Positions 1 to 43,420 of a stretch of DNA of 43,420 nucleotides are shown piece by piece. The translations under genes were made by a program, and so were the position numbers. This stretch comes from a virus. Location: the IMG/VR virus record IMGVR_UViG_3300046747_000383, positions 1 to 43,420 of that record; one strand, 5' to 3'. The notes beneath the pieces are model-generated. The model did not search any database. It saw only the letters and a list, made by a program, of their open reading frames with translations, and was not told where the DNA came from. Position 1 is the first letter of the stretch; each line of letters opens with the position of its first letter.

Positions 1-616
1 GGGTGGGGGAGCGGCAGGCACTAGCAATACTGCTACGGGAGGGGGTGGAGGTGGGGGCGGAGGTTCGGCGGGGTCGGGTGGAGTTGGAAATCCCGGACTT
101 GGTGGGGCTAATGGGAAGCCCGGGACTCTCGCGGCGAATACAGCCGCTATAGGGGGGTCGGGGGGACCGGGGGGAACCGGAGCGGGTTCCCCGGGTGAAT
201 ACGGCGGAGGAGGAGGCGGAGGAGGAGGACGTACCGGGGCTGCTCCCGGAGGGGCCGGGGGAGGTTCTCAGTATGGGGCTGGGGCTGGCGGCGGTGGCGC
301 GGGAGTAAATACTGGCGCGTCAGGAACCGGAGGAACGGGAGGAGTCTGCAACAATTATACTTCGGGAGGAGGAGCTTCGGGGGGTAGTGTTGCAGGAGGT
401 TCAGGAGCATCGGGCACCGGAGCGGGTACAGGAGTCATGTGCGGCGGAGGAGGGGGAGGAGGAGGAAGTATCGCGGGAACAACCACTGGTGGAACCGGAG
501 GTAATGGGGGCTTTCCCGGTGGAGGAGCAGGAGGGGGAGGAGCAGCAACGAGTGGTCCGGGGGGATTAGGCGGCACGGGCGGTGGGGGTCGTTGCACCGT
601 AATTAGCACTTTTTAA
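1..616 (+). CDS. Glycine-rich tail/fibre protein, 3' part only
   Basis: The reading frame is open from base 2 to a TAA at 614-616, so only the C-terminal ~204 residues are visible. They are dominated by Gly, with Ala, Ser, Thr and Pro between runs of 3-8 glycines, and end in a non-glycine tail, RCTVISTF. Glycine-rich domains of this type form polyglycine-II sandwiches in some phage receptor-binding tips, for example the gp38 adhesins of T-even-like phages. Position at the head of a tail gene block fits a fibre tip or particle-surface protein. No enzymatic motif is present. The last codons (ATT AGC ACT TTT TAA) run into a junction resembling the ACACTATTTAT element, one base before the next start codon. 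The function is inferred from composition and context only. Confidence 0.7.
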   Translation, partial: GGGAAGTSNTATGGGGGGGGGSAGSGGVGNPGLGGANGKPGTLAANTAAIGGSGGPGGTGAGSPGEYGGGGGGGGGRTGAAPGGAGGGSQYGAGAGGGGAGVNTGASGTGGTGGVCNNYTSGGGASGGSVAGGSGASGTGAGTGVMCGGGGGGGGSIAGTTTGGTGGNGGFPGGGAGGGGAATSGPGGLGGTGGGGRCTVISTF

Positions 617-617
617 T

Positions 618-1712
618 ATGGATACAAAATTTAGGATTCACCTGCTGGCGATGCCGAATGCGCCAGTGAGTAAAAAATATTCCCTCGACGGATTTGCTCA
701 GGCGACGTTGAGGTTCTCGCATATGATGAAGTCTATGGGCCATACTGTTTTCCTCTATGGTGCGGAAAATAGCGATGCATCGTGGTGCGATGAACTTATT
801 CCCATTATCTCAGAAGAGGAGCGCACTACGCTACTTGAGTCCTTTTCAGGACGTGCAAACACCGCCACGGAATACCAACACGCTTGGATTGACGAGCGGT
901 CTCCATTGTGGCAACTGAGTAATCCTCGTATGATTCGGGAGATAGGTTTGCGCAAACAACCGCGAGATTTTATCTGTCAAATTGGTGGCGCATCTCAGGA
1001 GACGGTTAGTCTCGCACATCCAGAATTGATGACAGTAGAATACTCTATCGGATATGAGGGAAGCTTTGGGGCCTACCGGGTTTTTGAGAGCAACATTTGG
1101 AGGCATTGGACTTATGGATACCAAAAAATAAGTGAGGGACGATTTTTCGACACCGTGATTCCAGTTTTTTTCGACCCGGCAGAGTTCGAGTTTAGAGAAA
1201 AGAAGGAGCCATTTGCGCTTTATTTAGGACGACTCACTCCTAAAAAAGGAGTTGAAGTAGCTATTCAATCCGCGAAACTCGCGGGATTGCCACTCAAAAT
1301 AATTGGCCACGACCGGGAAAAGGATTTAGTCCCGCGTGGGGTTGAGTTCCTTGGAGCACTTCCACAGGCGGAACGAAATAATTATCTAAGCCGCGCTAGT
1401 GTGGTGCTTTGCCCTACATTATATGTTGAGCCTTTTTGCTGCGTCAGTGTGGAAGCTCAGATGTGCGGCACTCCGGTAGTTAGCACTGATTGGGGCGGTT
1501 TTACAGAGAATGTGGAGCATGGCAAAACCGGGTTCCACTGCAATTATTTGGGAGGATTTGTGGATGGTATCAAAAAGTCCCTCGAACTCGACAAAGCGTA
1601 TATCCGAGCACGCGCGGAAAGACTGTATTCGATGCACAACATTAATCACGATTACCAGCGATATTTCGAGCGATTGAGCACACTTTGGGGTGACGGATGG
1701 AACACTATTTAA
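618..1712 (+). CDS. GT4-type glycosyltransferase
   Basis: A 364-residue protein with the C-terminal nucleotide-sugar-binding Rossmann half of the GT-B fold. It shows YLGRLTPKKGVEVAI near residues 196-210, LPLKIIGHD, then the E-x7-E signature in EPFCCVSVEAQMCGTPVV near residues 271-288, followed by a WGGFTENVEHGKTG segment. These are hallmarks of GT4 (glycosyltransferase group 1) retaining enzymes that move sugar from NDP-sugar donors. The N-terminal half is less typical, as expected for the acceptor domain. It lies inside the virion block, so it may decorate a virion protein or alter host surface glycans to block superinfection. Acceptor and donor cannot be read from the sequence. There is no clear Shine-Dalgarno before the start. 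Confidence 0.85.
   Translation: MDTKFRIHLLAMPNAPVSKKYSLDGFAQATLRFSHMMKSMGHTVFLYGAENSDASWCDELIPIISEEERTTLLESFSGRANTATEYQHAWIDERSPLWQLSNPRMIREIGLRKQPRDFICQIGGASQETVSLAHPELMTVEYSIGYEGSFGAYRVFESNIWRHWTYGYQKISEGRFFDTVIPVFFDPAEFEFREKKEPFALYLGRLTPKKGVEVAIQSAKLAGLPLKIIGHDREKDLVPRGVEFLGALPQAERNNYLSRASVVLCPTLYVEPFCCVSVEAQMCGTPVVSTDWGGFTENVEHGKTGFHCNYLGGFVDGIKKSLELDKAYIRARAERLYSMHNINHDYQRYFERLSTLWGDGWNTI
1701..1711 (+). promoter_or_regulatory. Junction element AACACTATTTA before the GTG start at 1714
   Basis: AACACTATTTA overlaps the last codons and stop of the glycosyltransferase (AAC ACT ATT TAA) and ends 2 nt before the GTG of the next gene. It matches the element at 10221, 14670 and 22300. Read as a -10 box (TATTTA) it would start transcription a few bases inside the GTG. 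Coding constraint alone could explain this copy, so it is weaker than the others. Confidence 0.4.
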
Positions 1713-1713
1713 T

Positions 1714-1872
1714 GTGAAAACAAACCGCAAGCGATGCGGCCAACCCGTAATTAAGGGCAAAGCCGCAGAAGACCTGAGCCAACCGGACCAGTGCAAACGC
1801 GCCACGGGTGGGGACATGACGGCAAAACCACCTCCGTCTATAAAACTGGTGGTCCGAAACTGTGACTGTTAA
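1714..1872 (+). CDS. Small cysteine-containing protein (52 aa)
   Basis: A frame open from GTG 1714 to TAA 1870-1872 fills the gap between the glycosyltransferase and the next gene. An in-frame ATG at 1690 exists but lies inside the glycosyltransferase. The product is basic and Pro-rich, with four cysteines (RCGQPV near the N-terminus, QCKR, and a C-terminal RNCDC). The opening RCGQPVIKGK resembles the start of small phage zinc-binding proteins of the C-x-x-P...C type, but the expected His residues are missing. Function is unknown. The absence of a Shine-Dalgarno and the preceding ACACTATTTA element are the only expression clues. Confidence 0.45.
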   Translation: MKTNRKRCGQPVIKGKAAEDLSQPDQCKRATGGDMTAKPPPSIKLVVRNCDC

Positions 1873-1876
1873 TAAT

Positions 1877-2236
1877 ATGGACAAAGAAATCTCACTAGCA
1901 ATGGACGAACTATCCGGGGTGTCCGTCCCTACTCTGGCAGAACCCAAAGACCGTGAGCCGGATTATCCGTCTTTTCACTATGACGGAGAAAAGGAACTTG
2001 ACCTTCCCGACGAAGGGGAGATGACAATTCGATTTCGCAAAGTTAGCGAAACCAGTTCTGTTAATAAGCAGGGTGAGCACCGATACGCCTGCACGATTGA
2101 GGTGCAAGCAATTTGCGACGTGGAGGGAGAAGAGGAACCTGACGAGATGTACTCCGACAAGGCCAAAGGGACCGAAGATGCACTCGACGCACTCAAAGAA
2201 ATGATGGAAAAACATTTGGCGGAGGAATCCGAGTGA
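1877..2236 (+). CDS. Acidic hypothetical protein (119 aa)
   Basis: The start is taken as ATG 1877 (MDKEISLAMDEL); an in-frame ATG at 1862 would overlap the previous gene. The protein is strongly acidic, with a central beta-like stretch (GEMTIRFRKVSETSS... HRYACTIEVQAICDV) and a C-terminal helix (GTEDALDALKEMMEKHLAEESE). The stop overlaps the next GTG as GTGA, so translation of the next gene is probably coupled. Its place directly before the gatekeeper-like and nozzle-like genes suggests a small virion or assembly protein. I do not recognise a family. Confidence 0.7.
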   Translation: MDKEISLAMDELSGVSVPTLAEPKDREPDYPSFHYDGEKELDLPDEGEMTIRFRKVSETSSVNKQGEHRYACTIEVQAICDVEGEEEPDEMYSDKAKGTEDALDALKEMMEKHLAEESE

Positions 2237-3255
2237 TTCAAGTCCTCGACATTTTTGATGAATCCAAGAAGATAATTGGCGAGTGCAATTCGGTCAAGTT
2301 CTTCCGTTGGGTAGGCGATGCTGTTAGCATCGTGGCGAATAAAATGGACCCGGAGGGTCTAAAGGGATATTTGGATATTTGCACTCTTGGCTGCAATTGT
2401 AACGGCTCTGGACTTTGCAACAATAATGGAACAATTAACGGAAGCCGCTGTTGTGGACGTGCCTGTGTGGCGCTTCCTCGTGAGGTTGGAAATATTCTTG
2501 CGGTGAACATCGGAGGGCAACCTACGCTTGGATTTGGTCAGACGTTTTCCTTCCACATCAACGGACCCGGCGATTGTAAACAATCGTGCGAATGGTCGTG
2601 GTTTGACCAAGGGGGTTTCCATTCTACTTATCGCGACCTCACGTCTCCCTCAAAAATCGTGGCGTATTTACAGAGCGAAGAAGACAACGGAAAACGACTT
2701 GTCGTTTATGGTTACGACGATAAAGGACAAGTGCTTAGGCGACAAGAGAACGGCGTGTGGATAAACGGCTATGCCGTCCCGACCATCTTTGGTTACGCGA
2801 TTCCCGAAGTAGATGCCCCGCTTATCGCGCGAATTACTGCGGTGGATAAAGAACCCACTGTAGGTAATGTTCGCCTCAGTACTATAGATGACTCCGGCTC
2901 TACCGGGGTGCTTCTCGGAGTGTATGAACCGGACGAAACGCTTCCACAGTTTCGGCGTATTAAATTAGGGCGCGCGTGCAATTGGGTGCGCATCGCGTTC
3001 CGCCGTAAACTACCTACTTTTTCCAGCATGTTCGACCACATTCCGATGTCTTCTCGCGTAGCATTCTTGTTAGCACTAACAGCCCGCAAGCGCTACAGTG
3101 AATACCAGCTTGGGGATGCGCATGCTTTCGAGGCTGATGCAGTGCGACTTGAGGTTGAAGCACAGCAAGCGATTGAGCCGCCCACTTACGACCCGATGCA
3201 AGTCGTCTCAAGAGAACAGAGTTTAAGAGATGCTTCCGATTATGACATTCGCTAG
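2233..3255 (+). CDS. Putative tail gatekeeper/adaptor protein
   Basis: A 340-residue protein starting at GTG 2233, preceded by a good ribosome binding site (GGAGGA) and overlapping the upstream stop by 4 nt. Residues ~49-85 hold a striking cysteine cluster (CTLGCNCNGSGLC... RCCGRAC), and CKQSC occurs later. The middle looks beta-rich, and the C-terminus from ~260 is helical (PTFSSMFDHIPMSSRVAFLLALTARKR... AFEADAVRLEVEAQQA). A helical segment of this kind plus a following nozzle-like gene mimics the T7 order gp11 then gp12, so a head-tail gatekeeper role is inferred. The Cys cluster could bind metal or form disulfides in the particle; it is not a feature of T7 gp11. Confidence that this is a real gene is high, but the role is moderate to low. 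Confidence 0.6.
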   Translation: MIQVLDIFDESKKIIGECNSVKFFRWVGDAVSIVANKMDPEGLKGYLDICTLGCNCNGSGLCNNNGTINGSRCCGRACVALPREVGNILAVNIGGQPTLGFGQTFSFHINGPGDCKQSCEWSWFDQGGFHSTYRDLTSPSKIVAYLQSEEDNGKRLVVYGYDDKGQVLRRQENGVWINGYAVPTIFGYAIPEVDAPLIARITAVDKEPTVGNVRLSTIDDSGSTGVLLGVYEPDETLPQFRRIKLGRACNWVRIAFRRKLPTFSSMFDHIPMSSRVAFLLALTARKRYSEYQLGDAHAFEADAVRLEVEAQQAIEPPTYDPMQVVSREQSLRDASDYDIR

Positions 3256-3354
3256 AAAGTTTACTCTTTTTTTTGCTTGGACCCTTATCAAAATGGGAAG
3301 AAAAGATAGAAAGTTTACTCTTTTTTTTGCTTGGACCCTTATCAAAATGGGAAG
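3253..3354 (+). repeat. Tandem direct duplication, 48-bp unit, period 54
   Basis: The 48-base unit beginning TAGAAAGTTTACTC and ending ATCAAAATGGGAAG occurs at 3253-3300 and again, identically, at 3307-3354, separated by AAAAGA. The first copy begins at the stop codon (TAG) of the upstream gene. Each copy contains a run of eight T. The period of 54 is a multiple of three, so the reading frame of the HNH remnant stays open through both copies. It looks like a recent slippage or recombination event at a deletion scar. Confidence 0.9.
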
Positions 3355-3460
3355 TTTTGATTTATCCGACCCGGAACAGCAAAGGCTATGCTTTAATTTT
3401 TCCAATTTGCAACCTCTCTGGGAACATGAAAATTTAAGTAAAGGGGCACGCTATGCCTGA
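3292..3460 (+). pseudogene. Internally deleted HNH homing endonuclease remnant
   Basis: A 55-codon frame starts at ATG 3292 (MGRKDRKFTL...) and runs to TGA 3458-3460. From about 3349 it encodes SFDLSDPEQQRLCFNFSN then LQPLWEHENLSKGAR. This aligns closely with the C-terminus of the intact HNH protein at 12312-12872 (SFNMLDPEQQKQCFHFSN then QQPLWDSENLKKSS). The HNH catalytic core that should precede it is absent, and the N-terminal residues derive from the duplicated repeat. The remnant overlaps the next gene's start by 8 nt, as the intact HNH overlaps its own neighbour. Its codons for SKGAR (AAAGGGGCACGC) hold the probable ribosome binding site of the gene at 3453, which may be why this piece survives. 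Confidence 0.75.
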
Positions 3461-5474
3461 CCCGCTTCCGCCCTCCCTATTACTGGATTATGACGGGTCA
3501 TTTCTAAAAGGGTGTAAGAGCGATGGTTCACCAGACCAGTTGCCGGTAGGGTATTATTGGTGGGGGATAAATGTAATCAACATGGGGGGCACTGTCGGTT
3601 GTCGCCCCGGGTATCGTTGCATCGTGGCTTTTCCTGACGGAAATCTACAAGGTGCGACAATTTTTAGACCGAAGGTGGGAATTGAGCAAATGGTTGCTTG
3701 TATCGACGGGGTAGCGTATGTAGCACCATATCCCTTCGTCGAGTGGCGTCAGTTGCCAAATATTCTTTTCTCGTCTTCGGCAAAGCAGATTTTTTGGAGT
3801 CTCACTACTCAGACTGCGCAACGCATAACAAATGATTTCGCGTCTGCTATCGAGGTTATCCCCCCTAAGGCGGTTCTGTTTATGCAGGATGGCGGCAACA
3901 CCGCCCCGGGATGGTATGACGGCAGTAATTCTGGTCACATTCGAGATTTGCCTTTCGAGACCCCAGCAGGAAGTAGCATGATGTGGGTCGGAGACCGGCT
4001 TTGGGTTGCAAAAGGAAACCTAGTTTTCGCTTCCGACATAGCTAATCCATTCAGTTTTCGTGAGCAGGTTTATCTCGGGGGCATTCAAGGTTTCGCATTT
4101 TCCAATGATATAACCGCGATGGCGAAAACCCCGAGTATCGAGGTGCCTCAACTCGCGGTATTCACAAATGAAAATGTAAGTGTGCTTCAGGCGAACATTC
4201 GCGCGCGCGACCAGTGGCCCCTTACTGACAATTTTCAGGTAGAAATTTTACAGACCGGTTGCGTAGGGCAGCGCGCCATTGTGAACCATTTTGCTCGTCT
4301 TTCTTGGTTTGGTCCTAGTGGCATTGTAGTGTTTGACTTCGCTACGGCAGGAAAGCTTCAGGTCCGACTGCCAATTCGCGATAATGAAATGATGTATAGC
4401 AAGACTCAAGTGAGTGATGACCTGAGTCTTGTTGCGGGCGCTGCTTTTGGACAATTTTTATTGATGAGTGTTCCGGCTGAAGATGTTTACAACAAGCACA
4501 CCTTTATTTTAAATGACGCCAGTATAGAAACATTGGTGGATGATAGCGGACCCTCGTGGTCGGGAGTTTGGATAGGAACTCGTCCCGTGGAATGGGTTTA
4601 TGGCACTATTGCGGGGCATGAGCGAATTTATCACGTAAGCAAGGATGAAGACGGCATAAATCGGCTATGGGAATGCTTCCGACCGGAGCGACTTGATAAC
4701 CGGTGTCCGATTATGTGGGCGGTTTTTACTCGTGGATATTTTGGCCCCACGGGTCAAACGAAAAAAATGCCCGGGCAGGATTGTCTGATGAAATATTCGG
4801 ACGTAGCATTTGCGGGTATTGAGGAGGACACCGACGTAGGGATTTTCTTTGCGGGAGGGTCTCGTGGTGCGTTTAAACAGATATTCGGTAAACGGATTAG
4901 TGTTGCCCCGGGTGTGATGCGACCCGACCTCGACATCACTGCGACTACGGAACTTTTCGCGTGGAAGGCTCAAGCCCGAGTGCTGCGTACTGAAGACGCT
5001 CAGCAGCAGAGCGAGGATACCGACACGGGAACGTGCGGCGTGGAGGCTAGCAAAGACGAAAACCGAGACGACAGTTTTCAATTACTTGTGGTCGGTCACG
5101 GACCAGCCACAATCAAATGGATACGCACTTGGTCTTTTCTTTCGCCGGAAGACCAGAGCGGGAACCCAGATTCTTGTGTAAACGAGGCCCAATTTAATGC
5201 AGTTCGATTCGACGGCTCAGCGGTCCACTCTGAGGACATTAGCACCGCAGCCGAAGAGTTAGCGAACAAGATTTTGCAGCGGTTTGTTTCTGTCAAAACG
5301 GAGACGGTTGAAGAGGGCGGAGTTAGTGCGGTGGGGGTGGGAATGAGCGAAAGCATTGTGACCCAAGACGCCGCAGACCGTGTGGCATCTATAATCGCAA
5401 CCAAGACAGCAGAGGCCGAAATTTTGAGGGTGCTACCTCCTGTCCTCAGTATTGGTGAGGGCTTCGATGAATGA
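3453..5474 (+). CDS. Putative tail nozzle (tail tubular B-like) protein
   Basis: A 673-residue beta-rich protein. It opens with LLDYDGSFLKGCKSD, a typical start for podoviral nozzle proteins that list and wrap a beta-propeller, and continues with repeated blade-like segments (ATIFRPKVGIEQMVACIDGV, ANPFSFREQVYLGGIQGF, AVFTNENVSVLQAN, LSWFGPSGIVVFD). The C-terminus holds an acidic tail-like region (EDAQQQSEDTDTGTCGVEAS). Length and the upstream gatekeeper-like gene are consistent with the T7 gp12 role, forming the lower tail tube that opens for DNA exit. The ribosome binding site AAAGGGG lies inside the HNH remnant. The stop overlaps the next start as ATGA. The role rests on composition, fold impression and synteny, not on a recognised family signature. 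Confidence 0.6.
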   Translation: MPDPLPPSLLLDYDGSFLKGCKSDGSPDQLPVGYYWWGINVINMGGTVGCRPGYRCIVAFPDGNLQGATIFRPKVGIEQMVACIDGVAYVAPYPFVEWRQLPNILFSSSAKQIFWSLTTQTAQRITNDFASAIEVIPPKAVLFMQDGGNTAPGWYDGSNSGHIRDLPFETPAGSSMMWVGDRLWVAKGNLVFASDIANPFSFREQVYLGGIQGFAFSNDITAMAKTPSIEVPQLAVFTNENVSVLQANIRARDQWPLTDNFQVEILQTGCVGQRAIVNHFARLSWFGPSGIVVFDFATAGKLQVRLPIRDNEMMYSKTQVSDDLSLVAGAAFGQFLLMSVPAEDVYNKHTFILNDASIETLVDDSGPSWSGVWIGTRPVEWVYGTIAGHERIYHVSKDEDGINRLWECFRPERLDNRCPIMWAVFTRGYFGPTGQTKKMPGQDCLMKYSDVAFAGIEEDTDVGIFFAGGSRGAFKQIFGKRISVAPGVMRPDLDITATTELFAWKAQARVLRTEDAQQQSEDTDTGTCGVEASKDENRDDSFQLLVVGHGPATIKWIRTWSFLSPEDQSGNPDSCVNEAQFNAVRFDGSAVHSEDISTAAEELANKILQRFVSVKTETVEEGGVSAVGVGMSESIVTQDAADRVASIIATKTAEAEILRVLPPVLSIGEGFDE

Positions 5475-7123
5475 AAAGTTCCCTCGACGTATTATTTCTT
5501 CGCAGGCCAGTTCTGAACTACACTTCGCCGCCCATTTGTGACGTTCTTTTTAGCTCGTCCAGCGGTCCTGTAATCATTCTCAATCCTCTCGGGCATCTCA
5601 GCGGCGTAACGGGTCATATTGCGGGCGGCTCTGGGAGATGGAGACTATCTTGGGACAATTACCCCGGCGCGCTATGCTACTCCGTGTATAAAGCTATCGA
5701 CCGGGAGCACCCCGACACTTCGGAATACGTCATTATTGCAGAGTGTATCAATGGAGGATTTTTTGATACCGGCCCGGGATGTTACCGAATCAGTGCAATC
5801 ACGCCGGACGGAGAGACGCCCCTCAGTGAGCCTCTTTGTTCCGGTCCCCCCGAAGTAATCACAGATGACGCGGACAATGTGTTGTCCGCTAGTGCGAGAT
5901 TGCATGGACAAGCGAACCCTGAGGGTGTTCCAACTTCGGTATATTTTGAGTACGGACTCAACATTAGCTACGGAACAAATACTCCGCCACAAGATATAGG
6001 AGCCGGAGATACCTATTCTCCATTTTCGGAAGACATATTGGGCCTCACCGCGAGCACCACTTACCATTTTCGAGCAGTAGGAGTGAACGACATAGCGACA
6101 GTTTACGGAGATGACAAAAATTTTACTACCCCAGCCGGAGGCGGCGGAGGTGGAGGAGCAGGAGATGATAGTATGCCATTAAATAATGCAGTTTATGAAC
6201 CGGGCCGCGACAAGATTTTCGCGGTGCGCGGCGGCTATGTTTACCGGCTCAATGCCACGACGGGGGTAAAAGAGGCCGCAGCCCGATTCATTTGCCCGGA
6301 CTTCGATGACAGTTACATTGCATATGACTCAGTGTCAGACCGACTATACGCTGGTAATTGGATGACGTTTTCCAAGAATGATTTTCCAGCGCATCGGGTG
6401 AAAAATCTAGTACAAATTGACCCTGATACTTTAGTGGCAACTCCATATAGCCCGACACTGCTATATGATGCTTTGCCAGTAGCGGGGGACACTTTTTCCG
6501 AGGGTCCTCGTAATTTGTTAGCTTTGGGTGGGCGAATTTATGGGACGTATTTCGATGGGGAAACAGGAGGGTTTACCCACACTTGGTCACTCGACCCCGG
6601 GAGTGTAACTGTTCTTGCAGGAGCCCCCGCCGACCTTACGGGATGCCCCCTATCTAGTTTCGCTTTTGACGGAGATTTAGCATTATTGTGGGTACCCGGG
6701 AATGGAAAAATATATGCCTTCGACGTTCCCGCCCTCACGGCTGACGGAAGCGTTAATATAAATGGAACCAACTCTGCCGCTAAAGGGTGCTGCTATCGTG
6801 CTGGGCATCTATACTGCACACTATATAATTTAGGTGGTCGGTTTTCGTATCAGATTGAAAAAATTAGAACTGTTGACGGCGCGGCCATTGCTACTATCAA
6901 CCTTACCCGGCCTGCCGCTAACCCCGTGAACATCCGATACAATCCTTACAATGACCGAATTTATGTTCCTACGTGGGCCGATAATGCGGTGGTCGTCATC
7001 AACCCGAACGATGACAGTGTGACTGTTTTCACAGGCTTCGATTCACCATATGATGTGGTTTTTACCCCGACAAAATCTTGGGCCGTTCAGCATGGAGTTG
7101 CAGGACTTAAAGAAATAGTTTGA
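5471..7123 (+). CDS. Modular tail fibre-like protein with FN3-like domains and beta-propeller
   Basis: A 550-residue protein with a three-part layout. Residues 1-~220 are shared with the next gene: LNPLGHLSGVTG, the FN3-like GGSGRWRLSWDNYPGALCYSVY, and a second repeat ending TASTTYHFRAVGV. A poly-Gly linker (AGGGGGGGAG) follows near 222-231. Residues ~235-550 form YVTN/NHL-like propeller repeats such as YNPYNDRIYVPTWADNAVVV and NPNDDSVTVFTGFDSPYDV. FN3-like modules plus an exchangeable C-terminus suggest an adsorption or decoration role. It is coupled to both neighbours by stop-start overlaps (ATGA before, TTGA after). No lytic residues are recognised. Confidence 0.65.
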   Translation: MKSSLDVLFLRRPVLNYTSPPICDVLFSSSSGPVIILNPLGHLSGVTGHIAGGSGRWRLSWDNYPGALCYSVYKAIDREHPDTSEYVIIAECINGGFFDTGPGCYRISAITPDGETPLSEPLCSGPPEVITDDADNVLSASARLHGQANPEGVPTSVYFEYGLNISYGTNTPPQDIGAGDTYSPFSEDILGLTASTTYHFRAVGVNDIATVYGDDKNFTTPAGGGGGGGAGDDSMPLNNAVYEPGRDKIFAVRGGYVYRLNATTGVKEAAARFICPDFDDSYIAYDSVSDRLYAGNWMTFSKNDFPAHRVKNLVQIDPDTLVATPYSPTLLYDALPVAGDTFSEGPRNLLALGGRIYGTYFDGETGGFTHTWSLDPGSVTVLAGAPADLTGCPLSSFAFDGDLALLWVPGNGKIYAFDVPALTADGSVNINGTNSAAKGCCYRAGHLYCTLYNLGGRFSYQIEKIRTVDGAAIATINLTRPAANPVNIRYNPYNDRIYVPTWADNAVVVINPNDDSVTVFTGFDSPYDVVFTPTKSWAVQHGVAGLKEIV

Positions 7124-8535
7124 AAACATCCCTGAATACACTGTTCTTGCGGAGCCCCGTGCTCAACTATGTGAGCCCGCCGATATGCGACGTGCTTTTC
7201 AGTTCTAGCAGTGGCCCGGTAATTGTCCTAAACCCTCTTGGTCACTTAACGGGAGTCACGGGAGTAATTGCGGGAGGTTCCGGTCGATTTAGCATCTCGT
7301 GGAACAGTTATCCCGGAGCTCTGTGCTACTCTGTTTATAAAGCAACAGATAGCGCGCACCCGGAAACTTCGGAATATGTTATTGTGGCAGAGTGTATTCC
7401 CGGCACGATTTTTGAGCCCGCTACGGCAGGATGTTTTAGAATAAGCGCTATTACTACAGACGGAGAGACGCCCCTGAGTAACCCTATTTGCTCCGGCAAC
7501 ACTTTTGGCCCACCTGAAGTAATTACGGACGACGCTACAGATGTTGCGTCAGCGAGCGCGCGGCTCAATGGCCAAGTTAATCCTGCCGGATTTCCGACAT
7601 CGGCATATTTTCAATATGGCCTCACAACTGGCTACGGCATCAATACCGCGCCTCAGGACATGGGAGATAGCACTATTTTTTCCTCATTCTTGGAAGACAT
7701 AATCGGACTTAGTGGCAGCACTATATACCATTTTCGAGCCGTGGGCGTCAATGCTAATGGGTCCACTTTTGGAGAGGATAAATCTTTTACAACCCCGGGG
7801 GGCGGAGGCGGCGGCATTCCGGTTCCATCTTTTTATTGGGAAATGGATGAACTAGGTTTGTCCGACCGCATTGACTCTGTGCAGGGAATAGTGCTTAGCG
7901 ATTCTTATCAAATGGTTGGGGGATTTACCGATGTGCCGGGGGTTATTAACGAGGGAATCGAAATGATACTCGATTCTGGCAGTTTTACCGCTGGGTTTAT
8001 TACTACAAATGACGTGGTGCATGAGGCCGGGCTGAAGTGCTTAGCTAATGGCTGGTCGGTTTGCGGTTGGACGAAGTCCAGCGCATTTGAGGCTGGGCAG
8101 AATTTTGGAGCGCAACTATCGTGGTCTATGTTCGATGGCGCTGACAATCAAATCGGAGTATTCGCGGTTACGTGGAGGACCTCGCTTGGGTCGCTAGTGT
8201 TGTCGTTCAATGTGAACGATTCCCTGAATAATAACGAAACAATAGATAGCGGCCCCATAACGCCGGATACTTTTGTTTTCTTTCGGTGCTGGTGGGATGC
8301 CACTGATGGTAAAGTGCGGTTTAGCACAAACGAGACCGGCGCACCCGTTGAATTTGGGGTCAAAGTCTATGTTCCTAGCGCCTCAGGATTAGTATTCCTA
8401 ACTTGTGCGGGCGGCGCGGGGTTCAATTCTACACATGTATTTGATGAAATAGGAGTTTGGCAACCTGCTCTGACTGACCCGGAAGCCGCACTACTATATA
8501 ACGGGGGTGACGGAACACGGCCCCCATTTGCATAG
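7120..8535 (+). CDS. Modular tail fibre-like protein, paralogue, with LamG/lectin-like C-terminus
   Basis: A 471-residue protein starting at TTG 7120, which overlaps the previous TGA (TTGA). The first ~225 residues closely parallel the upstream gene (LFLRSPVLNYVSPPICDVLF, ISWNSYPGALCYSVYKA, SGSTIYHFRAVGVNANG), including the poly-Gly linker. After the linker the sequence is unrelated: residues ~235-471 resemble a concanavalin/LamG-like jelly roll (SFYWEMDELGLSDRIDSVQG, ending HVFDEIGVWQPALTDPEA). That ending is typical of LamG-like carbohydrate-binding modules. Duplication followed by C-terminal replacement is the simplest explanation, giving two fibre-like proteins with one docking region and two binding heads. 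Confidence 0.65.
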   Translation: MKTSLNTLFLRSPVLNYVSPPICDVLFSSSSGPVIVLNPLGHLTGVTGVIAGGSGRFSISWNSYPGALCYSVYKATDSAHPETSEYVIVAECIPGTIFEPATAGCFRISAITTDGETPLSNPICSGNTFGPPEVITDDATDVASASARLNGQVNPAGFPTSAYFQYGLTTGYGINTAPQDMGDSTIFSSFLEDIIGLSGSTIYHFRAVGVNANGSTFGEDKSFTTPGGGGGGIPVPSFYWEMDELGLSDRIDSVQGIVLSDSYQMVGGFTDVPGVINEGIEMILDSGSFTAGFITTNDVVHEAGLKCLANGWSVCGWTKSSAFEAGQNFGAQLSWSMFDGADNQIGVFAVTWRTSLGSLVLSFNVNDSLNNNETIDSGPITPDTFVFFRCWWDATDGKVRFSTNETGAPVEFGVKVYVPSASGLVFLTCAGGAGFNSTHVFDEIGVWQPALTDPEAALLYNGGDGTRPPFA

Positions 8536-8540
8536 AATTT

Positions 8541-9188
8541 ATGGTTGACAATACACATATTTATGTTCTGGTGGACCCGTTCACCAAGGCCGTAAGGTAT
8601 GTTGGCAAATCTGACAATCCCCGAAAGAGATTTTCTGGGCACTTACTCGACAAGACTAAGTGCCACAGGAAGAATTGGATTATTCAGTTGCGGAATTTGG
8701 GGATTGTTCCGGTGTTGAAGATTATTGATACTGTCCCCACAGCAGACTGGCAGTTTTATGAAAAGATTTACATCCAGCATTTCAAAAATTTAGGGTGTGA
8801 ATTAGTGAACTCTACGGAAGGGGGAGACGGTTGTTCCAACCCTTCCGAAGAAACTCTTTGTAAGATGAGGGAAGCTATGACGGGCAGGAAACATTCCCCG
8901 GAAACTATCGCAAAAAGAATAGCTTCCATGCTCGGACAAAAAAGGTCTTTAGAGACTCGATTGAAAATGAGTATAGCTGCCCAAGGGAAAAAATTTTCCG
9001 CTGAACACCGAGAAGCGCTACGTAAGTTCAGGCTCGGAAAGAAAACGTCAGAAGAAACTAAATTAAAACAGTCATTGAGTAGCCGTAGATTGAGCGGAAA
9101 AAATCATCCGATGTTTGGAAAACATCATTCTGCCGAAACTAGGGCTAAGATGACAGCTTCACAAATTAGGAGAAATGTAAAATGCTAG
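8541..9188 (+). CDS. GIY-YIG homing endonuclease with NUMOD3 repeats
   Basis: A 215-residue protein with an N-terminal GIY-YIG nuclease: IYVLVDP replaces GIY, followed by RYVGKSDNPRKRFSGHL with the catalytic Arg, FYEKIYIQHF with the catalytic Glu, and LVNSTEGGDG. After residue ~92 there are repeated NUMOD3-type DNA-binding motifs (EETLCKMREAMTGRKHSPET, RLKMSIAAQGKKFSAEHRE, HPMFGKHHSAETRAKM). This is the architecture of free-standing phage homing endonucleases of the Seg/I-TevI class. It sits between two tail genes with no intron sign. Its C-terminal codons ATT AGG AGA contain the Shine-Dalgarno of the next gene, and it overlaps that start by 7 nt. Confidence 0.9.
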   Translation: MVDNTHIYVLVDPFTKAVRYVGKSDNPRKRFSGHLLDKTKCHRKNWIIQLRNLGIVPVLKIIDTVPTADWQFYEKIYIQHFKNLGCELVNSTEGGDGCSNPSEETLCKMREAMTGRKHSPETIAKRIASMLGQKRSLETRLKMSIAAQGKKFSAEHREALRKFRLGKKTSEETKLKQSLSSRRLSGKNHPMFGKHHSAETRAKMTASQIRRNVKC

Positions 9189-10216
9189 TTAGCACAAATT
9201 TGCTCATCCAGATGGGGAAAATCCCCGCGACATTTATTGGCAAGCCGCAAGACTTCGCCGACGAGATGGTGCGCCGGATGCGAATCCTGAGCCCTAGCGG
9301 GACCAACTTCATTTTTATTGGCGACACCGAGCCCACGAGCAACGTGGGGCCGTGGCTCAAAGGAGGAACGCAGTGGTACGTCTGGGATGACAACATTAAG
9401 CGTTACGTGCCCCTCGATATTAGCGCAAGTGAGACAAAATGGTTTCATGTTGGACTGAGTATCCCGACTACTAGTACGCCCCCGGTATGGTTGCGCACAA
9501 CGAAGGACCAGAGTGAATCCGACCCGAGTATCGGCGACCCGATTGGCTGGCTAATTTTCGACGGGACAAATTGGGTGCCTTTTAACAGTATTGTCCAAAG
9601 TGGTCCAACTACGGCGCGACCTACCGCCCCCGTTGACCTGCAACAGTTTTATGACAGCACTATTTCGTGCCTAATTTGGTGGGAGCGCGGCGCGTGGCGG
9701 ACTGTTAGTGGCGTGCCGGGCGACATTAAGGTTGTTGGTATCGCGTTCCTCAGTGACGCACTCGCAATTAACCCCGGGTGGGAATTATTCGGCGCTAGCA
9801 ATCAGGCATTTCGTGGGCGTTATGTTTCTCAGGCGACCAAAGACTTGAATGGCACGGACTTGACAACTAGCCCTAACGTAGCGCACCGACAATCTTTTGA
9901 GACATTCGGAGAGACTGATTTCGTGGCGATTAACGATTCAGGTTTTGACTCGTCCACGGCATCTCCCGCGATTACGGTGACTCAAGCCCTTACGGTAGTG
10001 ACGGCCAGCGCGGCGGTATTCAATACGACCATGGTTGGCCAAGTGTTACAATTTGCCGATGGTAGCCCGCAGGTGACAATCACTGCATACACCAGCCCGA
10101 CCAAGGTAACAGTGAACCTTAGCCAAACTGTGACTCCGGCCACTACATTTGTGATTCCGGGCAGTTTGGTCCCATACCCACCTAGTATTGCTCTTTGGCA
10201 CCTCATTAAGACCTAA
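9182..10216 (+). CDS. Putative tail fibre or receptor-binding protein
   Basis: A 344-residue protein starting at ATG 9182 with an AGGAGA ribosome binding site 8 nt upstream. The N-terminal half carries repeats of a short beta motif seen in phage fibre and appendage proteins: FIGDTEPTSNVGPWLKGGTQ then YVWDDNIKRYVPLDIS, later GWLIFDGTNWVPFN and CLIWWERGAWRT. The C-terminus from ~215 has a Ser/Thr/Val-rich beta domain. It follows the GIY-YIG gene, a usual landing place beside conserved virion genes. After its TAA at 10216 comes a 20-bp gap with the ACACTATTTAT element, so it probably ends a transcription unit. Family membership is inferred from repeat style and location. Confidence 0.6.
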   Translation: MLVSTNLLIQMGKIPATFIGKPQDFADEMVRRMRILSPSGTNFIFIGDTEPTSNVGPWLKGGTQWYVWDDNIKRYVPLDISASETKWFHVGLSIPTTSTPPVWLRTTKDQSESDPSIGDPIGWLIFDGTNWVPFNSIVQSGPTTARPTAPVDLQQFYDSTISCLIWWERGAWRTVSGVPGDIKVVGIAFLSDALAINPGWELFGASNQAFRGRYVSQATKDLNGTDLTTSPNVAHRQSFETFGETDFVAINDSGFDSSTASPAITVTQALTVVTASAAVFNTTMVGQVLQFADGSPQVTITAYTSPTKVTVNLSQTVTPATTFVIPGSLVPYPPSIALWHLIKT

Positions 10217-10220
10217 AGTC

Positions 10221-10235
10221 CACACTATTTATAGG
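10221..10235 (+). promoter_or_regulatory. Junction element CACACTATTTATAGG before start at 10237
   Basis: CACACTATTTATAGG occupies most of the 20-bp gap after the stop of the fibre gene and ends one base before ATG 10237. TATTTA at 10226-10231 lies 5 nt from the start codon. There is no Shine-Dalgarno, so a -10-like box producing a leaderless transcript is the simplest reading. It is nearly identical to the element at 14670-14684. Confidence 0.55.
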
Positions 10236-10236
10236 C

Positions 10237-10677
10237 ATGTCAACACCGCACGAATTAACCGCCCCGCAGTTTACCGAGAGATTACTGCCGATTTTCCTGA
10301 GCGTGGCGGAGCGCCTCAACGCTACGGGCAAATACCCTGTGCAACCCAATCCGGCCCACTTTTTTCCGCAGTGGCGGCGGCTTATGGAACTCGGGGTAGC
10401 GCGCACATGGGAGATTCCGGGTGCCGTGCTTGGTGCTCTTTTCGTTCCAAACCTTTTTACGGGTGAAGCCGAGGCATTAGTATGTTTTTGGTTTGCATTG
10501 CCGAATACCCGAGGGACCCTTGAACTCATGGATTTCGCGGAACACGCTGCGCGCGATGCTGGGTGCGTGCGTCTCAAATCTGCGGCTTTCGGTGTGCTAC
10601 GCGGCGATGCAATGGAACGTCTATACCAATCACTTGACTTTGTTCCGGTTGAGACAGGATTTTCTAAAACTTTATGA
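10237..10677 (+). CDS. GNAT-fold protein, gp13-like internal virion protein
   Basis: A 146-residue protein with an acetyltransferase-type arrangement: a helical N-terminus (FTERLLPIFLSVAERLNATG), a central beta segment (GAVLGALFVPN... EALVCFWFALP), a helix (LELMDFAEHAARDAGCVRL) and a GNAT-like C-terminal signature, MERLYQSLDFVPVETGFSK. GNAT-like small proteins precede the gp14-gp15-gp16 ejection proteins in many T7-like phages, where gp13 is needed for internal core assembly. Size and order match here. Whether acetyl-CoA is still bound is uncertain, because the canonical R/Q-x-x-G-x-G/A loop is not obvious. The stop overlaps the next ATG as ATGA. Confidence 0.6.
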   Translation: MSTPHELTAPQFTERLLPIFLSVAERLNATGKYPVQPNPAHFFPQWRRLMELGVARTWEIPGAVLGALFVPNLFTGEAEALVCFWFALPNTRGTLELMDFAEHAARDAGCVRLKSAAFGVLRGDAMERLYQSLDFVPVETGFSKTL

Positions 10678-11663
10678 GTGACGTATTTGGGGCCGTTGGA
10701 CAGGTAGCCAGTAGCGCGATTCAAGCGGACGCTATTAAGACTGCCACAAAAATGCAGATTGATGCCCTGCAAAAGCAAAAAGATTTTGTATTTAACCAAC
10801 TCGACCCGAATGTAATTGGACCGCAGGCAACCATTGCGGATATTCAACGCACTCAAAATCGGCTAGCGCTTCAAGGTCAGGTGGACCCTGCATTGCTCAG
10901 CACCCGCTATGCAGCCGAAAACCAACAAGCCGTGCAGCTAGGACAACTCGGGGCAGGAAGTCCCGAGGACATTGTAGCACGCCAAGCGGCGGGAGAAGCC
11001 ATAGCCGGTGTGCCCGGAGTTCAGGACGCGAAAAAGCAACTTGTTGACCAAGCGCTGCATGAACTGAGTCAAGGAGCCACACTGCCCCCGGACATTCAGG
11101 CCGAGATTATGAAAGCCGGTTTGGAAAGGACGGGACAGACTCAAGGTGCCGCAGGGCCACAAGGATTCGGTCAGACAATCTTGCGTCAACTTATTGGTCA
11201 AGCTGGCCTCAATTTGCAAACGCAACGCCAACAAAAGGCACAGCAACTCACCACCACGGCGCAACAGTTAGAGCAAAGCCGCCAGAGCATTTTGGGCAGC
11301 CTTTTTCCGAACCTGAGCAGCGTGCAATTGAATACTCTTGGGGGTACTCAAAACGCATTGAAGCTCAGTGACGCTTTAGTGCCCGACGCTGGCCTCAGTG
11401 GCTCCAATATCGCTAACATTTGGATGGCGCGAGTCGGTGCAACGAACCAACTTGCCCAAAGTGCCGCTAATGCTGCGGCAGCAGGAGGAGTTGCTCAGGC
11501 TCAAGCATGGGCACCGGTCGGTCCTGCCGTGGGTAGCACACTTGGTCAAGTCGCCCCTAGTTCATGGACTACCCGCAATTTGTGGAATAGTGCGGTAGGT
11601 AGCGGGGGCGGAGGCGGCTCTAACGCTGGCGGCGACGCAGATGCCGTGGCGGCCCTTTTATAA
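10674..11663 (+). CDS. Internal virion/ejection protein, gp14-like
   Basis: A 329-residue protein rich in Gln, Ala and Gly and predicted mainly helical (IDALQKQKDFVFNQLDP, QTQRQQKAQQLTTTAQQLEQ, ATNQLAQSAANAAAAGGVAQ). The opening MSDVFGAVGQVASSAIQADA resembles the hydrophobic, helix-forming N-terminus of podoviral internal core proteins. The C-terminus is Gly/Ser-rich. It lies between the gp13-like protein and further internal proteins, matching gp14 of T7, which forms a channel in the outer membrane during ejection. No enzymatic motif is seen. Assignment rests on composition and order. Confidence 0.6.
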   Translation: MSDVFGAVGQVASSAIQADAIKTATKMQIDALQKQKDFVFNQLDPNVIGPQATIADIQRTQNRLALQGQVDPALLSTRYAAENQQAVQLGQLGAGSPEDIVARQAAGEAIAGVPGVQDAKKQLVDQALHELSQGATLPPDIQAEIMKAGLERTGQTQGAAGPQGFGQTILRQLIGQAGLNLQTQRQQKAQQLTTTAQQLEQSRQSILGSLFPNLSSVQLNTLGGTQNALKLSDALVPDAGLSGSNIANIWMARVGATNQLAQSAANAAAAGGVAQAQAWAPVGPAVGSTLGQVAPSSWTTRNLWNSAVGSGGGGGSNAGGDADAVAALL

Positions 11664-11665
11664 AT

Positions 11666-12310
11666 ATGAGTGCTAATTACGGAGCAAATTCAGCCATGGC
11701 CCCGGGAGCAGCCGGAGGAGTGTCCTTCGGACCGTGGACCGGCGCGCACTTAGCTCCGAACGCAGATTTGCACAACGCTAGTATCGGAGTAACTCCCGGA
11801 GCGCTTCGGGACCCAGCGCTTGCGTCTAGGACTACAGGAGTTATTCCAAATGGACCACTAGGAGCACAGACATCAATATCGAACAATAGCTCGCTACCCC
11901 CTTCTATTCAGCAGGCAATGCAAAATTTGAGCCCCGCGAATTTACAGTTGCAGTCTTTGTTGTCTCGAATTTTAGGTGGATTTCAGCCACAACAGCAGCA
12001 ACCGGCTGGCGGTGGGGCCAATATGACCCCGTGGGAGTTCAAAGCCCGGGACCAAAAAGCGCAACTAGACTATATCACACGCGATGCGCAGCAAAAGCAA
12101 GTAGCGCAACAGAATTATGACGCAACTCAGGCGTGGAATGACAGGTTCAATAACGCTAAGGTCCAGAGCGTTGACCCATTCAATCCGTCGTATTACCAGA
12201 AGCAACTTTATAATCAACCGAGGCCCACGCCGGTGCCTTCACTATATTCTAGCCCCGTGGGCATGCAACCTGTCGGCTCAAACGCAAACATCGCATTACC
12301 ACAATATTAA
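11666..12310 (+). CDS. Gln/Asn/Pro-rich putative internal virion protein
   Basis: A 214-residue low-complexity protein starting 2 nt after the previous stop. The N-terminal ~90 residues are Gly/Ala/Ser/Asn-rich. The centre is LQSLLSRILGGFQPQQQQPAGGG, followed by a charged helical segment (TPWEFKARDQKAQLDYITRD) and a Pro/Tyr-rich end. No family is recognised. The location among ejection proteins and the absence of a signal peptide suggest a capsid-interior protein. The insertion of an HNH gene directly after it indicates that the gene boundary is a homing site. Confidence 0.6.
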   Translation: MSANYGANSAMAPGAAGGVSFGPWTGAHLAPNADLHNASIGVTPGALRDPALASRTTGVIPNGPLGAQTSISNNSSLPPSIQQAMQNLSPANLQLQSLLSRILGGFQPQQQQPAGGGANMTPWEFKARDQKAQLDYITRDAQQKQVAQQNYDATQAWNDRFNNAKVQSVDPFNPSYYQKQLYNQPRPTPVPSLYSSPVGMQPVGSNANIALPQY

Positions 12311-12311
12311 G

Positions 12312-12872
12312 ATGAATTTTTTGGTATTATCTCTAATTACAATACTTGCTGACATGGAAAGGAAGCGCAAAGAAAAACTTAACGCATACGCTCGGGACTA
12401 TAGTAAAAGTCCGAAAGGGAAAGAAGTTAGGAAAAAATATAAATCTAGTCTAAAGGGTTTGCAAAACCGACGGCAGTACGAAAAAACTTCTAACCCGGTT
12501 TTCTGGGAAAAAAGAAAACGGGCGTGGAGAAAGAAATATCGAACCAATTTAGCATTTAAAATTCTGGAAAACCACCGTAGCCGAATTAGGAGTGCGCTGA
12601 GTGGCAAGGCTAAAAAATCAGAATCTTCTCTGAATTTGCTGGGGTGTTCGATTGAAGATTTTCGCAAGCATTTAGAAAAGCAATTCAAACCGGGCATGTC
12701 GTGGGAAAACCGAGGCAAAGGAAAAGGAAAATGGAATGTTGACCATATCCGCCCTTGTGCGTCTTTTAATATGCTGGACCCGGAACAACAAAAACAATGT
12801 TTTCACTTTTCAAACCAACAACCATTGTGGGATAGTGAGAATCTAAAGAAAAGTTCCTTATGGCTGGGATAG
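12312..12872 (+). CDS. HNH homing endonuclease
   Basis: The frame runs from ATG 12312 (MNFLVLSLITIL...) to TAG 12872; an internal ATG at 12354 (MERKRKEKLNAYARDYSK) is an equally good start and gives a more typical N-terminus. The protein is basic and helical, then carries an HNH core, NVDHIRPCASFNMLDPEQQ, with the D-H pair, followed by CFHFSNQQPLWDSENLKKSS, where the Asn is the N of H-N-H. A LGCSIEDFRKHLEKQF segment precedes it. This type is common as free-standing homing endonucleases in phages. It overlaps the downstream virion gene by 13 nt, so it is inserted precisely at a gene junction. A deleted relative lies at 3292-3460. Confidence 0.85.
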   Translation: MNFLVLSLITILADMERKRKEKLNAYARDYSKSPKGKEVRKKYKSSLKGLQNRRQYEKTSNPVFWEKRKRAWRKKYRTNLAFKILENHRSRIRSALSGKAKKSESSLNLLGCSIEDFRKHLEKQFKPGMSWENRGKGKGKWNVDHIRPCASFNMLDPEQQKQCFHFSNQQPLWDSENLKKSSLWLG

Positions 12873-14332
12873 GCGATAATTCACAAGCACCTGTTAGCAC
12901 GCTCGGTCAACCTCTAGTTACACCCGCGACGCCGTTGGTGCAACCGAGTAGCATTCCTCAAATGGTTCAGGCGATTCGGGAGGGTACACTCACGGCGCAC
13001 GACATACTCGATAGGGTCGGCGAAGTCGGGCAGGCCAAAAAAAAGGCAGAGTTGCAGTCGCTCGGAGAATTTTCGTCCGACCAAGGGATTCAAGCGCGCG
13101 CCGCAGTTCGGCAACAACAAATAGCTCAATCAAATCTAGCGACAACTCAAGCGCAAGTTGCGTCTCCTCTAGTTCCGACCGAAGCACAACTTCGTCAACA
13201 GCAACTCGACGACGCCATTTACGAGCAGCGTTACGGCGAACCCGGGGCCGTGTCGCTATATCGGGAACTCAGTCCGAACCCGATACTCAAGTCCGATGGC
13301 ACCGAGGACAAAGATAGCATGGCGCACGCGGGAGCAAAGTATTTGCAGCGTATGAAGATGCTTCAATGGTCTTTGCCCATGCTTAAGCCCGACCCGGCCC
13401 TAAGTAAGGAAGAGATTCGCAATGGCCGTAGAGTTATGGTAATGCGTAATGCTTTTGGAAATCCAATTCCAGACATACATGACGTGCTTAGCGTGTATGG
13501 TAATGTAGATAGTATGGCACCGGCAAAAAAAGGAAAGGGAGAGGAGACTACCGCGCCTGTTATTTCTCCCTCCGTTCAACCTGCAACACGACCAGTAGTG
13601 GAACCGAGCATTCCGTCAATCGGCCAACCTACGCCGGAAATTGATTTAGGACCTGACCCCGGAGAATTTCAGAGGGCAAAAGATTTGCGGACTGAGATGG
13701 AGGGACGGCAACACCTTAAACTTTTTGATGAAGCGAAAGCTAGTAATGAACAGGTATTGGGTGCAGAACAATACCTCCAAAAATTGACTCCCGGAAAGCC
13801 CATAGGTTCCCCGGAGAATGATGCGGCTCAGCGAACATCTGACAAAACGCTGTTAGTTTTTGATGACAAGCTCGTTAGGGCGTATTACAAACTCTTACAC
13901 CCTCAAACTCGTGTTACAGAGGCGGACTTGGAGGAAAAAATTCAAGGGGGATTTAATTCCATTGACGTTCCGAGCAAAGAAATTCGGGACCGTATAAACA
14001 AGTTTACTAAAACGGGAGTGCTTGACCCCGGCGCGAGACGCAGCCTTATCGGAGAAGCAAAAAAAGCTTTTGCGGAAGACCGGGCGGCGGTGGTGGATAC
14101 CATAAACAGTTACAAAGACCAAGAGCAGAATGTTTGGAAGTTGCCCCCGGGCACGGTGGTAGGCAAAGAATACCAAGACATACTGAAATCTGCCCAAGAA
14201 TATAAGAGTGGACAAGAATCAGCTACTCCGGCTACACCCGCCACAGGGGCATCCCCCCAGATACGGACAGTTCCCGGCAAGGGGCAAATGATTAGTGCTG
14301 ACGGGGGGAAGACGTGGAATTGGTTGAAATAA
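12860..14332 (+). CDS. Putative internal virion protein (490 aa)
   Basis: The protein begins MAGIGDNSQAPVSTLGQP at ATG 12860, inside the HNH gene's last codons. Residues ~35-120 are helical and Gln-rich (AKKKAELQSLGEF, ARAAVRQQQIAQSNLATTQA). A charged central part, a Pro-rich linker near 220-265 and another helical region follow. The end, GKGQMISADGGKTWNWLK, has a sialidase BNR-like S-x-D-x-G-x-x-W echo (SADGGKTW), seen once only. Its position between gp14-like and giant gp16-like genes fits a gp15-type core protein, though no homology signature is visible. Its 3' end is overlapped on the opposite strand by the membrane protein gene at 14292-14672. Confidence 0.6.
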   Translation: MAGIGDNSQAPVSTLGQPLVTPATPLVQPSSIPQMVQAIREGTLTAHDILDRVGEVGQAKKKAELQSLGEFSSDQGIQARAAVRQQQIAQSNLATTQAQVASPLVPTEAQLRQQQLDDAIYEQRYGEPGAVSLYRELSPNPILKSDGTEDKDSMAHAGAKYLQRMKMLQWSLPMLKPDPALSKEEIRNGRRVMVMRNAFGNPIPDIHDVLSVYGNVDSMAPAKKGKGEETTAPVISPSVQPATRPVVEPSIPSIGQPTPEIDLGPDPGEFQRAKDLRTEMEGRQHLKLFDEAKASNEQVLGAEQYLQKLTPGKPIGSPENDAAQRTSDKTLLVFDDKLVRAYYKLLHPQTRVTEADLEEKIQGGFNSIDVPSKEIRDRINKFTKTGVLDPGARRSLIGEAKKAFAEDRAAVVDTINSYKDQEQNVWKLPPGTVVGKEYQDILKSAQEYKSGQESATPATPATGASPQIRTVPGKGQMISADGGKTWNWLK

Positions 14333-14672
14333 TGTCTTTGTGTATATCTCTCGCCAGCCCCATAATTGCGTGGCGAATGAGCCACACGACAAATATCATG
14401 GAAATGACTGGCCACGCCCAAAAAGCAATCGCCACAATGAATCCCACAATATTTTCGAGGGGCAACCAGTGCCAAAGAGCGTTTAAACATTGCCAACCCA
14501 ATACGCACCCAATGAAAACAGGACATAAATACCACAAGGACGCGATGGCAATTGCTACTGATTTTTGCGTCCCCGAAAGGGTGGTTTGTGGCGGTGGGGT
14601 GGGAGTTCGGGGCTGGATTTGCATTACCCCGATTGGCCATTCACTTTTGTAATTCATACCAGAACATAGCAC
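14292..14672 (-). CDS. Two-helix membrane protein, holin candidate
   Basis: A 126-residue minus-strand protein, isolated in a block of plus-strand genes. It has a Pro/Thr-rich N-terminus, then two strong hydrophobic, Trp-rich segments: SVAIAIASLWYLCPVFIGCV near 38-57 and IVGFIVAIAFWAWPVISMIF near 75-94, followed by VVWLI. The C-terminus is polar. The opposite-strand frames lack such organisation, so this is the coding strand. Small two-helix proteins in phages are often holins or antiholins, but no lysis enzyme is adjacent, so the role is inferred. The start is taken as GTG 14672, directly after TATAAATAGT; ATG 14657 and ATG 14624 are alternatives. The 3' end overlaps the 490-residue gene by 41 bp antisense. 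Confidence 0.6.
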   Translation of the reverse strand: MLCSGMNYKSEWPIGVMQIQPRTPTPPPQTTLSGTQKSVAIAIASLWYLCPVFIGCVLGWQCLNALWHWLPLENIVGFIVAIAFWAWPVISMIFVVWLIRHAIMGLARDIHKDIISTNSTSSPRQH

Positions 14673-14684
14673 ACTATTTATAGT
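14670..14684. promoter_or_regulatory. Bidirectional dyad element between divergent starts
   Basis: Plus strand reads CACACTATTTATAGT then ATG 14685; minus strand reads ACTATAAATAGT then GTG 14672. The 12 bp between the two start codons (14673-14684) are the inverted repeat ACTAT-TT-ATAGT. TATTTA lies 4 nt before the plus ATG, and TATAAA lies 4 nt before the minus GTG. Neither gene has a Shine-Dalgarno. A bidirectional -10-type promoter with leaderless transcripts on both sides is the most economical reading. Confidence 0.55.
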
Positions 14685-17600
14685 ATGCCAGAGAATTTTA
14701 ACTTTTTACCGGGTGAGACCCAATCTCCCGGAACGCAGTTGCTCGGGGAAGTGGCACGAGATAAGCTTACGGCGGCTGGCGTAGATTTACGTCCCCCGCC
14801 AACACCGGAAGACATTGCGGCCTCTACCCCTAGTTATGCGGATACTCCTCCGAGTGCTGAGGATATTGCGGCATCTACACCAGTCACAGATTTCCGGGAT
14901 ACACCGCCCAGCCCAGAGGAGGTAAAAGCTTCTGAGAAGTTTTTCTCTGCGGACGATGTGAAGCGCACTGCTGTTTCGGAACTGATGCGGGACAAAGAAT
15001 TTTCGCCAGTGGCTTTTGCTATCCAAAATCCAGATGCACTAGCTGACCCGAAAGTAATGGACAACTTACGGGAAGTTGTCCGCTACCATAAAATTCAGGG
15101 TGTAACTGGTGCCGATGTAGTGGAAGGGCTTACACAAATTCCACACGCGATTGGCTGGCTAGCTAAAGCGGCCCTAGCGCGGGCGGAAAATTTTTGGGAT
15201 ATGACGCCGGGTCCGGGGCCAAGGACTGACACAAGTAAAAAAGCTCAGGGCGAAACTGCCGCCGCTATGGAGTCCGCCGCTTTTGGTGTGGGAACTATGG
15301 CCCGAGGTGCGGCGCAAAAATGGCTTCACGCCAATCCCATTGGGCGACTCACTGGGGGCAACGCACAAGCATTATGGGAAAATCTACCTCCGGGAGAAAT
15401 TGATAAAGAATTTTTCCACGACATAGCCACCGCAAAGCAAGCTTCCATTATATCTACAGGTCACGGAGAATTGAGCAAAGCCAGCACAACGGAATTAGAA
15501 AAACAAGGAATTTACCTAGACCCGCAAAAAGTTGAGTTGTTATCTTTAACTGACCCGCTTGCATTTGCGGCTTTTGGCGAAGGCTTCCGAATTATCAATG
15601 CCGCTACAGGAGCGGTGCTGGGTACAGCGGCTACGTTACCATTAGCTCAGGCTGCGGCTCGTGCAATTCGACCGGGCGCTGAAGCACTCAAAAAAGGTGG
15701 TGAAGTAATTTCTCAGGGAACCCGAAACTTTTCAGAAGGCGCTGTTAAACAGTTACTAGGGCAAAGTGCCCGGGCGGGGGGCGCTATAACATCGGCAGCA
15801 GGTAAGGCCGTGGGTCATGCTGGACCAACTGCTGCCGTAGTCGAACTTGCGCAAGGGGAAATGGGCAAAGCAGCGATGGCTCTCGGTGGTTCAATTGCGG
15901 GTCCTCTTCTTAAAAAAGGCGGAGAGGCGTTATCCGCTACAGGTCGAAACATTCTTGCGGGCGGTTCGGAATTGCCCCGACGTATAGTGGACCTTGGTTC
16001 TGCGGGAGCTACGGCGTTGGCAGACATCGGTAAAGGAGCCACGATTGGGACCGGAATAGCTGGCGTCACTTCGGAATCTCCTGAAGAGACTAAAGGACTT
16101 GTTTCTTATGGCGGAGCGTTTGCAGTCGCTCCCGGGGTCAAAGGGGCTTTGAGTAAAGTAGTCTCCGGCGAGATGGTAACGCCTCGCGGAGAGTTCGCAC
16201 CCCGAGTATCGCTCTCTTACGGAGAAAATCCGGCGCTAGATAAAGTAACCGCAGACACACTCAAATCAATGCCAGAAGAAAAGGCGAGTGCAATAAATTT
16301 CGCTCGTGAGCTTGGTCGAAAGTTTGGGGCGCGTATTTATGCATACTCTACACCGGAACAAGGGGCGCAAATAATTGCAGATGCTTATGCTAAATCGGGA
16401 AGACCTATGTCTGCCGACGAAGTTGAACATGCTTCGAGGCAGAATGGATTCACTGTTGACCTGAGAGGACCGGATGGTAAACCTCAACCGGTGATATTCC
16501 TTAATGGGGGTTCTACGGCAGTCGGAGAAGAGATGGGGCATGTCCTCGAAAGAATACTGCCCCCAGAGTTCAATCAAAAAATGGACGCTGCTACGCGCGC
16601 TCAATTTTCAGATGAACAGTGGGACCAAATAGGCAAAGACTATACTCAACATTTGGAAGGCCGGAAACTGACCCCCGAAGAAAATTGGAGGGATGTGTTG
16701 TCAAAAAGGGCTGGGACAAGTTCCCCGGATACCTACATGATGCGCGAAAATAGGGCCGCTAATTTTGACACTCTGTTTCAGAACCGAGGGGCTGAAATCG
16801 GGACGCCTGAAGATTTATATCGCCGCATTGTGGGCGCAATTGGACGCAGCGCCGAGGCCACAGGTGTTCCTTTAGTGGAAGGCAAGGACGCATACGGTAG
16901 GCCGCTATCGCTTCGGTCAATGAAATCTAGTGAAAAAGCTTTATCGGAGGTTGCAGGTCCCGAGACCGTAGAACCTATTTCAAAAACAGCAAAACCAGAT
17001 ATTCTCAACAAAGCAAACGAATGGCTGAATACCAAATCAACAGCAGAACCGGAACAGACTCAGGCCGCGCGCGACATACTTAGCGCTACGCAAGCGGGGA
17101 GAGGTATTCGAGTGCTCTATTGGGACGCTCCAACTAAAGTAGGCACAGGGGGCCAAGTGACTAGCGTGCGACCGGAGCGACGTGCTGAAATTGAAAAGGC
17201 GCGAGGTGACGAGAACAAAGACCGGCAATTGGTAGAAAAAGAATTTTTCCCCTATCGCGTTGACATAACTAGCAAAGGTCCTCAATTCGTGGGCTGGTCC
17301 CCGGATAACCTCGATGCGAATATTGAAAAGTATGCTGAATGGCACGCGCAAATGATTCGTGAAGGTAAAACTACGCCCACTATCCCCTATGACGTTGATG
17401 CGCAGAGTGGTCGATTCACTGCCGCAGGCCGTGCGCAGCTAATGGCCGACGTTAATACCTTTGTCCGAAATCAAATGTCCGGGTTTACCGGCTCTGGCAA
17501 ACCGATTGTAGTGCCACGAGAAACTGCGGAGCGAGGTTTTTTCACCCCGGAGCAAAAGGGGACGCCTGCACCACTTGACCAGAATCGTGCGGACCTAATT

Positions 17601-20600
17601 AACTACCTTTTTCATGTCCAGATTCCAGAAACGACCACTCGCGTAGCACCGTTGCATATTGCGGGGCAAGAAGTGAGTGCTGCCACTGGGGCAGGCCGTC
17701 TAGTTGAGCCCGTGCGCCCACGTGGACAATATACAAGCGAGCAGTTAGCCAAGGCAGAAATTCCCGAGCCCCGAGGCGTATTAGAGGTAAATCCTTTTCG
17801 TCAGGCCGTGGAACAAGCTGCCGCAGATAGCGGCATAGCGAGACCCAGCCTTATTGATGTGAGCCAACGCCTGAATTTCCCGCGCATCGAAAAGGCGGTC
17901 CCGAGTCTGCGCACCGAACCTTTTGGGGCAAATGTCCTCACACTCAGTGCTGGATTTCAACCAGAGGGCGGGGCAGAGAAGGAATCTATTCGAGACCCCG
18001 CCATTCGCTTGCCGAGCGGACGAGTGGTTACTGCGAATACTCACGAGAACGCTATCCGCAAAGCTGAAGACGCCGGGTTCGACACTTTCTATGACGGCGA
18101 CATGGAGCGAGGTTTTGTTACTAGTCGCGGGAATTTTGTTGACCGTGTTCGGGCTAAAAACATTGCGGTCGATGCCGGACAAGTAAAATCGAGTGCGGAG
18201 CGGTCTCTTGAGTCGTGGAGTTTTTCTAATGCGCGTCAATTTCAACCGGACCCTCTCGGATTTACTTCGACTAAAGGAAAAGAAGTGGGCGAAAAAGAGG
18301 GTCTTTCATTATTTTCCAGTCGCGCGCCTGCACGACAACGACGAGATGGGTCGGTGGGCAAAGCCGGGATTGATTTGGGACTGCGGGACCGCAATGGCGA
18401 CACCGTTGCTGGGATTAGCGCTTACCTAGACCCGGAAACAGATTCTTATGAAATTGGGGCTATCCATGTAGATAAGGGCTATCAGAATAGAGGTATTGGA
18501 GAAGCTCTATATAGAGAATTAGCTAACCGAGTAAAAGGGGAAGCGGATACCCTAACAGGACACATAGTCAACCCAATTGCGGCACAGCTTCGGACTAAAG
18601 TATTTGGGGAGCCAATAGAAGCAAGAACCATAGGCCCGGGAGATGTGCGTACTACATCGAAACTAAATCCAGACGTGCAGTATCAACCGAAGCCCGACGC
18701 AATCGCGGCCCTCAAGCCTGAGGAATTTATGGAGTGGGCTCGCGGGCTCAAGGGGCAAGGGTTTACTCAGGTTGCTTATGACGTGGGCAAGTCCATAGAG
18801 TCCCCGGAACAAGCTGTGTCACTTCGGGACCATTACGATGCCATGCGGGCGGACTCAAGCAAGCTGCTCAAAGAGGGTAACGTTCAGGACGCCATGACGC
18901 GCGCTGCTCAGGCACAGTTCTTCCGAGAGGCATGGGAAGCGGCCACTGGCACCGGGTCTGCGGGAGAGTTTCTAAGAAGGGAGCAACAATTTCAGCCCAG
19001 CGCACGCCCGGATGCCATTCGGTCTGCGGCTATAGTAGATGAAGAAGGTAGAATCTGGACGGGAGCATACCATGGCGATGCCATAGAAAAAATGATGGAC
19101 TCTGGAAAGCCTTATTCTAGCGCCGTGGAACATGGATTTGTGGATAATTCCGGGCGATACTTGAGTCGTGCTGACGCATATAAAAAAGCACTAGAAATTG
19201 GGCAAATTGATAAAACGGAGTATGCCGAACGCGCGGGAACAGAGGCACCATCGCTTGAAACCGATGCTCTTAGAATGGCCCAACAATTCCAACCGGCTCG
19301 CAACGAAGAAGTAAACAAAGTTGCGGAATATTATCTAGGCCACGCTATAGCGCCTGCCGAGCATAAAACTCTCGGTGGGGAGAACGCTAAACGACTCGCA
19401 GACTATTATGAGGCTGCAAGCCACAACCCCAATAATGTAGATGTCCAAAAATCTTATTCCACGTTGGCCAAAGAAACAGAGGCTCAGTATCGAACAATTA
19501 CAGGTGCTGGGTACACCATAGAACCTTTCACTGGCGAGGGCGAGCCATATAAATCATCTGCCGCGCTATTTGACGACATTGAAAATAACAAGCATTTGTT
19601 TTTCTTACCGAGCGACAAAGCAAGTTCCGCAGGAACGGACAATTTAATGATGCGCCCAAGTGGGGTTAGTTTTGATGGAGGGAAAACTCAAGCTCCGGTC
19701 AATGATATTTTTCGAGCAGTGCATGATTTCTTCGGGCACGCTAAGGAACGCTACTCTTTTGGGCCGCAAGGCGAGTTTAATGCGTGGCGCGAACACTCCG
19801 GGATGTATTCCGAAGAGGCGCAAGGGGCTCTCGCAGCCGAAACTCTAGCTCAAAATGCGTGGGTGAATTTTGGTCCACATTTGCGCAGTGTTGAGGGTAA
19901 TATACCAGCCAAAGGAGAATCGGGATATGTCCCCCCGCCTGAGCGACCTTTTGCACCGCAAAAAAATATTGTTGTTCCTGAGGAAACACGGCAATTTCAA
20001 CCCAAAGAAGACTCCGACCTCAAGTTGAATAAACCGAGCGGCGGATTTAGTCGCGCGTGGATACTGCCTAATGGCTCAGTGGTCCAAATTCCGGGGGGAG
20101 AATGGCACCATCAATGGCTGGAAAATAACCCCGAAGTGATGAAGCGCTACGGGATAACTAAACCGGAATCTCCTGAGTGGGCGGAACAAGCCAAAGTCGA
20201 GGCCCTCAAGTCGGGATTCGCGCGCATAAACTACCGGCAGAATTCCGGGACCCTCACCGTGGAAGCACGCGCGCGGGATTGGAAAGGTCTAAAACCAATT
20301 GTGGAAGATGTGGTTGACAAGAACCTGAGTTCCATCGACAATATGGTTGTGCATTTGCTCGATGACTCAGTGGTCCGATTAGTTGACAGCGACAGCGCCA
20401 AGTTTTTCGACATGGACTCGCGGCGCGAAAAAATGGCGAATATCCCCCTCATTACCAAGAGCGAGGCCGGAGTCTCCACGCAAGCTGCTTCAGAGCCCGC
20501 AGCTACTCCGGAGGCGGTGCGCAATTTGGAAACCTATAACCCCAGCGACAAATATTTTAAGGGACAATTCCAGCCTCGCTTGGAGCACCCCGAATTTGAA

Positions 20601-22160
20601 GACCGCCTCAAAGAAGTAATTTCTGGCCAAGCAGGCGGGCACACTTTCAATCCCGATGGTTCGGTCTGGACACAGCCCGAGGGCAAACCCTCAGACATCG
20701 TGACTCTCGCGAGCGTGAACGTTCCAGCGAAAGACGTAACCCGAGAAAACATCCTCAAAGCACTCGGGCCATATTCCGACCTACTCGACGAGCCCGGGAT
20801 TAAGGCTGGCGTATTTTCATTTAGTAAGGGCGGCAAGCCGACCGTGAGTATTGACCTGAACGCCGTGGTGCCGAAGAAGTTTCGCGAGAACTCGAAGGCG
20901 TTTGCTCGGGCGAATGACCAAGTGGCAATTTGGGATGCCGATGCAGGTGAGGATGTTCCGACGGGAGGGAAGGGGGACACCAAGCTGCGCTCACTCGGAG
21001 AAATAACGGATGCGCTACCGAACCTGCTTCGCGGAAAGCCCGTCGATGTGCCGGAGATACTGCGGCAGAACCGAGAAGGTGACGCCGGGGCTGAAATGGA
21101 GTTGCCCGGGTTCGGAAAACGCACCCTGAGTACCAAAGAACTTAGTGGCATGACGAAAAAAGCCATTGCCGATTATTACCCGGAAAGCGTAATCCCCGCA
21201 CGCCGTGACGAGAGTATCCCGAGCGCAATTACGGAATCTCCTCTGTATAAAAAAGCGGGCAGCGAGGCCGCAGCCGTAGATGCTTTTGCCCGTAAGCTAG
21301 TAGAGTTTGCCAAAGAATATCAGGATGACCCTCGATATAAATCCGGTCAGCGATGGTATAGTGAATTCACCCCAATGTTGAAAAAAACTTTTGGTGCTGA
21401 TGCCCCAATTTTCGCGGAGCTACTCGCTTCGACCAGCCCCCAAAATGCGCCGGAGTCGAATTTCGCTTATGCCGTGGATGCCCTCGAAGGTTTCAAGTCC
21501 GGGCGTTTTAATAAAATTGTGGCCAAGTTCAATGAAGGCATGGACAAGCTCAATTCCGGTGCGTGGGAGAAGTCCGCTTCGGAAGGGCAGACCCCCGCAG
21601 CGTGGCTCGAAAATTGGGTAGAAAAAAACGATTTGTGGCCGCGCCAAAGCAACGGGCAGAAGTATGGCATCTCTTCGGGAGGCGTGCTTCAAGTGTTAGC
21701 ACGCCGATGGCTAACTGAGGCTCGCGGGCCGAAGACCCTCAATTTTGTTAAGAACTTACTTGGAACCGGGCATGAGGCCACAATAGATTTGTGGGCGGAC
21801 AGAACCATGCGGCGTCTCGGGTATTCAGGTCTCGTTGACCGTTGGCGGATATTGCCCAAAAACGCAACGGGCGTGAGTGAGGCCGATTTCGCTTTTTCGC
21901 AAAAGGCTTTTCGAGCCGCCGCTAAACAACTCGGGATGCGGGCTGATAGCCTTCAGGGAGCGCTCTGGTTTGCGGAAAAGTCTTTGTGGGCGAACGAGGG
22001 GTGGAGTCGTCTCAATCTCGGGGATTACCGGGCTGAGGTTCCCAAGACCGAAGCTCTGCGGGCCGGAGTGCGGGAACGTATGCTTCGGCAAAAGGCATCG
22101 ACCAAGCCTGCCAAAGCGGAGCAACAAGAATTATTAGTGGAGCCAAGATATGAAAAATAA
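14685..22160 (+). CDS. Giant polyvalent internal virion protein (2491 aa)
   Basis: This very large protein replaces the gp16-type ejection protein. The N-terminus holds degenerate repeats (PPTPEDIAASTP, PPSAEDIAASTP, PPSPEEVKASE) near residues 37-80. Residues ~300-490 are Ala/Gly-rich and hydrophobic. Near 608-626 is GGSTAVGEEMGHVLERILP, like a zinc-protease HExxHxxE with the first His replaced by Glu. A GNAT-like domain lies near 1240-1310 (IGAIHVDKGYQNRGIGEALY). Two related domains at ~1100-1180 and ~1440-1520 both end in a GFV-x-x-x-G motif and GQ. Residues ~1670-1740 carry FRAVHDFFGHAKERYSFGPQ followed by AWREHSGMYSEEAQ, a conserved phage module with His/Glu spacing suggesting metal binding. 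Residues ~2190-2460 form another conserved module (ASTSPQNAPESN, TGHEATIDLWADRTMRRLGY). Q[FY]QP motifs separate these parts. It is probably ejected with DNA, with its domains acting inside the host. Confidence 0.75.
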   Translation: MPENFNFLPGETQSPGTQLLGEVARDKLTAAGVDLRPPPTPEDIAASTPSYADTPPSAEDIAASTPVTDFRDTPPSPEEVKASEKFFSADDVKRTAVSELMRDKEFSPVAFAIQNPDALADPKVMDNLREVVRYHKIQGVTGADVVEGLTQIPHAIGWLAKAALARAENFWDMTPGPGPRTDTSKKAQGETAAAMESAAFGVGTMARGAAQKWLHANPIGRLTGGNAQALWENLPPGEIDKEFFHDIATAKQASIISTGHGELSKASTTELEKQGIYLDPQKVELLSLTDPLAFAAFGEGFRIINAATGAVLGTAATLPLAQAAARAIRPGAEALKKGGEVISQGTRNFSEGAVKQLLGQSARAGGAITSAAGKAVGHAGPTAAVVELAQGEMGKAAMALGGSIAGPLLKKGGEALSATGRNILAGGSELPRRIVDLGSAGATALADIGKGATIGTGIAGVTSESPEETKGLVSYGGAFAVAPGVKGALSKVVSGEMVTPRGEFAPRVSLSYGENPALDKVTADTLKSMPEEKASAINFARELGRKFGARIYAYSTPEQGAQIIADAYAKSGRPMSADEVEHASRQNGFTVDLRGPDGKPQPVIFLNGGSTAVGEEMGHVLERILPPEFNQKMDAATRAQFSDEQWDQIGKDYTQHLEGRKLTPEENWRDVLSKRAGTSSPDTYMMRENRAANFDTLFQNRGAEIGTPEDLYRRIVGAIGRSAEATGVPLVEGKDAYGRPLSLRSMKSSEKALSEVAGPETVEPISKTAKPDILNKANEWLNTKSTAEPEQTQAARDILSATQAGRGIRVLYWDAPTKVGTGGQVTSVRPERRAEIEKARGDENKDRQLVEKEFFPYRVDITSKGPQFVGWSPDNLDANIEKYAEWHAQMIREGKTTPTIPYDVDAQSGRFTAAGRAQLMADVNTFVRNQMSGFTGSGKPIVVPRETAERGFFTPEQKGTPAPLDQNRADLINYLFHVQIPETTTRVAPLHIAGQEVSAATGAGRLVEPVRPRGQYTSEQLAKAEIPEPRGVLEVNPFRQAVEQAAADSGIARPSLIDVSQRLNFPRIEKAVPSLRTEPFGANVLTLSAGFQPEGGAEKESIRDPAIRLPSGRVVTANTHENAIRKAEDAGFDTFYDGDMERGFVTSRGNFVDRVRAKNIAVDAGQVKSSAERSLESWSFSNARQFQPDPLGFTSTKGKEVGEKEGLSLFSSRAPARQRRDGSVGKAGIDLGLRDRNGDTVAGISAYLDPETDSYEIGAIHVDKGYQNRGIGEALYRELANRVKGEADTLTGHIVNPIAAQLRTKVFGEPIEARTIGPGDVRTTSKLNPDVQYQPKPDAIAALKPEEFMEWARGLKGQGFTQVAYDVGKSIESPEQAVSLRDHYDAMRADSSKLLKEGNVQDAMTRAAQAQFFREAWEAATGTGSAGEFLRREQQFQPSARPDAIRSAAIVDEEGRIWTGAYHGDAIEKMMDSGKPYSSAVEHGFVDNSGRYLSRADAYKKALEIGQIDKTEYAERAGTEAPSLETDALRMAQQFQPARNEEVNKVAEYYLGHAIAPAEHKTLGGENAKRLADYYEAASHNPNNVDVQKSYSTLAKETEAQYRTITGAGYTIEPFTGEGEPYKSSAALFDDIENNKHLFFLPSDKASSAGTDNLMMRPSGVSFDGGKTQAPVNDIFRAVHDFFGHAKERYSFGPQGEFNAWREHSGMYSEEAQGALAAETLAQNAWVNFGPHLRSVEGNIPAKGESGYVPPPERPFAPQKNIVVPEETRQFQPKEDSDLKLNKPSGGFSRAWILPNGSVVQIPGGEWHHQWLENNPEVMKRYGITKPESPEWAEQAKVEALKSGFARINYRQNSGTLTVEARARDWKGLKPIVEDVVDKNLSSIDNMVVHLLDDSVVRLVDSDSAKFFDMDSRREKMANIPLITKSEAGVSTQAASEPAATPEAVRNLETYNPSDKYFKGQFQPRLEHPEFEDRLKEVISGQAGGHTFNPDGSVWTQPEGKPSDIVTLASVNVPAKDVTRENILKALGPYSDLLDEPGIKAGVFSFSKGGKPTVSIDLNAVVPKKFRENSKAFARANDQVAIWDADAGEDVPTGGKGDTKLRSLGEITDALPNLLRGKPVDVPEILRQNREGDAGAEMELPGFGKRTLSTKELSGMTKKAIADYYPESVIPARRDESIPSAITESPLYKKAGSEAAAVDAFARKLVEFAKEYQDDPRYKSGQRWYSEFTPMLKKTFGADAPIFAELLASTSPQNAPESNFAYAVDALEGFKSGRFNKIVAKFNEGMDKLNSGAWEKSASEGQTPAAWLENWVEKNDLWPRQSNGQKYGISSGGVLQVLARRWLTEARGPKTLNFVKNLLGTGHEATIDLWADRTMRRLGYSGLVDRWRILPKNATGVSEADFAFSQKAFRAAAKQLGMRADSLQGALWFAEKSLWANEGWSRLNLGDYRAEVPKTEALRAGVRERMLRQKASTKPAKAEQQELLVEPRYEK

Positions 22161-22314
22161 GATTGATACTGAAGAACTAGCGCAAGCCGCACGAGCCGCC
22201 TATTTCGATGACCAATGGAATGAGTTTTGGTCCGAATTTGAAGCCGCCGCGCAGGGGCGGGAAGACAAAAATAAAGCTCTCGCGGAACCCCGGAACCTAA
22301 ACACTATTTATTGA
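22150..22314 (+). CDS. Small acidic/helical protein (54 aa)
   Basis: ATG 22150 lies inside the end of the giant gene and has a good ribosome binding site (GGAG 7 nt upstream). The frame runs to TGA 22312-22314 and fills the gap before the next gene. The product begins MKNKIDTEELAQAARAAYFD and continues DQWNEFWSEFEAAAQGRED, an amphipathic, aromatic-rich helix. No family is recognised. Its last codons (AAC ACT ATT TAT TGA) are also the ACACTATTTAT element of the following gene. Clean fit between neighbours supports a real gene. Confidence 0.6.
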   Translation: MKNKIDTEELAQAARAAYFDDQWNEFWSEFEAAAQGREDKNKALAEPRNLNTIY

Positions 22315-22315
22315 T
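22300..22315 (+). promoter_or_regulatory. Junction element AACACTATTTATTGAT before start at 22316
   Basis: AACACTATTTAT spans the last codons and stop of the 54-residue gene, with TATTTA at 22305-22310 placed 5 nt before ATG 22316. No Shine-Dalgarno is visible for that start. The match and spacing equal those at 10221 and 14670. Confidence 0.5.
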
Positions 22316-22969
22316 ATGGATAACCTTGTTGAACCAAGAGACGCGAGCGCAACACCGGAAATGGCGACACCAGCGCCCGATATGAGCGCCGCCAATGCCG
22401 CCCAACCGTCAGCTTCAGAGGCACCTCCAAGCCTTCCTGAGACATTACTCAAGATTCCGGCCATTCAGGGGCTTATGGCTGGCACGCCGCCTGCCGTGAG
22501 CGCGCCGATTAAGGAATTTAGCAAGCGGGGGGACGCAAAACTTCTCATTGAGAATAAGGACCTGCTATTACAAGCCGGATTCAATTTATACCGAAGTTTG
22601 AATGGGGAAACCGGAGTACTTTATAACACGCTCCATATTCACGGGGACGCCCTAAAACAGGCCGATGCCGCAGGGCAACTTAGGGCCATTGCCCCATCCT
22701 TTGACGAAATCAACCATAAGCTCGGAAAAGCGGGAGTGCAACATCCGATATTCAATGCACAGGTGCCCGCAGGACCGGTTGCGCCGCCAATTATGACCCC
22801 GCCTCAAGGAAACGCCATGCCGATGCCCGCAGTGAGTGTAGCAAGCACGCCAGCGCCACGCAAGGCGGTTCAGGCCAAGATGGCGAGCCTCGCTCCCACG
22901 GCACCGACTGCGGGTGCGGTGCCGGGGCAAGGTGCCCTCCTCCGGTCCATTTTAAAACCCGTCGTTTAA
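22316..22969 (+). CDS. Pro/Ala-rich putative virion protein (217 aa)
   Basis: The last plus-strand gene. N-terminal ~50 residues are low-complexity Ala/Pro/Ser. Residues ~55-145 look like a compact domain (LLKIPAIQGLMAGTPPAVSA, RGDAKLLIENKDLLLQAGFN, LYNTLHIHGDALKQADAAGQ, PSFDEINHKLGKAGVQHPIF). The C-terminus is again Pro/Ala-rich and ends ALLRSILKPVV. No family is recognised; it may be a minor virion or scaffold-like protein by context. Its TAA (22967-22969) shares the TTTAAA palindrome with the TAA of the convergent minus-strand gene. Confidence 0.6.
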   Translation: MDNLVEPRDASATPEMATPAPDMSAANAAQPSASEAPPSLPETLLKIPAIQGLMAGTPPAVSAPIKEFSKRGDAKLLIENKDLLLQAGFNLYRSLNGETGVLYNTLHIHGDALKQADAAGQLRAIAPSFDEINHKLGKAGVQHPIFNAQVPAGPVAPPIMTPPQGNAMPMPAVSVASTPAPRKAVQAKMASLAPTAPTAGAVPGQGALLRSILKPVV

Positions 22970-22971
22970 AC
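22964..22971. other. GTTTAAAC palindrome holding both convergent stop codons
   Basis: This 8-bp palindrome contains the TAA of the last plus-strand gene (22967-22969) and, on the other strand, the TAA of the first convergent gene (22968-22966). There is no hairpin terminator between the two blocks. Six other GTTTAAAC copies occur at 4871, 14481, 28716, 32455, 34442 and 42497. Confidence 0.85.
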
Positions 22972-23460
22972 GTGTTCCGATTTGAGGCGGCGAAGGACAG
23001 CCGCTTTTCCTGAGGCACCGCAATTTTGGTCCATCCAGCGCGCCCAATCCAGCTTACTAAGGCGAGCGCCGGTTTTTCGGTCAGAATACCCCATAGGGTG
23101 CGGGAGAGACGCCAGTTCGTTTTGGCGGTCGAAAATAAATTTGTTCAATTCTGCGGCGACAGCGGTATCTTTTTCCCGCTTTGCGGCGCGTTTTCGTTCC
23201 TTAACAAGCGAGTCGGTTTGACGGCGTATTCCGGCGTCCCCAGCTTTGTTGATGCAATCACAACCAACTTTACTTCGCTTCCCGTCTGCACTAACAATAT
23301 GGAATTCGTATCGAATGCTGGTAGAACAGTAGTCACAAGACCCCCCGGGCTTAGTGCTGCCGGGAACTCCCGGTATGGAGAATAAATTCTCACTTATTCC
23401 CGTAACTTTAAATGGCGCTTTTCCGAGTCCTGCTTTTTCAAAAATGTGAATCTCATTCAT
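22966..23460 (-). CDS. Zinc-ribbon phage protein of unknown function (164 aa)
   Basis: The N-terminal part carries a two-pair cysteine site: GGSCDYCSTSIRYEFHIVS, then GKRSKVGCDCINKAGD, giving C-x2-C... C-x-C near residues 42-70. A basic helical stretch follows (VKERKRAAKREKDTAVAAEL), and the C-terminus has LSKLDWARWMDQNCGASGKA. Small proteins with this Cys pattern are frequent in phages and presumably bind nucleic acid; a precise role is not known to me. It is the most distal gene of the minus block and may have its own promoter at 23467-23494. The start is ATG 23460. Confidence 0.65.
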   Translation of the reverse strand: MNEIHIFEKAGLGKAPFKVTGISENLFSIPGVPGSTKPGGSCDYCSTSIRYEFHIVSADGKRSKVGCDCINKAGDAGIRRQTDSLVKERKRAAKREKDTAVAAELNKFIFDRQNELASLPHPMGYSDRKTGARLSKLDWARWMDQNCGASGKAAVLRRLKSEHV

Positions 23461-23466
23461 GCCCCT

Positions 23467-23494
23467 AATATAACACGCTATTTAAACTGCGCAA
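23467..23494 (-). promoter_or_regulatory. Putative sigma-70-type promoter for the zinc-ribbon gene
   Basis: On the minus strand TTGCGC (23494-23489) and TATATT (23472-23467) are separated by 16 bp. The predicted +1 falls at about 23460, the first base of the start codon, so the message would be leaderless. Neither box is perfect. It lies directly after the hairpin that follows the metallophosphoesterase gene. Confidence 0.4.
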
Positions 23495-23513
23495 GTGAAA
23501 TCTTACAGGTAAA

Positions 23514-23536
23514 TAAGTAGGGGATTCCCCTATTTA
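23514..23536 (-). terminator. Hairpin at the end of the metallophosphoesterase gene
   Basis: A 10-bp stem (23514-23523 with 23527-23536, one G-U pair) and a 3-nt loop enclose the TAG stop of the gene ending at 23530. The core is TAGGGG-ATT-CCCCTA. The following minus-strand sequence is only mildly T-rich, so it may be an intrinsic terminator of low efficiency or a 3'-end stabiliser. The loop side shares GTAGGGGATT with the hairpin at 34475-34497. Confidence 0.5.
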
Positions 23537-24780
23537 CAAGCGAATGCTCCGGGCAATTCATATCCGTGCGGAGTAGCGTCCCCGAGGTCGAGCCTCAAGT
23601 CATACGTCGCGCTCCGACCAAACTTCGGGTGCATGAGCCAAAACTTCTGAATTGGGAAGCTGCTGTTGAAATATTCCCCGAGGGCATAGCCGTCGATGCC
23701 CGGGAACGCCCCGTTCACAATTATTTCTCCCTTAGCATGCGGTATGCTAATTGGCCTATGTAGGTGCCCCACGCAGTAATAGGCTGGGGTGTCTCGTCCA
23801 GCACGGGTAAATAGCTGTGTGGTAGTCGATACCATGCGGCCCATCGAGTGTGCTGGCAGTCCGAGGGCTTTGTCGCCCCCGCGCAGGTTGTCACCGTGCC
23901 CGCAGTAGAACGGAAATCCCTGCACCTCGAACGTGGCGAAAGGTTGGTCGTTAAGCTCCCACTGTATTCCTGAAATATCGCGTGTGAGGGCTTGCACATA
24001 GAGATAAAGAAGCATGTCATAATTCGAGTTTCTGTTCTTGGTCGGCATTTTGTGCTGGTGCTGCCAGCGAGTATGATTTCCCACGCAGGCGTGAATTCGT
24101 ATCGGGGCAATCACACTAAGGTTGCGCAAAAATTGCGCTAAGGCATGTCCCCCAGAATAAAATTGGGTCAGCAGAGTGTTAGCCTGCCCGCACTCCGCAG
24201 AATGCGTCAGAGCGCCGTCGAGCATGTCCCCGAGCATCGGAATGACCAGTTCAGGTATCGGCGTGCTGGTATGGTCCTCCAGAATACTGAACACAGAACG
24301 CTCAAGCCGTTTGAGCCGCCTAAGAAAAACCTCGAAATTGTAATTCCCCATACCGAGGGTTTGCTCCGGGTGAACCACGGAACCGATGTGGGTATCACTT
24401 AGTAACAACACCGCGCTCTGGCCAGTAGCATGCTTATCCGACTTGAAAAGCTTGGAGCTATCGAACTCCGGGGGATGATACGAAATCGGGGCCATACTAA
24501 GGACCTGCTCCGCGAGCATTTCCTCTGCGATTCGGGACTGCTTAGTCTTGGTCAACTCCCGCTCAAGCTCTGCGGCCTTGCGTTTCCAAAATTCCGCAAC
24601 GTCAGACAGCGGCTCTGCGGCAGGTGCTTTAGCCCCGATAGACCAAAGCTTAGTCGAGACTGAGCGAACTGTCCGACCCAGCCGAGTCGCTATGTCCCCG
24701 TCGCTTACGCCTGCATTTTTTAGGTTGCGTAGGTCCCTCAGTTCCGATTCCGTCCACGGTTTGCTGTTTTGATTTTTCAT
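23530..24780 (-). CDS. Metallophosphoesterase with N-terminal Myb/SANT-like DNA-binding domain
   Basis: A 416-residue protein starting at ATG 24780 (MKNQNSKPWTESEL). Residues ~8-50 form a Myb/SANT-like helix-turn-helix (KPWTESELRDLRNLKNAGVS, then DGDIATRLGRTVRSVSTKL). A coiled segment follows, then a calcineurin-like phosphoesterase: SDTHIGS near 131, GDMLDG near 186, GNHTRW near 232, CGHGDN near 295 and GHLHRP near 338. These supply the two-metal site used by Mre11/SbcD-type nucleases and other phosphodiesterases. DNA end processing or repair is inferred from the DNA-binding domain and the neighbouring resolvase. The upstream gene's C-terminus overlaps this gene by 131 bp in another frame, unusually long here, but a later start would destroy the SANT-like domain. 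Confidence 0.8.
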   Translation of the reverse strand: MKNQNSKPWTESELRDLRNLKNAGVSDGDIATRLGRTVRSVSTKLWSIGAKAPAAEPLSDVAEFWKRKAAELERELTKTKQSRIAEEMLAEQVLSMAPISYHPPEFDSSKLFKSDKHATGQSAVLLLSDTHIGSVVHPEQTLGMGNYNFEVFLRRLKRLERSVFSILEDHTSTPIPELVIPMLGDMLDGALTHSAECGQANTLLTQFYSGGHALAQFLRNLSVIAPIRIHACVGNHTRWQHQHKMPTKNRNSNYDMLLYLYVQALTRDISGIQWELNDQPFATFEVQGFPFYCGHGDNLRGGDKALGLPAHSMGRMVSTTTQLFTRAGRDTPAYYCVGHLHRPISIPHAKGEIIVNGAFPGIDGYALGEYFNSSFPIQKFWLMHPKFGRSATYDLRLDLGDATPHGYELPGAFACK

Positions 24781-25306
24781 TTTTATCTGTTTCAATAATC
24801 GCTGCCACTTTGTCATTGACTTGGCCCCGGAACATATCATCAAAGGCCGCAATCGCGTCCGCAGGGCAGTCCCCGAGTCCGACGAGAGCGTTGTCAATAT
24901 CGTTCATGTTACCCGAAATTGCAAGCCATTTTCCATTAGTTAGCCGCACAAGTTGGGGCTTGTATTTATTGTGCGCAGAACTTGCTTCAGCGTACGCCGC
25001 ACGCTGTTCCTGAATAAGTTTTGTGTTCTCGTCGTACATGCTCTGCATGGTTGCACTCAGGGCTACGTAGTCGGCTACATTCCAGCGAGAATTATCTCCC
25101 ATTATGGCATCGAGTCGAGTGCAAGCATTTATGATACTCAGTTCCACCGCAGTTTTGACTCCTCCGTCGAGGGGACCTCCACTGAGTTCTGGCACCTCCC
25201 GGACAGACTGCGTGAGGACCGCTATGGTCTGAAGCAGGTTATTTATCTGCACTGAACTTGCATTTTCCTTGTTCGGATTTACGACGGAAAAATTGTTATT
25301 GCTCAT
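24650..25306 (-). CDS. Hypothetical protein with basic C-terminus (218 aa)
   Basis: The start is ATG 25306 (MSNNNFSVVN), with an AAGGAAAAGG ribosome binding site and an ATGA overlap with the resolvase gene. The N-terminal two-thirds is helical (LLQTIAVLTQSVREVPELSG, YVALSATMQSMYDENTKLIQ, EQRAAYAEASSAHNKYKP), followed by PQLVRLTNGKWLAISGNMND. The last ~40 residues are Lys/Arg/Ser-rich (KKCRRKRRGHSDSAGSD) and overlap the next gene. No family is recognised. Its place between resolvase and metallophosphoesterase genes suggests a recombination or DNA-handling accessory. Confidence 0.65.
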   Translation of the reverse strand: MSNNNFSVVNPNKENASSVQINNLLQTIAVLTQSVREVPELSGGPLDGGVKTAVELSIINACTRLDAIMGDNSRWNVADYVALSATMQSMYDENTKLIQEQRAAYAEASSAHNKYKPQLVRLTNGKWLAISGNMNDIDNALVGLGDCPADAIAAFDDMFRGQVNDKVAAIIETDKNEKSKQQTVDGIGTEGPTQPKKCRRKRRGHSDSAGSDSSLSLD

Positions 25307-25803
25307 ACCTTTTCCTTGCTCAAGTTTATGCGCGCCCAAATCCATAGCCAAGTAGCATCTATAGCGTTATCGTCCATGCTTGCAAAACAATGGTAAGGAT
25401 ATATTTCTATTAGTTTCTTTTTCATTACCGACTTATCTGCTGCTCCTGAGCCCGTGGCAAACTTTTTAAGTGTTCCAACATCGACAGCCTCAATGGTCTC
25501 GGGCCGGAACGCAATCCACACAGCGGCGCGCAGGCTGCTCCAAAGCTGAGATTGAGCGAGACTGGTATGGAACCGCACGTCCTCGAAAACTATGTGGTCA
25601 AAGCTATTAAACCCTTGACTCGTCTTGAGGATTTGAAAAAAGTTCGTTACTCGGATGTCCGCGCGGCGATTAAGGCGCACCGATTTTGCTGCGCGTAATT
25701 CTTTGTCTGTAGCAAGCTTCCACGTCCCTTGAAATTGAACTGCGCCAATATTATAACAGAAGCCACAATTTGTCCCGAGGTCGAGTGCAAGGATGTTGGC
25801 CAT
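25303..25803 (-). CDS. RuvC-like Holliday junction resolvase
   Basis: A 166-residue RNase H-fold resolvase. LALDLGTNCGF gives the first acidic residue (D8), HIVFEDV the second (E74), and MDDNAIDATWLW the C-terminal acidic cluster (D144/D145/D149). KKFATGSGAADKSVMKKKLI is the usual RuvC-family Lys/Gly segment. Phage members cut Holliday or branched junctions to resolve replicating DNA before packaging. An ACACTATTCTAG element sits just before its ATG at 25803, so it may start its own transcript within the operon. The stop overlaps the next start. Confidence 0.85.
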   Translation of the reverse strand: MANILALDLGTNCGFCYNIGAVQFQGTWKLATDKELRAAKSVRLNRRADIRVTNFFQILKTSQGFNSFDHIVFEDVRFHTSLAQSQLWSSLRAAVWIAFRPETIEAVDVGTLKKFATGSGAADKSVMKKKLIEIYPYHCFASMDDNAIDATWLWIWARINLSKEKV

Positions 25804-25817
25804 TACTAGAATAGTGT
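25804..25817 (-). promoter_or_regulatory. Junction element ACACTATTCTAGTA before the resolvase start
   Basis: On the minus strand ACACTATTCTAGTA lies directly before ATG 25803 and includes the TAG stop of the sigma-factor gene. TATTCT is 4 nt from the start codon, and no Shine-Dalgarno is present. It is the minus-strand counterpart of the ACACTATTTAT elements, so it follows the coding strand. Confidence 0.45.
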
Positions 25818-26498
25818 TTTGTTTTTGCTCAGGGCGGAACGCAATTTGCGAATCGCCCGCGTATGTGTATGCTGGACGGCGGTGCGCGTAATCACGGGCA
25901 CCAGCTTGTGCCGTAGCTGCTCAAAAGTAAACCCTCCAATGTAGCTCAGTTCGAGTATCATGCGCTCGCGTTCATTGAGCACCGAGCGCATGAGGGGCTC
26001 AACTACGGCCCAGCGTTCTCGCAAGTCGATAGCCGCGAACTCCGGTTCGACGGGTTCCCCGTTAATTTCAAGAGACCTATCATCGTAGGTTAGAGTTAGT
26101 TCTTCTTCCCGGTCTCCGCTTGTATATATCTCGCGCTTAATCGGATGTAACTCGGTTTCGTGTTTACTAGAATTGCGCACTACGTCCCGGGATTTCCAGA
26201 GCAAGCATATTTCGCCACGCACGTATGGCTTCGCGTAGGCGAAAAATCGAATGCCCCCGGGCTTGAAGTTGCGCGCCGCCTTGCTGAGGGCGAGGTAGCA
26301 CACACTGAGTATTTCGTCTTCAGGCAGTCGGCCTTTGCTAAAGCCCACGCCGTAGCACACCGCCTCGCGCAGGTTGTGCGTTACGAGTTCGTTACGGTCT
26401 TCTTCGCGCTGGTGCTTTTGAATACGAGTCGCGAGGTCCGACTCCTGCCCGGGGGCCATGTCGCCGCGTTCCGGCAGTCCGTTAAGTATTGCACTCAT
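25806..26498 (-). CDS. Phage-encoded sigma-70-family factor
   Basis: A 230-residue protein with recognisable sigma regions 2 and 4. Region 2: LPEDEILSVCYLALSKAARN then FKPGGIRFFAYAKPYVRGEI near residues 58-97, matching the core-binding and -10-recognition helices of group 3 factors. Region 4: LNERERMILELSYIGGFTFE near 180-199, then TAVQHTHTRAIRKLRSAL, the helix-turn-helix for -35 contact. An acidic linker lies between. Phages use such factors to redirect host RNA polymerase, as with T4 gp55 or SPO1 gp28. It lies in the replication operon, so it is presumably made before the virion genes it might switch on. The primase-helicase stop-start overlap is ATGA. Confidence 0.75.
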   Translation of the reverse strand: MSAILNGLPERGDMAPGQESDLATRIQKHQREEDRNELVTHNLREAVCYGVGFSKGRLPEDEILSVCYLALSKAARNFKPGGIRFFAYAKPYVRGEICLLWKSRDVVRNSSKHETELHPIKREIYTSGDREEELTLTYDDRSLEINGEPVEPEFAAIDLRERWAVVEPLMRSVLNERERMILELSYIGGFTFEQLRHKLVPVITRTAVQHTHTRAIRKLRSALSKNKTLF

Positions 26499-28699
26499 TT
26501 ATTGTATTCGCTGTTACTCGCCTCTGGCGGCGGGGTGATAGGTTTGGATTCAGGTAGTGAGAGTGCGGCAAAACGAGGAAAAATCCATACGCGGGTTTTG
26601 ACTGCCCCCGTGTCAACCGAGCACTCAATTAAGTTTTCACGCTGTATCATCTCTAAGTATCGGCTAGTTTGCTCCAAACGCAAGTTCCGAATAATAGTAT
26701 CATTGAGTGGATTCATACACAGTAGCCGCGTGAGTTGCGTCAGGGTGCCGCGCCACTCACGCGCTTCCGGGTTTTGAGTGAAGTAATCCTGAAGCGTCTC
26801 GAAAAGTAATTCCTTGAAAGGGGCTACCTTATTACTCTGGTGCGCTTGGTCGAGCAGAGATGGTTCGTGATACGCCACGTAGCCGTAGCGCACGTCACGC
26901 AGCACCTCCGGGGGCGGCTCCCATTCCAGTAACCAGCGCAAAAAGTAGGGCAGTTCTTTTTCGAGAATCGCCGCAAGCACGTGGCGGTTCGGGAAAATGC
27001 AACGCCCGGCTCTCGAAGCGCATCGAAAGATGCTAATCTTGTCCATGCTGGAATTGTCCATAGGGCCGAGCGCACGAGAACTCACGTAGTCGAGGTTCGT
27101 GGTGCAGATGATTCGCCCCGCCCATTCCGTCGTGCAGCCGACCTCGAATTTTTTGTTATATTGAAGTGTTTGGTTAGCTGCCGTTTTCTTGAGCATTGCT
27201 TGGAAATTATTCTGGGACGCGGTTGACTCGCCCATCGTTTCGTCATCCACGCTCCATATCGGGACCTCAATGAGTTCGGAATTAAAACCCCCGCCATTGA
27301 TAAGGTATGCACTCGCGTCCGCAAATCCGCCCATGATTCGGCCCACGAAGCCACGGCTAAATAACGTCTTGCCCACGTTGACGCCGCCCATAAGGAAAAT
27401 ATTCTGCCCGGGCATTGGAGTGAGTGTTAGGCCGGAGAGGTATAGCCCTTTGAGCCACGCGCGAACATGGTCCAATTGATGTGCGGGCTCTAAAAAAGTA
27501 TCCAGATACATACTAATCCACGAGAAATTGCCTTCGGCACCCCACGGACTCAGTTCATCTGCGGGCTTAATGACTTTGCTAACAAAAGTGTTCAGCATCT
27601 TTTTTCCATAAAAATCGAGGATGCCCGGAGGGCGGAACAAGTGCGGTGCCGCGCCATAGATGCGGCCATTATTGTAAATGTGATTGAGGGCATTTTCGAC
27701 GGGATTGACGCCGGAGTTTCCGGGCTTAGTGCTGAGTTTGCAATCAACTTTGAAAAAGTTCTGCATCTCGCCCATTTCGCAGGATGAATATATGGTATTC
27801 ACCTTGCGCCAGAACTTTTTCCCGTCCCAATAAATATCCGCCGTAGCGCGGGCTACCGCATTCGTCGCAAAGTTTTTAACAAAATCCGGTCCCAATATTT
27901 CGGACCACGGGTAAAAAGGTTTTCCGGCATGCGCCGAAAAAGTAAACATGCCAGAATCCTTGACGACAGCAGATAGCGGGGTTGCGCTTTCCGGGACCCA
28001 GAATGAAGGCCCTTGACTTCCCAGAGTAAAGTCTGTTGGCCAGTTGAACGACGGGTATTTTTCTTTGAGTGCTTTTTCAATGTCTTCTAGGGGTATGTTG
28101 TTTTCGTCAGCGGGGCGGAAGCGAAACTCGCGTCCGCATTCTACAAAAAATGCTTGCAGCGCTGCTTCCGAGATAGTCCCCGCGCCAGTATTGAACCAAG
28201 AACACCCGTTACATAGCAAGCGAGATGGGTCACACCAAGCGGGCTCGTCGAGACCCGGCAACAAGTCTAGGTGCAGCCATTTGACAGCCTTGGTTAGAAG
28301 GAACACCGTAAAATCAAAACTGTCCACCGCCAGCGGGCGGCTCAGTAGCCACACAAGGCGCACGTTGCCCCCGAGGCTACGCTCGACATACGCAGGCTTG
28401 ATTTGCATAGCGGCTATGGCCTCCGTCACGCGCTCCGCTGGGATGCGCAAGTCGAAATCGGCTGTGAATGCGTGCAAGTATCGGGGTGGATTATCCTTGC
28501 TCGGGCGCATGTTCGGGTTGGAGCCTTCAATGCCGGTGTAAAAATAATGTTCGGTTGCCGGGTTGCGATACCACTCCTGCCTAGATGTTTTATCTTCCCG
28601 AATCTGAACGGAGATAGGTGCAGCGAGTTGGAATTCCCACGGCTGCACGCCTAAGTGCATGGTTTTTTCCGTAAGGTTGCGGCAATAGTAAAAACTCAT
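26495..28699 (-). CDS. Primase-polymerase/SF3 helicase replication protein
   Basis: A 734-residue protein with start ATG 28699 (MSFYYCRNLTEK), fixed by a GAGG ribosome binding site and an ATGA overlap with the small upstream gene. The N-terminal half looks like an archaeo-eukaryotic primase/PrimPol: HAFTADFDLR near residue 80 has the acidic pair, followed by ERSLGGNVRLVWLLSRPL and WCDPSRLLCNG. The C-terminal half is an SF3-type helicase: FLMGGVNVGKT (Walker A) near 436, IWSVDDE (Walker B) near 482 and IICTTNLD (sensor) near 535. It would prime and unwind DNA at the fork beside the family A polymerase. This differs from the T7 gp4 TOPRIM-DnaB type primase-helicase. Confidence 0.8.
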   Translation of the reverse strand: MSFYYCRNLTEKTMHLGVQPWEFQLAAPISVQIREDKTSRQEWYRNPATEHYFYTGIEGSNPNMRPSKDNPPRYLHAFTADFDLRIPAERVTEAIAAMQIKPAYVERSLGGNVRLVWLLSRPLAVDSFDFTVFLLTKAVKWLHLDLLPGLDEPAWCDPSRLLCNGCSWFNTGAGTISEAALQAFFVECGREFRFRPADENNIPLEDIEKALKEKYPSFNWPTDFTLGSQGPSFWVPESATPLSAVVKDSGMFTFSAHAGKPFYPWSEILGPDFVKNFATNAVARATADIYWDGKKFWRKVNTIYSSCEMGEMQNFFKVDCKLSTKPGNSGVNPVENALNHIYNNGRIYGAAPHLFRPPGILDFYGKKMLNTFVSKVIKPADELSPWGAEGNFSWISMYLDTFLEPAHQLDHVRAWLKGLYLSGLTLTPMPGQNIFLMGGVNVGKTLFSRGFVGRIMGGFADASAYLINGGGFNSELIEVPIWSVDDETMGESTASQNNFQAMLKKTAANQTLQYNKKFEVGCTTEWAGRIICTTNLDYVSSRALGPMDNSSMDKISIFRCASRAGRCIFPNRHVLAAILEKELPYFLRWLLEWEPPPEVLRDVRYGYVAYHEPSLLDQAHQSNKVAPFKELLFETLQDYFTQNPEAREWRGTLTQLTRLLCMNPLNDTIIRNLRLEQTSRYLEMIQRENLIECSVDTGAVKTRVWIFPRFAALSLPESKPITPPPEASNSEYNK

Positions 28700-28845
28700 A
28701 ATCCTCGCACCCATTGTTTAAACCATTGCAATACGGCATCAAACCGAGAATAACAATAAGGACCCCAACAACATTTTCCATATGGAAATGTAACCCGCCA
28801 TGCAATTTTGGGGGGATTGAACGTAGTGGATTTTTCCAGTCTCAT
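28696..28845 (-). CDS. Small aromatic/cysteine protein between polymerase and primase (49 aa)
   Basis: ATG 28845 overlaps the polymerase stop as ATGA, and the TGA at 28698-28696 overlaps the primase ATG in the same way, so the frame is locked to both neighbours. The product starts MRLEKSTTFNPPKIAWRVTF and continues with YGKCCWGPYCYSRF, then DAVLQWFKQWVRGL, an amphipathic Trp-rich helix. Three cysteines are close together. No family is recognised. Its place between polymerase and primase-helicase suggests a replisome-linked peptide, but there is no direct evidence. Confidence 0.65.
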   Translation of the reverse strand: MRLEKSTTFNPPKIAWRVTFPYGKCCWGPYCYSRFDAVLQWFKQWVRGL

Positions 28846-30833
28846 TTGAGATAATGTGGAATTTCTTTGGCCGCAGCCGCTATTGGGCAACCGTTCAGCC
28901 ATTCGGGGCAATAGCTCATCAGAGTTTCAACATCGCACACGCGCACATCATTGTCAACCTCAAGCACGGCTTCATCGTGGTTGCCCCACAAGTTGATTAT
29001 CCCAGCGGTGTCCTCAAGCCTAACTATGTGTTCAGCAAACACGTCGCGCGCGACCGCCTGAACGATGTTTTCTGTGAGCAGCCCTCCGTAACACGACACG
29101 CGGCGGTGCCCGACCTGTGCGGTGAAAACAGTTTTGCGCCACGGCTTGCCGGTATGTTCGTCTTGCTCTATTCGCACACTACGCTTAACCCCCCGGTAGG
29201 TCATTTTGCGGCCTGATGGCAACGTCATCACAAAATCTGAGCCGATACTCTGTTTAAATGCGGTATCGAGCTTCGACCACAGCCCCGTGGTCTTGGGATT
29301 CTGCTCCCGAAATTCGCGAACAGTTTGCTTAGAGTAGCTTCCGTAGCCGGACACTTGTTTCACCTCGCCCGTAAATGGATTTGTTTCTTCCACCCACTCC
29401 GGGTCATTGAGGGTAATATCAATACGCGCCTGCTCCATAGCCATTGTAATAAACTTTTCCCACGCAGCGCCATAACCCAGCGCGAGCACACGAGCCTTGG
29501 CCAGCTTGTAAATGTCCGGGTTTTCTTTTTGAAGATTTCCTCCCGTCCACTCCATCGTGTTGCGGGCATGCGCCTCATACACACTCATGCCGGTGCGCAG
29601 CATATCCAGCATCGACGTATCGCCGCTCAGCCATGCAAGCACCCGGGGCTCGATTTGACGGAGGTCACTCGCAATCATCTTCTTTCCGGGCCGGGGTAAA
29701 ATGAGGTGCCGAAAATCAATAGCGTAGCGCACCCACTCCGGCCACTTACCGGTTCCCTCATGCGTTTCTATAGCACCGTTAATGCGTTTTTCGTTGTCCT
29801 CATATAGTCCGGTCTCATTGCAGAGTATTGGCTTCTTACGAAAATTCTGGAAATTGATTCGCGCGTCTCCACTCCATCTTCCGGTGTGAGCGCCGAAATA
29901 TTTAGTCCCAAAAGGCATGGTCCCATCTGCGCGTAATCGGTCTTTGACGAGCAGAAAAGTCTTGTAAATTTTGTTCACGCTACGCCATGCACTGAGCGCC
30001 TTAATCCAAGGGTGTCGCGGCGCGTAAGTCAGTTCCCACTGTGCGTAGGCTTCTTCATCGTCGGACTTGACCGGACAGCACGGTATGCCCGCACGGCGGC
30101 ACTGTTCCGCGATGCACTTAGTAGATGCTGGCTTGCCTTTATTATCCTCGAACCCTTCCCACTCTTCCGAGGCTTCGGTTATCCACGGGATAAGTTTTTC
30201 GGCATTGAGTTTCATTTCGTGGCTTTGCATGATTTGGGTCTCAAGCAACGCCCGGTCAATAGCGACCCCTCGCATGCCCTGAGATATTGTGATTTCACTC
30301 AGGCGGCGCTCAAGCACTGGCCAGCTATCATAATACTTGTCGAAAATTCGCCAGCAGTTGAATGCGTCCGCGCGGGCATATTCTCGCATCGCGGCCTGCT
30401 GCTCCGGCGTAAAGTCTGCGGGCCAATGTTTATTATCCGCGTCGGACCTCACCTGCTTGGATATTTTTTCCCCGAAAAGAAGCTCCATCGCGTCGTCGAG
30501 GGCACGAAACCCGCACATGTAGCTGCTCAGGTTAGCCGTGCAAAACCATTCGCGAGGTTTGATGTCTTTCCCAACCCAACCTCGATTTTGCATTTCATAA
30601 AAAACGGTTCGGTCATAATAATTATTATGACTTCCTACCATTTTGTCATTAAGTGCCGCCCAATTAAAATCCTTTGGAGAGCCGACCCATGTGGAGCGCC
30701 CGTCGCAAACCGAAATCATATAAACATCGAAAAGCGGGGACTTACAGTAAGTCTCCGCGATGTCGATTTTGAGGGTGTATTTGAGTTTCTTAGAGTAGAA
30801 GGTCTCGAAATCTATAGCAATTCCTTCAGGCAT
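28842..30833 (-). CDS. Family A DNA polymerase with 3'-5' exonuclease
   Basis: A 663-residue polymerase. Exonuclease motifs are IAIDFETF near residues 5-12 (D8, E10), GSHNNYYDRTVFY and YARADAFNCWRI. Polymerase motif A is ASDLRQIEPRVLAWLSG near 388-404; motif B is KLAKARVLALGYGAAW near 440, with K and YG; motif C is NLWGNHDEAVLEV, with HDE near 618. This is the replicative polymerase of the phage. The start is ATG 30833; the upstream minus-strand sequence TTTTTAATAGT resembles the junction element. The stop overlaps the 49-residue gene. Upstream lies the AP2-HNH homing endonuclease, a common parasite of polymerase neighbourhoods. Confidence 0.93.
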   Translation of the reverse strand: MPEGIAIDFETFYSKKLKYTLKIDIAETYCKSPLFDVYMISVCDGRSTWVGSPKDFNWAALNDKMVGSHNNYYDRTVFYEMQNRGWVGKDIKPREWFCTANLSSYMCGFRALDDAMELLFGEKISKQVRSDADNKHWPADFTPEQQAAMREYARADAFNCWRIFDKYYDSWPVLERRLSEITISQGMRGVAIDRALLETQIMQSHEMKLNAEKLIPWITEASEEWEGFEDNKGKPASTKCIAEQCRRAGIPCCPVKSDDEEAYAQWELTYAPRHPWIKALSAWRSVNKIYKTFLLVKDRLRADGTMPFGTKYFGAHTGRWSGDARINFQNFRKKPILCNETGLYEDNEKRINGAIETHEGTGKWPEWVRYAIDFRHLILPRPGKKMIASDLRQIEPRVLAWLSGDTSMLDMLRTGMSVYEAHARNTMEWTGGNLQKENPDIYKLAKARVLALGYGAAWEKFITMAMEQARIDITLNDPEWVEETNPFTGEVKQVSGYGSYSKQTVREFREQNPKTTGLWSKLDTAFKQSIGSDFVMTLPSGRKMTYRGVKRSVRIEQDEHTGKPWRKTVFTAQVGHRRVSCYGGLLTENIVQAVARDVFAEHIVRLEDTAGIINLWGNHDEAVLEVDNDVRVCDVETLMSYCPEWLNGCPIAAAAKEIPHYLK

Positions 30834-30837
30834 ACTA

Positions 30838-31323
30838 TTAAAAATTCAAATTAGAAAACTCTTTGTATCTGGCTTTGGCCGCTTGGTCGTATGCTTTTGC
30901 TGCCAATTTCTCTGTAGGAAAATATCCTAAATGCACTCTGGGCCTTCCCCCTATGTAAGCCATCCAAGGGTTTGTTTGATTCAATTGAGGAGTGAAACAC
31001 ACTCCTTTAAATTGGCTTGTCGAACGGTGCTTCCAATATTTTTTCTGATTTCCTCGATTCTGTTTATGCGTGGCCAACCGAAGATTCGAGCGCAAGCAAT
31101 TCAAAGAATTGCAGTCTTTGTGGTCAACTTGAATGCCTTTTGGGGCGTCGAGAATTTCTCTGTGAAGTAAAACCAAGGCACGCCCTTCTTGGGGACCTTT
31201 TCGCCTTGCTGCATAAAATGTCTTTCCACATTTTTGAGCATACCACTTAAAACAACCAAAGCGAATAAAGTCCTCTTCATCCACTTGGACTTGTAACCCT
31301 CTAGTTAACGGAATTAAAGGCAC
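30838..31323 (-). CDS. HNH homing endonuclease with AP2 DNA-binding domain
   Basis: A 161-residue protein. GTG 31323 is chosen because GGAG lies 5 nt upstream; TTG 31338 is an alternative. The HNH core is LHREILDAPKGIQVDHKDCN then LRSNLRLATHKQNRGN near residues 55-97, with DH and the Asn pair. The C-terminus is an AP2/ERF-like module: SQFKGVCFTPQLNQ, WMAYIGGRPRVHLGYFPTEK and AAKAYDQAAKARYKEFSN near 107-160. This HNH-AP2 pair is typical of mobile endonucleases in phages. It overlaps the DruA-like gene upstream by 10 nt and stops 4 nt before the polymerase start. Confidence 0.9.
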   Translation of the reverse strand: MPLIPLTRGLQVQVDEEDFIRFGCFKWYAQKCGKTFYAARRKGPQEGRALVLLHREILDAPKGIQVDHKDCNSLNCLRSNLRLATHKQNRGNQKKYWKHRSTSQFKGVCFTPQLNQTNPWMAYIGGRPRVHLGYFPTEKLAAKAYDQAAKARYKEFSNLNF

Positions 31324-32039
31324 AGGGTCTCCTTCCAATTTTGCACGAGCGGACGAAGGAATATCTTTTTTGGTTCACTCTGCGTTACATGATAATGTTC
31401 ACCTCCGACTGCATATCTGAGTATTGCCGCCTTTGGATTAGAACGGGCGAGGTCTCCCCGGGCCGACTTTTCTTTTTTCCATAGACCCAGAGGCGCTTTA
31501 GAAAAAGAACTCCCTTTTGTCATGCCCACGTAACTCCACCCCGATGCCTGATAAACGGTCCCAGTCCACGGCGGCTTGACCAGCGTTTCGAGTAGGAGTA
31601 GGTCATCGCCATATCGGTTTTTCCATTCTTTGCGCGCGACGACTCCTAGAATGCGTAGGATACGGCTACCGAGATTTTTCTCCTGTCGGCGCACCGCGAA
31701 TCGGTAATTATTGGCGACTTGGTTTAGGTGCTTGCGTCTCGCTGCGCTATCCCAGCCAATAAAAGAATCTCGCACGCCAAGCGCAAGAATTGCGGAGTTA
31801 ACACCTACACCTGCCAACACTTCGCCGGAATCCGAATACACATTCCAATTGAGCCTTCGGTTGCAAGTGTCCTTGTATTTCATGTATGAGTGGTAGCCGT
31901 CAATAGTCTCTCGAAAGGTAACTCGCTCAGCCGGAGACTCACACAAAACAAAATGGAGCGCCGGGGTAGCACTTGAAGCTCCACTATCCCGCTGGAAGGC
32001 GGGCCGTTCTCCGATTAAACTACCGGCGCAAAAATTCAT
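31314..32039 (-). CDS. DUF4338 / DruA-like protein
   Basis: A 241-residue protein matching the DUF4338 pattern from memory: an early YHSYMKYKDTCNRRLNWNVY segment, then VLAGVGVNSAILAL, FIGWDSAARRKHLNQVANNY and RFAVRRQEKNLGSRILRILG. It goes on with WKNRYGDDLLLLETLVKP and WTGTVYQASGWSYVGMTKG. The IGW, NNYRF, LLLETLV and GTVYQASGW blocks are diagnostic of the family that includes DruA of the Druantia defence system. The family's biochemical activity is not known to me. The four other Druantia components are absent. In a phage it could act as an anti-competitor factor or belong to the mobile AP2-HNH pair. It begins at ATG 32039. Confidence 0.7.
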   Translation of the reverse strand: MNFCAGSLIGERPAFQRDSGASSATPALHFVLCESPAERVTFRETIDGYHSYMKYKDTCNRRLNWNVYSDSGEVLAGVGVNSAILALGVRDSFIGWDSAARRKHLNQVANNYRFAVRRQEKNLGSRILRILGVVARKEWKNRYGDDLLLLETLVKPPWTGTVYQASGWSYVGMTKGSSFSKAPLGLWKKEKSARGDLARSNPKAAILRYAVGGEHYHVTQSEPKKIFLRPLVQNWKETLCL

Positions 32040-32119
32040 ATAAATTGCCCCCGCACCTCACGCGGCGGGAGCACCCACGCGGACGGCACCATTACCGGCT
32101 GGCCGTCGTTGCCCCGTTA
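32040..32119 (-). other. GC-rich gap before the DruA-like gene, possible frameshifted small ORF
   Basis: This 80-bp gap has no complete gene longer than 18 codons. On the minus strand a frame starts near 32135 (ATGGACATGGCGGATAAT), then a -1 shift in a GGGG run would continue into QPVMVPSAWVLPPREVRGQF and end TGA, overlapping the DruA-like ATG. Without a shift only MVPSAWVLPPREVRGQFI remains. It may be a leader peptide, a broken gene or nothing. Confidence 0.25.
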
Positions 32120-32683
32120 TTATCCGCCATGTCCATCTTGAGCGCAGCACCCCACAGGATGCCCGCCTTTACATATTGGGCATTTGCGGGGTCGGCCACG
32201 GCCACGTTTAATTATAGGACTAGCCGGGCTATGCTCCCGGACTTCCCGGCTCGTGACCGGGAGTGCTACTTTTATATGTCGGCCAAGTGTTTGCTTGGTT
32301 ACACCACTAGTCCCGTCGGGATATGCTCCCGAAATTCGTTCCTTCCAATTTCTCCCGAGACGATGCAATAATTTCACTTCAGAGTTTGCCGAAACGCTGA
32401 GGGCTCGGTTCTGTTCTGGCTTGAGGAATTCCACCGGGGTTTCAGAAAAGCGTGGTTTAAACACAGTCTTAACCAACGTGCCTTCTGTCACCGGGACGAT
32501 TCGTGCGCAGCATTCGTTAATGCTGGTTACAACGTGGTCCCGACCCGCGAACTCAAATACGTCCCCTACCCGGAGGTAGTGCTGTTCGTGCACGCTAACG
32601 CGGAACACGAATCGCGGCTCAGGCTTGTATTCGGCCACGGCAGTTTGTGCCGGGGCTACATTTTTGAGAGTGCGTTTTTTCAC
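32120..32683 (-). CDS. AT-hook and zinc-knuckle DNA-binding-like protein
   Basis: A 187-residue protein starting at GTG 32683 with AGGAGG 9 nt upstream and a GTGA overlap with the previous gene. The N-terminal part has a small beta domain (EPRFVFRVSVHEQHYLRVGD, VFEFAGRDHVVTSINECCAR). The C-terminus carries KRGRGRPRK, an AT-hook, followed by CPICKGGHPVGCC, a zinc-knuckle-like site near residues 170-182. Together they suggest nucleic-acid binding. No overall family is recognised. The gene is preceded by SprT-like and small protein genes in the same operon. Confidence 0.65.
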   Translation of the reverse strand: MKKRTLKNVAPAQTAVAEYKPEPRFVFRVSVHEQHYLRVGDVFEFAGRDHVVTSINECCARIVPVTEGTLVKTVFKPRFSETPVEFLKPEQNRALSVSANSEVKLLHRLGRNWKERISGAYPDGTSGVTKQTLGRHIKVALPVTSREVREHSPASPIIKRGRGRPRKCPICKGGHPVGCCAQDGHGG

Positions 32684-32868
32684 TTGCTTCCTCCTACACT
32701 CAAAAAATCACCGGGCAAATAAGACGCCAGTTTATTCATAATAGCTTCCCCTTTTTTTCGGTGGGTGATACTTGACCGAAAGTGCATACGAGCTTGCTTG
32801 AGCCAATATTTTTTGTCTGGACGAGTCTCGCGGTCAATACTTAAATTTAATGACGACAATGAAATCAT
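32680..32868 (-). CDS. Small basic protein (62 aa)
   Basis: ATG 32868 overlaps the SprT-like stop as ATGA and has a GGAGG ribosome binding site; the TGA overlaps the next GTG. The product begins MISLSSLNLSIDRETRPDKK, then YWLKQARMHFRSSITHRKKG and a hydrophobic end. It is basic and probably helical. No family is recognised. The two stop-start fusions and good ribosome binding site make it a convincing gene. Confidence 0.65.
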   Translation of the reverse strand: MISLSSLNLSIDRETRPDKKYWLKQARMHFRSSITHRKKGEAIMNKLASYLPGDFLSVGGSK

Positions 32869-33497
32869 GCCGCCTCCATTGTTTCGCCGCAAGGGCACGT
32901 AGGCAAACCCACACTCAGCCACTTCTGCGTAGTCCGAACAACGTAGCCACACTCGGGGCACTCACACTTGAGAAGCCGAGTCCCCTGCTTGGAACTTTTG
33001 CTTTCGACGATTCTGCACATGGCATACACATTACGGTCAAATTTGATTTTGTCAAGGAACTGTTTTGCGGGCTCTGCAAGGTCTGTAAACGCGAAGCCGA
33101 GGCTCGGGTCTTTCTTGACTGAAAGTCCAAGGCGTTCCGCCATACTTTTGAATTTCTTGTTATGGCGTCGCCCGGTTTTGTCGGTGTCCTGAATACCGCA
33201 GTGATGGTTTTCCGCGTGCGCCAGTTCGTGCAACAGCGTTTCGCCCATGTTGTGCTCGCGCAAATATTCGGCACTCAGATTGATTTCGTGCAGGAATTCT
33301 TTCTTATCCTTGGATTTCTCGGGACTCCATCGGCTGTGCCAAAACCACCCGAGGGCGTTGCGGCGTCCCTTGCTCTGAATCGTCACGAGTATTCGGGCCG
33401 GGTCAACGCTGAGCCCGAAGTGCTGCACTGCTGCCGCTAGCAGCCGGTTCGATTCCGCAATAACTGGAATTAAGCTTGTGTCTTTCATTCGCTTCAC
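32865..33497 (-). CDS. SprT-like zinc metalloprotease
   Basis: A 210-residue protein. TLLHELAHAENHHCG near residue 88 holds the HExxH site with a nearby third ligand. The C-terminus has a zinc ribbon: LKCECPECGYVVRTTQ and LPTCPCGETM. The whole matches SprT-like proteins, related to the protease part of Spartan, which removes DNA-protein crosslinks. Phage copies are common, but their substrates are unknown. GTG 33497 overlaps the previous stop (GTGA); ATG 33488 is an alternative start. No obvious Shine-Dalgarno precedes either. Confidence 0.85.
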   Translation of the reverse strand: MKRMKDTSLIPVIAESNRLLAAAVQHFGLSVDPARILVTIQSKGRRNALGWFWHSRWSPEKSKDKKEFLHEINLSAEYLREHNMGETLLHELAHAENHHCGIQDTDKTGRRHNKKFKSMAERLGLSVKKDPSLGFAFTDLAEPAKQFLDKIKFDRNVYAMCRIVESKSSKQGTRLLKCECPECGYVVRTTQKWLSVGLPTCPCGETMEAA

Positions 33498-34246
33498 TTT
33501 CCAATCTCGAAAAACAAATCAATATAGCAGCCATACTCCGCAATTTCCGAAAGCGAGTATCCGTTCTTTTTACCAATTTCTTTGTAATGGTCTTTCCAAT
33601 AGGCAAACGAATGGCTCTCACATCCAATCTGGATATGCCCTTTTTTGGAGTTAGTCAAGCTATGTCTAGACCCAACAATAAACAATGGAGAATGCTCCCA
33701 AGCGTCGCCAGAGACCCAAGCGTTGCCATAGACCCGAGCGTTGCCATAGACCCGAGCGTCGCCATAGACCCGAGCGTTGCCATAGACCTGAGCGTCGCCA
33801 GAGACCCGAGCGTTGTCATAGACCTGAGCGTTGCCAGAGACCCAAGCGTTGCCATAGACCCAAGCGTCGCCATAGACCTGAGCGTCGCCAGAGACCCAAG
33901 CGTTGCCATAGACCCAAGCGTCGCCAGAGACCCAAGCGTTGCCAGAGACCTGAGCGTTGCCATAGATATGAGCGTTGCCATAGATACGAGCGTTGCCAGA
34001 GACCCAAGCGTCGCCAGAGACCTGAGCGTCGCCAGAGACCTGAGCGTTGCCATAGATATGAGCGTTGCCATAGATACGAGCGTTGCCATAGACCCAAGCG
34101 TCGCCAGAGACCCAAGCGTTTTCTTGGATGTTTTCCTCACGGTCAACTTTGGCCGATTTATAAATCCACCCTCCGCCTGAGGCTTGCCGCCAGTCAGCAG
34201 AATTTTCATTTCCGCCGAGTTTTTTGTTAAGTTCGCCAAAATTCAT
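33494..34246 (-). CDS. Hexapeptide-repeat left-handed beta-helix protein
   Basis: A 250-residue protein starting at ATG 34246 (MNFGELNKKLGG), fixed by an ATGA overlap and an upstream AAGGGGGTG. Residues ~44-181 are 23 consecutive hexapeptides of the form A-x-[VI]-[SY]-[GD]-[ND], such as AWVSGD, AWVYGN, ARIYGN and AQVYDN. This periodicity builds a left-handed beta-helix of about 7-8 turns, as in LpxA-type acyltransferases and related trimeric proteins. The caps are non-repetitive; the C-terminal cap contains SHSFAYWKDHYKEIGKKNGY. No acyltransferase catalytic His is placed in the usual loop, so enzymatic activity is doubtful. It may act as a scaffold or a host-interaction decoy. Confidence 0.8.
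   Translation of the reverse strand: MNFGELNKKLGGNENSADWRQASGGGWIYKSAKVDREENIQENAWVSGDAWVYGNARIYGNAHIYGNAQVSGDAQVSGDAWVSGNARIYGNAHIYGNAQVSGNAWVSGDAWVYGNAWVSGDAQVYGDAWVYGNAWVSGNAQVYDNARVSGDAQVYGNARVYGDARVYGNARVYGNAWVSGDAWEHSPLFIVGSRHSLTNSKKGHIQIGCESHSFAYWKDHYKEIGKKNGYSLSEIAEYGCYIDLFFEIGK
33704..34117 (-). repeat. 23 tandem 18-bp coding repeats
   Basis: The stretch encodes the hexapeptides of the beta-helix protein with an 18-bp period. Copies differ mainly at positions 2-4 of the hexapeptide, and all six frames are open across most of it, so several long frames here are artefacts. The unit count could change by slippage in 18-bp steps without breaking the frame. Confidence 0.9.
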
Positions 34247-34413
34247 TGGGCACCCCCTTGGCGAAGGTTTTCCAAATGGGCTTCGGCCCAATATTTTGAG
34301 TCGAACCAAACGGTAGGACGGCCCGGAAATACTGCGGCCCATTTAGGCCACACAGAACTTACGCTTTTAATAACGAATCCTTTTTTCATTTTGTTTTCTG
34401 TTTGTTGTTTCAT
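34243..34413 (-). CDS. Small Trp-rich protein (56 aa)
   Basis: ATG 34413 follows a likely promoter and ends in a TGA that overlaps the beta-helix ATG (ATGA). The product begins MKQQTENKMKKGFVIKSVSS and continues VWPKWAAVFPGRPTVWFDSK, then YWAEAHLENLRQGGAQ. The second half resembles short single-domain phage proteins with paired W/Y residues. An internal ATG at residue 9 is a possible start. Coupling to the beta-helix gene suggests a shared role. No family is assigned. Confidence 0.6.
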   Translation of the reverse strand: MKQQTENKMKKGFVIKSVSSVWPKWAAVFPGRPTVWFDSKYWAEAHLENLRQGGAQ

Positions 34414-34425
34414 TTAACTACAAAC

Positions 34426-34454
34426 AGAATACACCAATGTTGTTTAAACGTCAA
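34426..34454 (-). promoter_or_regulatory. Sigma-70-type promoter
   Basis: Minus-strand TTGACG (34454-34449) and TATTCT (34431-34426) are 17 bp apart, a near-consensus host promoter. The predicted +1 is near 34419, only about 6 nt before ATG 34413. A GTTTAAAC palindrome (34442-34449) overlaps the -35 box and spacer, a suitable spot for an operator. It would drive the 56-residue and beta-helix genes onward. Confidence 0.6.
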
Positions 34455-34474
34455 CAAGTATTTTAACGATTCGA

Positions 34475-34497
34475 CGGGTAGGGGATTTACCTACCCG
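34475..34497 (-). terminator. Perfect 8-bp hairpin after the 286-aa gene
   Basis: CGGGTAGG pairs with CCTACCCG around a 7-nt loop, 17 bp after the stop at 34514. There is no U-tract, so it may be a weak terminator or 3' stabiliser. It lies just upstream of the promoter at 34426-34454, consistent with a unit boundary. Confidence 0.5.
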
Positions 34498-34513
34498 GCG
34501 AACTTATGGAACT

Positions 34514-35374
34514 TTAGGCTTCAGCCGGGGCTTCGGGCGTATTCAGGATGTTCGCCACGAAGGCGAGGAAGGCGTCGCTGCTCTTGCTGTTCGGGACGCA
34601 CACGGGAACCCAGCACGAATTACCATTCTGGAACGGCTTCAGGCGCGTGCTCAGGTTGTAACTCCACGAGGGATACCCGCCTTTTTGCAGACACCCAATA
34701 GCGCGGTGTGTGAAGAACACCGACTTGGCGGCAGCAGTGTAAGCGGTGCCTTTCATGGCCCAGAGTGCGAGCGCATACTTAGCGCCGTCCACGTCGAATG
34801 TAAATACCGTGTTGTCATCGGCACTCGCTTCAGGACGCCGAATAAGAACCACTGCCTCAGCAAGCGGCTCGAAAAGTCGCATGCCGTCTTTTTCCTTGAG
34901 CTTATGCTCGCGATAATCGAGTGTGCCGCCCTGAGCGCGCACCTCAGCCTCACTATTCACAATGAGACCTCCGATACCAAATCCTTTTTCCGAGAACCGA
35001 GTTGGCCGAAAACCGAGAATAGTAATATTCGCGGGAGGCGTGCCAGCAATGCGTATGTTGCCGGTCTGTTTTTCAATTACAGGCGGCACGAAAAGCACCG
35101 TGGCTTGGTTATACACCACCGCGCCTTGCGGGAACGTGTCCTTCAGTTCTCCGATGCCCTGCACAATGTTCATGCGAGGGAGTTTGATGTCATCGAAACT
35201 CGGGAGTTTGTCGCCGAGCACGAGACCTCCGCCGTAGTTGCTGCGCACTGCGGGCACACCACATTGGGTGTCTCCGCAGCACGAAGGCTCTGGGGTTAGA
35301 GCTGCAACCGGCTCGGGTGTCGGCACAACCTGTGTCGCCGTGTCGCCGGGTTTGTTACTAAAATTTACTTCCAT
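34514..35374 (-). CDS. Early protein, possible ssDNA-binding or annealing role (286 aa)
   Basis: A 286-residue protein with a Pro/Thr-rich N-terminus containing SCCGDTQCGVP. The main domain starts near 50 with GGLVLGDKLPSFDDIKLPRM and includes LFVPPVIEKQ, ANITILGFRPTRFSEKGFGI and KYALALWAMKGTAYTAAAKS. The C-terminus ends with FLAFVANILNTPEAPAEA. The leader is A-rich and unstructured, and the gene is followed by a hairpin, both features of well-expressed early genes. The position beside a RecB/Cas4-type nuclease suggests a recombination partner such as an ssDNA-binding or annealing protein, but I cannot recognise a family. Confidence 0.5.
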   Translation of the reverse strand: MEVNFSNKPGDTATQVVPTPEPVAALTPEPSCCGDTQCGVPAVRSNYGGGLVLGDKLPSFDDIKLPRMNIVQGIGELKDTFPQGAVVYNQATVLFVPPVIEKQTGNIRIAGTPPANITILGFRPTRFSEKGFGIGGLIVNSEAEVRAQGGTLDYREHKLKEKDGMRLFEPLAEAVVLIRRPEASADDNTVFTFDVDGAKYALALWAMKGTAYTAAAKSVFFTHRAIGCLQKGGYPSWSYNLSTRLKPFQNGNSCWVPVCVPNSKSSDAFLAFVANILNTPEAPAEA

Positions 35375-35413
35375 AATGTTTTTTTTCTTTCTGTTTTGTT
35401 TTTTGTTTGTTAG

Positions 35414-35839
35414 TTAATTCGTATGGCCCGGATTTGAGACCTGCCCGGGCGGGATGAAGCTACCACCGTTCGAGGTAGATGTCGAGGAACCCCCGTTGGA
35501 ATTTGACGTTGAACTTGACGCGCCACCAGCACCACCGCTTGCCGTAGCCGCGCCTCCGGTGCCAGCAGCGGTCACATTTTCGCGCGCGGGACGCAGCAAC
35601 GCCGCACCGGCGACAACTCCGCCAGCCGTAGCAATTGCAGGGAGCACGCCGGGGCCGGATGCGCTAGCGACTGGGTTAATGACTCCGGGCACTTTCGGGT
35701 CGTGGGCAACCACGATGCTTTGCGATGGGGAAAAGACCCCGCGCGTTGTGATTCTTGTGAGTGTGACTCCATTAACCGAGCCAATAGGAGTTACGTTGGA
35801 ACAGCCCGCGCAAAGCACGAGCAATAGATATTTTTTCAT
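35414..35839 (-). CDS. Small secreted lipoprotein-like protein (141 aa)
   Basis: MKKYLLLVLCAGCSNVTPIG is a short signal peptide with a Cys at residue 13; CAGC is an imperfect lipobox, since the -3 residue is Cys rather than Leu. A hydrophobic stretch follows near 65-83 (LPAIATAGGVVAGAALL), then a Gly/Ser/Asn/Thr-rich tail (GGAGGASSSTSNSNGGSSTS). The start overlaps the nuclease stop as ATGA. Outer-membrane tethering in the host is inferred. A role in superinfection exclusion or as a spanin-like protein is possible. Placement in the early operon favours exclusion over lysis. Confidence 0.6.
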   Translation of the reverse strand: MKKYLLLVLCAGCSNVTPIGSVNGVTLTRITTRGVFSPSQSIVVAHDPKVPGVINPVASASGPGVLPAIATAGGVVAGAALLRPARENVTAAGTGGAATASGGAGGASSSTSNSNGGSSTSTSNGGSFIPPGQVSNPGHTN

Positions 35840-37137
35840 TCGTTTGTTTTGTTTTTTGTCTCTGTTTTCTTCGGAGCTTCGGCTCTTAGAAAAGTGTATG
35901 GGGCCGTCCGCACCACCGCGCCGGACTCGATTAGGTCTTCGGCAAATTCCTTTACTGCGCCCTCTTTTTGACCGCGTGGCGCTCTATCTTTGATAACCTT
36001 TTTGAGCTTAGTAAACCCGGGCGGCTCTGATAATGACGTGTATTCATCAGCGCTCACATACTTGAGTGCGATTCGGAAAAAAGTATCCACATTAACCACA
36101 TCACGCCCGCTGCGGCTCTGAAGCGTGTAGCCCGTAGGCACAGCGGCGGCACCGCGTAAAATGCGGTCTGTAGTCTGTCCCTTGAAAGCCCGTGCCCACA
36201 CTTCCATGACTTGCGCAAGGCGCAATCCCAGCGTCGTGTCATGGTCATTCAGGAGAGATGTCGGGGTGATGTTTTCGGGCACCTGAAGCGGGGCAAACTT
36301 GCGACCGATAGTGATGGCGAACTGAGCCACGGCAGGGCAGGTGCCTAAATTCTTACAAAAGTTGCACGCCGGAATGCGGGGCGTCGCGTCGGTGTAATCG
36401 CCCTTGGCTCGGGCCGCTTTGGCCCGGGCTACTACGGTCTGAATGCGCAAATAAATTCTCGGAATGTCTGCACGCAACACCTCAACATCTGAGATAGCGT
36501 CCAAATGAGGCTGCTTAAAATAAAATCGAACCCGGTCCACTGTGCTATATTTATGGAAAAGTCCGAGAATATAAGCAAGGCCCTGAAGGTTATTGTCCGC
36601 GTCTTCCACGGGCCAGAATCCAAATTTCCAATCATAAATTTCAGCGCGCCGCCTATCAAAGGAGATAAAGCCGTGGTCGATGTAGCCTGCCGTAGTGCCG
36701 AGCACCATTTCCGGCATAGGCAATTTAGGGTCCCCAGCGCCATGCGGGAAGAACTCCAAATCGTCAATGGGCAGGTATGCTTCTTTAATTTCGAGGACCT
36801 TCGGGGTATCCCGGTCAACCCCAGCGGCATACTCATCTGGGTGATGTTTGCCGTCCGCCAATATTGCCAGTTCTTTACATTGGTCACTTACACAACCGAG
36901 GCGCTCAGCCTCGAAAAGTTTCCGGCGCTGTTCCACGAAATCTAGGCACTCCGCTACGGCAGCACTGTCCTCGTCACCGAGGCGGTTATCATCAACACCG
37001 GACTCTGCAACGCTGTGCGCCAGTGTTCCAGCTACGCTACGCTCGTTGTCGCTTGTCGTGCTGGCGTAACAAGGGCAGGCTTCGAGATTTTGCAGGGTCG
37101 AAGGCGAAAAGGGGTGGTGCTTACGTTCAGTGTCCAT
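35836..37137 (-). CDS. PD-(D/E)xK exonuclease with probable Fe-S cluster (RecB/Cas4 type)
   Basis: A 433-residue nuclease. HPFSPSTLQNLEACPC opens the domain, GTLAHSVAES supplies the conserved His, and TTAGYIDHGFIS followed by AEIYDWKFG gives the D...D-x-K catalytic core near residues 149-172; QGLAYILGLF is the Q-x3-Y motif. Three cysteines in CNFCKNLGTCP near 255-265 plus one at 20-22 make the 1+3 arrangement of the Cas4/AddB Fe-S cluster. The protein resembles phage DUF2800 nucleases. It would resect DNA ends for recombination together with the neighbouring 286-residue protein. Confidence 0.82.
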   Translation of the reverse strand: MDTERKHHPFSPSTLQNLEACPCYASTTSDNERSVAGTLAHSVAESGVDDNRLGDEDSAAVAECLDFVEQRRKLFEAERLGCVSDQCKELAILADGKHHPDEYAAGVDRDTPKVLEIKEAYLPIDDLEFFPHGAGDPKLPMPEMVLGTTAGYIDHGFISFDRRRAEIYDWKFGFWPVEDADNNLQGLAYILGLFHKYSTVDRVRFYFKQPHLDAISDVEVLRADIPRIYLRIQTVVARAKAARAKGDYTDATPRIPACNFCKNLGTCPAVAQFAITIGRKFAPLQVPENITPTSLLNDHDTTLGLRLAQVMEVWARAFKGQTTDRILRGAAAVPTGYTLQSRSGRDVVNVDTFFRIALKYVSADEYTSLSEPPGFTKLKKVIKDRAPRGQKEGAVKEFAEDLIESGAVVRTAPYTFLRAEAPKKTETKNKTNE

Positions 37138-37140
37138 AAA

Positions 37141-37437
37141 TTAAGAAAGGAAAAAGAAATCTATCCTCTGGCCCAAAAACAAGCACTTGTAAACCTCTTT
37201 TTGGTCGTATTTATGACCACAGGGCTGAAAATCCTTTACCAAAGTTTGTAAAGCTTCTTTGACCCGGGTTAAATTACTCGTGGATTTTTGGTGAGGATAC
37301 ACAAAAAGGTCCAAATCCTTAATACTCTCACCTCTGAGTAGGACTCCTCCACCTAACGCAACATGAAATCCCAAGGGGCTAACGATTTTCTCAAACATTC
37401 GGGCGACTCCAATTCCTTCTTCAAGTGTCCATTTCAT
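37141..37437 (-). CDS. Minimal nucleotidyltransferase-like protein (98 aa)
   Basis: ATG 37437 overlaps the preceding stop (ATGA). The N-terminal ~50 residues contain the polymerase-beta-type nucleotidyltransferase signature: HVALGGGVLLRGESIKDLDL followed by FVYP, which supplies GG, GxS and DxD. The third acidic residue is plausibly the D in QRIDFFFLS at the end. Such minimal proteins transfer NMP to a protein, tRNA or metabolite, and in bacteria they are often antitoxins of HEPN pairs. No HEPN partner is visible beside it. Substrate is unknown. Confidence 0.65.
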   Translation of the reverse strand: MKWTLEEGIGVARMFEKIVSPLGFHVALGGGVLLRGESIKDLDLFVYPHQKSTSNLTRVKEALQTLVKDFQPCGHKYDQKEVYKCLFLGQRIDFFFLS

Positions 37438-37649
37438 CGGCTGTCCCTCCGGGCGAATCGTTGGTAACAATTTCGGTCGGTTCGGATGGGCTCGAAGCGG
37501 GTGATACTGTCTTTTGTGCCGTTGGCACCTTCATTATGGAGAACCACCATGCGCAAATTCTTGGTTTTGCTTTCCGTCTGGACACCCGGCTTGAATGAGC
37601 CGAGTTCTTTATGGGCATGTCTTGCATTTCGTTTTGTATTTTTGTTCAT
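37434..37649 (-). CDS. Small basic protein (71 aa)
   Basis: ATG 37649 has a GGAGGG ribosome binding site 8 nt upstream, and the stop overlaps the nucleotidyltransferase start. The product starts MNKNTKRNARHAHKELGSFK and ends ITRFEPIRTDRNCYQRFARR followed by DSR. It is rich in Arg, Lys and Asn, without predicted hydrophobic core. No family is recognised. Coupling suggests that it works with the nucleotidyltransferase, perhaps as substrate or binding partner. Confidence 0.6.
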   Translation of the reverse strand: MNKNTKRNARHAHKELGSFKPGVQTESKTKNLRMVVLHNEGANGTKDSITRFEPIRTDRNCYQRFARRDSR

Positions 37650-37663
37650 AAAAGTTACCCTCC

Positions 37664-37691
37664 AATATAGCGGGAGAACAGCGCTTGTCAA
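37664..37691 (-). promoter_or_regulatory. Sigma-70-like promoter boxes upstream of 37649
   Basis: Minus-strand TTGACA (37691-37686), a perfect -35, and TATATT (37669-37664), one mismatch, are 16 bp apart. The predicted +1 is near 37657, inside or just past the GGAGGG ribosome binding site. Either the true start lies a few bases earlier or this site is also close to leaderless. Confidence 0.5.
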
Positions 37692-37700
37692 ATGAGTTTT

Positions 37701-37895
37701 TTAGTATTTCTTCATCACTCGTTTCTTCATCTCGTCACGCGCCGGGGCACCCGTGGGTTTCCAGCCGTTTTCTATTCCCCGGAGCAAGCGAACCTGCCTC
37801 TTAGCATTCTCGGGAGTGGAGCCTTTAGACTTTATTCCATTCGGGGAACGGACCTGAACCTTGTTTTTTCCAACTTTTTTTGTGGTATATGGCAT
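37701..37895 (-). CDS. Small conserved phage protein (64 aa)
   Basis: ATG 37895 (MPYTTKKVGKNKVQVRSPNG) follows a CACACTAATAATTGAT junction. The next residues are IKSKGSTPENAKRQVRLLRG then IENGWKPTGAPARDEMKKRV. The K-x-x-V-R-S-P-x-G and AKRQVRLLRxIENGWKPT pieces match a short protein seen in many tailed phages, of unknown function. An in-frame upstream ATG would overlap the helicase gene and is not favoured. It is probably a nucleic-acid-binding accessory, judged by charge. Confidence 0.65.
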   Translation of the reverse strand: MPYTTKKVGKNKVQVRSPNGIKSKGSTPENAKRQVRLLRGIENGWKPTGAPARDEMKKRVMKKY

Positions 37896-37911
37896 ATCAA
37901 TTATTAGTGTG
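37896..37911 (-). promoter_or_regulatory. Junction element CACACTAATAATTGAT
   Basis: Directly before ATG 37895 on the minus strand. It shares CACACTA and the spacing with the ACACTATTTAT elements, but the centre is AATAAT. No Shine-Dalgarno is present. It is a weaker member of the set. Confidence 0.35.
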
Positions 37912-37917
37912 GGTTTG

Positions 37918-39384
37918 TTAGTAGTGATGCGCCCGCAAATCTGCGGGCATGCAGTCGGCGTCATTGAGGGCGTCGAGGTTATTTCCCTTGAGCTTCCACG
38001 CACGAAAAACATCCTCTTCGACGCTGTTAGCAACAAACATAAATCTATAAAAGCACTTAGATTTTCCCCCGTCGCGGTGGAACCGGCCCGCTACTTGACG
38101 CATCGTCACGATAGAAAATGTTGGGAACACTAGCCCGATTCGGGGATGCTCCCCGTCGAGGTCTTGTAACGAAATGCAAATCCCCCCGGCAGCGTTCTGG
38201 ACTAATATCAGGCGCGATTCATTGCGCTGGAAACGCGCAATGACGGAATCCCGGTCACTCCGTTTACCGTCAATAACGGAATCACACGAACAAGCCCGGG
38301 ATAATTGTGATAATGTTTCTGAAAAGTCGCAAAAGATACCGACTGAATATCCTTTTGCCAAGTAGTCGCGCGCCAAGTTGGCCGCAATTGGGACCTTGAG
38401 CAATTCGAGCTTCTGGCGTGCTCGCAAGATTTTAGTGAGCGCACTTTCAGGGGCAATATCAAGAGACGACCGGTCGTGTAACGCCCGAAGTGGTTCGGAC
38501 ATCTCTGAGTATAAAGAATCGGCAATTTTAGGGTCTTCGATGTCATAAAGTTCTGCTGATATTTCCCTTTCAGGGAAGCCCGGTATATCCTCAGTGCGCA
38601 CGCGCACACCGCGACTCGGGATGATTTTGCTGTTAATGTCGGCCATTGTAGCCTTTTGTTTAGCGGCACCGACAAGCCAATGGACCCCGGGTCCGATGGT
38701 CGCGTCGCGCCTGCATCCGTATCGCGCTGCCCATTGATAAAATCCAAACCCTGCACGGGGATGAAGGGTGTGTAAATCGAGCGCGTATCCCAAGGCTCGC
38801 ATCTGAAGCGGCGAACAAGCGGCGGTAGCACTCAGCCCCAAGATTTTGATTCCTTGTCGCTTGGCTGCAATAAGCATTTCGGCGTTGAGCGAGTCCAGTC
38901 CACCGCAACGATGTACCTCGTCGAAGACGACGATTCCAATTGCAGAGCTAAACCTAAATTCGCCGTAGTTCCAATTGGTTTTTTTGGTAATAATACAATG
39001 AATTCCCCGGGGCGCGTCACAATAGCATGGGGAAATGTTTTGTGGGTCCACAGGCAACTGACAAGATTGGCACACGAACGACGGCGGAATATCTTTTGGA
39101 GGCATGCGCGTCCAAGTGCCATAAGGCGTGCGACCAGTGCGTAATTTTTCATAGCCTATTACCGAGAATTTATCCCCGAAATGTGTTGCGGCACGGTGCC
39201 AAGATGTTATTGAAATTTTTGGGCAAATAACCAACGTAGGTAATTTCAAAATAGACGCCACAGCGGCGGCGACGTAAGTTTTTCCGCACCCACAATCACT
39301 CAGGTCAACGGCGGACTGGCGGTGCCTAAGAATTTCGAGTAACTGCTCGACTGGTTTGATTTGATGGAGTCTGAGTCCGTTCAC
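37918..39384 (-). CDS. SF2 DNA helicase/translocase with zinc-binding insert
   Basis: A 488-residue protein starting at GTG 39384 with a GTGA overlap. Motifs in order: LHQIKPVEQLLEILRH (Q-motif-like), DCGCGKTYVAA (Walker A) near 31, VVFDEVHRCG (DEVH box) near 152, LGLSATAA (motif III) near 182, and MRQVAGRFHRDGGKS (motif VI) near 428. Between I and II, FVCQSCQLPV and PCYCDAP make a probable zinc site. It resembles phage SNF2/UvsW-like helicases that remodel forks and recombination intermediates. It belongs to the recombination part of the operon. Confidence 0.85.
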   Translation of the reverse strand: MNGLRLHQIKPVEQLLEILRHRQSAVDLSDCGCGKTYVAAAVASILKLPTLVICPKISITSWHRAATHFGDKFSVIGYEKLRTGRTPYGTWTRMPPKDIPPSFVCQSCQLPVDPQNISPCYCDAPRGIHCIITKKTNWNYGEFRFSSAIGIVVFDEVHRCGGLDSLNAEMLIAAKRQGIKILGLSATAACSPLQMRALGYALDLHTLHPRAGFGFYQWAARYGCRRDATIGPGVHWLVGAAKQKATMADINSKIIPSRGVRVRTEDIPGFPEREISAELYDIEDPKIADSLYSEMSEPLRALHDRSSLDIAPESALTKILRARQKLELLKVPIAANLARDYLAKGYSVGIFCDFSETLSQLSRACSCDSVIDGKRSDRDSVIARFQRNESRLILVQNAAGGICISLQDLDGEHPRIGLVFPTFSIVTMRQVAGRFHRDGGKSKCFYRFMFVANSVEEDVFRAWKLKGNNLDALNDADCMPADLRAHHY

Positions 39385-39677
39385 AGGAGATACTTGCGCA
39401 CGAATGCCGCGTTCTCATGCGCGAATGCCCCGAGGTTACGGCCAAGGAAAATAGTGAGGTCTTCCTCTTCGGATGGAAATGGAAAGCCATGTTCATAAAA
39501 TAGGGCATGCGCGATTTCGTGCCAGAGCGTATCACGCCGCAACTCCTCGCCCATGTTCGGGTCCAAATAAATTGTGCGGTGGGCATAATCACACCAGCCA
39601 CTCACTTCCGCCAAGTCGCAGGCCGACGGTTCGGCGTTCTTTATTTGGTAAGCGCGGCCCGCTATGTTAATATCCAT
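39381..39677 (-). CDS. Small zinc metallopeptidase-like protein (98 aa)
   Basis: TLWHEIAHALFYEHG near residue 50 has HExxH followed by E four residues after the second His, as in small ImmA/IrrE-type or phage SprT-like peptidases. The rest is short: MDINIAGRAYQIKNAEPSAC, AHRTIYLDPNM, and EEEDLTIFLGRNLGAFAHEN. Its size leaves room only for the catalytic core. It may cleave a host repressor, as ImmA does, but no target is visible. It is coupled to the helicase by a GTGA overlap. Confidence 0.75.
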   Translation of the reverse strand: MDINIAGRAYQIKNAEPSACDLAEVSGWCDYAHRTIYLDPNMGEELRRDTLWHEIAHALFYEHGFPFPSEEEDLTIFLGRNLGAFAHENAAFVRKYLL

Positions 39678-40134
39678 GATGCGATTTGAAATACTCCGAA
39701 TTTTCGGAATCTGGCTTAACGTGCGCTCGCGATAAGATGGGGCACTTCAAAATTGAATGGTCCCCCTTACAATAAGGACAAGTTTCTTTCTCTTCCTGTG
39801 CCTTTTTTTCCGCCTCTCGATTATGCTCCTCTACTTCCCGTTCGTAATCACTCATGTCCTGGGTTTTATCGCGGGGGAGGTCCCCATTCTCTTGCTGCTT
39901 AGCGTCCTCATACGGCGCGACCTGACGCCGATAAAATTCCTGCTTGACGGCTTCAAGTACTCCGAGCAGCATATTCGCCGTGGCGTATGATTTATTATCT
40001 TCAAAAATCGACCATATGACGGAGGACAAGCAATAGTTAATTTCTCCGGGATTAGGATTATCTATTAGCCTATCCCGCAGAACCCCAAGAAAGGGAGAGT
40101 AAAATTCTCGTTGGTTTTTAGTAATGTAGGGCAT
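39667..40134 (-). CDS. Conserved phage protein, DUF6899-like, with zinc knuckle
   Basis: A 155-residue protein starting MPYITKNQREFYSPFLGVLR. The conserved core is GEINYCLSSVIWSIFEDN then YATANMLLGVLEAVKQEFYR and RQVAPYEDAKQQENGDL near residues 29-90; I recognise this as a frequent phage protein of unknown function (DUF6899-like, from memory). A charged coiled segment follows, then CPYCKGDHSILKCP near 122-135, a CCHC knuckle suggesting nucleic-acid binding. The stop overlaps the metallopeptidase start by 11 nt. Confidence 0.75.
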   Translation of the reverse strand: MPYITKNQREFYSPFLGVLRDRLIDNPNPGEINYCLSSVIWSIFEDNKSYATANMLLGVLEAVKQEFYRRQVAPYEDAKQQENGDLPRDKTQDMSDYEREVEEHNREAEKKAQEEKETCPYCKGDHSILKCPILSRAHVKPDSENSEYFKSHHGY

Positions 40135-40135
40135 A

Positions 40136-40906
40136 TTATTTGCGCTCGCTTTCTTGTTTTAGTTGAGCGTTCAGGCGGTCAAGAACAGCCGTTGCTACGT
40201 GCGTAGCTGCGGGCCGGTCGTTAATTAGGTTGCCCGTCTCTTGGGCGTCGAGGATAATTGCAATACTCGCGAGAGCATGCCCGAGGTGATGCACACCGGA
40301 ATCAGCGGCATGCTCTTCTCCCTCGAACCATGCGCTCAGGTGCCGAATGGCAGCGTCGATGTAGATGCTAGCGCGCACCGGGTTTCCGCGCCAGTTATAA
40401 GAACCGTACTTAGCCGCACCGTTACCCATTGCATGCGCACCGTGCAGCAACGCAGCAGCGGGGAATTTAGTAATACTCACTTTGCGGGAACCAATGAGGT
40501 CTTTGGGATTTGATTTATCAATAGCCGAAAAAGACTCCGGGTCCACTTCAAGCCCATAATCTTTTGGGTCGATGTAGTAAATGTCAATACCCAGCCGCTT
40601 AGCAATTTTGATTTCTTCCGTTACTCCTACCGATTTATCCCAACCCTTGAGGCAAAGCACATACATGGCGCTACTTACCCCGATATACTCTTCATCGACT
40701 TTAGCCCAACGCTTCCAATCCCCCGCCATACCCCCCTCGATATGCAACGGGTGACTGTGGGAAATTGGGCTGAAAATATTTAGGTCGGGAAACTTTTCCA
40801 TGAGTTTAGCTGCACACTTCGTCACGGCTTTGTATCGCGCTTCGCGCACGGCAGGGTTCGGATGCGAATATGGACACGCAAGGTATGTGAGGGGCTTAGC
40901 GTTCAT
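40136..40906 (-). CDS. Nucleotide-metabolism fusion: DUF1937-type and dATP/dGTP diphosphohydrolase-like domain
   Basis: A 256-residue protein, start ATG 40906. Residues 1-~120 have the DUF1937/nucleoside-deoxyribosyltransferase-like pattern: LTYLACPYSHPNPAVREARY, IFSPISHSHPLH, KVDEEYIGVSSAMYVLCLKG and WDKSVGVTEEI. Residues ~125-240 match the DUF5664 domain annotated as dATP/dGTP diphosphohydrolase: SNPKDLIGSRKVSITKFPAA, GAAKYGSYNWRGNPV and AIRHLSAWFEGEEHAADSGV then HHLGHALASIAIILDAQ. Together they suggest handling of deoxynucleotides or bases, either to feed synthesis, remove a nucleotide, or counter a nucleotide-signal defence. The start overlaps the previous gene by 11 nt. Confidence 0.75.
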   Translation of the reverse strand: MNAKPLTYLACPYSHPNPAVREARYKAVTKCAAKLMEKFPDLNIFSPISHSHPLHIEGGMAGDWKRWAKVDEEYIGVSSAMYVLCLKGWDKSVGVTEEIKIAKRLGIDIYYIDPKDYGLEVDPESFSAIDKSNPKDLIGSRKVSITKFPAAALLHGAHAMGNGAAKYGSYNWRGNPVRASIYIDAAIRHLSAWFEGEEHAADSGVHHLGHALASIAIILDAQETGNLINDRPAATHVATAVLDRLNAQLKQESERK

Positions 40907-41195
40907 TGCCGTCCGATTGTTTGCCCGGGATGTTATCCACAATGGGCACGATTGTTTCTTCAGTTAGGTCCCCGTCGCCGAGCTTGTGGGTCGTCTTGTC
41001 GTAATGCCCCGGCTTGCGGGATTTTTCTCCCGGCCATTGCGGGTTTTGACCGGCGCTATCGTTTGGTGTTTTGTTCTGTTTGCTCATAATTATGTCCAAA
41101 AAAGGTTTGTTTCTTTCTAGTGTTTCCAAGACTTCTCTCACGATTTTCTTTCGCCTCGCGAATTCTACCGATTGTTTAGAGACAGAGCTTGCCAT
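40896..41195 (-). CDS. Hypothetical protein (99 aa)
   Basis: ATG 41195 follows the previous stop by one base, with GGAG in the preceding gene's last codons. The N-terminus is a basic helix (SKQSVEFARRKKIVREVLET), then a polar, Asn/Gly/Lys-rich, probably disordered part (MSKQNKTPNDSAGQNPQWPG) and DGDLTEETIVPIVDNIPG. An internal ATG at 41087 is an alternative. No family is recognised. Confidence 0.5.
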   Translation of the reverse strand: MASSVSKQSVEFARRKKIVREVLETLERNKPFLDIIMSKQNKTPNDSAGQNPQWPGEKSRKPGHYDKTTHKLGDGDLTEETIVPIVDNIPGKQSDGNER

Positions 41196-41196
41196 A

Positions 41197-42225
41197 TTAC
41201 TCCATCATAATGCCATCGAGGGCCGAGTCTGACGAGGCGGGCAATGCAACGGAACACGCGGCACAAAATTCCGCTAGTGTCCATAGACGAGTTGAGGGGG
41301 GCGGAGAAGAATCAGACCACAAGCAATGGAGCTTAGGCCCGGTCTTATGCGCGCTTATTTGTTTGATAACGCTCTGGTCAAGTGCAGCCGCGAATTGTTC
41401 GGTCGTATCTTTGAGCGCCGGAGCGTCGGGCTTCAAGTTACGTTTGGCTAGCCGCTCTAGCCAAGATTTAGAACTAGTCATCACATGAAAATGTGTGTAG
41501 CCTTCGGCCTGAAGCGTGGTAAACTCGTTCTTGAAGCGAACCTGTGTAAACGCAAGACGAGCTTCGGACGAGGATTGTGACGCGACACGCGCTAGCGCCG
41601 CATTCAGCCACAGGCTTTCATCTTCCCCGAATTTCTCCCACTCAACGAAATATTCCTCAGGCAAAGAGCCGGATTCCGCGAGGCGGTGAATGCGGTCCAC
41701 GAAAAGCGCACGCGCGGGCGTGACTGGATACTTTTCATTGATTGTGCCGCGTCCCCAATTCCCCATCGCCTGCAAGAAAGCCCGCATGCCCGGGATGTCT
41801 TTGTTCGCATCTGCGGTTACGCCGACCCCGAGGAAACGTTTCGCTAGGTAATAAATTGGCTCAGCGAATCCCACAATCGTTGCGCCGACCGCCTTGGCAC
41901 AATAGTCCTTACCCACGCAAATACGCCCGGTGAAAAAGATTCTGTTGAAGTTATCCACAATCGCGGGAGTTCCCGGGTCTGCCGCAGGCATCGGCTGTGA
42001 CATAGTGGCCAAAGGGTCCGGCGCGATAGTGGCCCCAGACCTATCGAGGGCCTCCTCAGTTTGAATTGTGGGTAACTGCGCGCCTTTGGGCGGCGGCTCT
42101 GCACCAGTCACGGCGGGATTATTGAGGAACCCGCACAAGTTGCGCAGGGCCAGATTATCGTTGGCCATATTGGCTTTATCCATTGGCCGCTTGATTTCAG
42201 GGTTCAGGTCGATTTGTTTGCTCAT
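41197..42225 (-). CDS. P-loop dNMP kinase-like protein
   Basis: A 342-residue protein. After a disordered N-terminus (~90 residues), NRIFFTGRICVGKDYCAKAV near 94-113 gives a Walker A GRICVGKD, followed by GATIVGFAEPIYYLAKRFLG and PGMRAFLQAMGNWGRGTINE. FTQVRFKNEFTTLQAEGYTH then FHVMTSSKSWLERLAKR is the lid/base-binding part seen in phage deoxynucleoside monophosphate kinases such as T4 gp1. It would supply dNTP precursors to the polymerase. The C-terminal ~60 residues are extra. The ribosome binding site for ATG 42225 is poor, and a small frame overlaps it. Confidence 0.7.
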   Translation of the reverse strand: MSKQIDLNPEIKRPMDKANMANDNLALRNLCGFLNNPAVTGAEPPPKGAQLPTIQTEEALDRSGATIAPDPLATMSQPMPAADPGTPAIVDNFNRIFFTGRICVGKDYCAKAVGATIVGFAEPIYYLAKRFLGVGVTADANKDIPGMRAFLQAMGNWGRGTINEKYPVTPARALFVDRIHRLAESGSLPEEYFVEWEKFGEDESLWLNAALARVASQSSSEARLAFTQVRFKNEFTTLQAEGYTHFHVMTSSKSWLERLAKRNLKPDAPALKDTTEQFAAALDQSVIKQISAHKTGPKLHCLWSDSSPPPSTRLWTLAEFCAACSVALPASSDSALDGIMME

Positions 42226-42364
42226 AAGGTTGCAGTTTTACTTCGGTTGGTTGTTCGGACTCAATCAGGTTAAAGTATGCATCAACCCATTCGGAATAGT
42301 CCGCACTAACTAGTGCGTTGTTCCGCGAGCACCGCTGCGAGTAAATTGTTTCTTCGGATTTCAT
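42197..42364 (-). CDS. Possible small protein bridging two genes (55 aa)
   Basis: ATG 42364 lies inside the end of the 198-residue gene, and the frame runs through the 80-bp gap to TGA 42199-42197, inside the kinase start. The product begins MKSEETIYSQRCSRNNALVS and continues ADYSEWVDAYFNLIESEQPT. It looks like a genuine amphipathic protein and fills the only gap in this part of the operon. There is no Shine-Dalgarno, and overlaps (59 and 29 nt) are larger than usual here. Confidence 0.4.
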   Translation of the reverse strand: MKSEETIYSQRCSRNNALVSADYSEWVDAYFNLIESEQPTEVKLQPYEQTNRPEP

Positions 42365-42902
42365 TCGGGTTGATGGGTTTCTTGTTCACACATCGCGCGG
42401 CGCGAGCGCTGATTTCGCTGTCGAAAATATCCCACGCAAGGTCGAGGATAGCGGCGCGCTGACTCAGTAGCAGCAACGTCTGCTCTTTGATTCTCTGTTT
42501 AAACGCAGCGTGCGCGTTGTCTGGAATTTCTGTGCTGAGAACTTTTTGGTATTGCGTTTGAACCGCGCGCCGCTTAGTCCTACAGCGTGACCGCCATTTA
42601 TCAAGTTGGGCCAGCGTAGCATGGCCAGCACGCACCACGAGCTTGTGCTCTGCGGTTTTTGCAGCGATGGCTGTGTAATGAAATCCCATAGGCTCAAGAA
42701 TACCTTCCTTGACTAATTTCTGGGGGTGAACAATAGGTGATGTGCTGAGGAAAACTTTCTCGCGCGCGGACTTGCACAGTTTGCGGTGCCTATTTGTAAT
42801 GCGCGAGCGTGGCTCTGTTAGCAACGCCGTAGCAACCTCCACGGGCATGTGGTCGAGTTCTGCCGGTTTAGCGAATTCTAATTTGTTTTTGTCGTATTTC
42901 AT
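42306..42902 (-). CDS. Hypothetical protein (198 aa)
   Basis: The start is ATG 42902 (MKYDKNKLEFAKPAEL), fixed by an ATGA overlap with the upstream gene. It is basic and mostly helical (TNRHRKLCKSAREKVFLSTS, ATLAQLDKWRSRCRTKRRAV, AFKQRIKEQTLLLLSQRAAI, LDLAWDIFDSEISARAARC). No motif is recognised. A nucleic-acid or structural role cannot be excluded. A GTTTAAAC site lies at 42497-42504 inside it. Confidence 0.6.
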   Translation of the reverse strand: MKYDKNKLEFAKPAELDHMPVEVATALLTEPRSRITNRHRKLCKSAREKVFLSTSPIVHPQKLVKEGILEPMGFHYTAIAAKTAEHKLVVRAGHATLAQLDKWRSRCRTKRRAVQTQYQKVLSTEIPDNAHAAFKQRIKEQTLLLLSQRAAILDLAWDIFDSEISARAARCVNKKPINPNEIRRNNLLAAVLAEQRTS

Positions 42903-43141
42903 ATTTGTTGAAAGTGTATATACCAGATTGCGGCTTGCGTGGAACAAAACTGGACTTGCGCGGCGTCGTTTTCTCGCTCGCTCCACGACCGCCAAAGGTC
43001 GCACTGCCGAAGGCAATAGTCAAGTTTTTCTGCACGCGAGCCGATAGCGAGCGGGTGCCCTGAGCGATAGCGCGGCTTGAGGTAGCTTGCGCGGTCGTAA
43101 GGGACAACGGCACAATGGCAAGCTGTTACTCCCCAATTCAC
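42899..43141 (-). CDS. Small Cys-containing protein (80 aa)
   Basis: GTG 43141 (encodes MNWGVTACHCAVVPYDRASY) overlaps the previous stop as GTGA, with a GGAGAGGGGG run upstream; the stop overlaps the next ATG. An ATG at 43165 is an alternative but lies deeper in the upstream gene. It has four cysteines (CHC, DYCLRQC) and is Trp/Tyr-rich at its C-terminus. Double coupling supports expression; function is unknown. Confidence 0.55.
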   Translation of the reverse strand: MNWGVTACHCAVVPYDRASYLKPRYRSGHPLAIGSRAEKLDYCLRQCDLWRSWSERENDAAQVQFCSTQAAIWYIHFQQI

Positions 43142-43350
43142 TTGGACCCCCTCTCCGCCCGGCATTCAAGGGCTTTGTCGATAGCGCGCTCCAAGTCCCT
43201 AGAGTTGCTGAAGTTGAACAGGCAGAGCAGCGGGCAGGAAAAAGACTCAGACGCTACGGAGAAAACCACTGTCCAGCCCCTATAATAGCGAAGGGGTATT
43301 TCCCAGCCAGTAACATTAAGGGCGAAAGTGGGTTTGGCTTCGGCGCTCAC
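43138..43350 (-). CDS. Small hypothetical protein (70 aa)
   Basis: GTG 43350 overlaps the stop of the truncated upstream gene (GTGA). The product starts MSAEAKPTFALNVTGWEIPL and continues RYYRGWTVVFSVASESFSCP, LLCLFNFSNSRDLERAIDKA. It looks like a compact alpha/beta domain with GW and Cys pairs. It belongs to the string of translationally coupled small genes at the right edge. No family is recognised. Confidence 0.55.
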   Translation of the reverse strand: MSAEAKPTFALNVTGWEIPLRYYRGWTVVFSVASESFSCPLLCLFNFSNSRDLERAIDKALECRAERGSK

Positions 43351-43420
43351 GGCTTCACCTCACAAGCTTTGGCGAAACGGGCACTATCGAATTTCGGGTT
43401 TTCGGACTTGAAAAGGCAAT
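43347..43420 (-). CDS. C-terminus of a truncated gene at the window edge
   Basis: The minus-strand frame ends with TGA 43349-43347 and is open to the window edge. The visible 23 residues read CLFKSENPKFDSARFAKACE then VKP. The style is coding (aromatic/basic, no stops) and the GTGA overlap with the next gene matches the rest of the operon. Function cannot be told. Confidence 0.5.
   Translation of the reverse strand, partial: CLFKSENPKFDSARFAKACEVKP

Follow-up and report, generated by a model that had tools for sequence, protein, structure and literature searches.

Phage sigma factors are well known, and in the T4 gp55 and SPO1-type late systems a phage-encoded specificity factor redirects the host RNA polymerase (RNAP) to the late genes. 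The T4 late promoters consist of TATAAATA without a -35 element, and gp55 is devoid of sigma region 4. Promoters whose -10 box lies next to the open reading frame (ORF) have been described in Deinococcus-Thermus, where the box is located ~6-7 bp before the ORF, no Shine-Dalgarno (SD) sequence is present, and a -35 element placed 17 bp upstream raises expression (PMC12340547). The middle and late mRNAs of the Thermus phage phiYS40 are mostly leaderless (PMC3594737), and the middle and late promoters of phage P23-45 belong to the extended -10 class (PMC7403470).

Here we analyse a linear 43.4-kb IMG/VR virus contig, referred to as the window, in which a short element adjoins start codons and a FliA-like sigma factor is encoded. 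The arrangement resembles that of Deinococcus-Thermus in the -10-to-ORF spacing of 6-7, the absence of an SD and the 17-bp -35 spacing. It differs in that the box is NACTRTTWA instead of TANNNT (often TACACT), and in that it occurs in phages, mainly before virion genes, and not before host genes. The likeness to P23-45 is one of transcription pattern: there, host sigmaA is modified by gp39, whereas a phage sigma factor is proposed here. The redirection of host RNAP to late genes by a phage-encoded factor, as proposed here, would be shared with the T4 and SPO1-type late sigma factors; however, the box differs from that of the T4 late promoters, sigma region 4 has been retained, and relatives have a -35-like TTG. 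Among profiles, FliA/sigma28 (group 3) matches the phage sigma factor best; regions 2 and 4 are present in it, but a low-confidence linker appears to take the place of region 3 and the promoter box is unlike that of FliA. A literature search of incomplete coverage found no report combining a phage-encoded sigma factor with leaderless transcripts. The box and its possible link to the sigma factor appear to be new, and the ORF-adjacent leaderless arrangement itself is known.

The element in the window and at orthologous gene starts

The genes of the window lie mostly on the + strand from 0 to 23 kb and on the - strand from 23 kb onward. The - strand encodes DNA polymerase A, a helicase, exonucleases, a RuvC-like protein and the sigma factor; the + strand encodes a conserved 673-aa protein, two related fibre-like genes and a 2491-aa protein. 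We named the + strand the virion module because the corresponding strand of the relative G002 has tail-fibre, Mtd_N, protease and virion-protein matches. No relatives were found with the 2491-aa protein, no relative of the 673-aa protein was present in the cultured-phage collection, and a virion-module protein gave no match in the GTDB genomes. A host search with the DNA polymerase returned a single 3.1-kb contig (L117) of a Verrucomicrobia MAG at 29% identity, which is too weak to name a host. In the 2491-aa protein, the stretch around residues 1235-1286 matches a GNAT acetyltransferase, and a part close to the C-terminus matches DUF7178.

Exact copies of ACACTATTTAT occur three times in the window (Table 1), all adjoining start codons and ending 3-4 nt 5' of the ATG, and the same word read backwards gave 0 matches. 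With up to two mismatches, this 11-mer is only mildly enriched in the window (16 matches against 7.7 expected; 2 of 100 shuffles reach 16). Position is decisive: the initial annotation had proposed a motif search, and ACTRTT proved far commoner before starts than expected, 6 of its 45 window matches lying 2-10 nt before a start codon against 0.21 expected (p ~7e-8). At six window start codons the distance is 4-7 nt, and the interval from box to start codon cannot accommodate an SD at the window's element sites. It should be noted that the ACTRTT core was picked after the relatives had been seen, so that the independent evidence from the relatives weighs more than the p-value for the window.

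Table 1. Element sites and associated genes in the window.
Feature	Position	Strand	Remarks
GCACTTTTTA element	606..615	+	Before ATG 618; weaker ACTTTT variant, without an ortholog for comparison
ACACTATTTAA element	1702..1712	+	One-mismatch copy of ACACTATTTAT, adjoins GTG 1714; box matches, 52-aa ORF doubtful
GACTGTTAAT element	1864..1873	+	Core 1865-1870, 6 nt before ATG 1877; same gene has the element in most relatives
ACACTATTTAT element	10222..10232	+	Core ACTATT 10224-10229, 7 nt to ATG 10237; box at orthologous starts in G001, G002, G004
146-aa virion-module gene	10237..10677	+	Led by element
ACACTATTTAT element	14671..14681	+	Core 14673-14678, 6 nt to ATG 14685; giant genes of L028, L033, L082, L086 and G002 are also preceded by it
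2491-aa virion-module protein gene	14685..22160	+	Led by element
ACACTATTTAT element	22301..22311	+	Core 22303-22308, 7 nt to ATG 22316; orthologous starts in G001, G002, G006
217-aa virion-module gene	22316..22969	+	Led by element
ACACTATTCTA element	25807..25817	-	Before ATG 25803, within last codons of sigma gene; doubtful
FliA-like sigma factor gene	25806..26498	-	Proposed reader of the element; phrog_351 1.4e-15, Sigma70_r4, FliA profile, structure model, conserved in relatives
ACACTAATAAT element	37900..37910	-	Before ATG 37895; weak in window, box upstream of 2/3 orthologs

The initial annotation had placed near-identical elements before 1714, 10237, 14685, 22316 and 25803 (-), weaker ones before 618 and 37895, and had taken TATTTA as their core. 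The core kept across relatives is instead NACTRTT[TA]A, and the list stands in part: the sites at 10237, 14685 and 22316 are the exact copies and that at 1702 has one mismatch, but the ORF at 1714 and the 25803 site are doubtful. No relative of the 52-aa ORF at 1714 was detected in six relative genomes. That list lacked GTGACTGTTAATAatATG at 1862-1879, which is the site conserved for the 1862 gene; the start of this gene is likely better placed at ATG 1877 (MDKEISLAM...). On the - strand, ACTATTctagta precedes ATG 25803 and overlaps the sigma gene at its final codons (..TLF*). The sigma 3' ends of G001 and G002 contain a similar GAACTGTTTA, likewise encoding L-F, and the box is absent from the aligned RuvC starts in 6/6 relatives; the 25803 box may therefore be a coincidence of coding. 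Of the weaker sites, that before 618 is a variant, and the orthologs of the 37895 gene with a box are those of G006 and G003, in the latter ~30 nt 5' of the ATG.

Six syntenic relatives were recovered via the sigma factor and the DNA polymerase, and alignment of the 673-aa protein gave 80 further IMG/VR loci, forming 48 clusters once near copies were grouped. A cut-off of 80% nucleotide identity was applied to thin the loci, which are still of shared ancestry, and gene starts were taken from a simple purpose-made caller. The element is found at orthologous starts of relatives with ~30-60% protein identity, in the six syntenic genomes and in many of the 80 further loci. Examples are GCACTGTTTAagtatATG (G001), ACACTGTTTGatatATG (G002) and GACTATTTAaggtATG (G006) for the 1862 gene, ACACTATTTCATG (G004) and GCACTGTTTGataGTG (G002) for the 10237 gene, and ACACTGTTTAgtgtATG (G001) for the 22316 gene. 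Among the orthologs of the 1862 and 10237 genes, many have a version of it, with the clade variants CACTRTTTA and GTAACTRTTAA. EM motif discovery in windows including the start codon recovered the ATG alone, and word counts and positional profiles were used in its place. Within 30 nt 5' of virion-strand starts, motif-free counts gave ACTGTT (~1e-23), CACTGTT (1e-22) and CACTGTTT (1e-19) as the top 6-, 7- and 8-mer; none of the three was among the enriched words on the replication strand, for which the gene sample was far smaller. The -15 to -11 bin of the virion strand holds 29 element matches against 1.3 expected, and 29 of 117 + strand matches to RCACTRTTTA (at most one mismatch) lie at starts, against 1 of 138 for the reversed motif. 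The element has diverged or is unrecognised in G005, L062 and L080, and the sigma factor is nonetheless present in G005 and L080. ACTTCTC-like words, possibly a drifted box, precede some of the same starts in G005 (L020), L053 and L099.

Promoter-like layout and depletion of Shine-Dalgarno sequences

ACTRTT most often lies 6-7 nt from the start codon, within a range of 2 to 22 nt. Among 61 sites selected by ACTRTT and a start codon only, 12 have TTG exactly 18 nt 5' of ACTRTT (17 from NACTRT), against 1.1 expected. Likeness to TTGACA reaches z 6.7-8.4, solely at spacers 17-19, and is still z 5.1 without the two largest ortholog groups; the signal is therefore more than the coding 3' part of a single upstream gene. 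Searched the other way, 16 of 33 TTG-N21-ACTRTT matches are near starts, against 0 of 13 for GTT-N21-ACTRTT. Neither TTG nor a recognisable -35 is seen at the window's own sites, and the window's clade, which is without TTG, has a longer box; extended -10 recognition would fit there. The initial remark that there is little conservation upstream thus describes the window's clade and not the family, in which a -35-like TTG stands at a fixed spacing, and a general dependence of recognition on the short element alone is not supported.

Read as a hexamer, NACTRT leaves a spacer of 17, retains A-11 and T-7, and puts +1 at or near the start codon. Its consensus is not TATAAT or TANNNT, A-11 and T-7 alone fitting. 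Since the -35 spacing is canonical and the -10 is not TANNNT, the element would be of sigma70 type by layout and not a housekeeping promoter.

SD sequences are depleted: where the element lies within 8 nt, a strong SD precedes 1 of 47 genes, versus 77 of 640 other genes. Longer leaders, of 9-16 nt, contain SD-like words in 7 of 19 cases (37%); the figure is 16% for other genes in equivalent windows and 3.2 of 19 for shuffled leaders, so that this is a trend only. The element occupies the SD position, and neighbouring genes often end a few nt upstream, as would be expected if it acted in RNA as a translation-initiation signal within longer transcripts, substituting for the SD or binding a phage translation factor. 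However, a -35-like TTG in the DNA at one fixed upstream spacing is unexpected for such a signal, the distance to the start codon is variable, and a minority of genes have the element, so that we regard this reading as quite improbable. The fixed 18-nt distance of TTG from ACTRTT speaks rather for a promoter of sigma70 type, the start codon being near +1.

A promoter for a T7-like single-subunit phage RNAP was also considered, as we take ACACTAT to resemble the CACTATA part of T7-group promoters. The resemblance is confined to this short core, and such a promoter is at odds with a sigma70-like -35 at 17 nt. Promoters of the T7 type, moreover, give leaders. No RNA_pol matches were obtained in 15 records (the control genomes were also empty) or among 31 G002 proteins, and we judge this origin extremely improbable.

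The phage sigma factor as candidate reader of the box

All 7 focal genomes contain the sigma gene, as do 12 of 14 further records; those lacking it are two contigs of ~44 kb, versus 68-75 kb for the others. Its product scores 23.9 bits with Pfam Sigma70_r4, just below the 24.1 cut-off, and its best profile match, FliA (6pmi, 1.2e-14), extends across both region 2 and region 4. The structure model (mean pLDDT 73) has helical sigma2 and sigma4 parts; residues 106-156 between them are mostly below pLDDT 50, and no clear domain occupies the position of region 3. Foldseek retrieved sigma factors with this model, at low TM-scores and with the relative placement of the two parts uncertain. The retention of sigma4 is consistent with the -35 element.

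As the two co-occur, the phage FliA-like sigma factor is likely to read the box. The reader of the same -10 promoter could also be a host sigma factor, of the housekeeping or an alternative class, or host RNAP aided by a different phage factor; the phage sigma would then serve other genes. Co-occurrence is what ties the phage sigma to the box, a housekeeping sigma would also use the -35-like TTG, and the late transcription of the Thermus phage P23-45 employs host sigmaA together with phage gp39 (PMC7403470). The -10 that is not TANNNT, the limitation of the box mainly to the virion strand and the conservation of the sigma factor across the whole family of these uncultured phages speak against this alternative, which we consider unlikely.

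Taken together, box position, conservation at orthologous starts, SD depletion and the -35-like TTG of the relatives give good support to a -10-like box that is fused to start codons and yields transcripts with no leader or almost none, which we infer to be the best reading, as in the initial annotation, if not at every site listed there. In the mechanism that we propose, the element would serve virion genes as the -10 box in a class of sigma70-type promoters. The layout would comprise a TTGnC-like -35, which several sublineages show clearly, a 17-nt spacer, NACTRT followed by T[TA]A, and a gap before the start codon that is usually 4-6 nt long. The phage sigma factor, on host core RNAP, would start transcription at the start codon or a few nt away; the resulting leaderless or very-short-leader mRNAs would be translated without an SD, and expression would be switched to the virion module, presumably late. 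With spacings of 2-4 nt the start codon would fall on or 5' of a standard +1, which speaks against this mechanism. A promoter class of this kind, giving leaderless or short-leader virion mRNAs and with the phage sigma as its most likely reader, is in our view probable. That the phage's own sigma, acting on TTGnC-N17-NACTRTTWA promoters fused to starts, makes the switch to virion genes also a switch to leaderless translation is a proposal for which we see an even chance.

The box would predict transcription and translation starts across a broad phage group, gene starts could be corrected by the position of the element, and one sigma factor with a short box would offer a simple bench system for asking why a phage would make its virion mRNAs leaderless.

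Replication-strand promoters and other features

The gene at 22966-23460 (-) has a housekeeping-like promoter whose -10 adjoins the ATG (TTGCGC-N16-TATATT-6-ATG), and the G001 ortholog of the gene at 32865-33497 has TTGACA-N16-TATATT-7-ATG. In a strict scan, TTGAC-N16-18-TANNNT lies near starts in 15 of 66 cases, versus 0/46, 3/44 and 7/62 for controls. There is thus a hint that other genes, including early ones, are also nearly leaderless.

Several further features were observed. A homing-endonuclease gene (8541-9188) lies within the virion module, and the ORFs at 3230-3460 and 12117-12872 end in ..QPLWxxENLxK, like the C-terminal ends of HNH homing endonucleases, of which they are perhaps remnants; the former contains the direct repeat RKFTLFFAWTLIKMG. 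The gene at 30838-31338 has three related copies in G002. A tRNA-like ARAGORN call at 31954-32029 (-), with an unclear anticodon and within a coding region, is probably spurious. Finally, GTTTAAAC-type palindromic words are enriched before replication-strand starts of several genomes (e.g., G001 and G003), sometimes inside the promoter spacer, and may constitute an operator.
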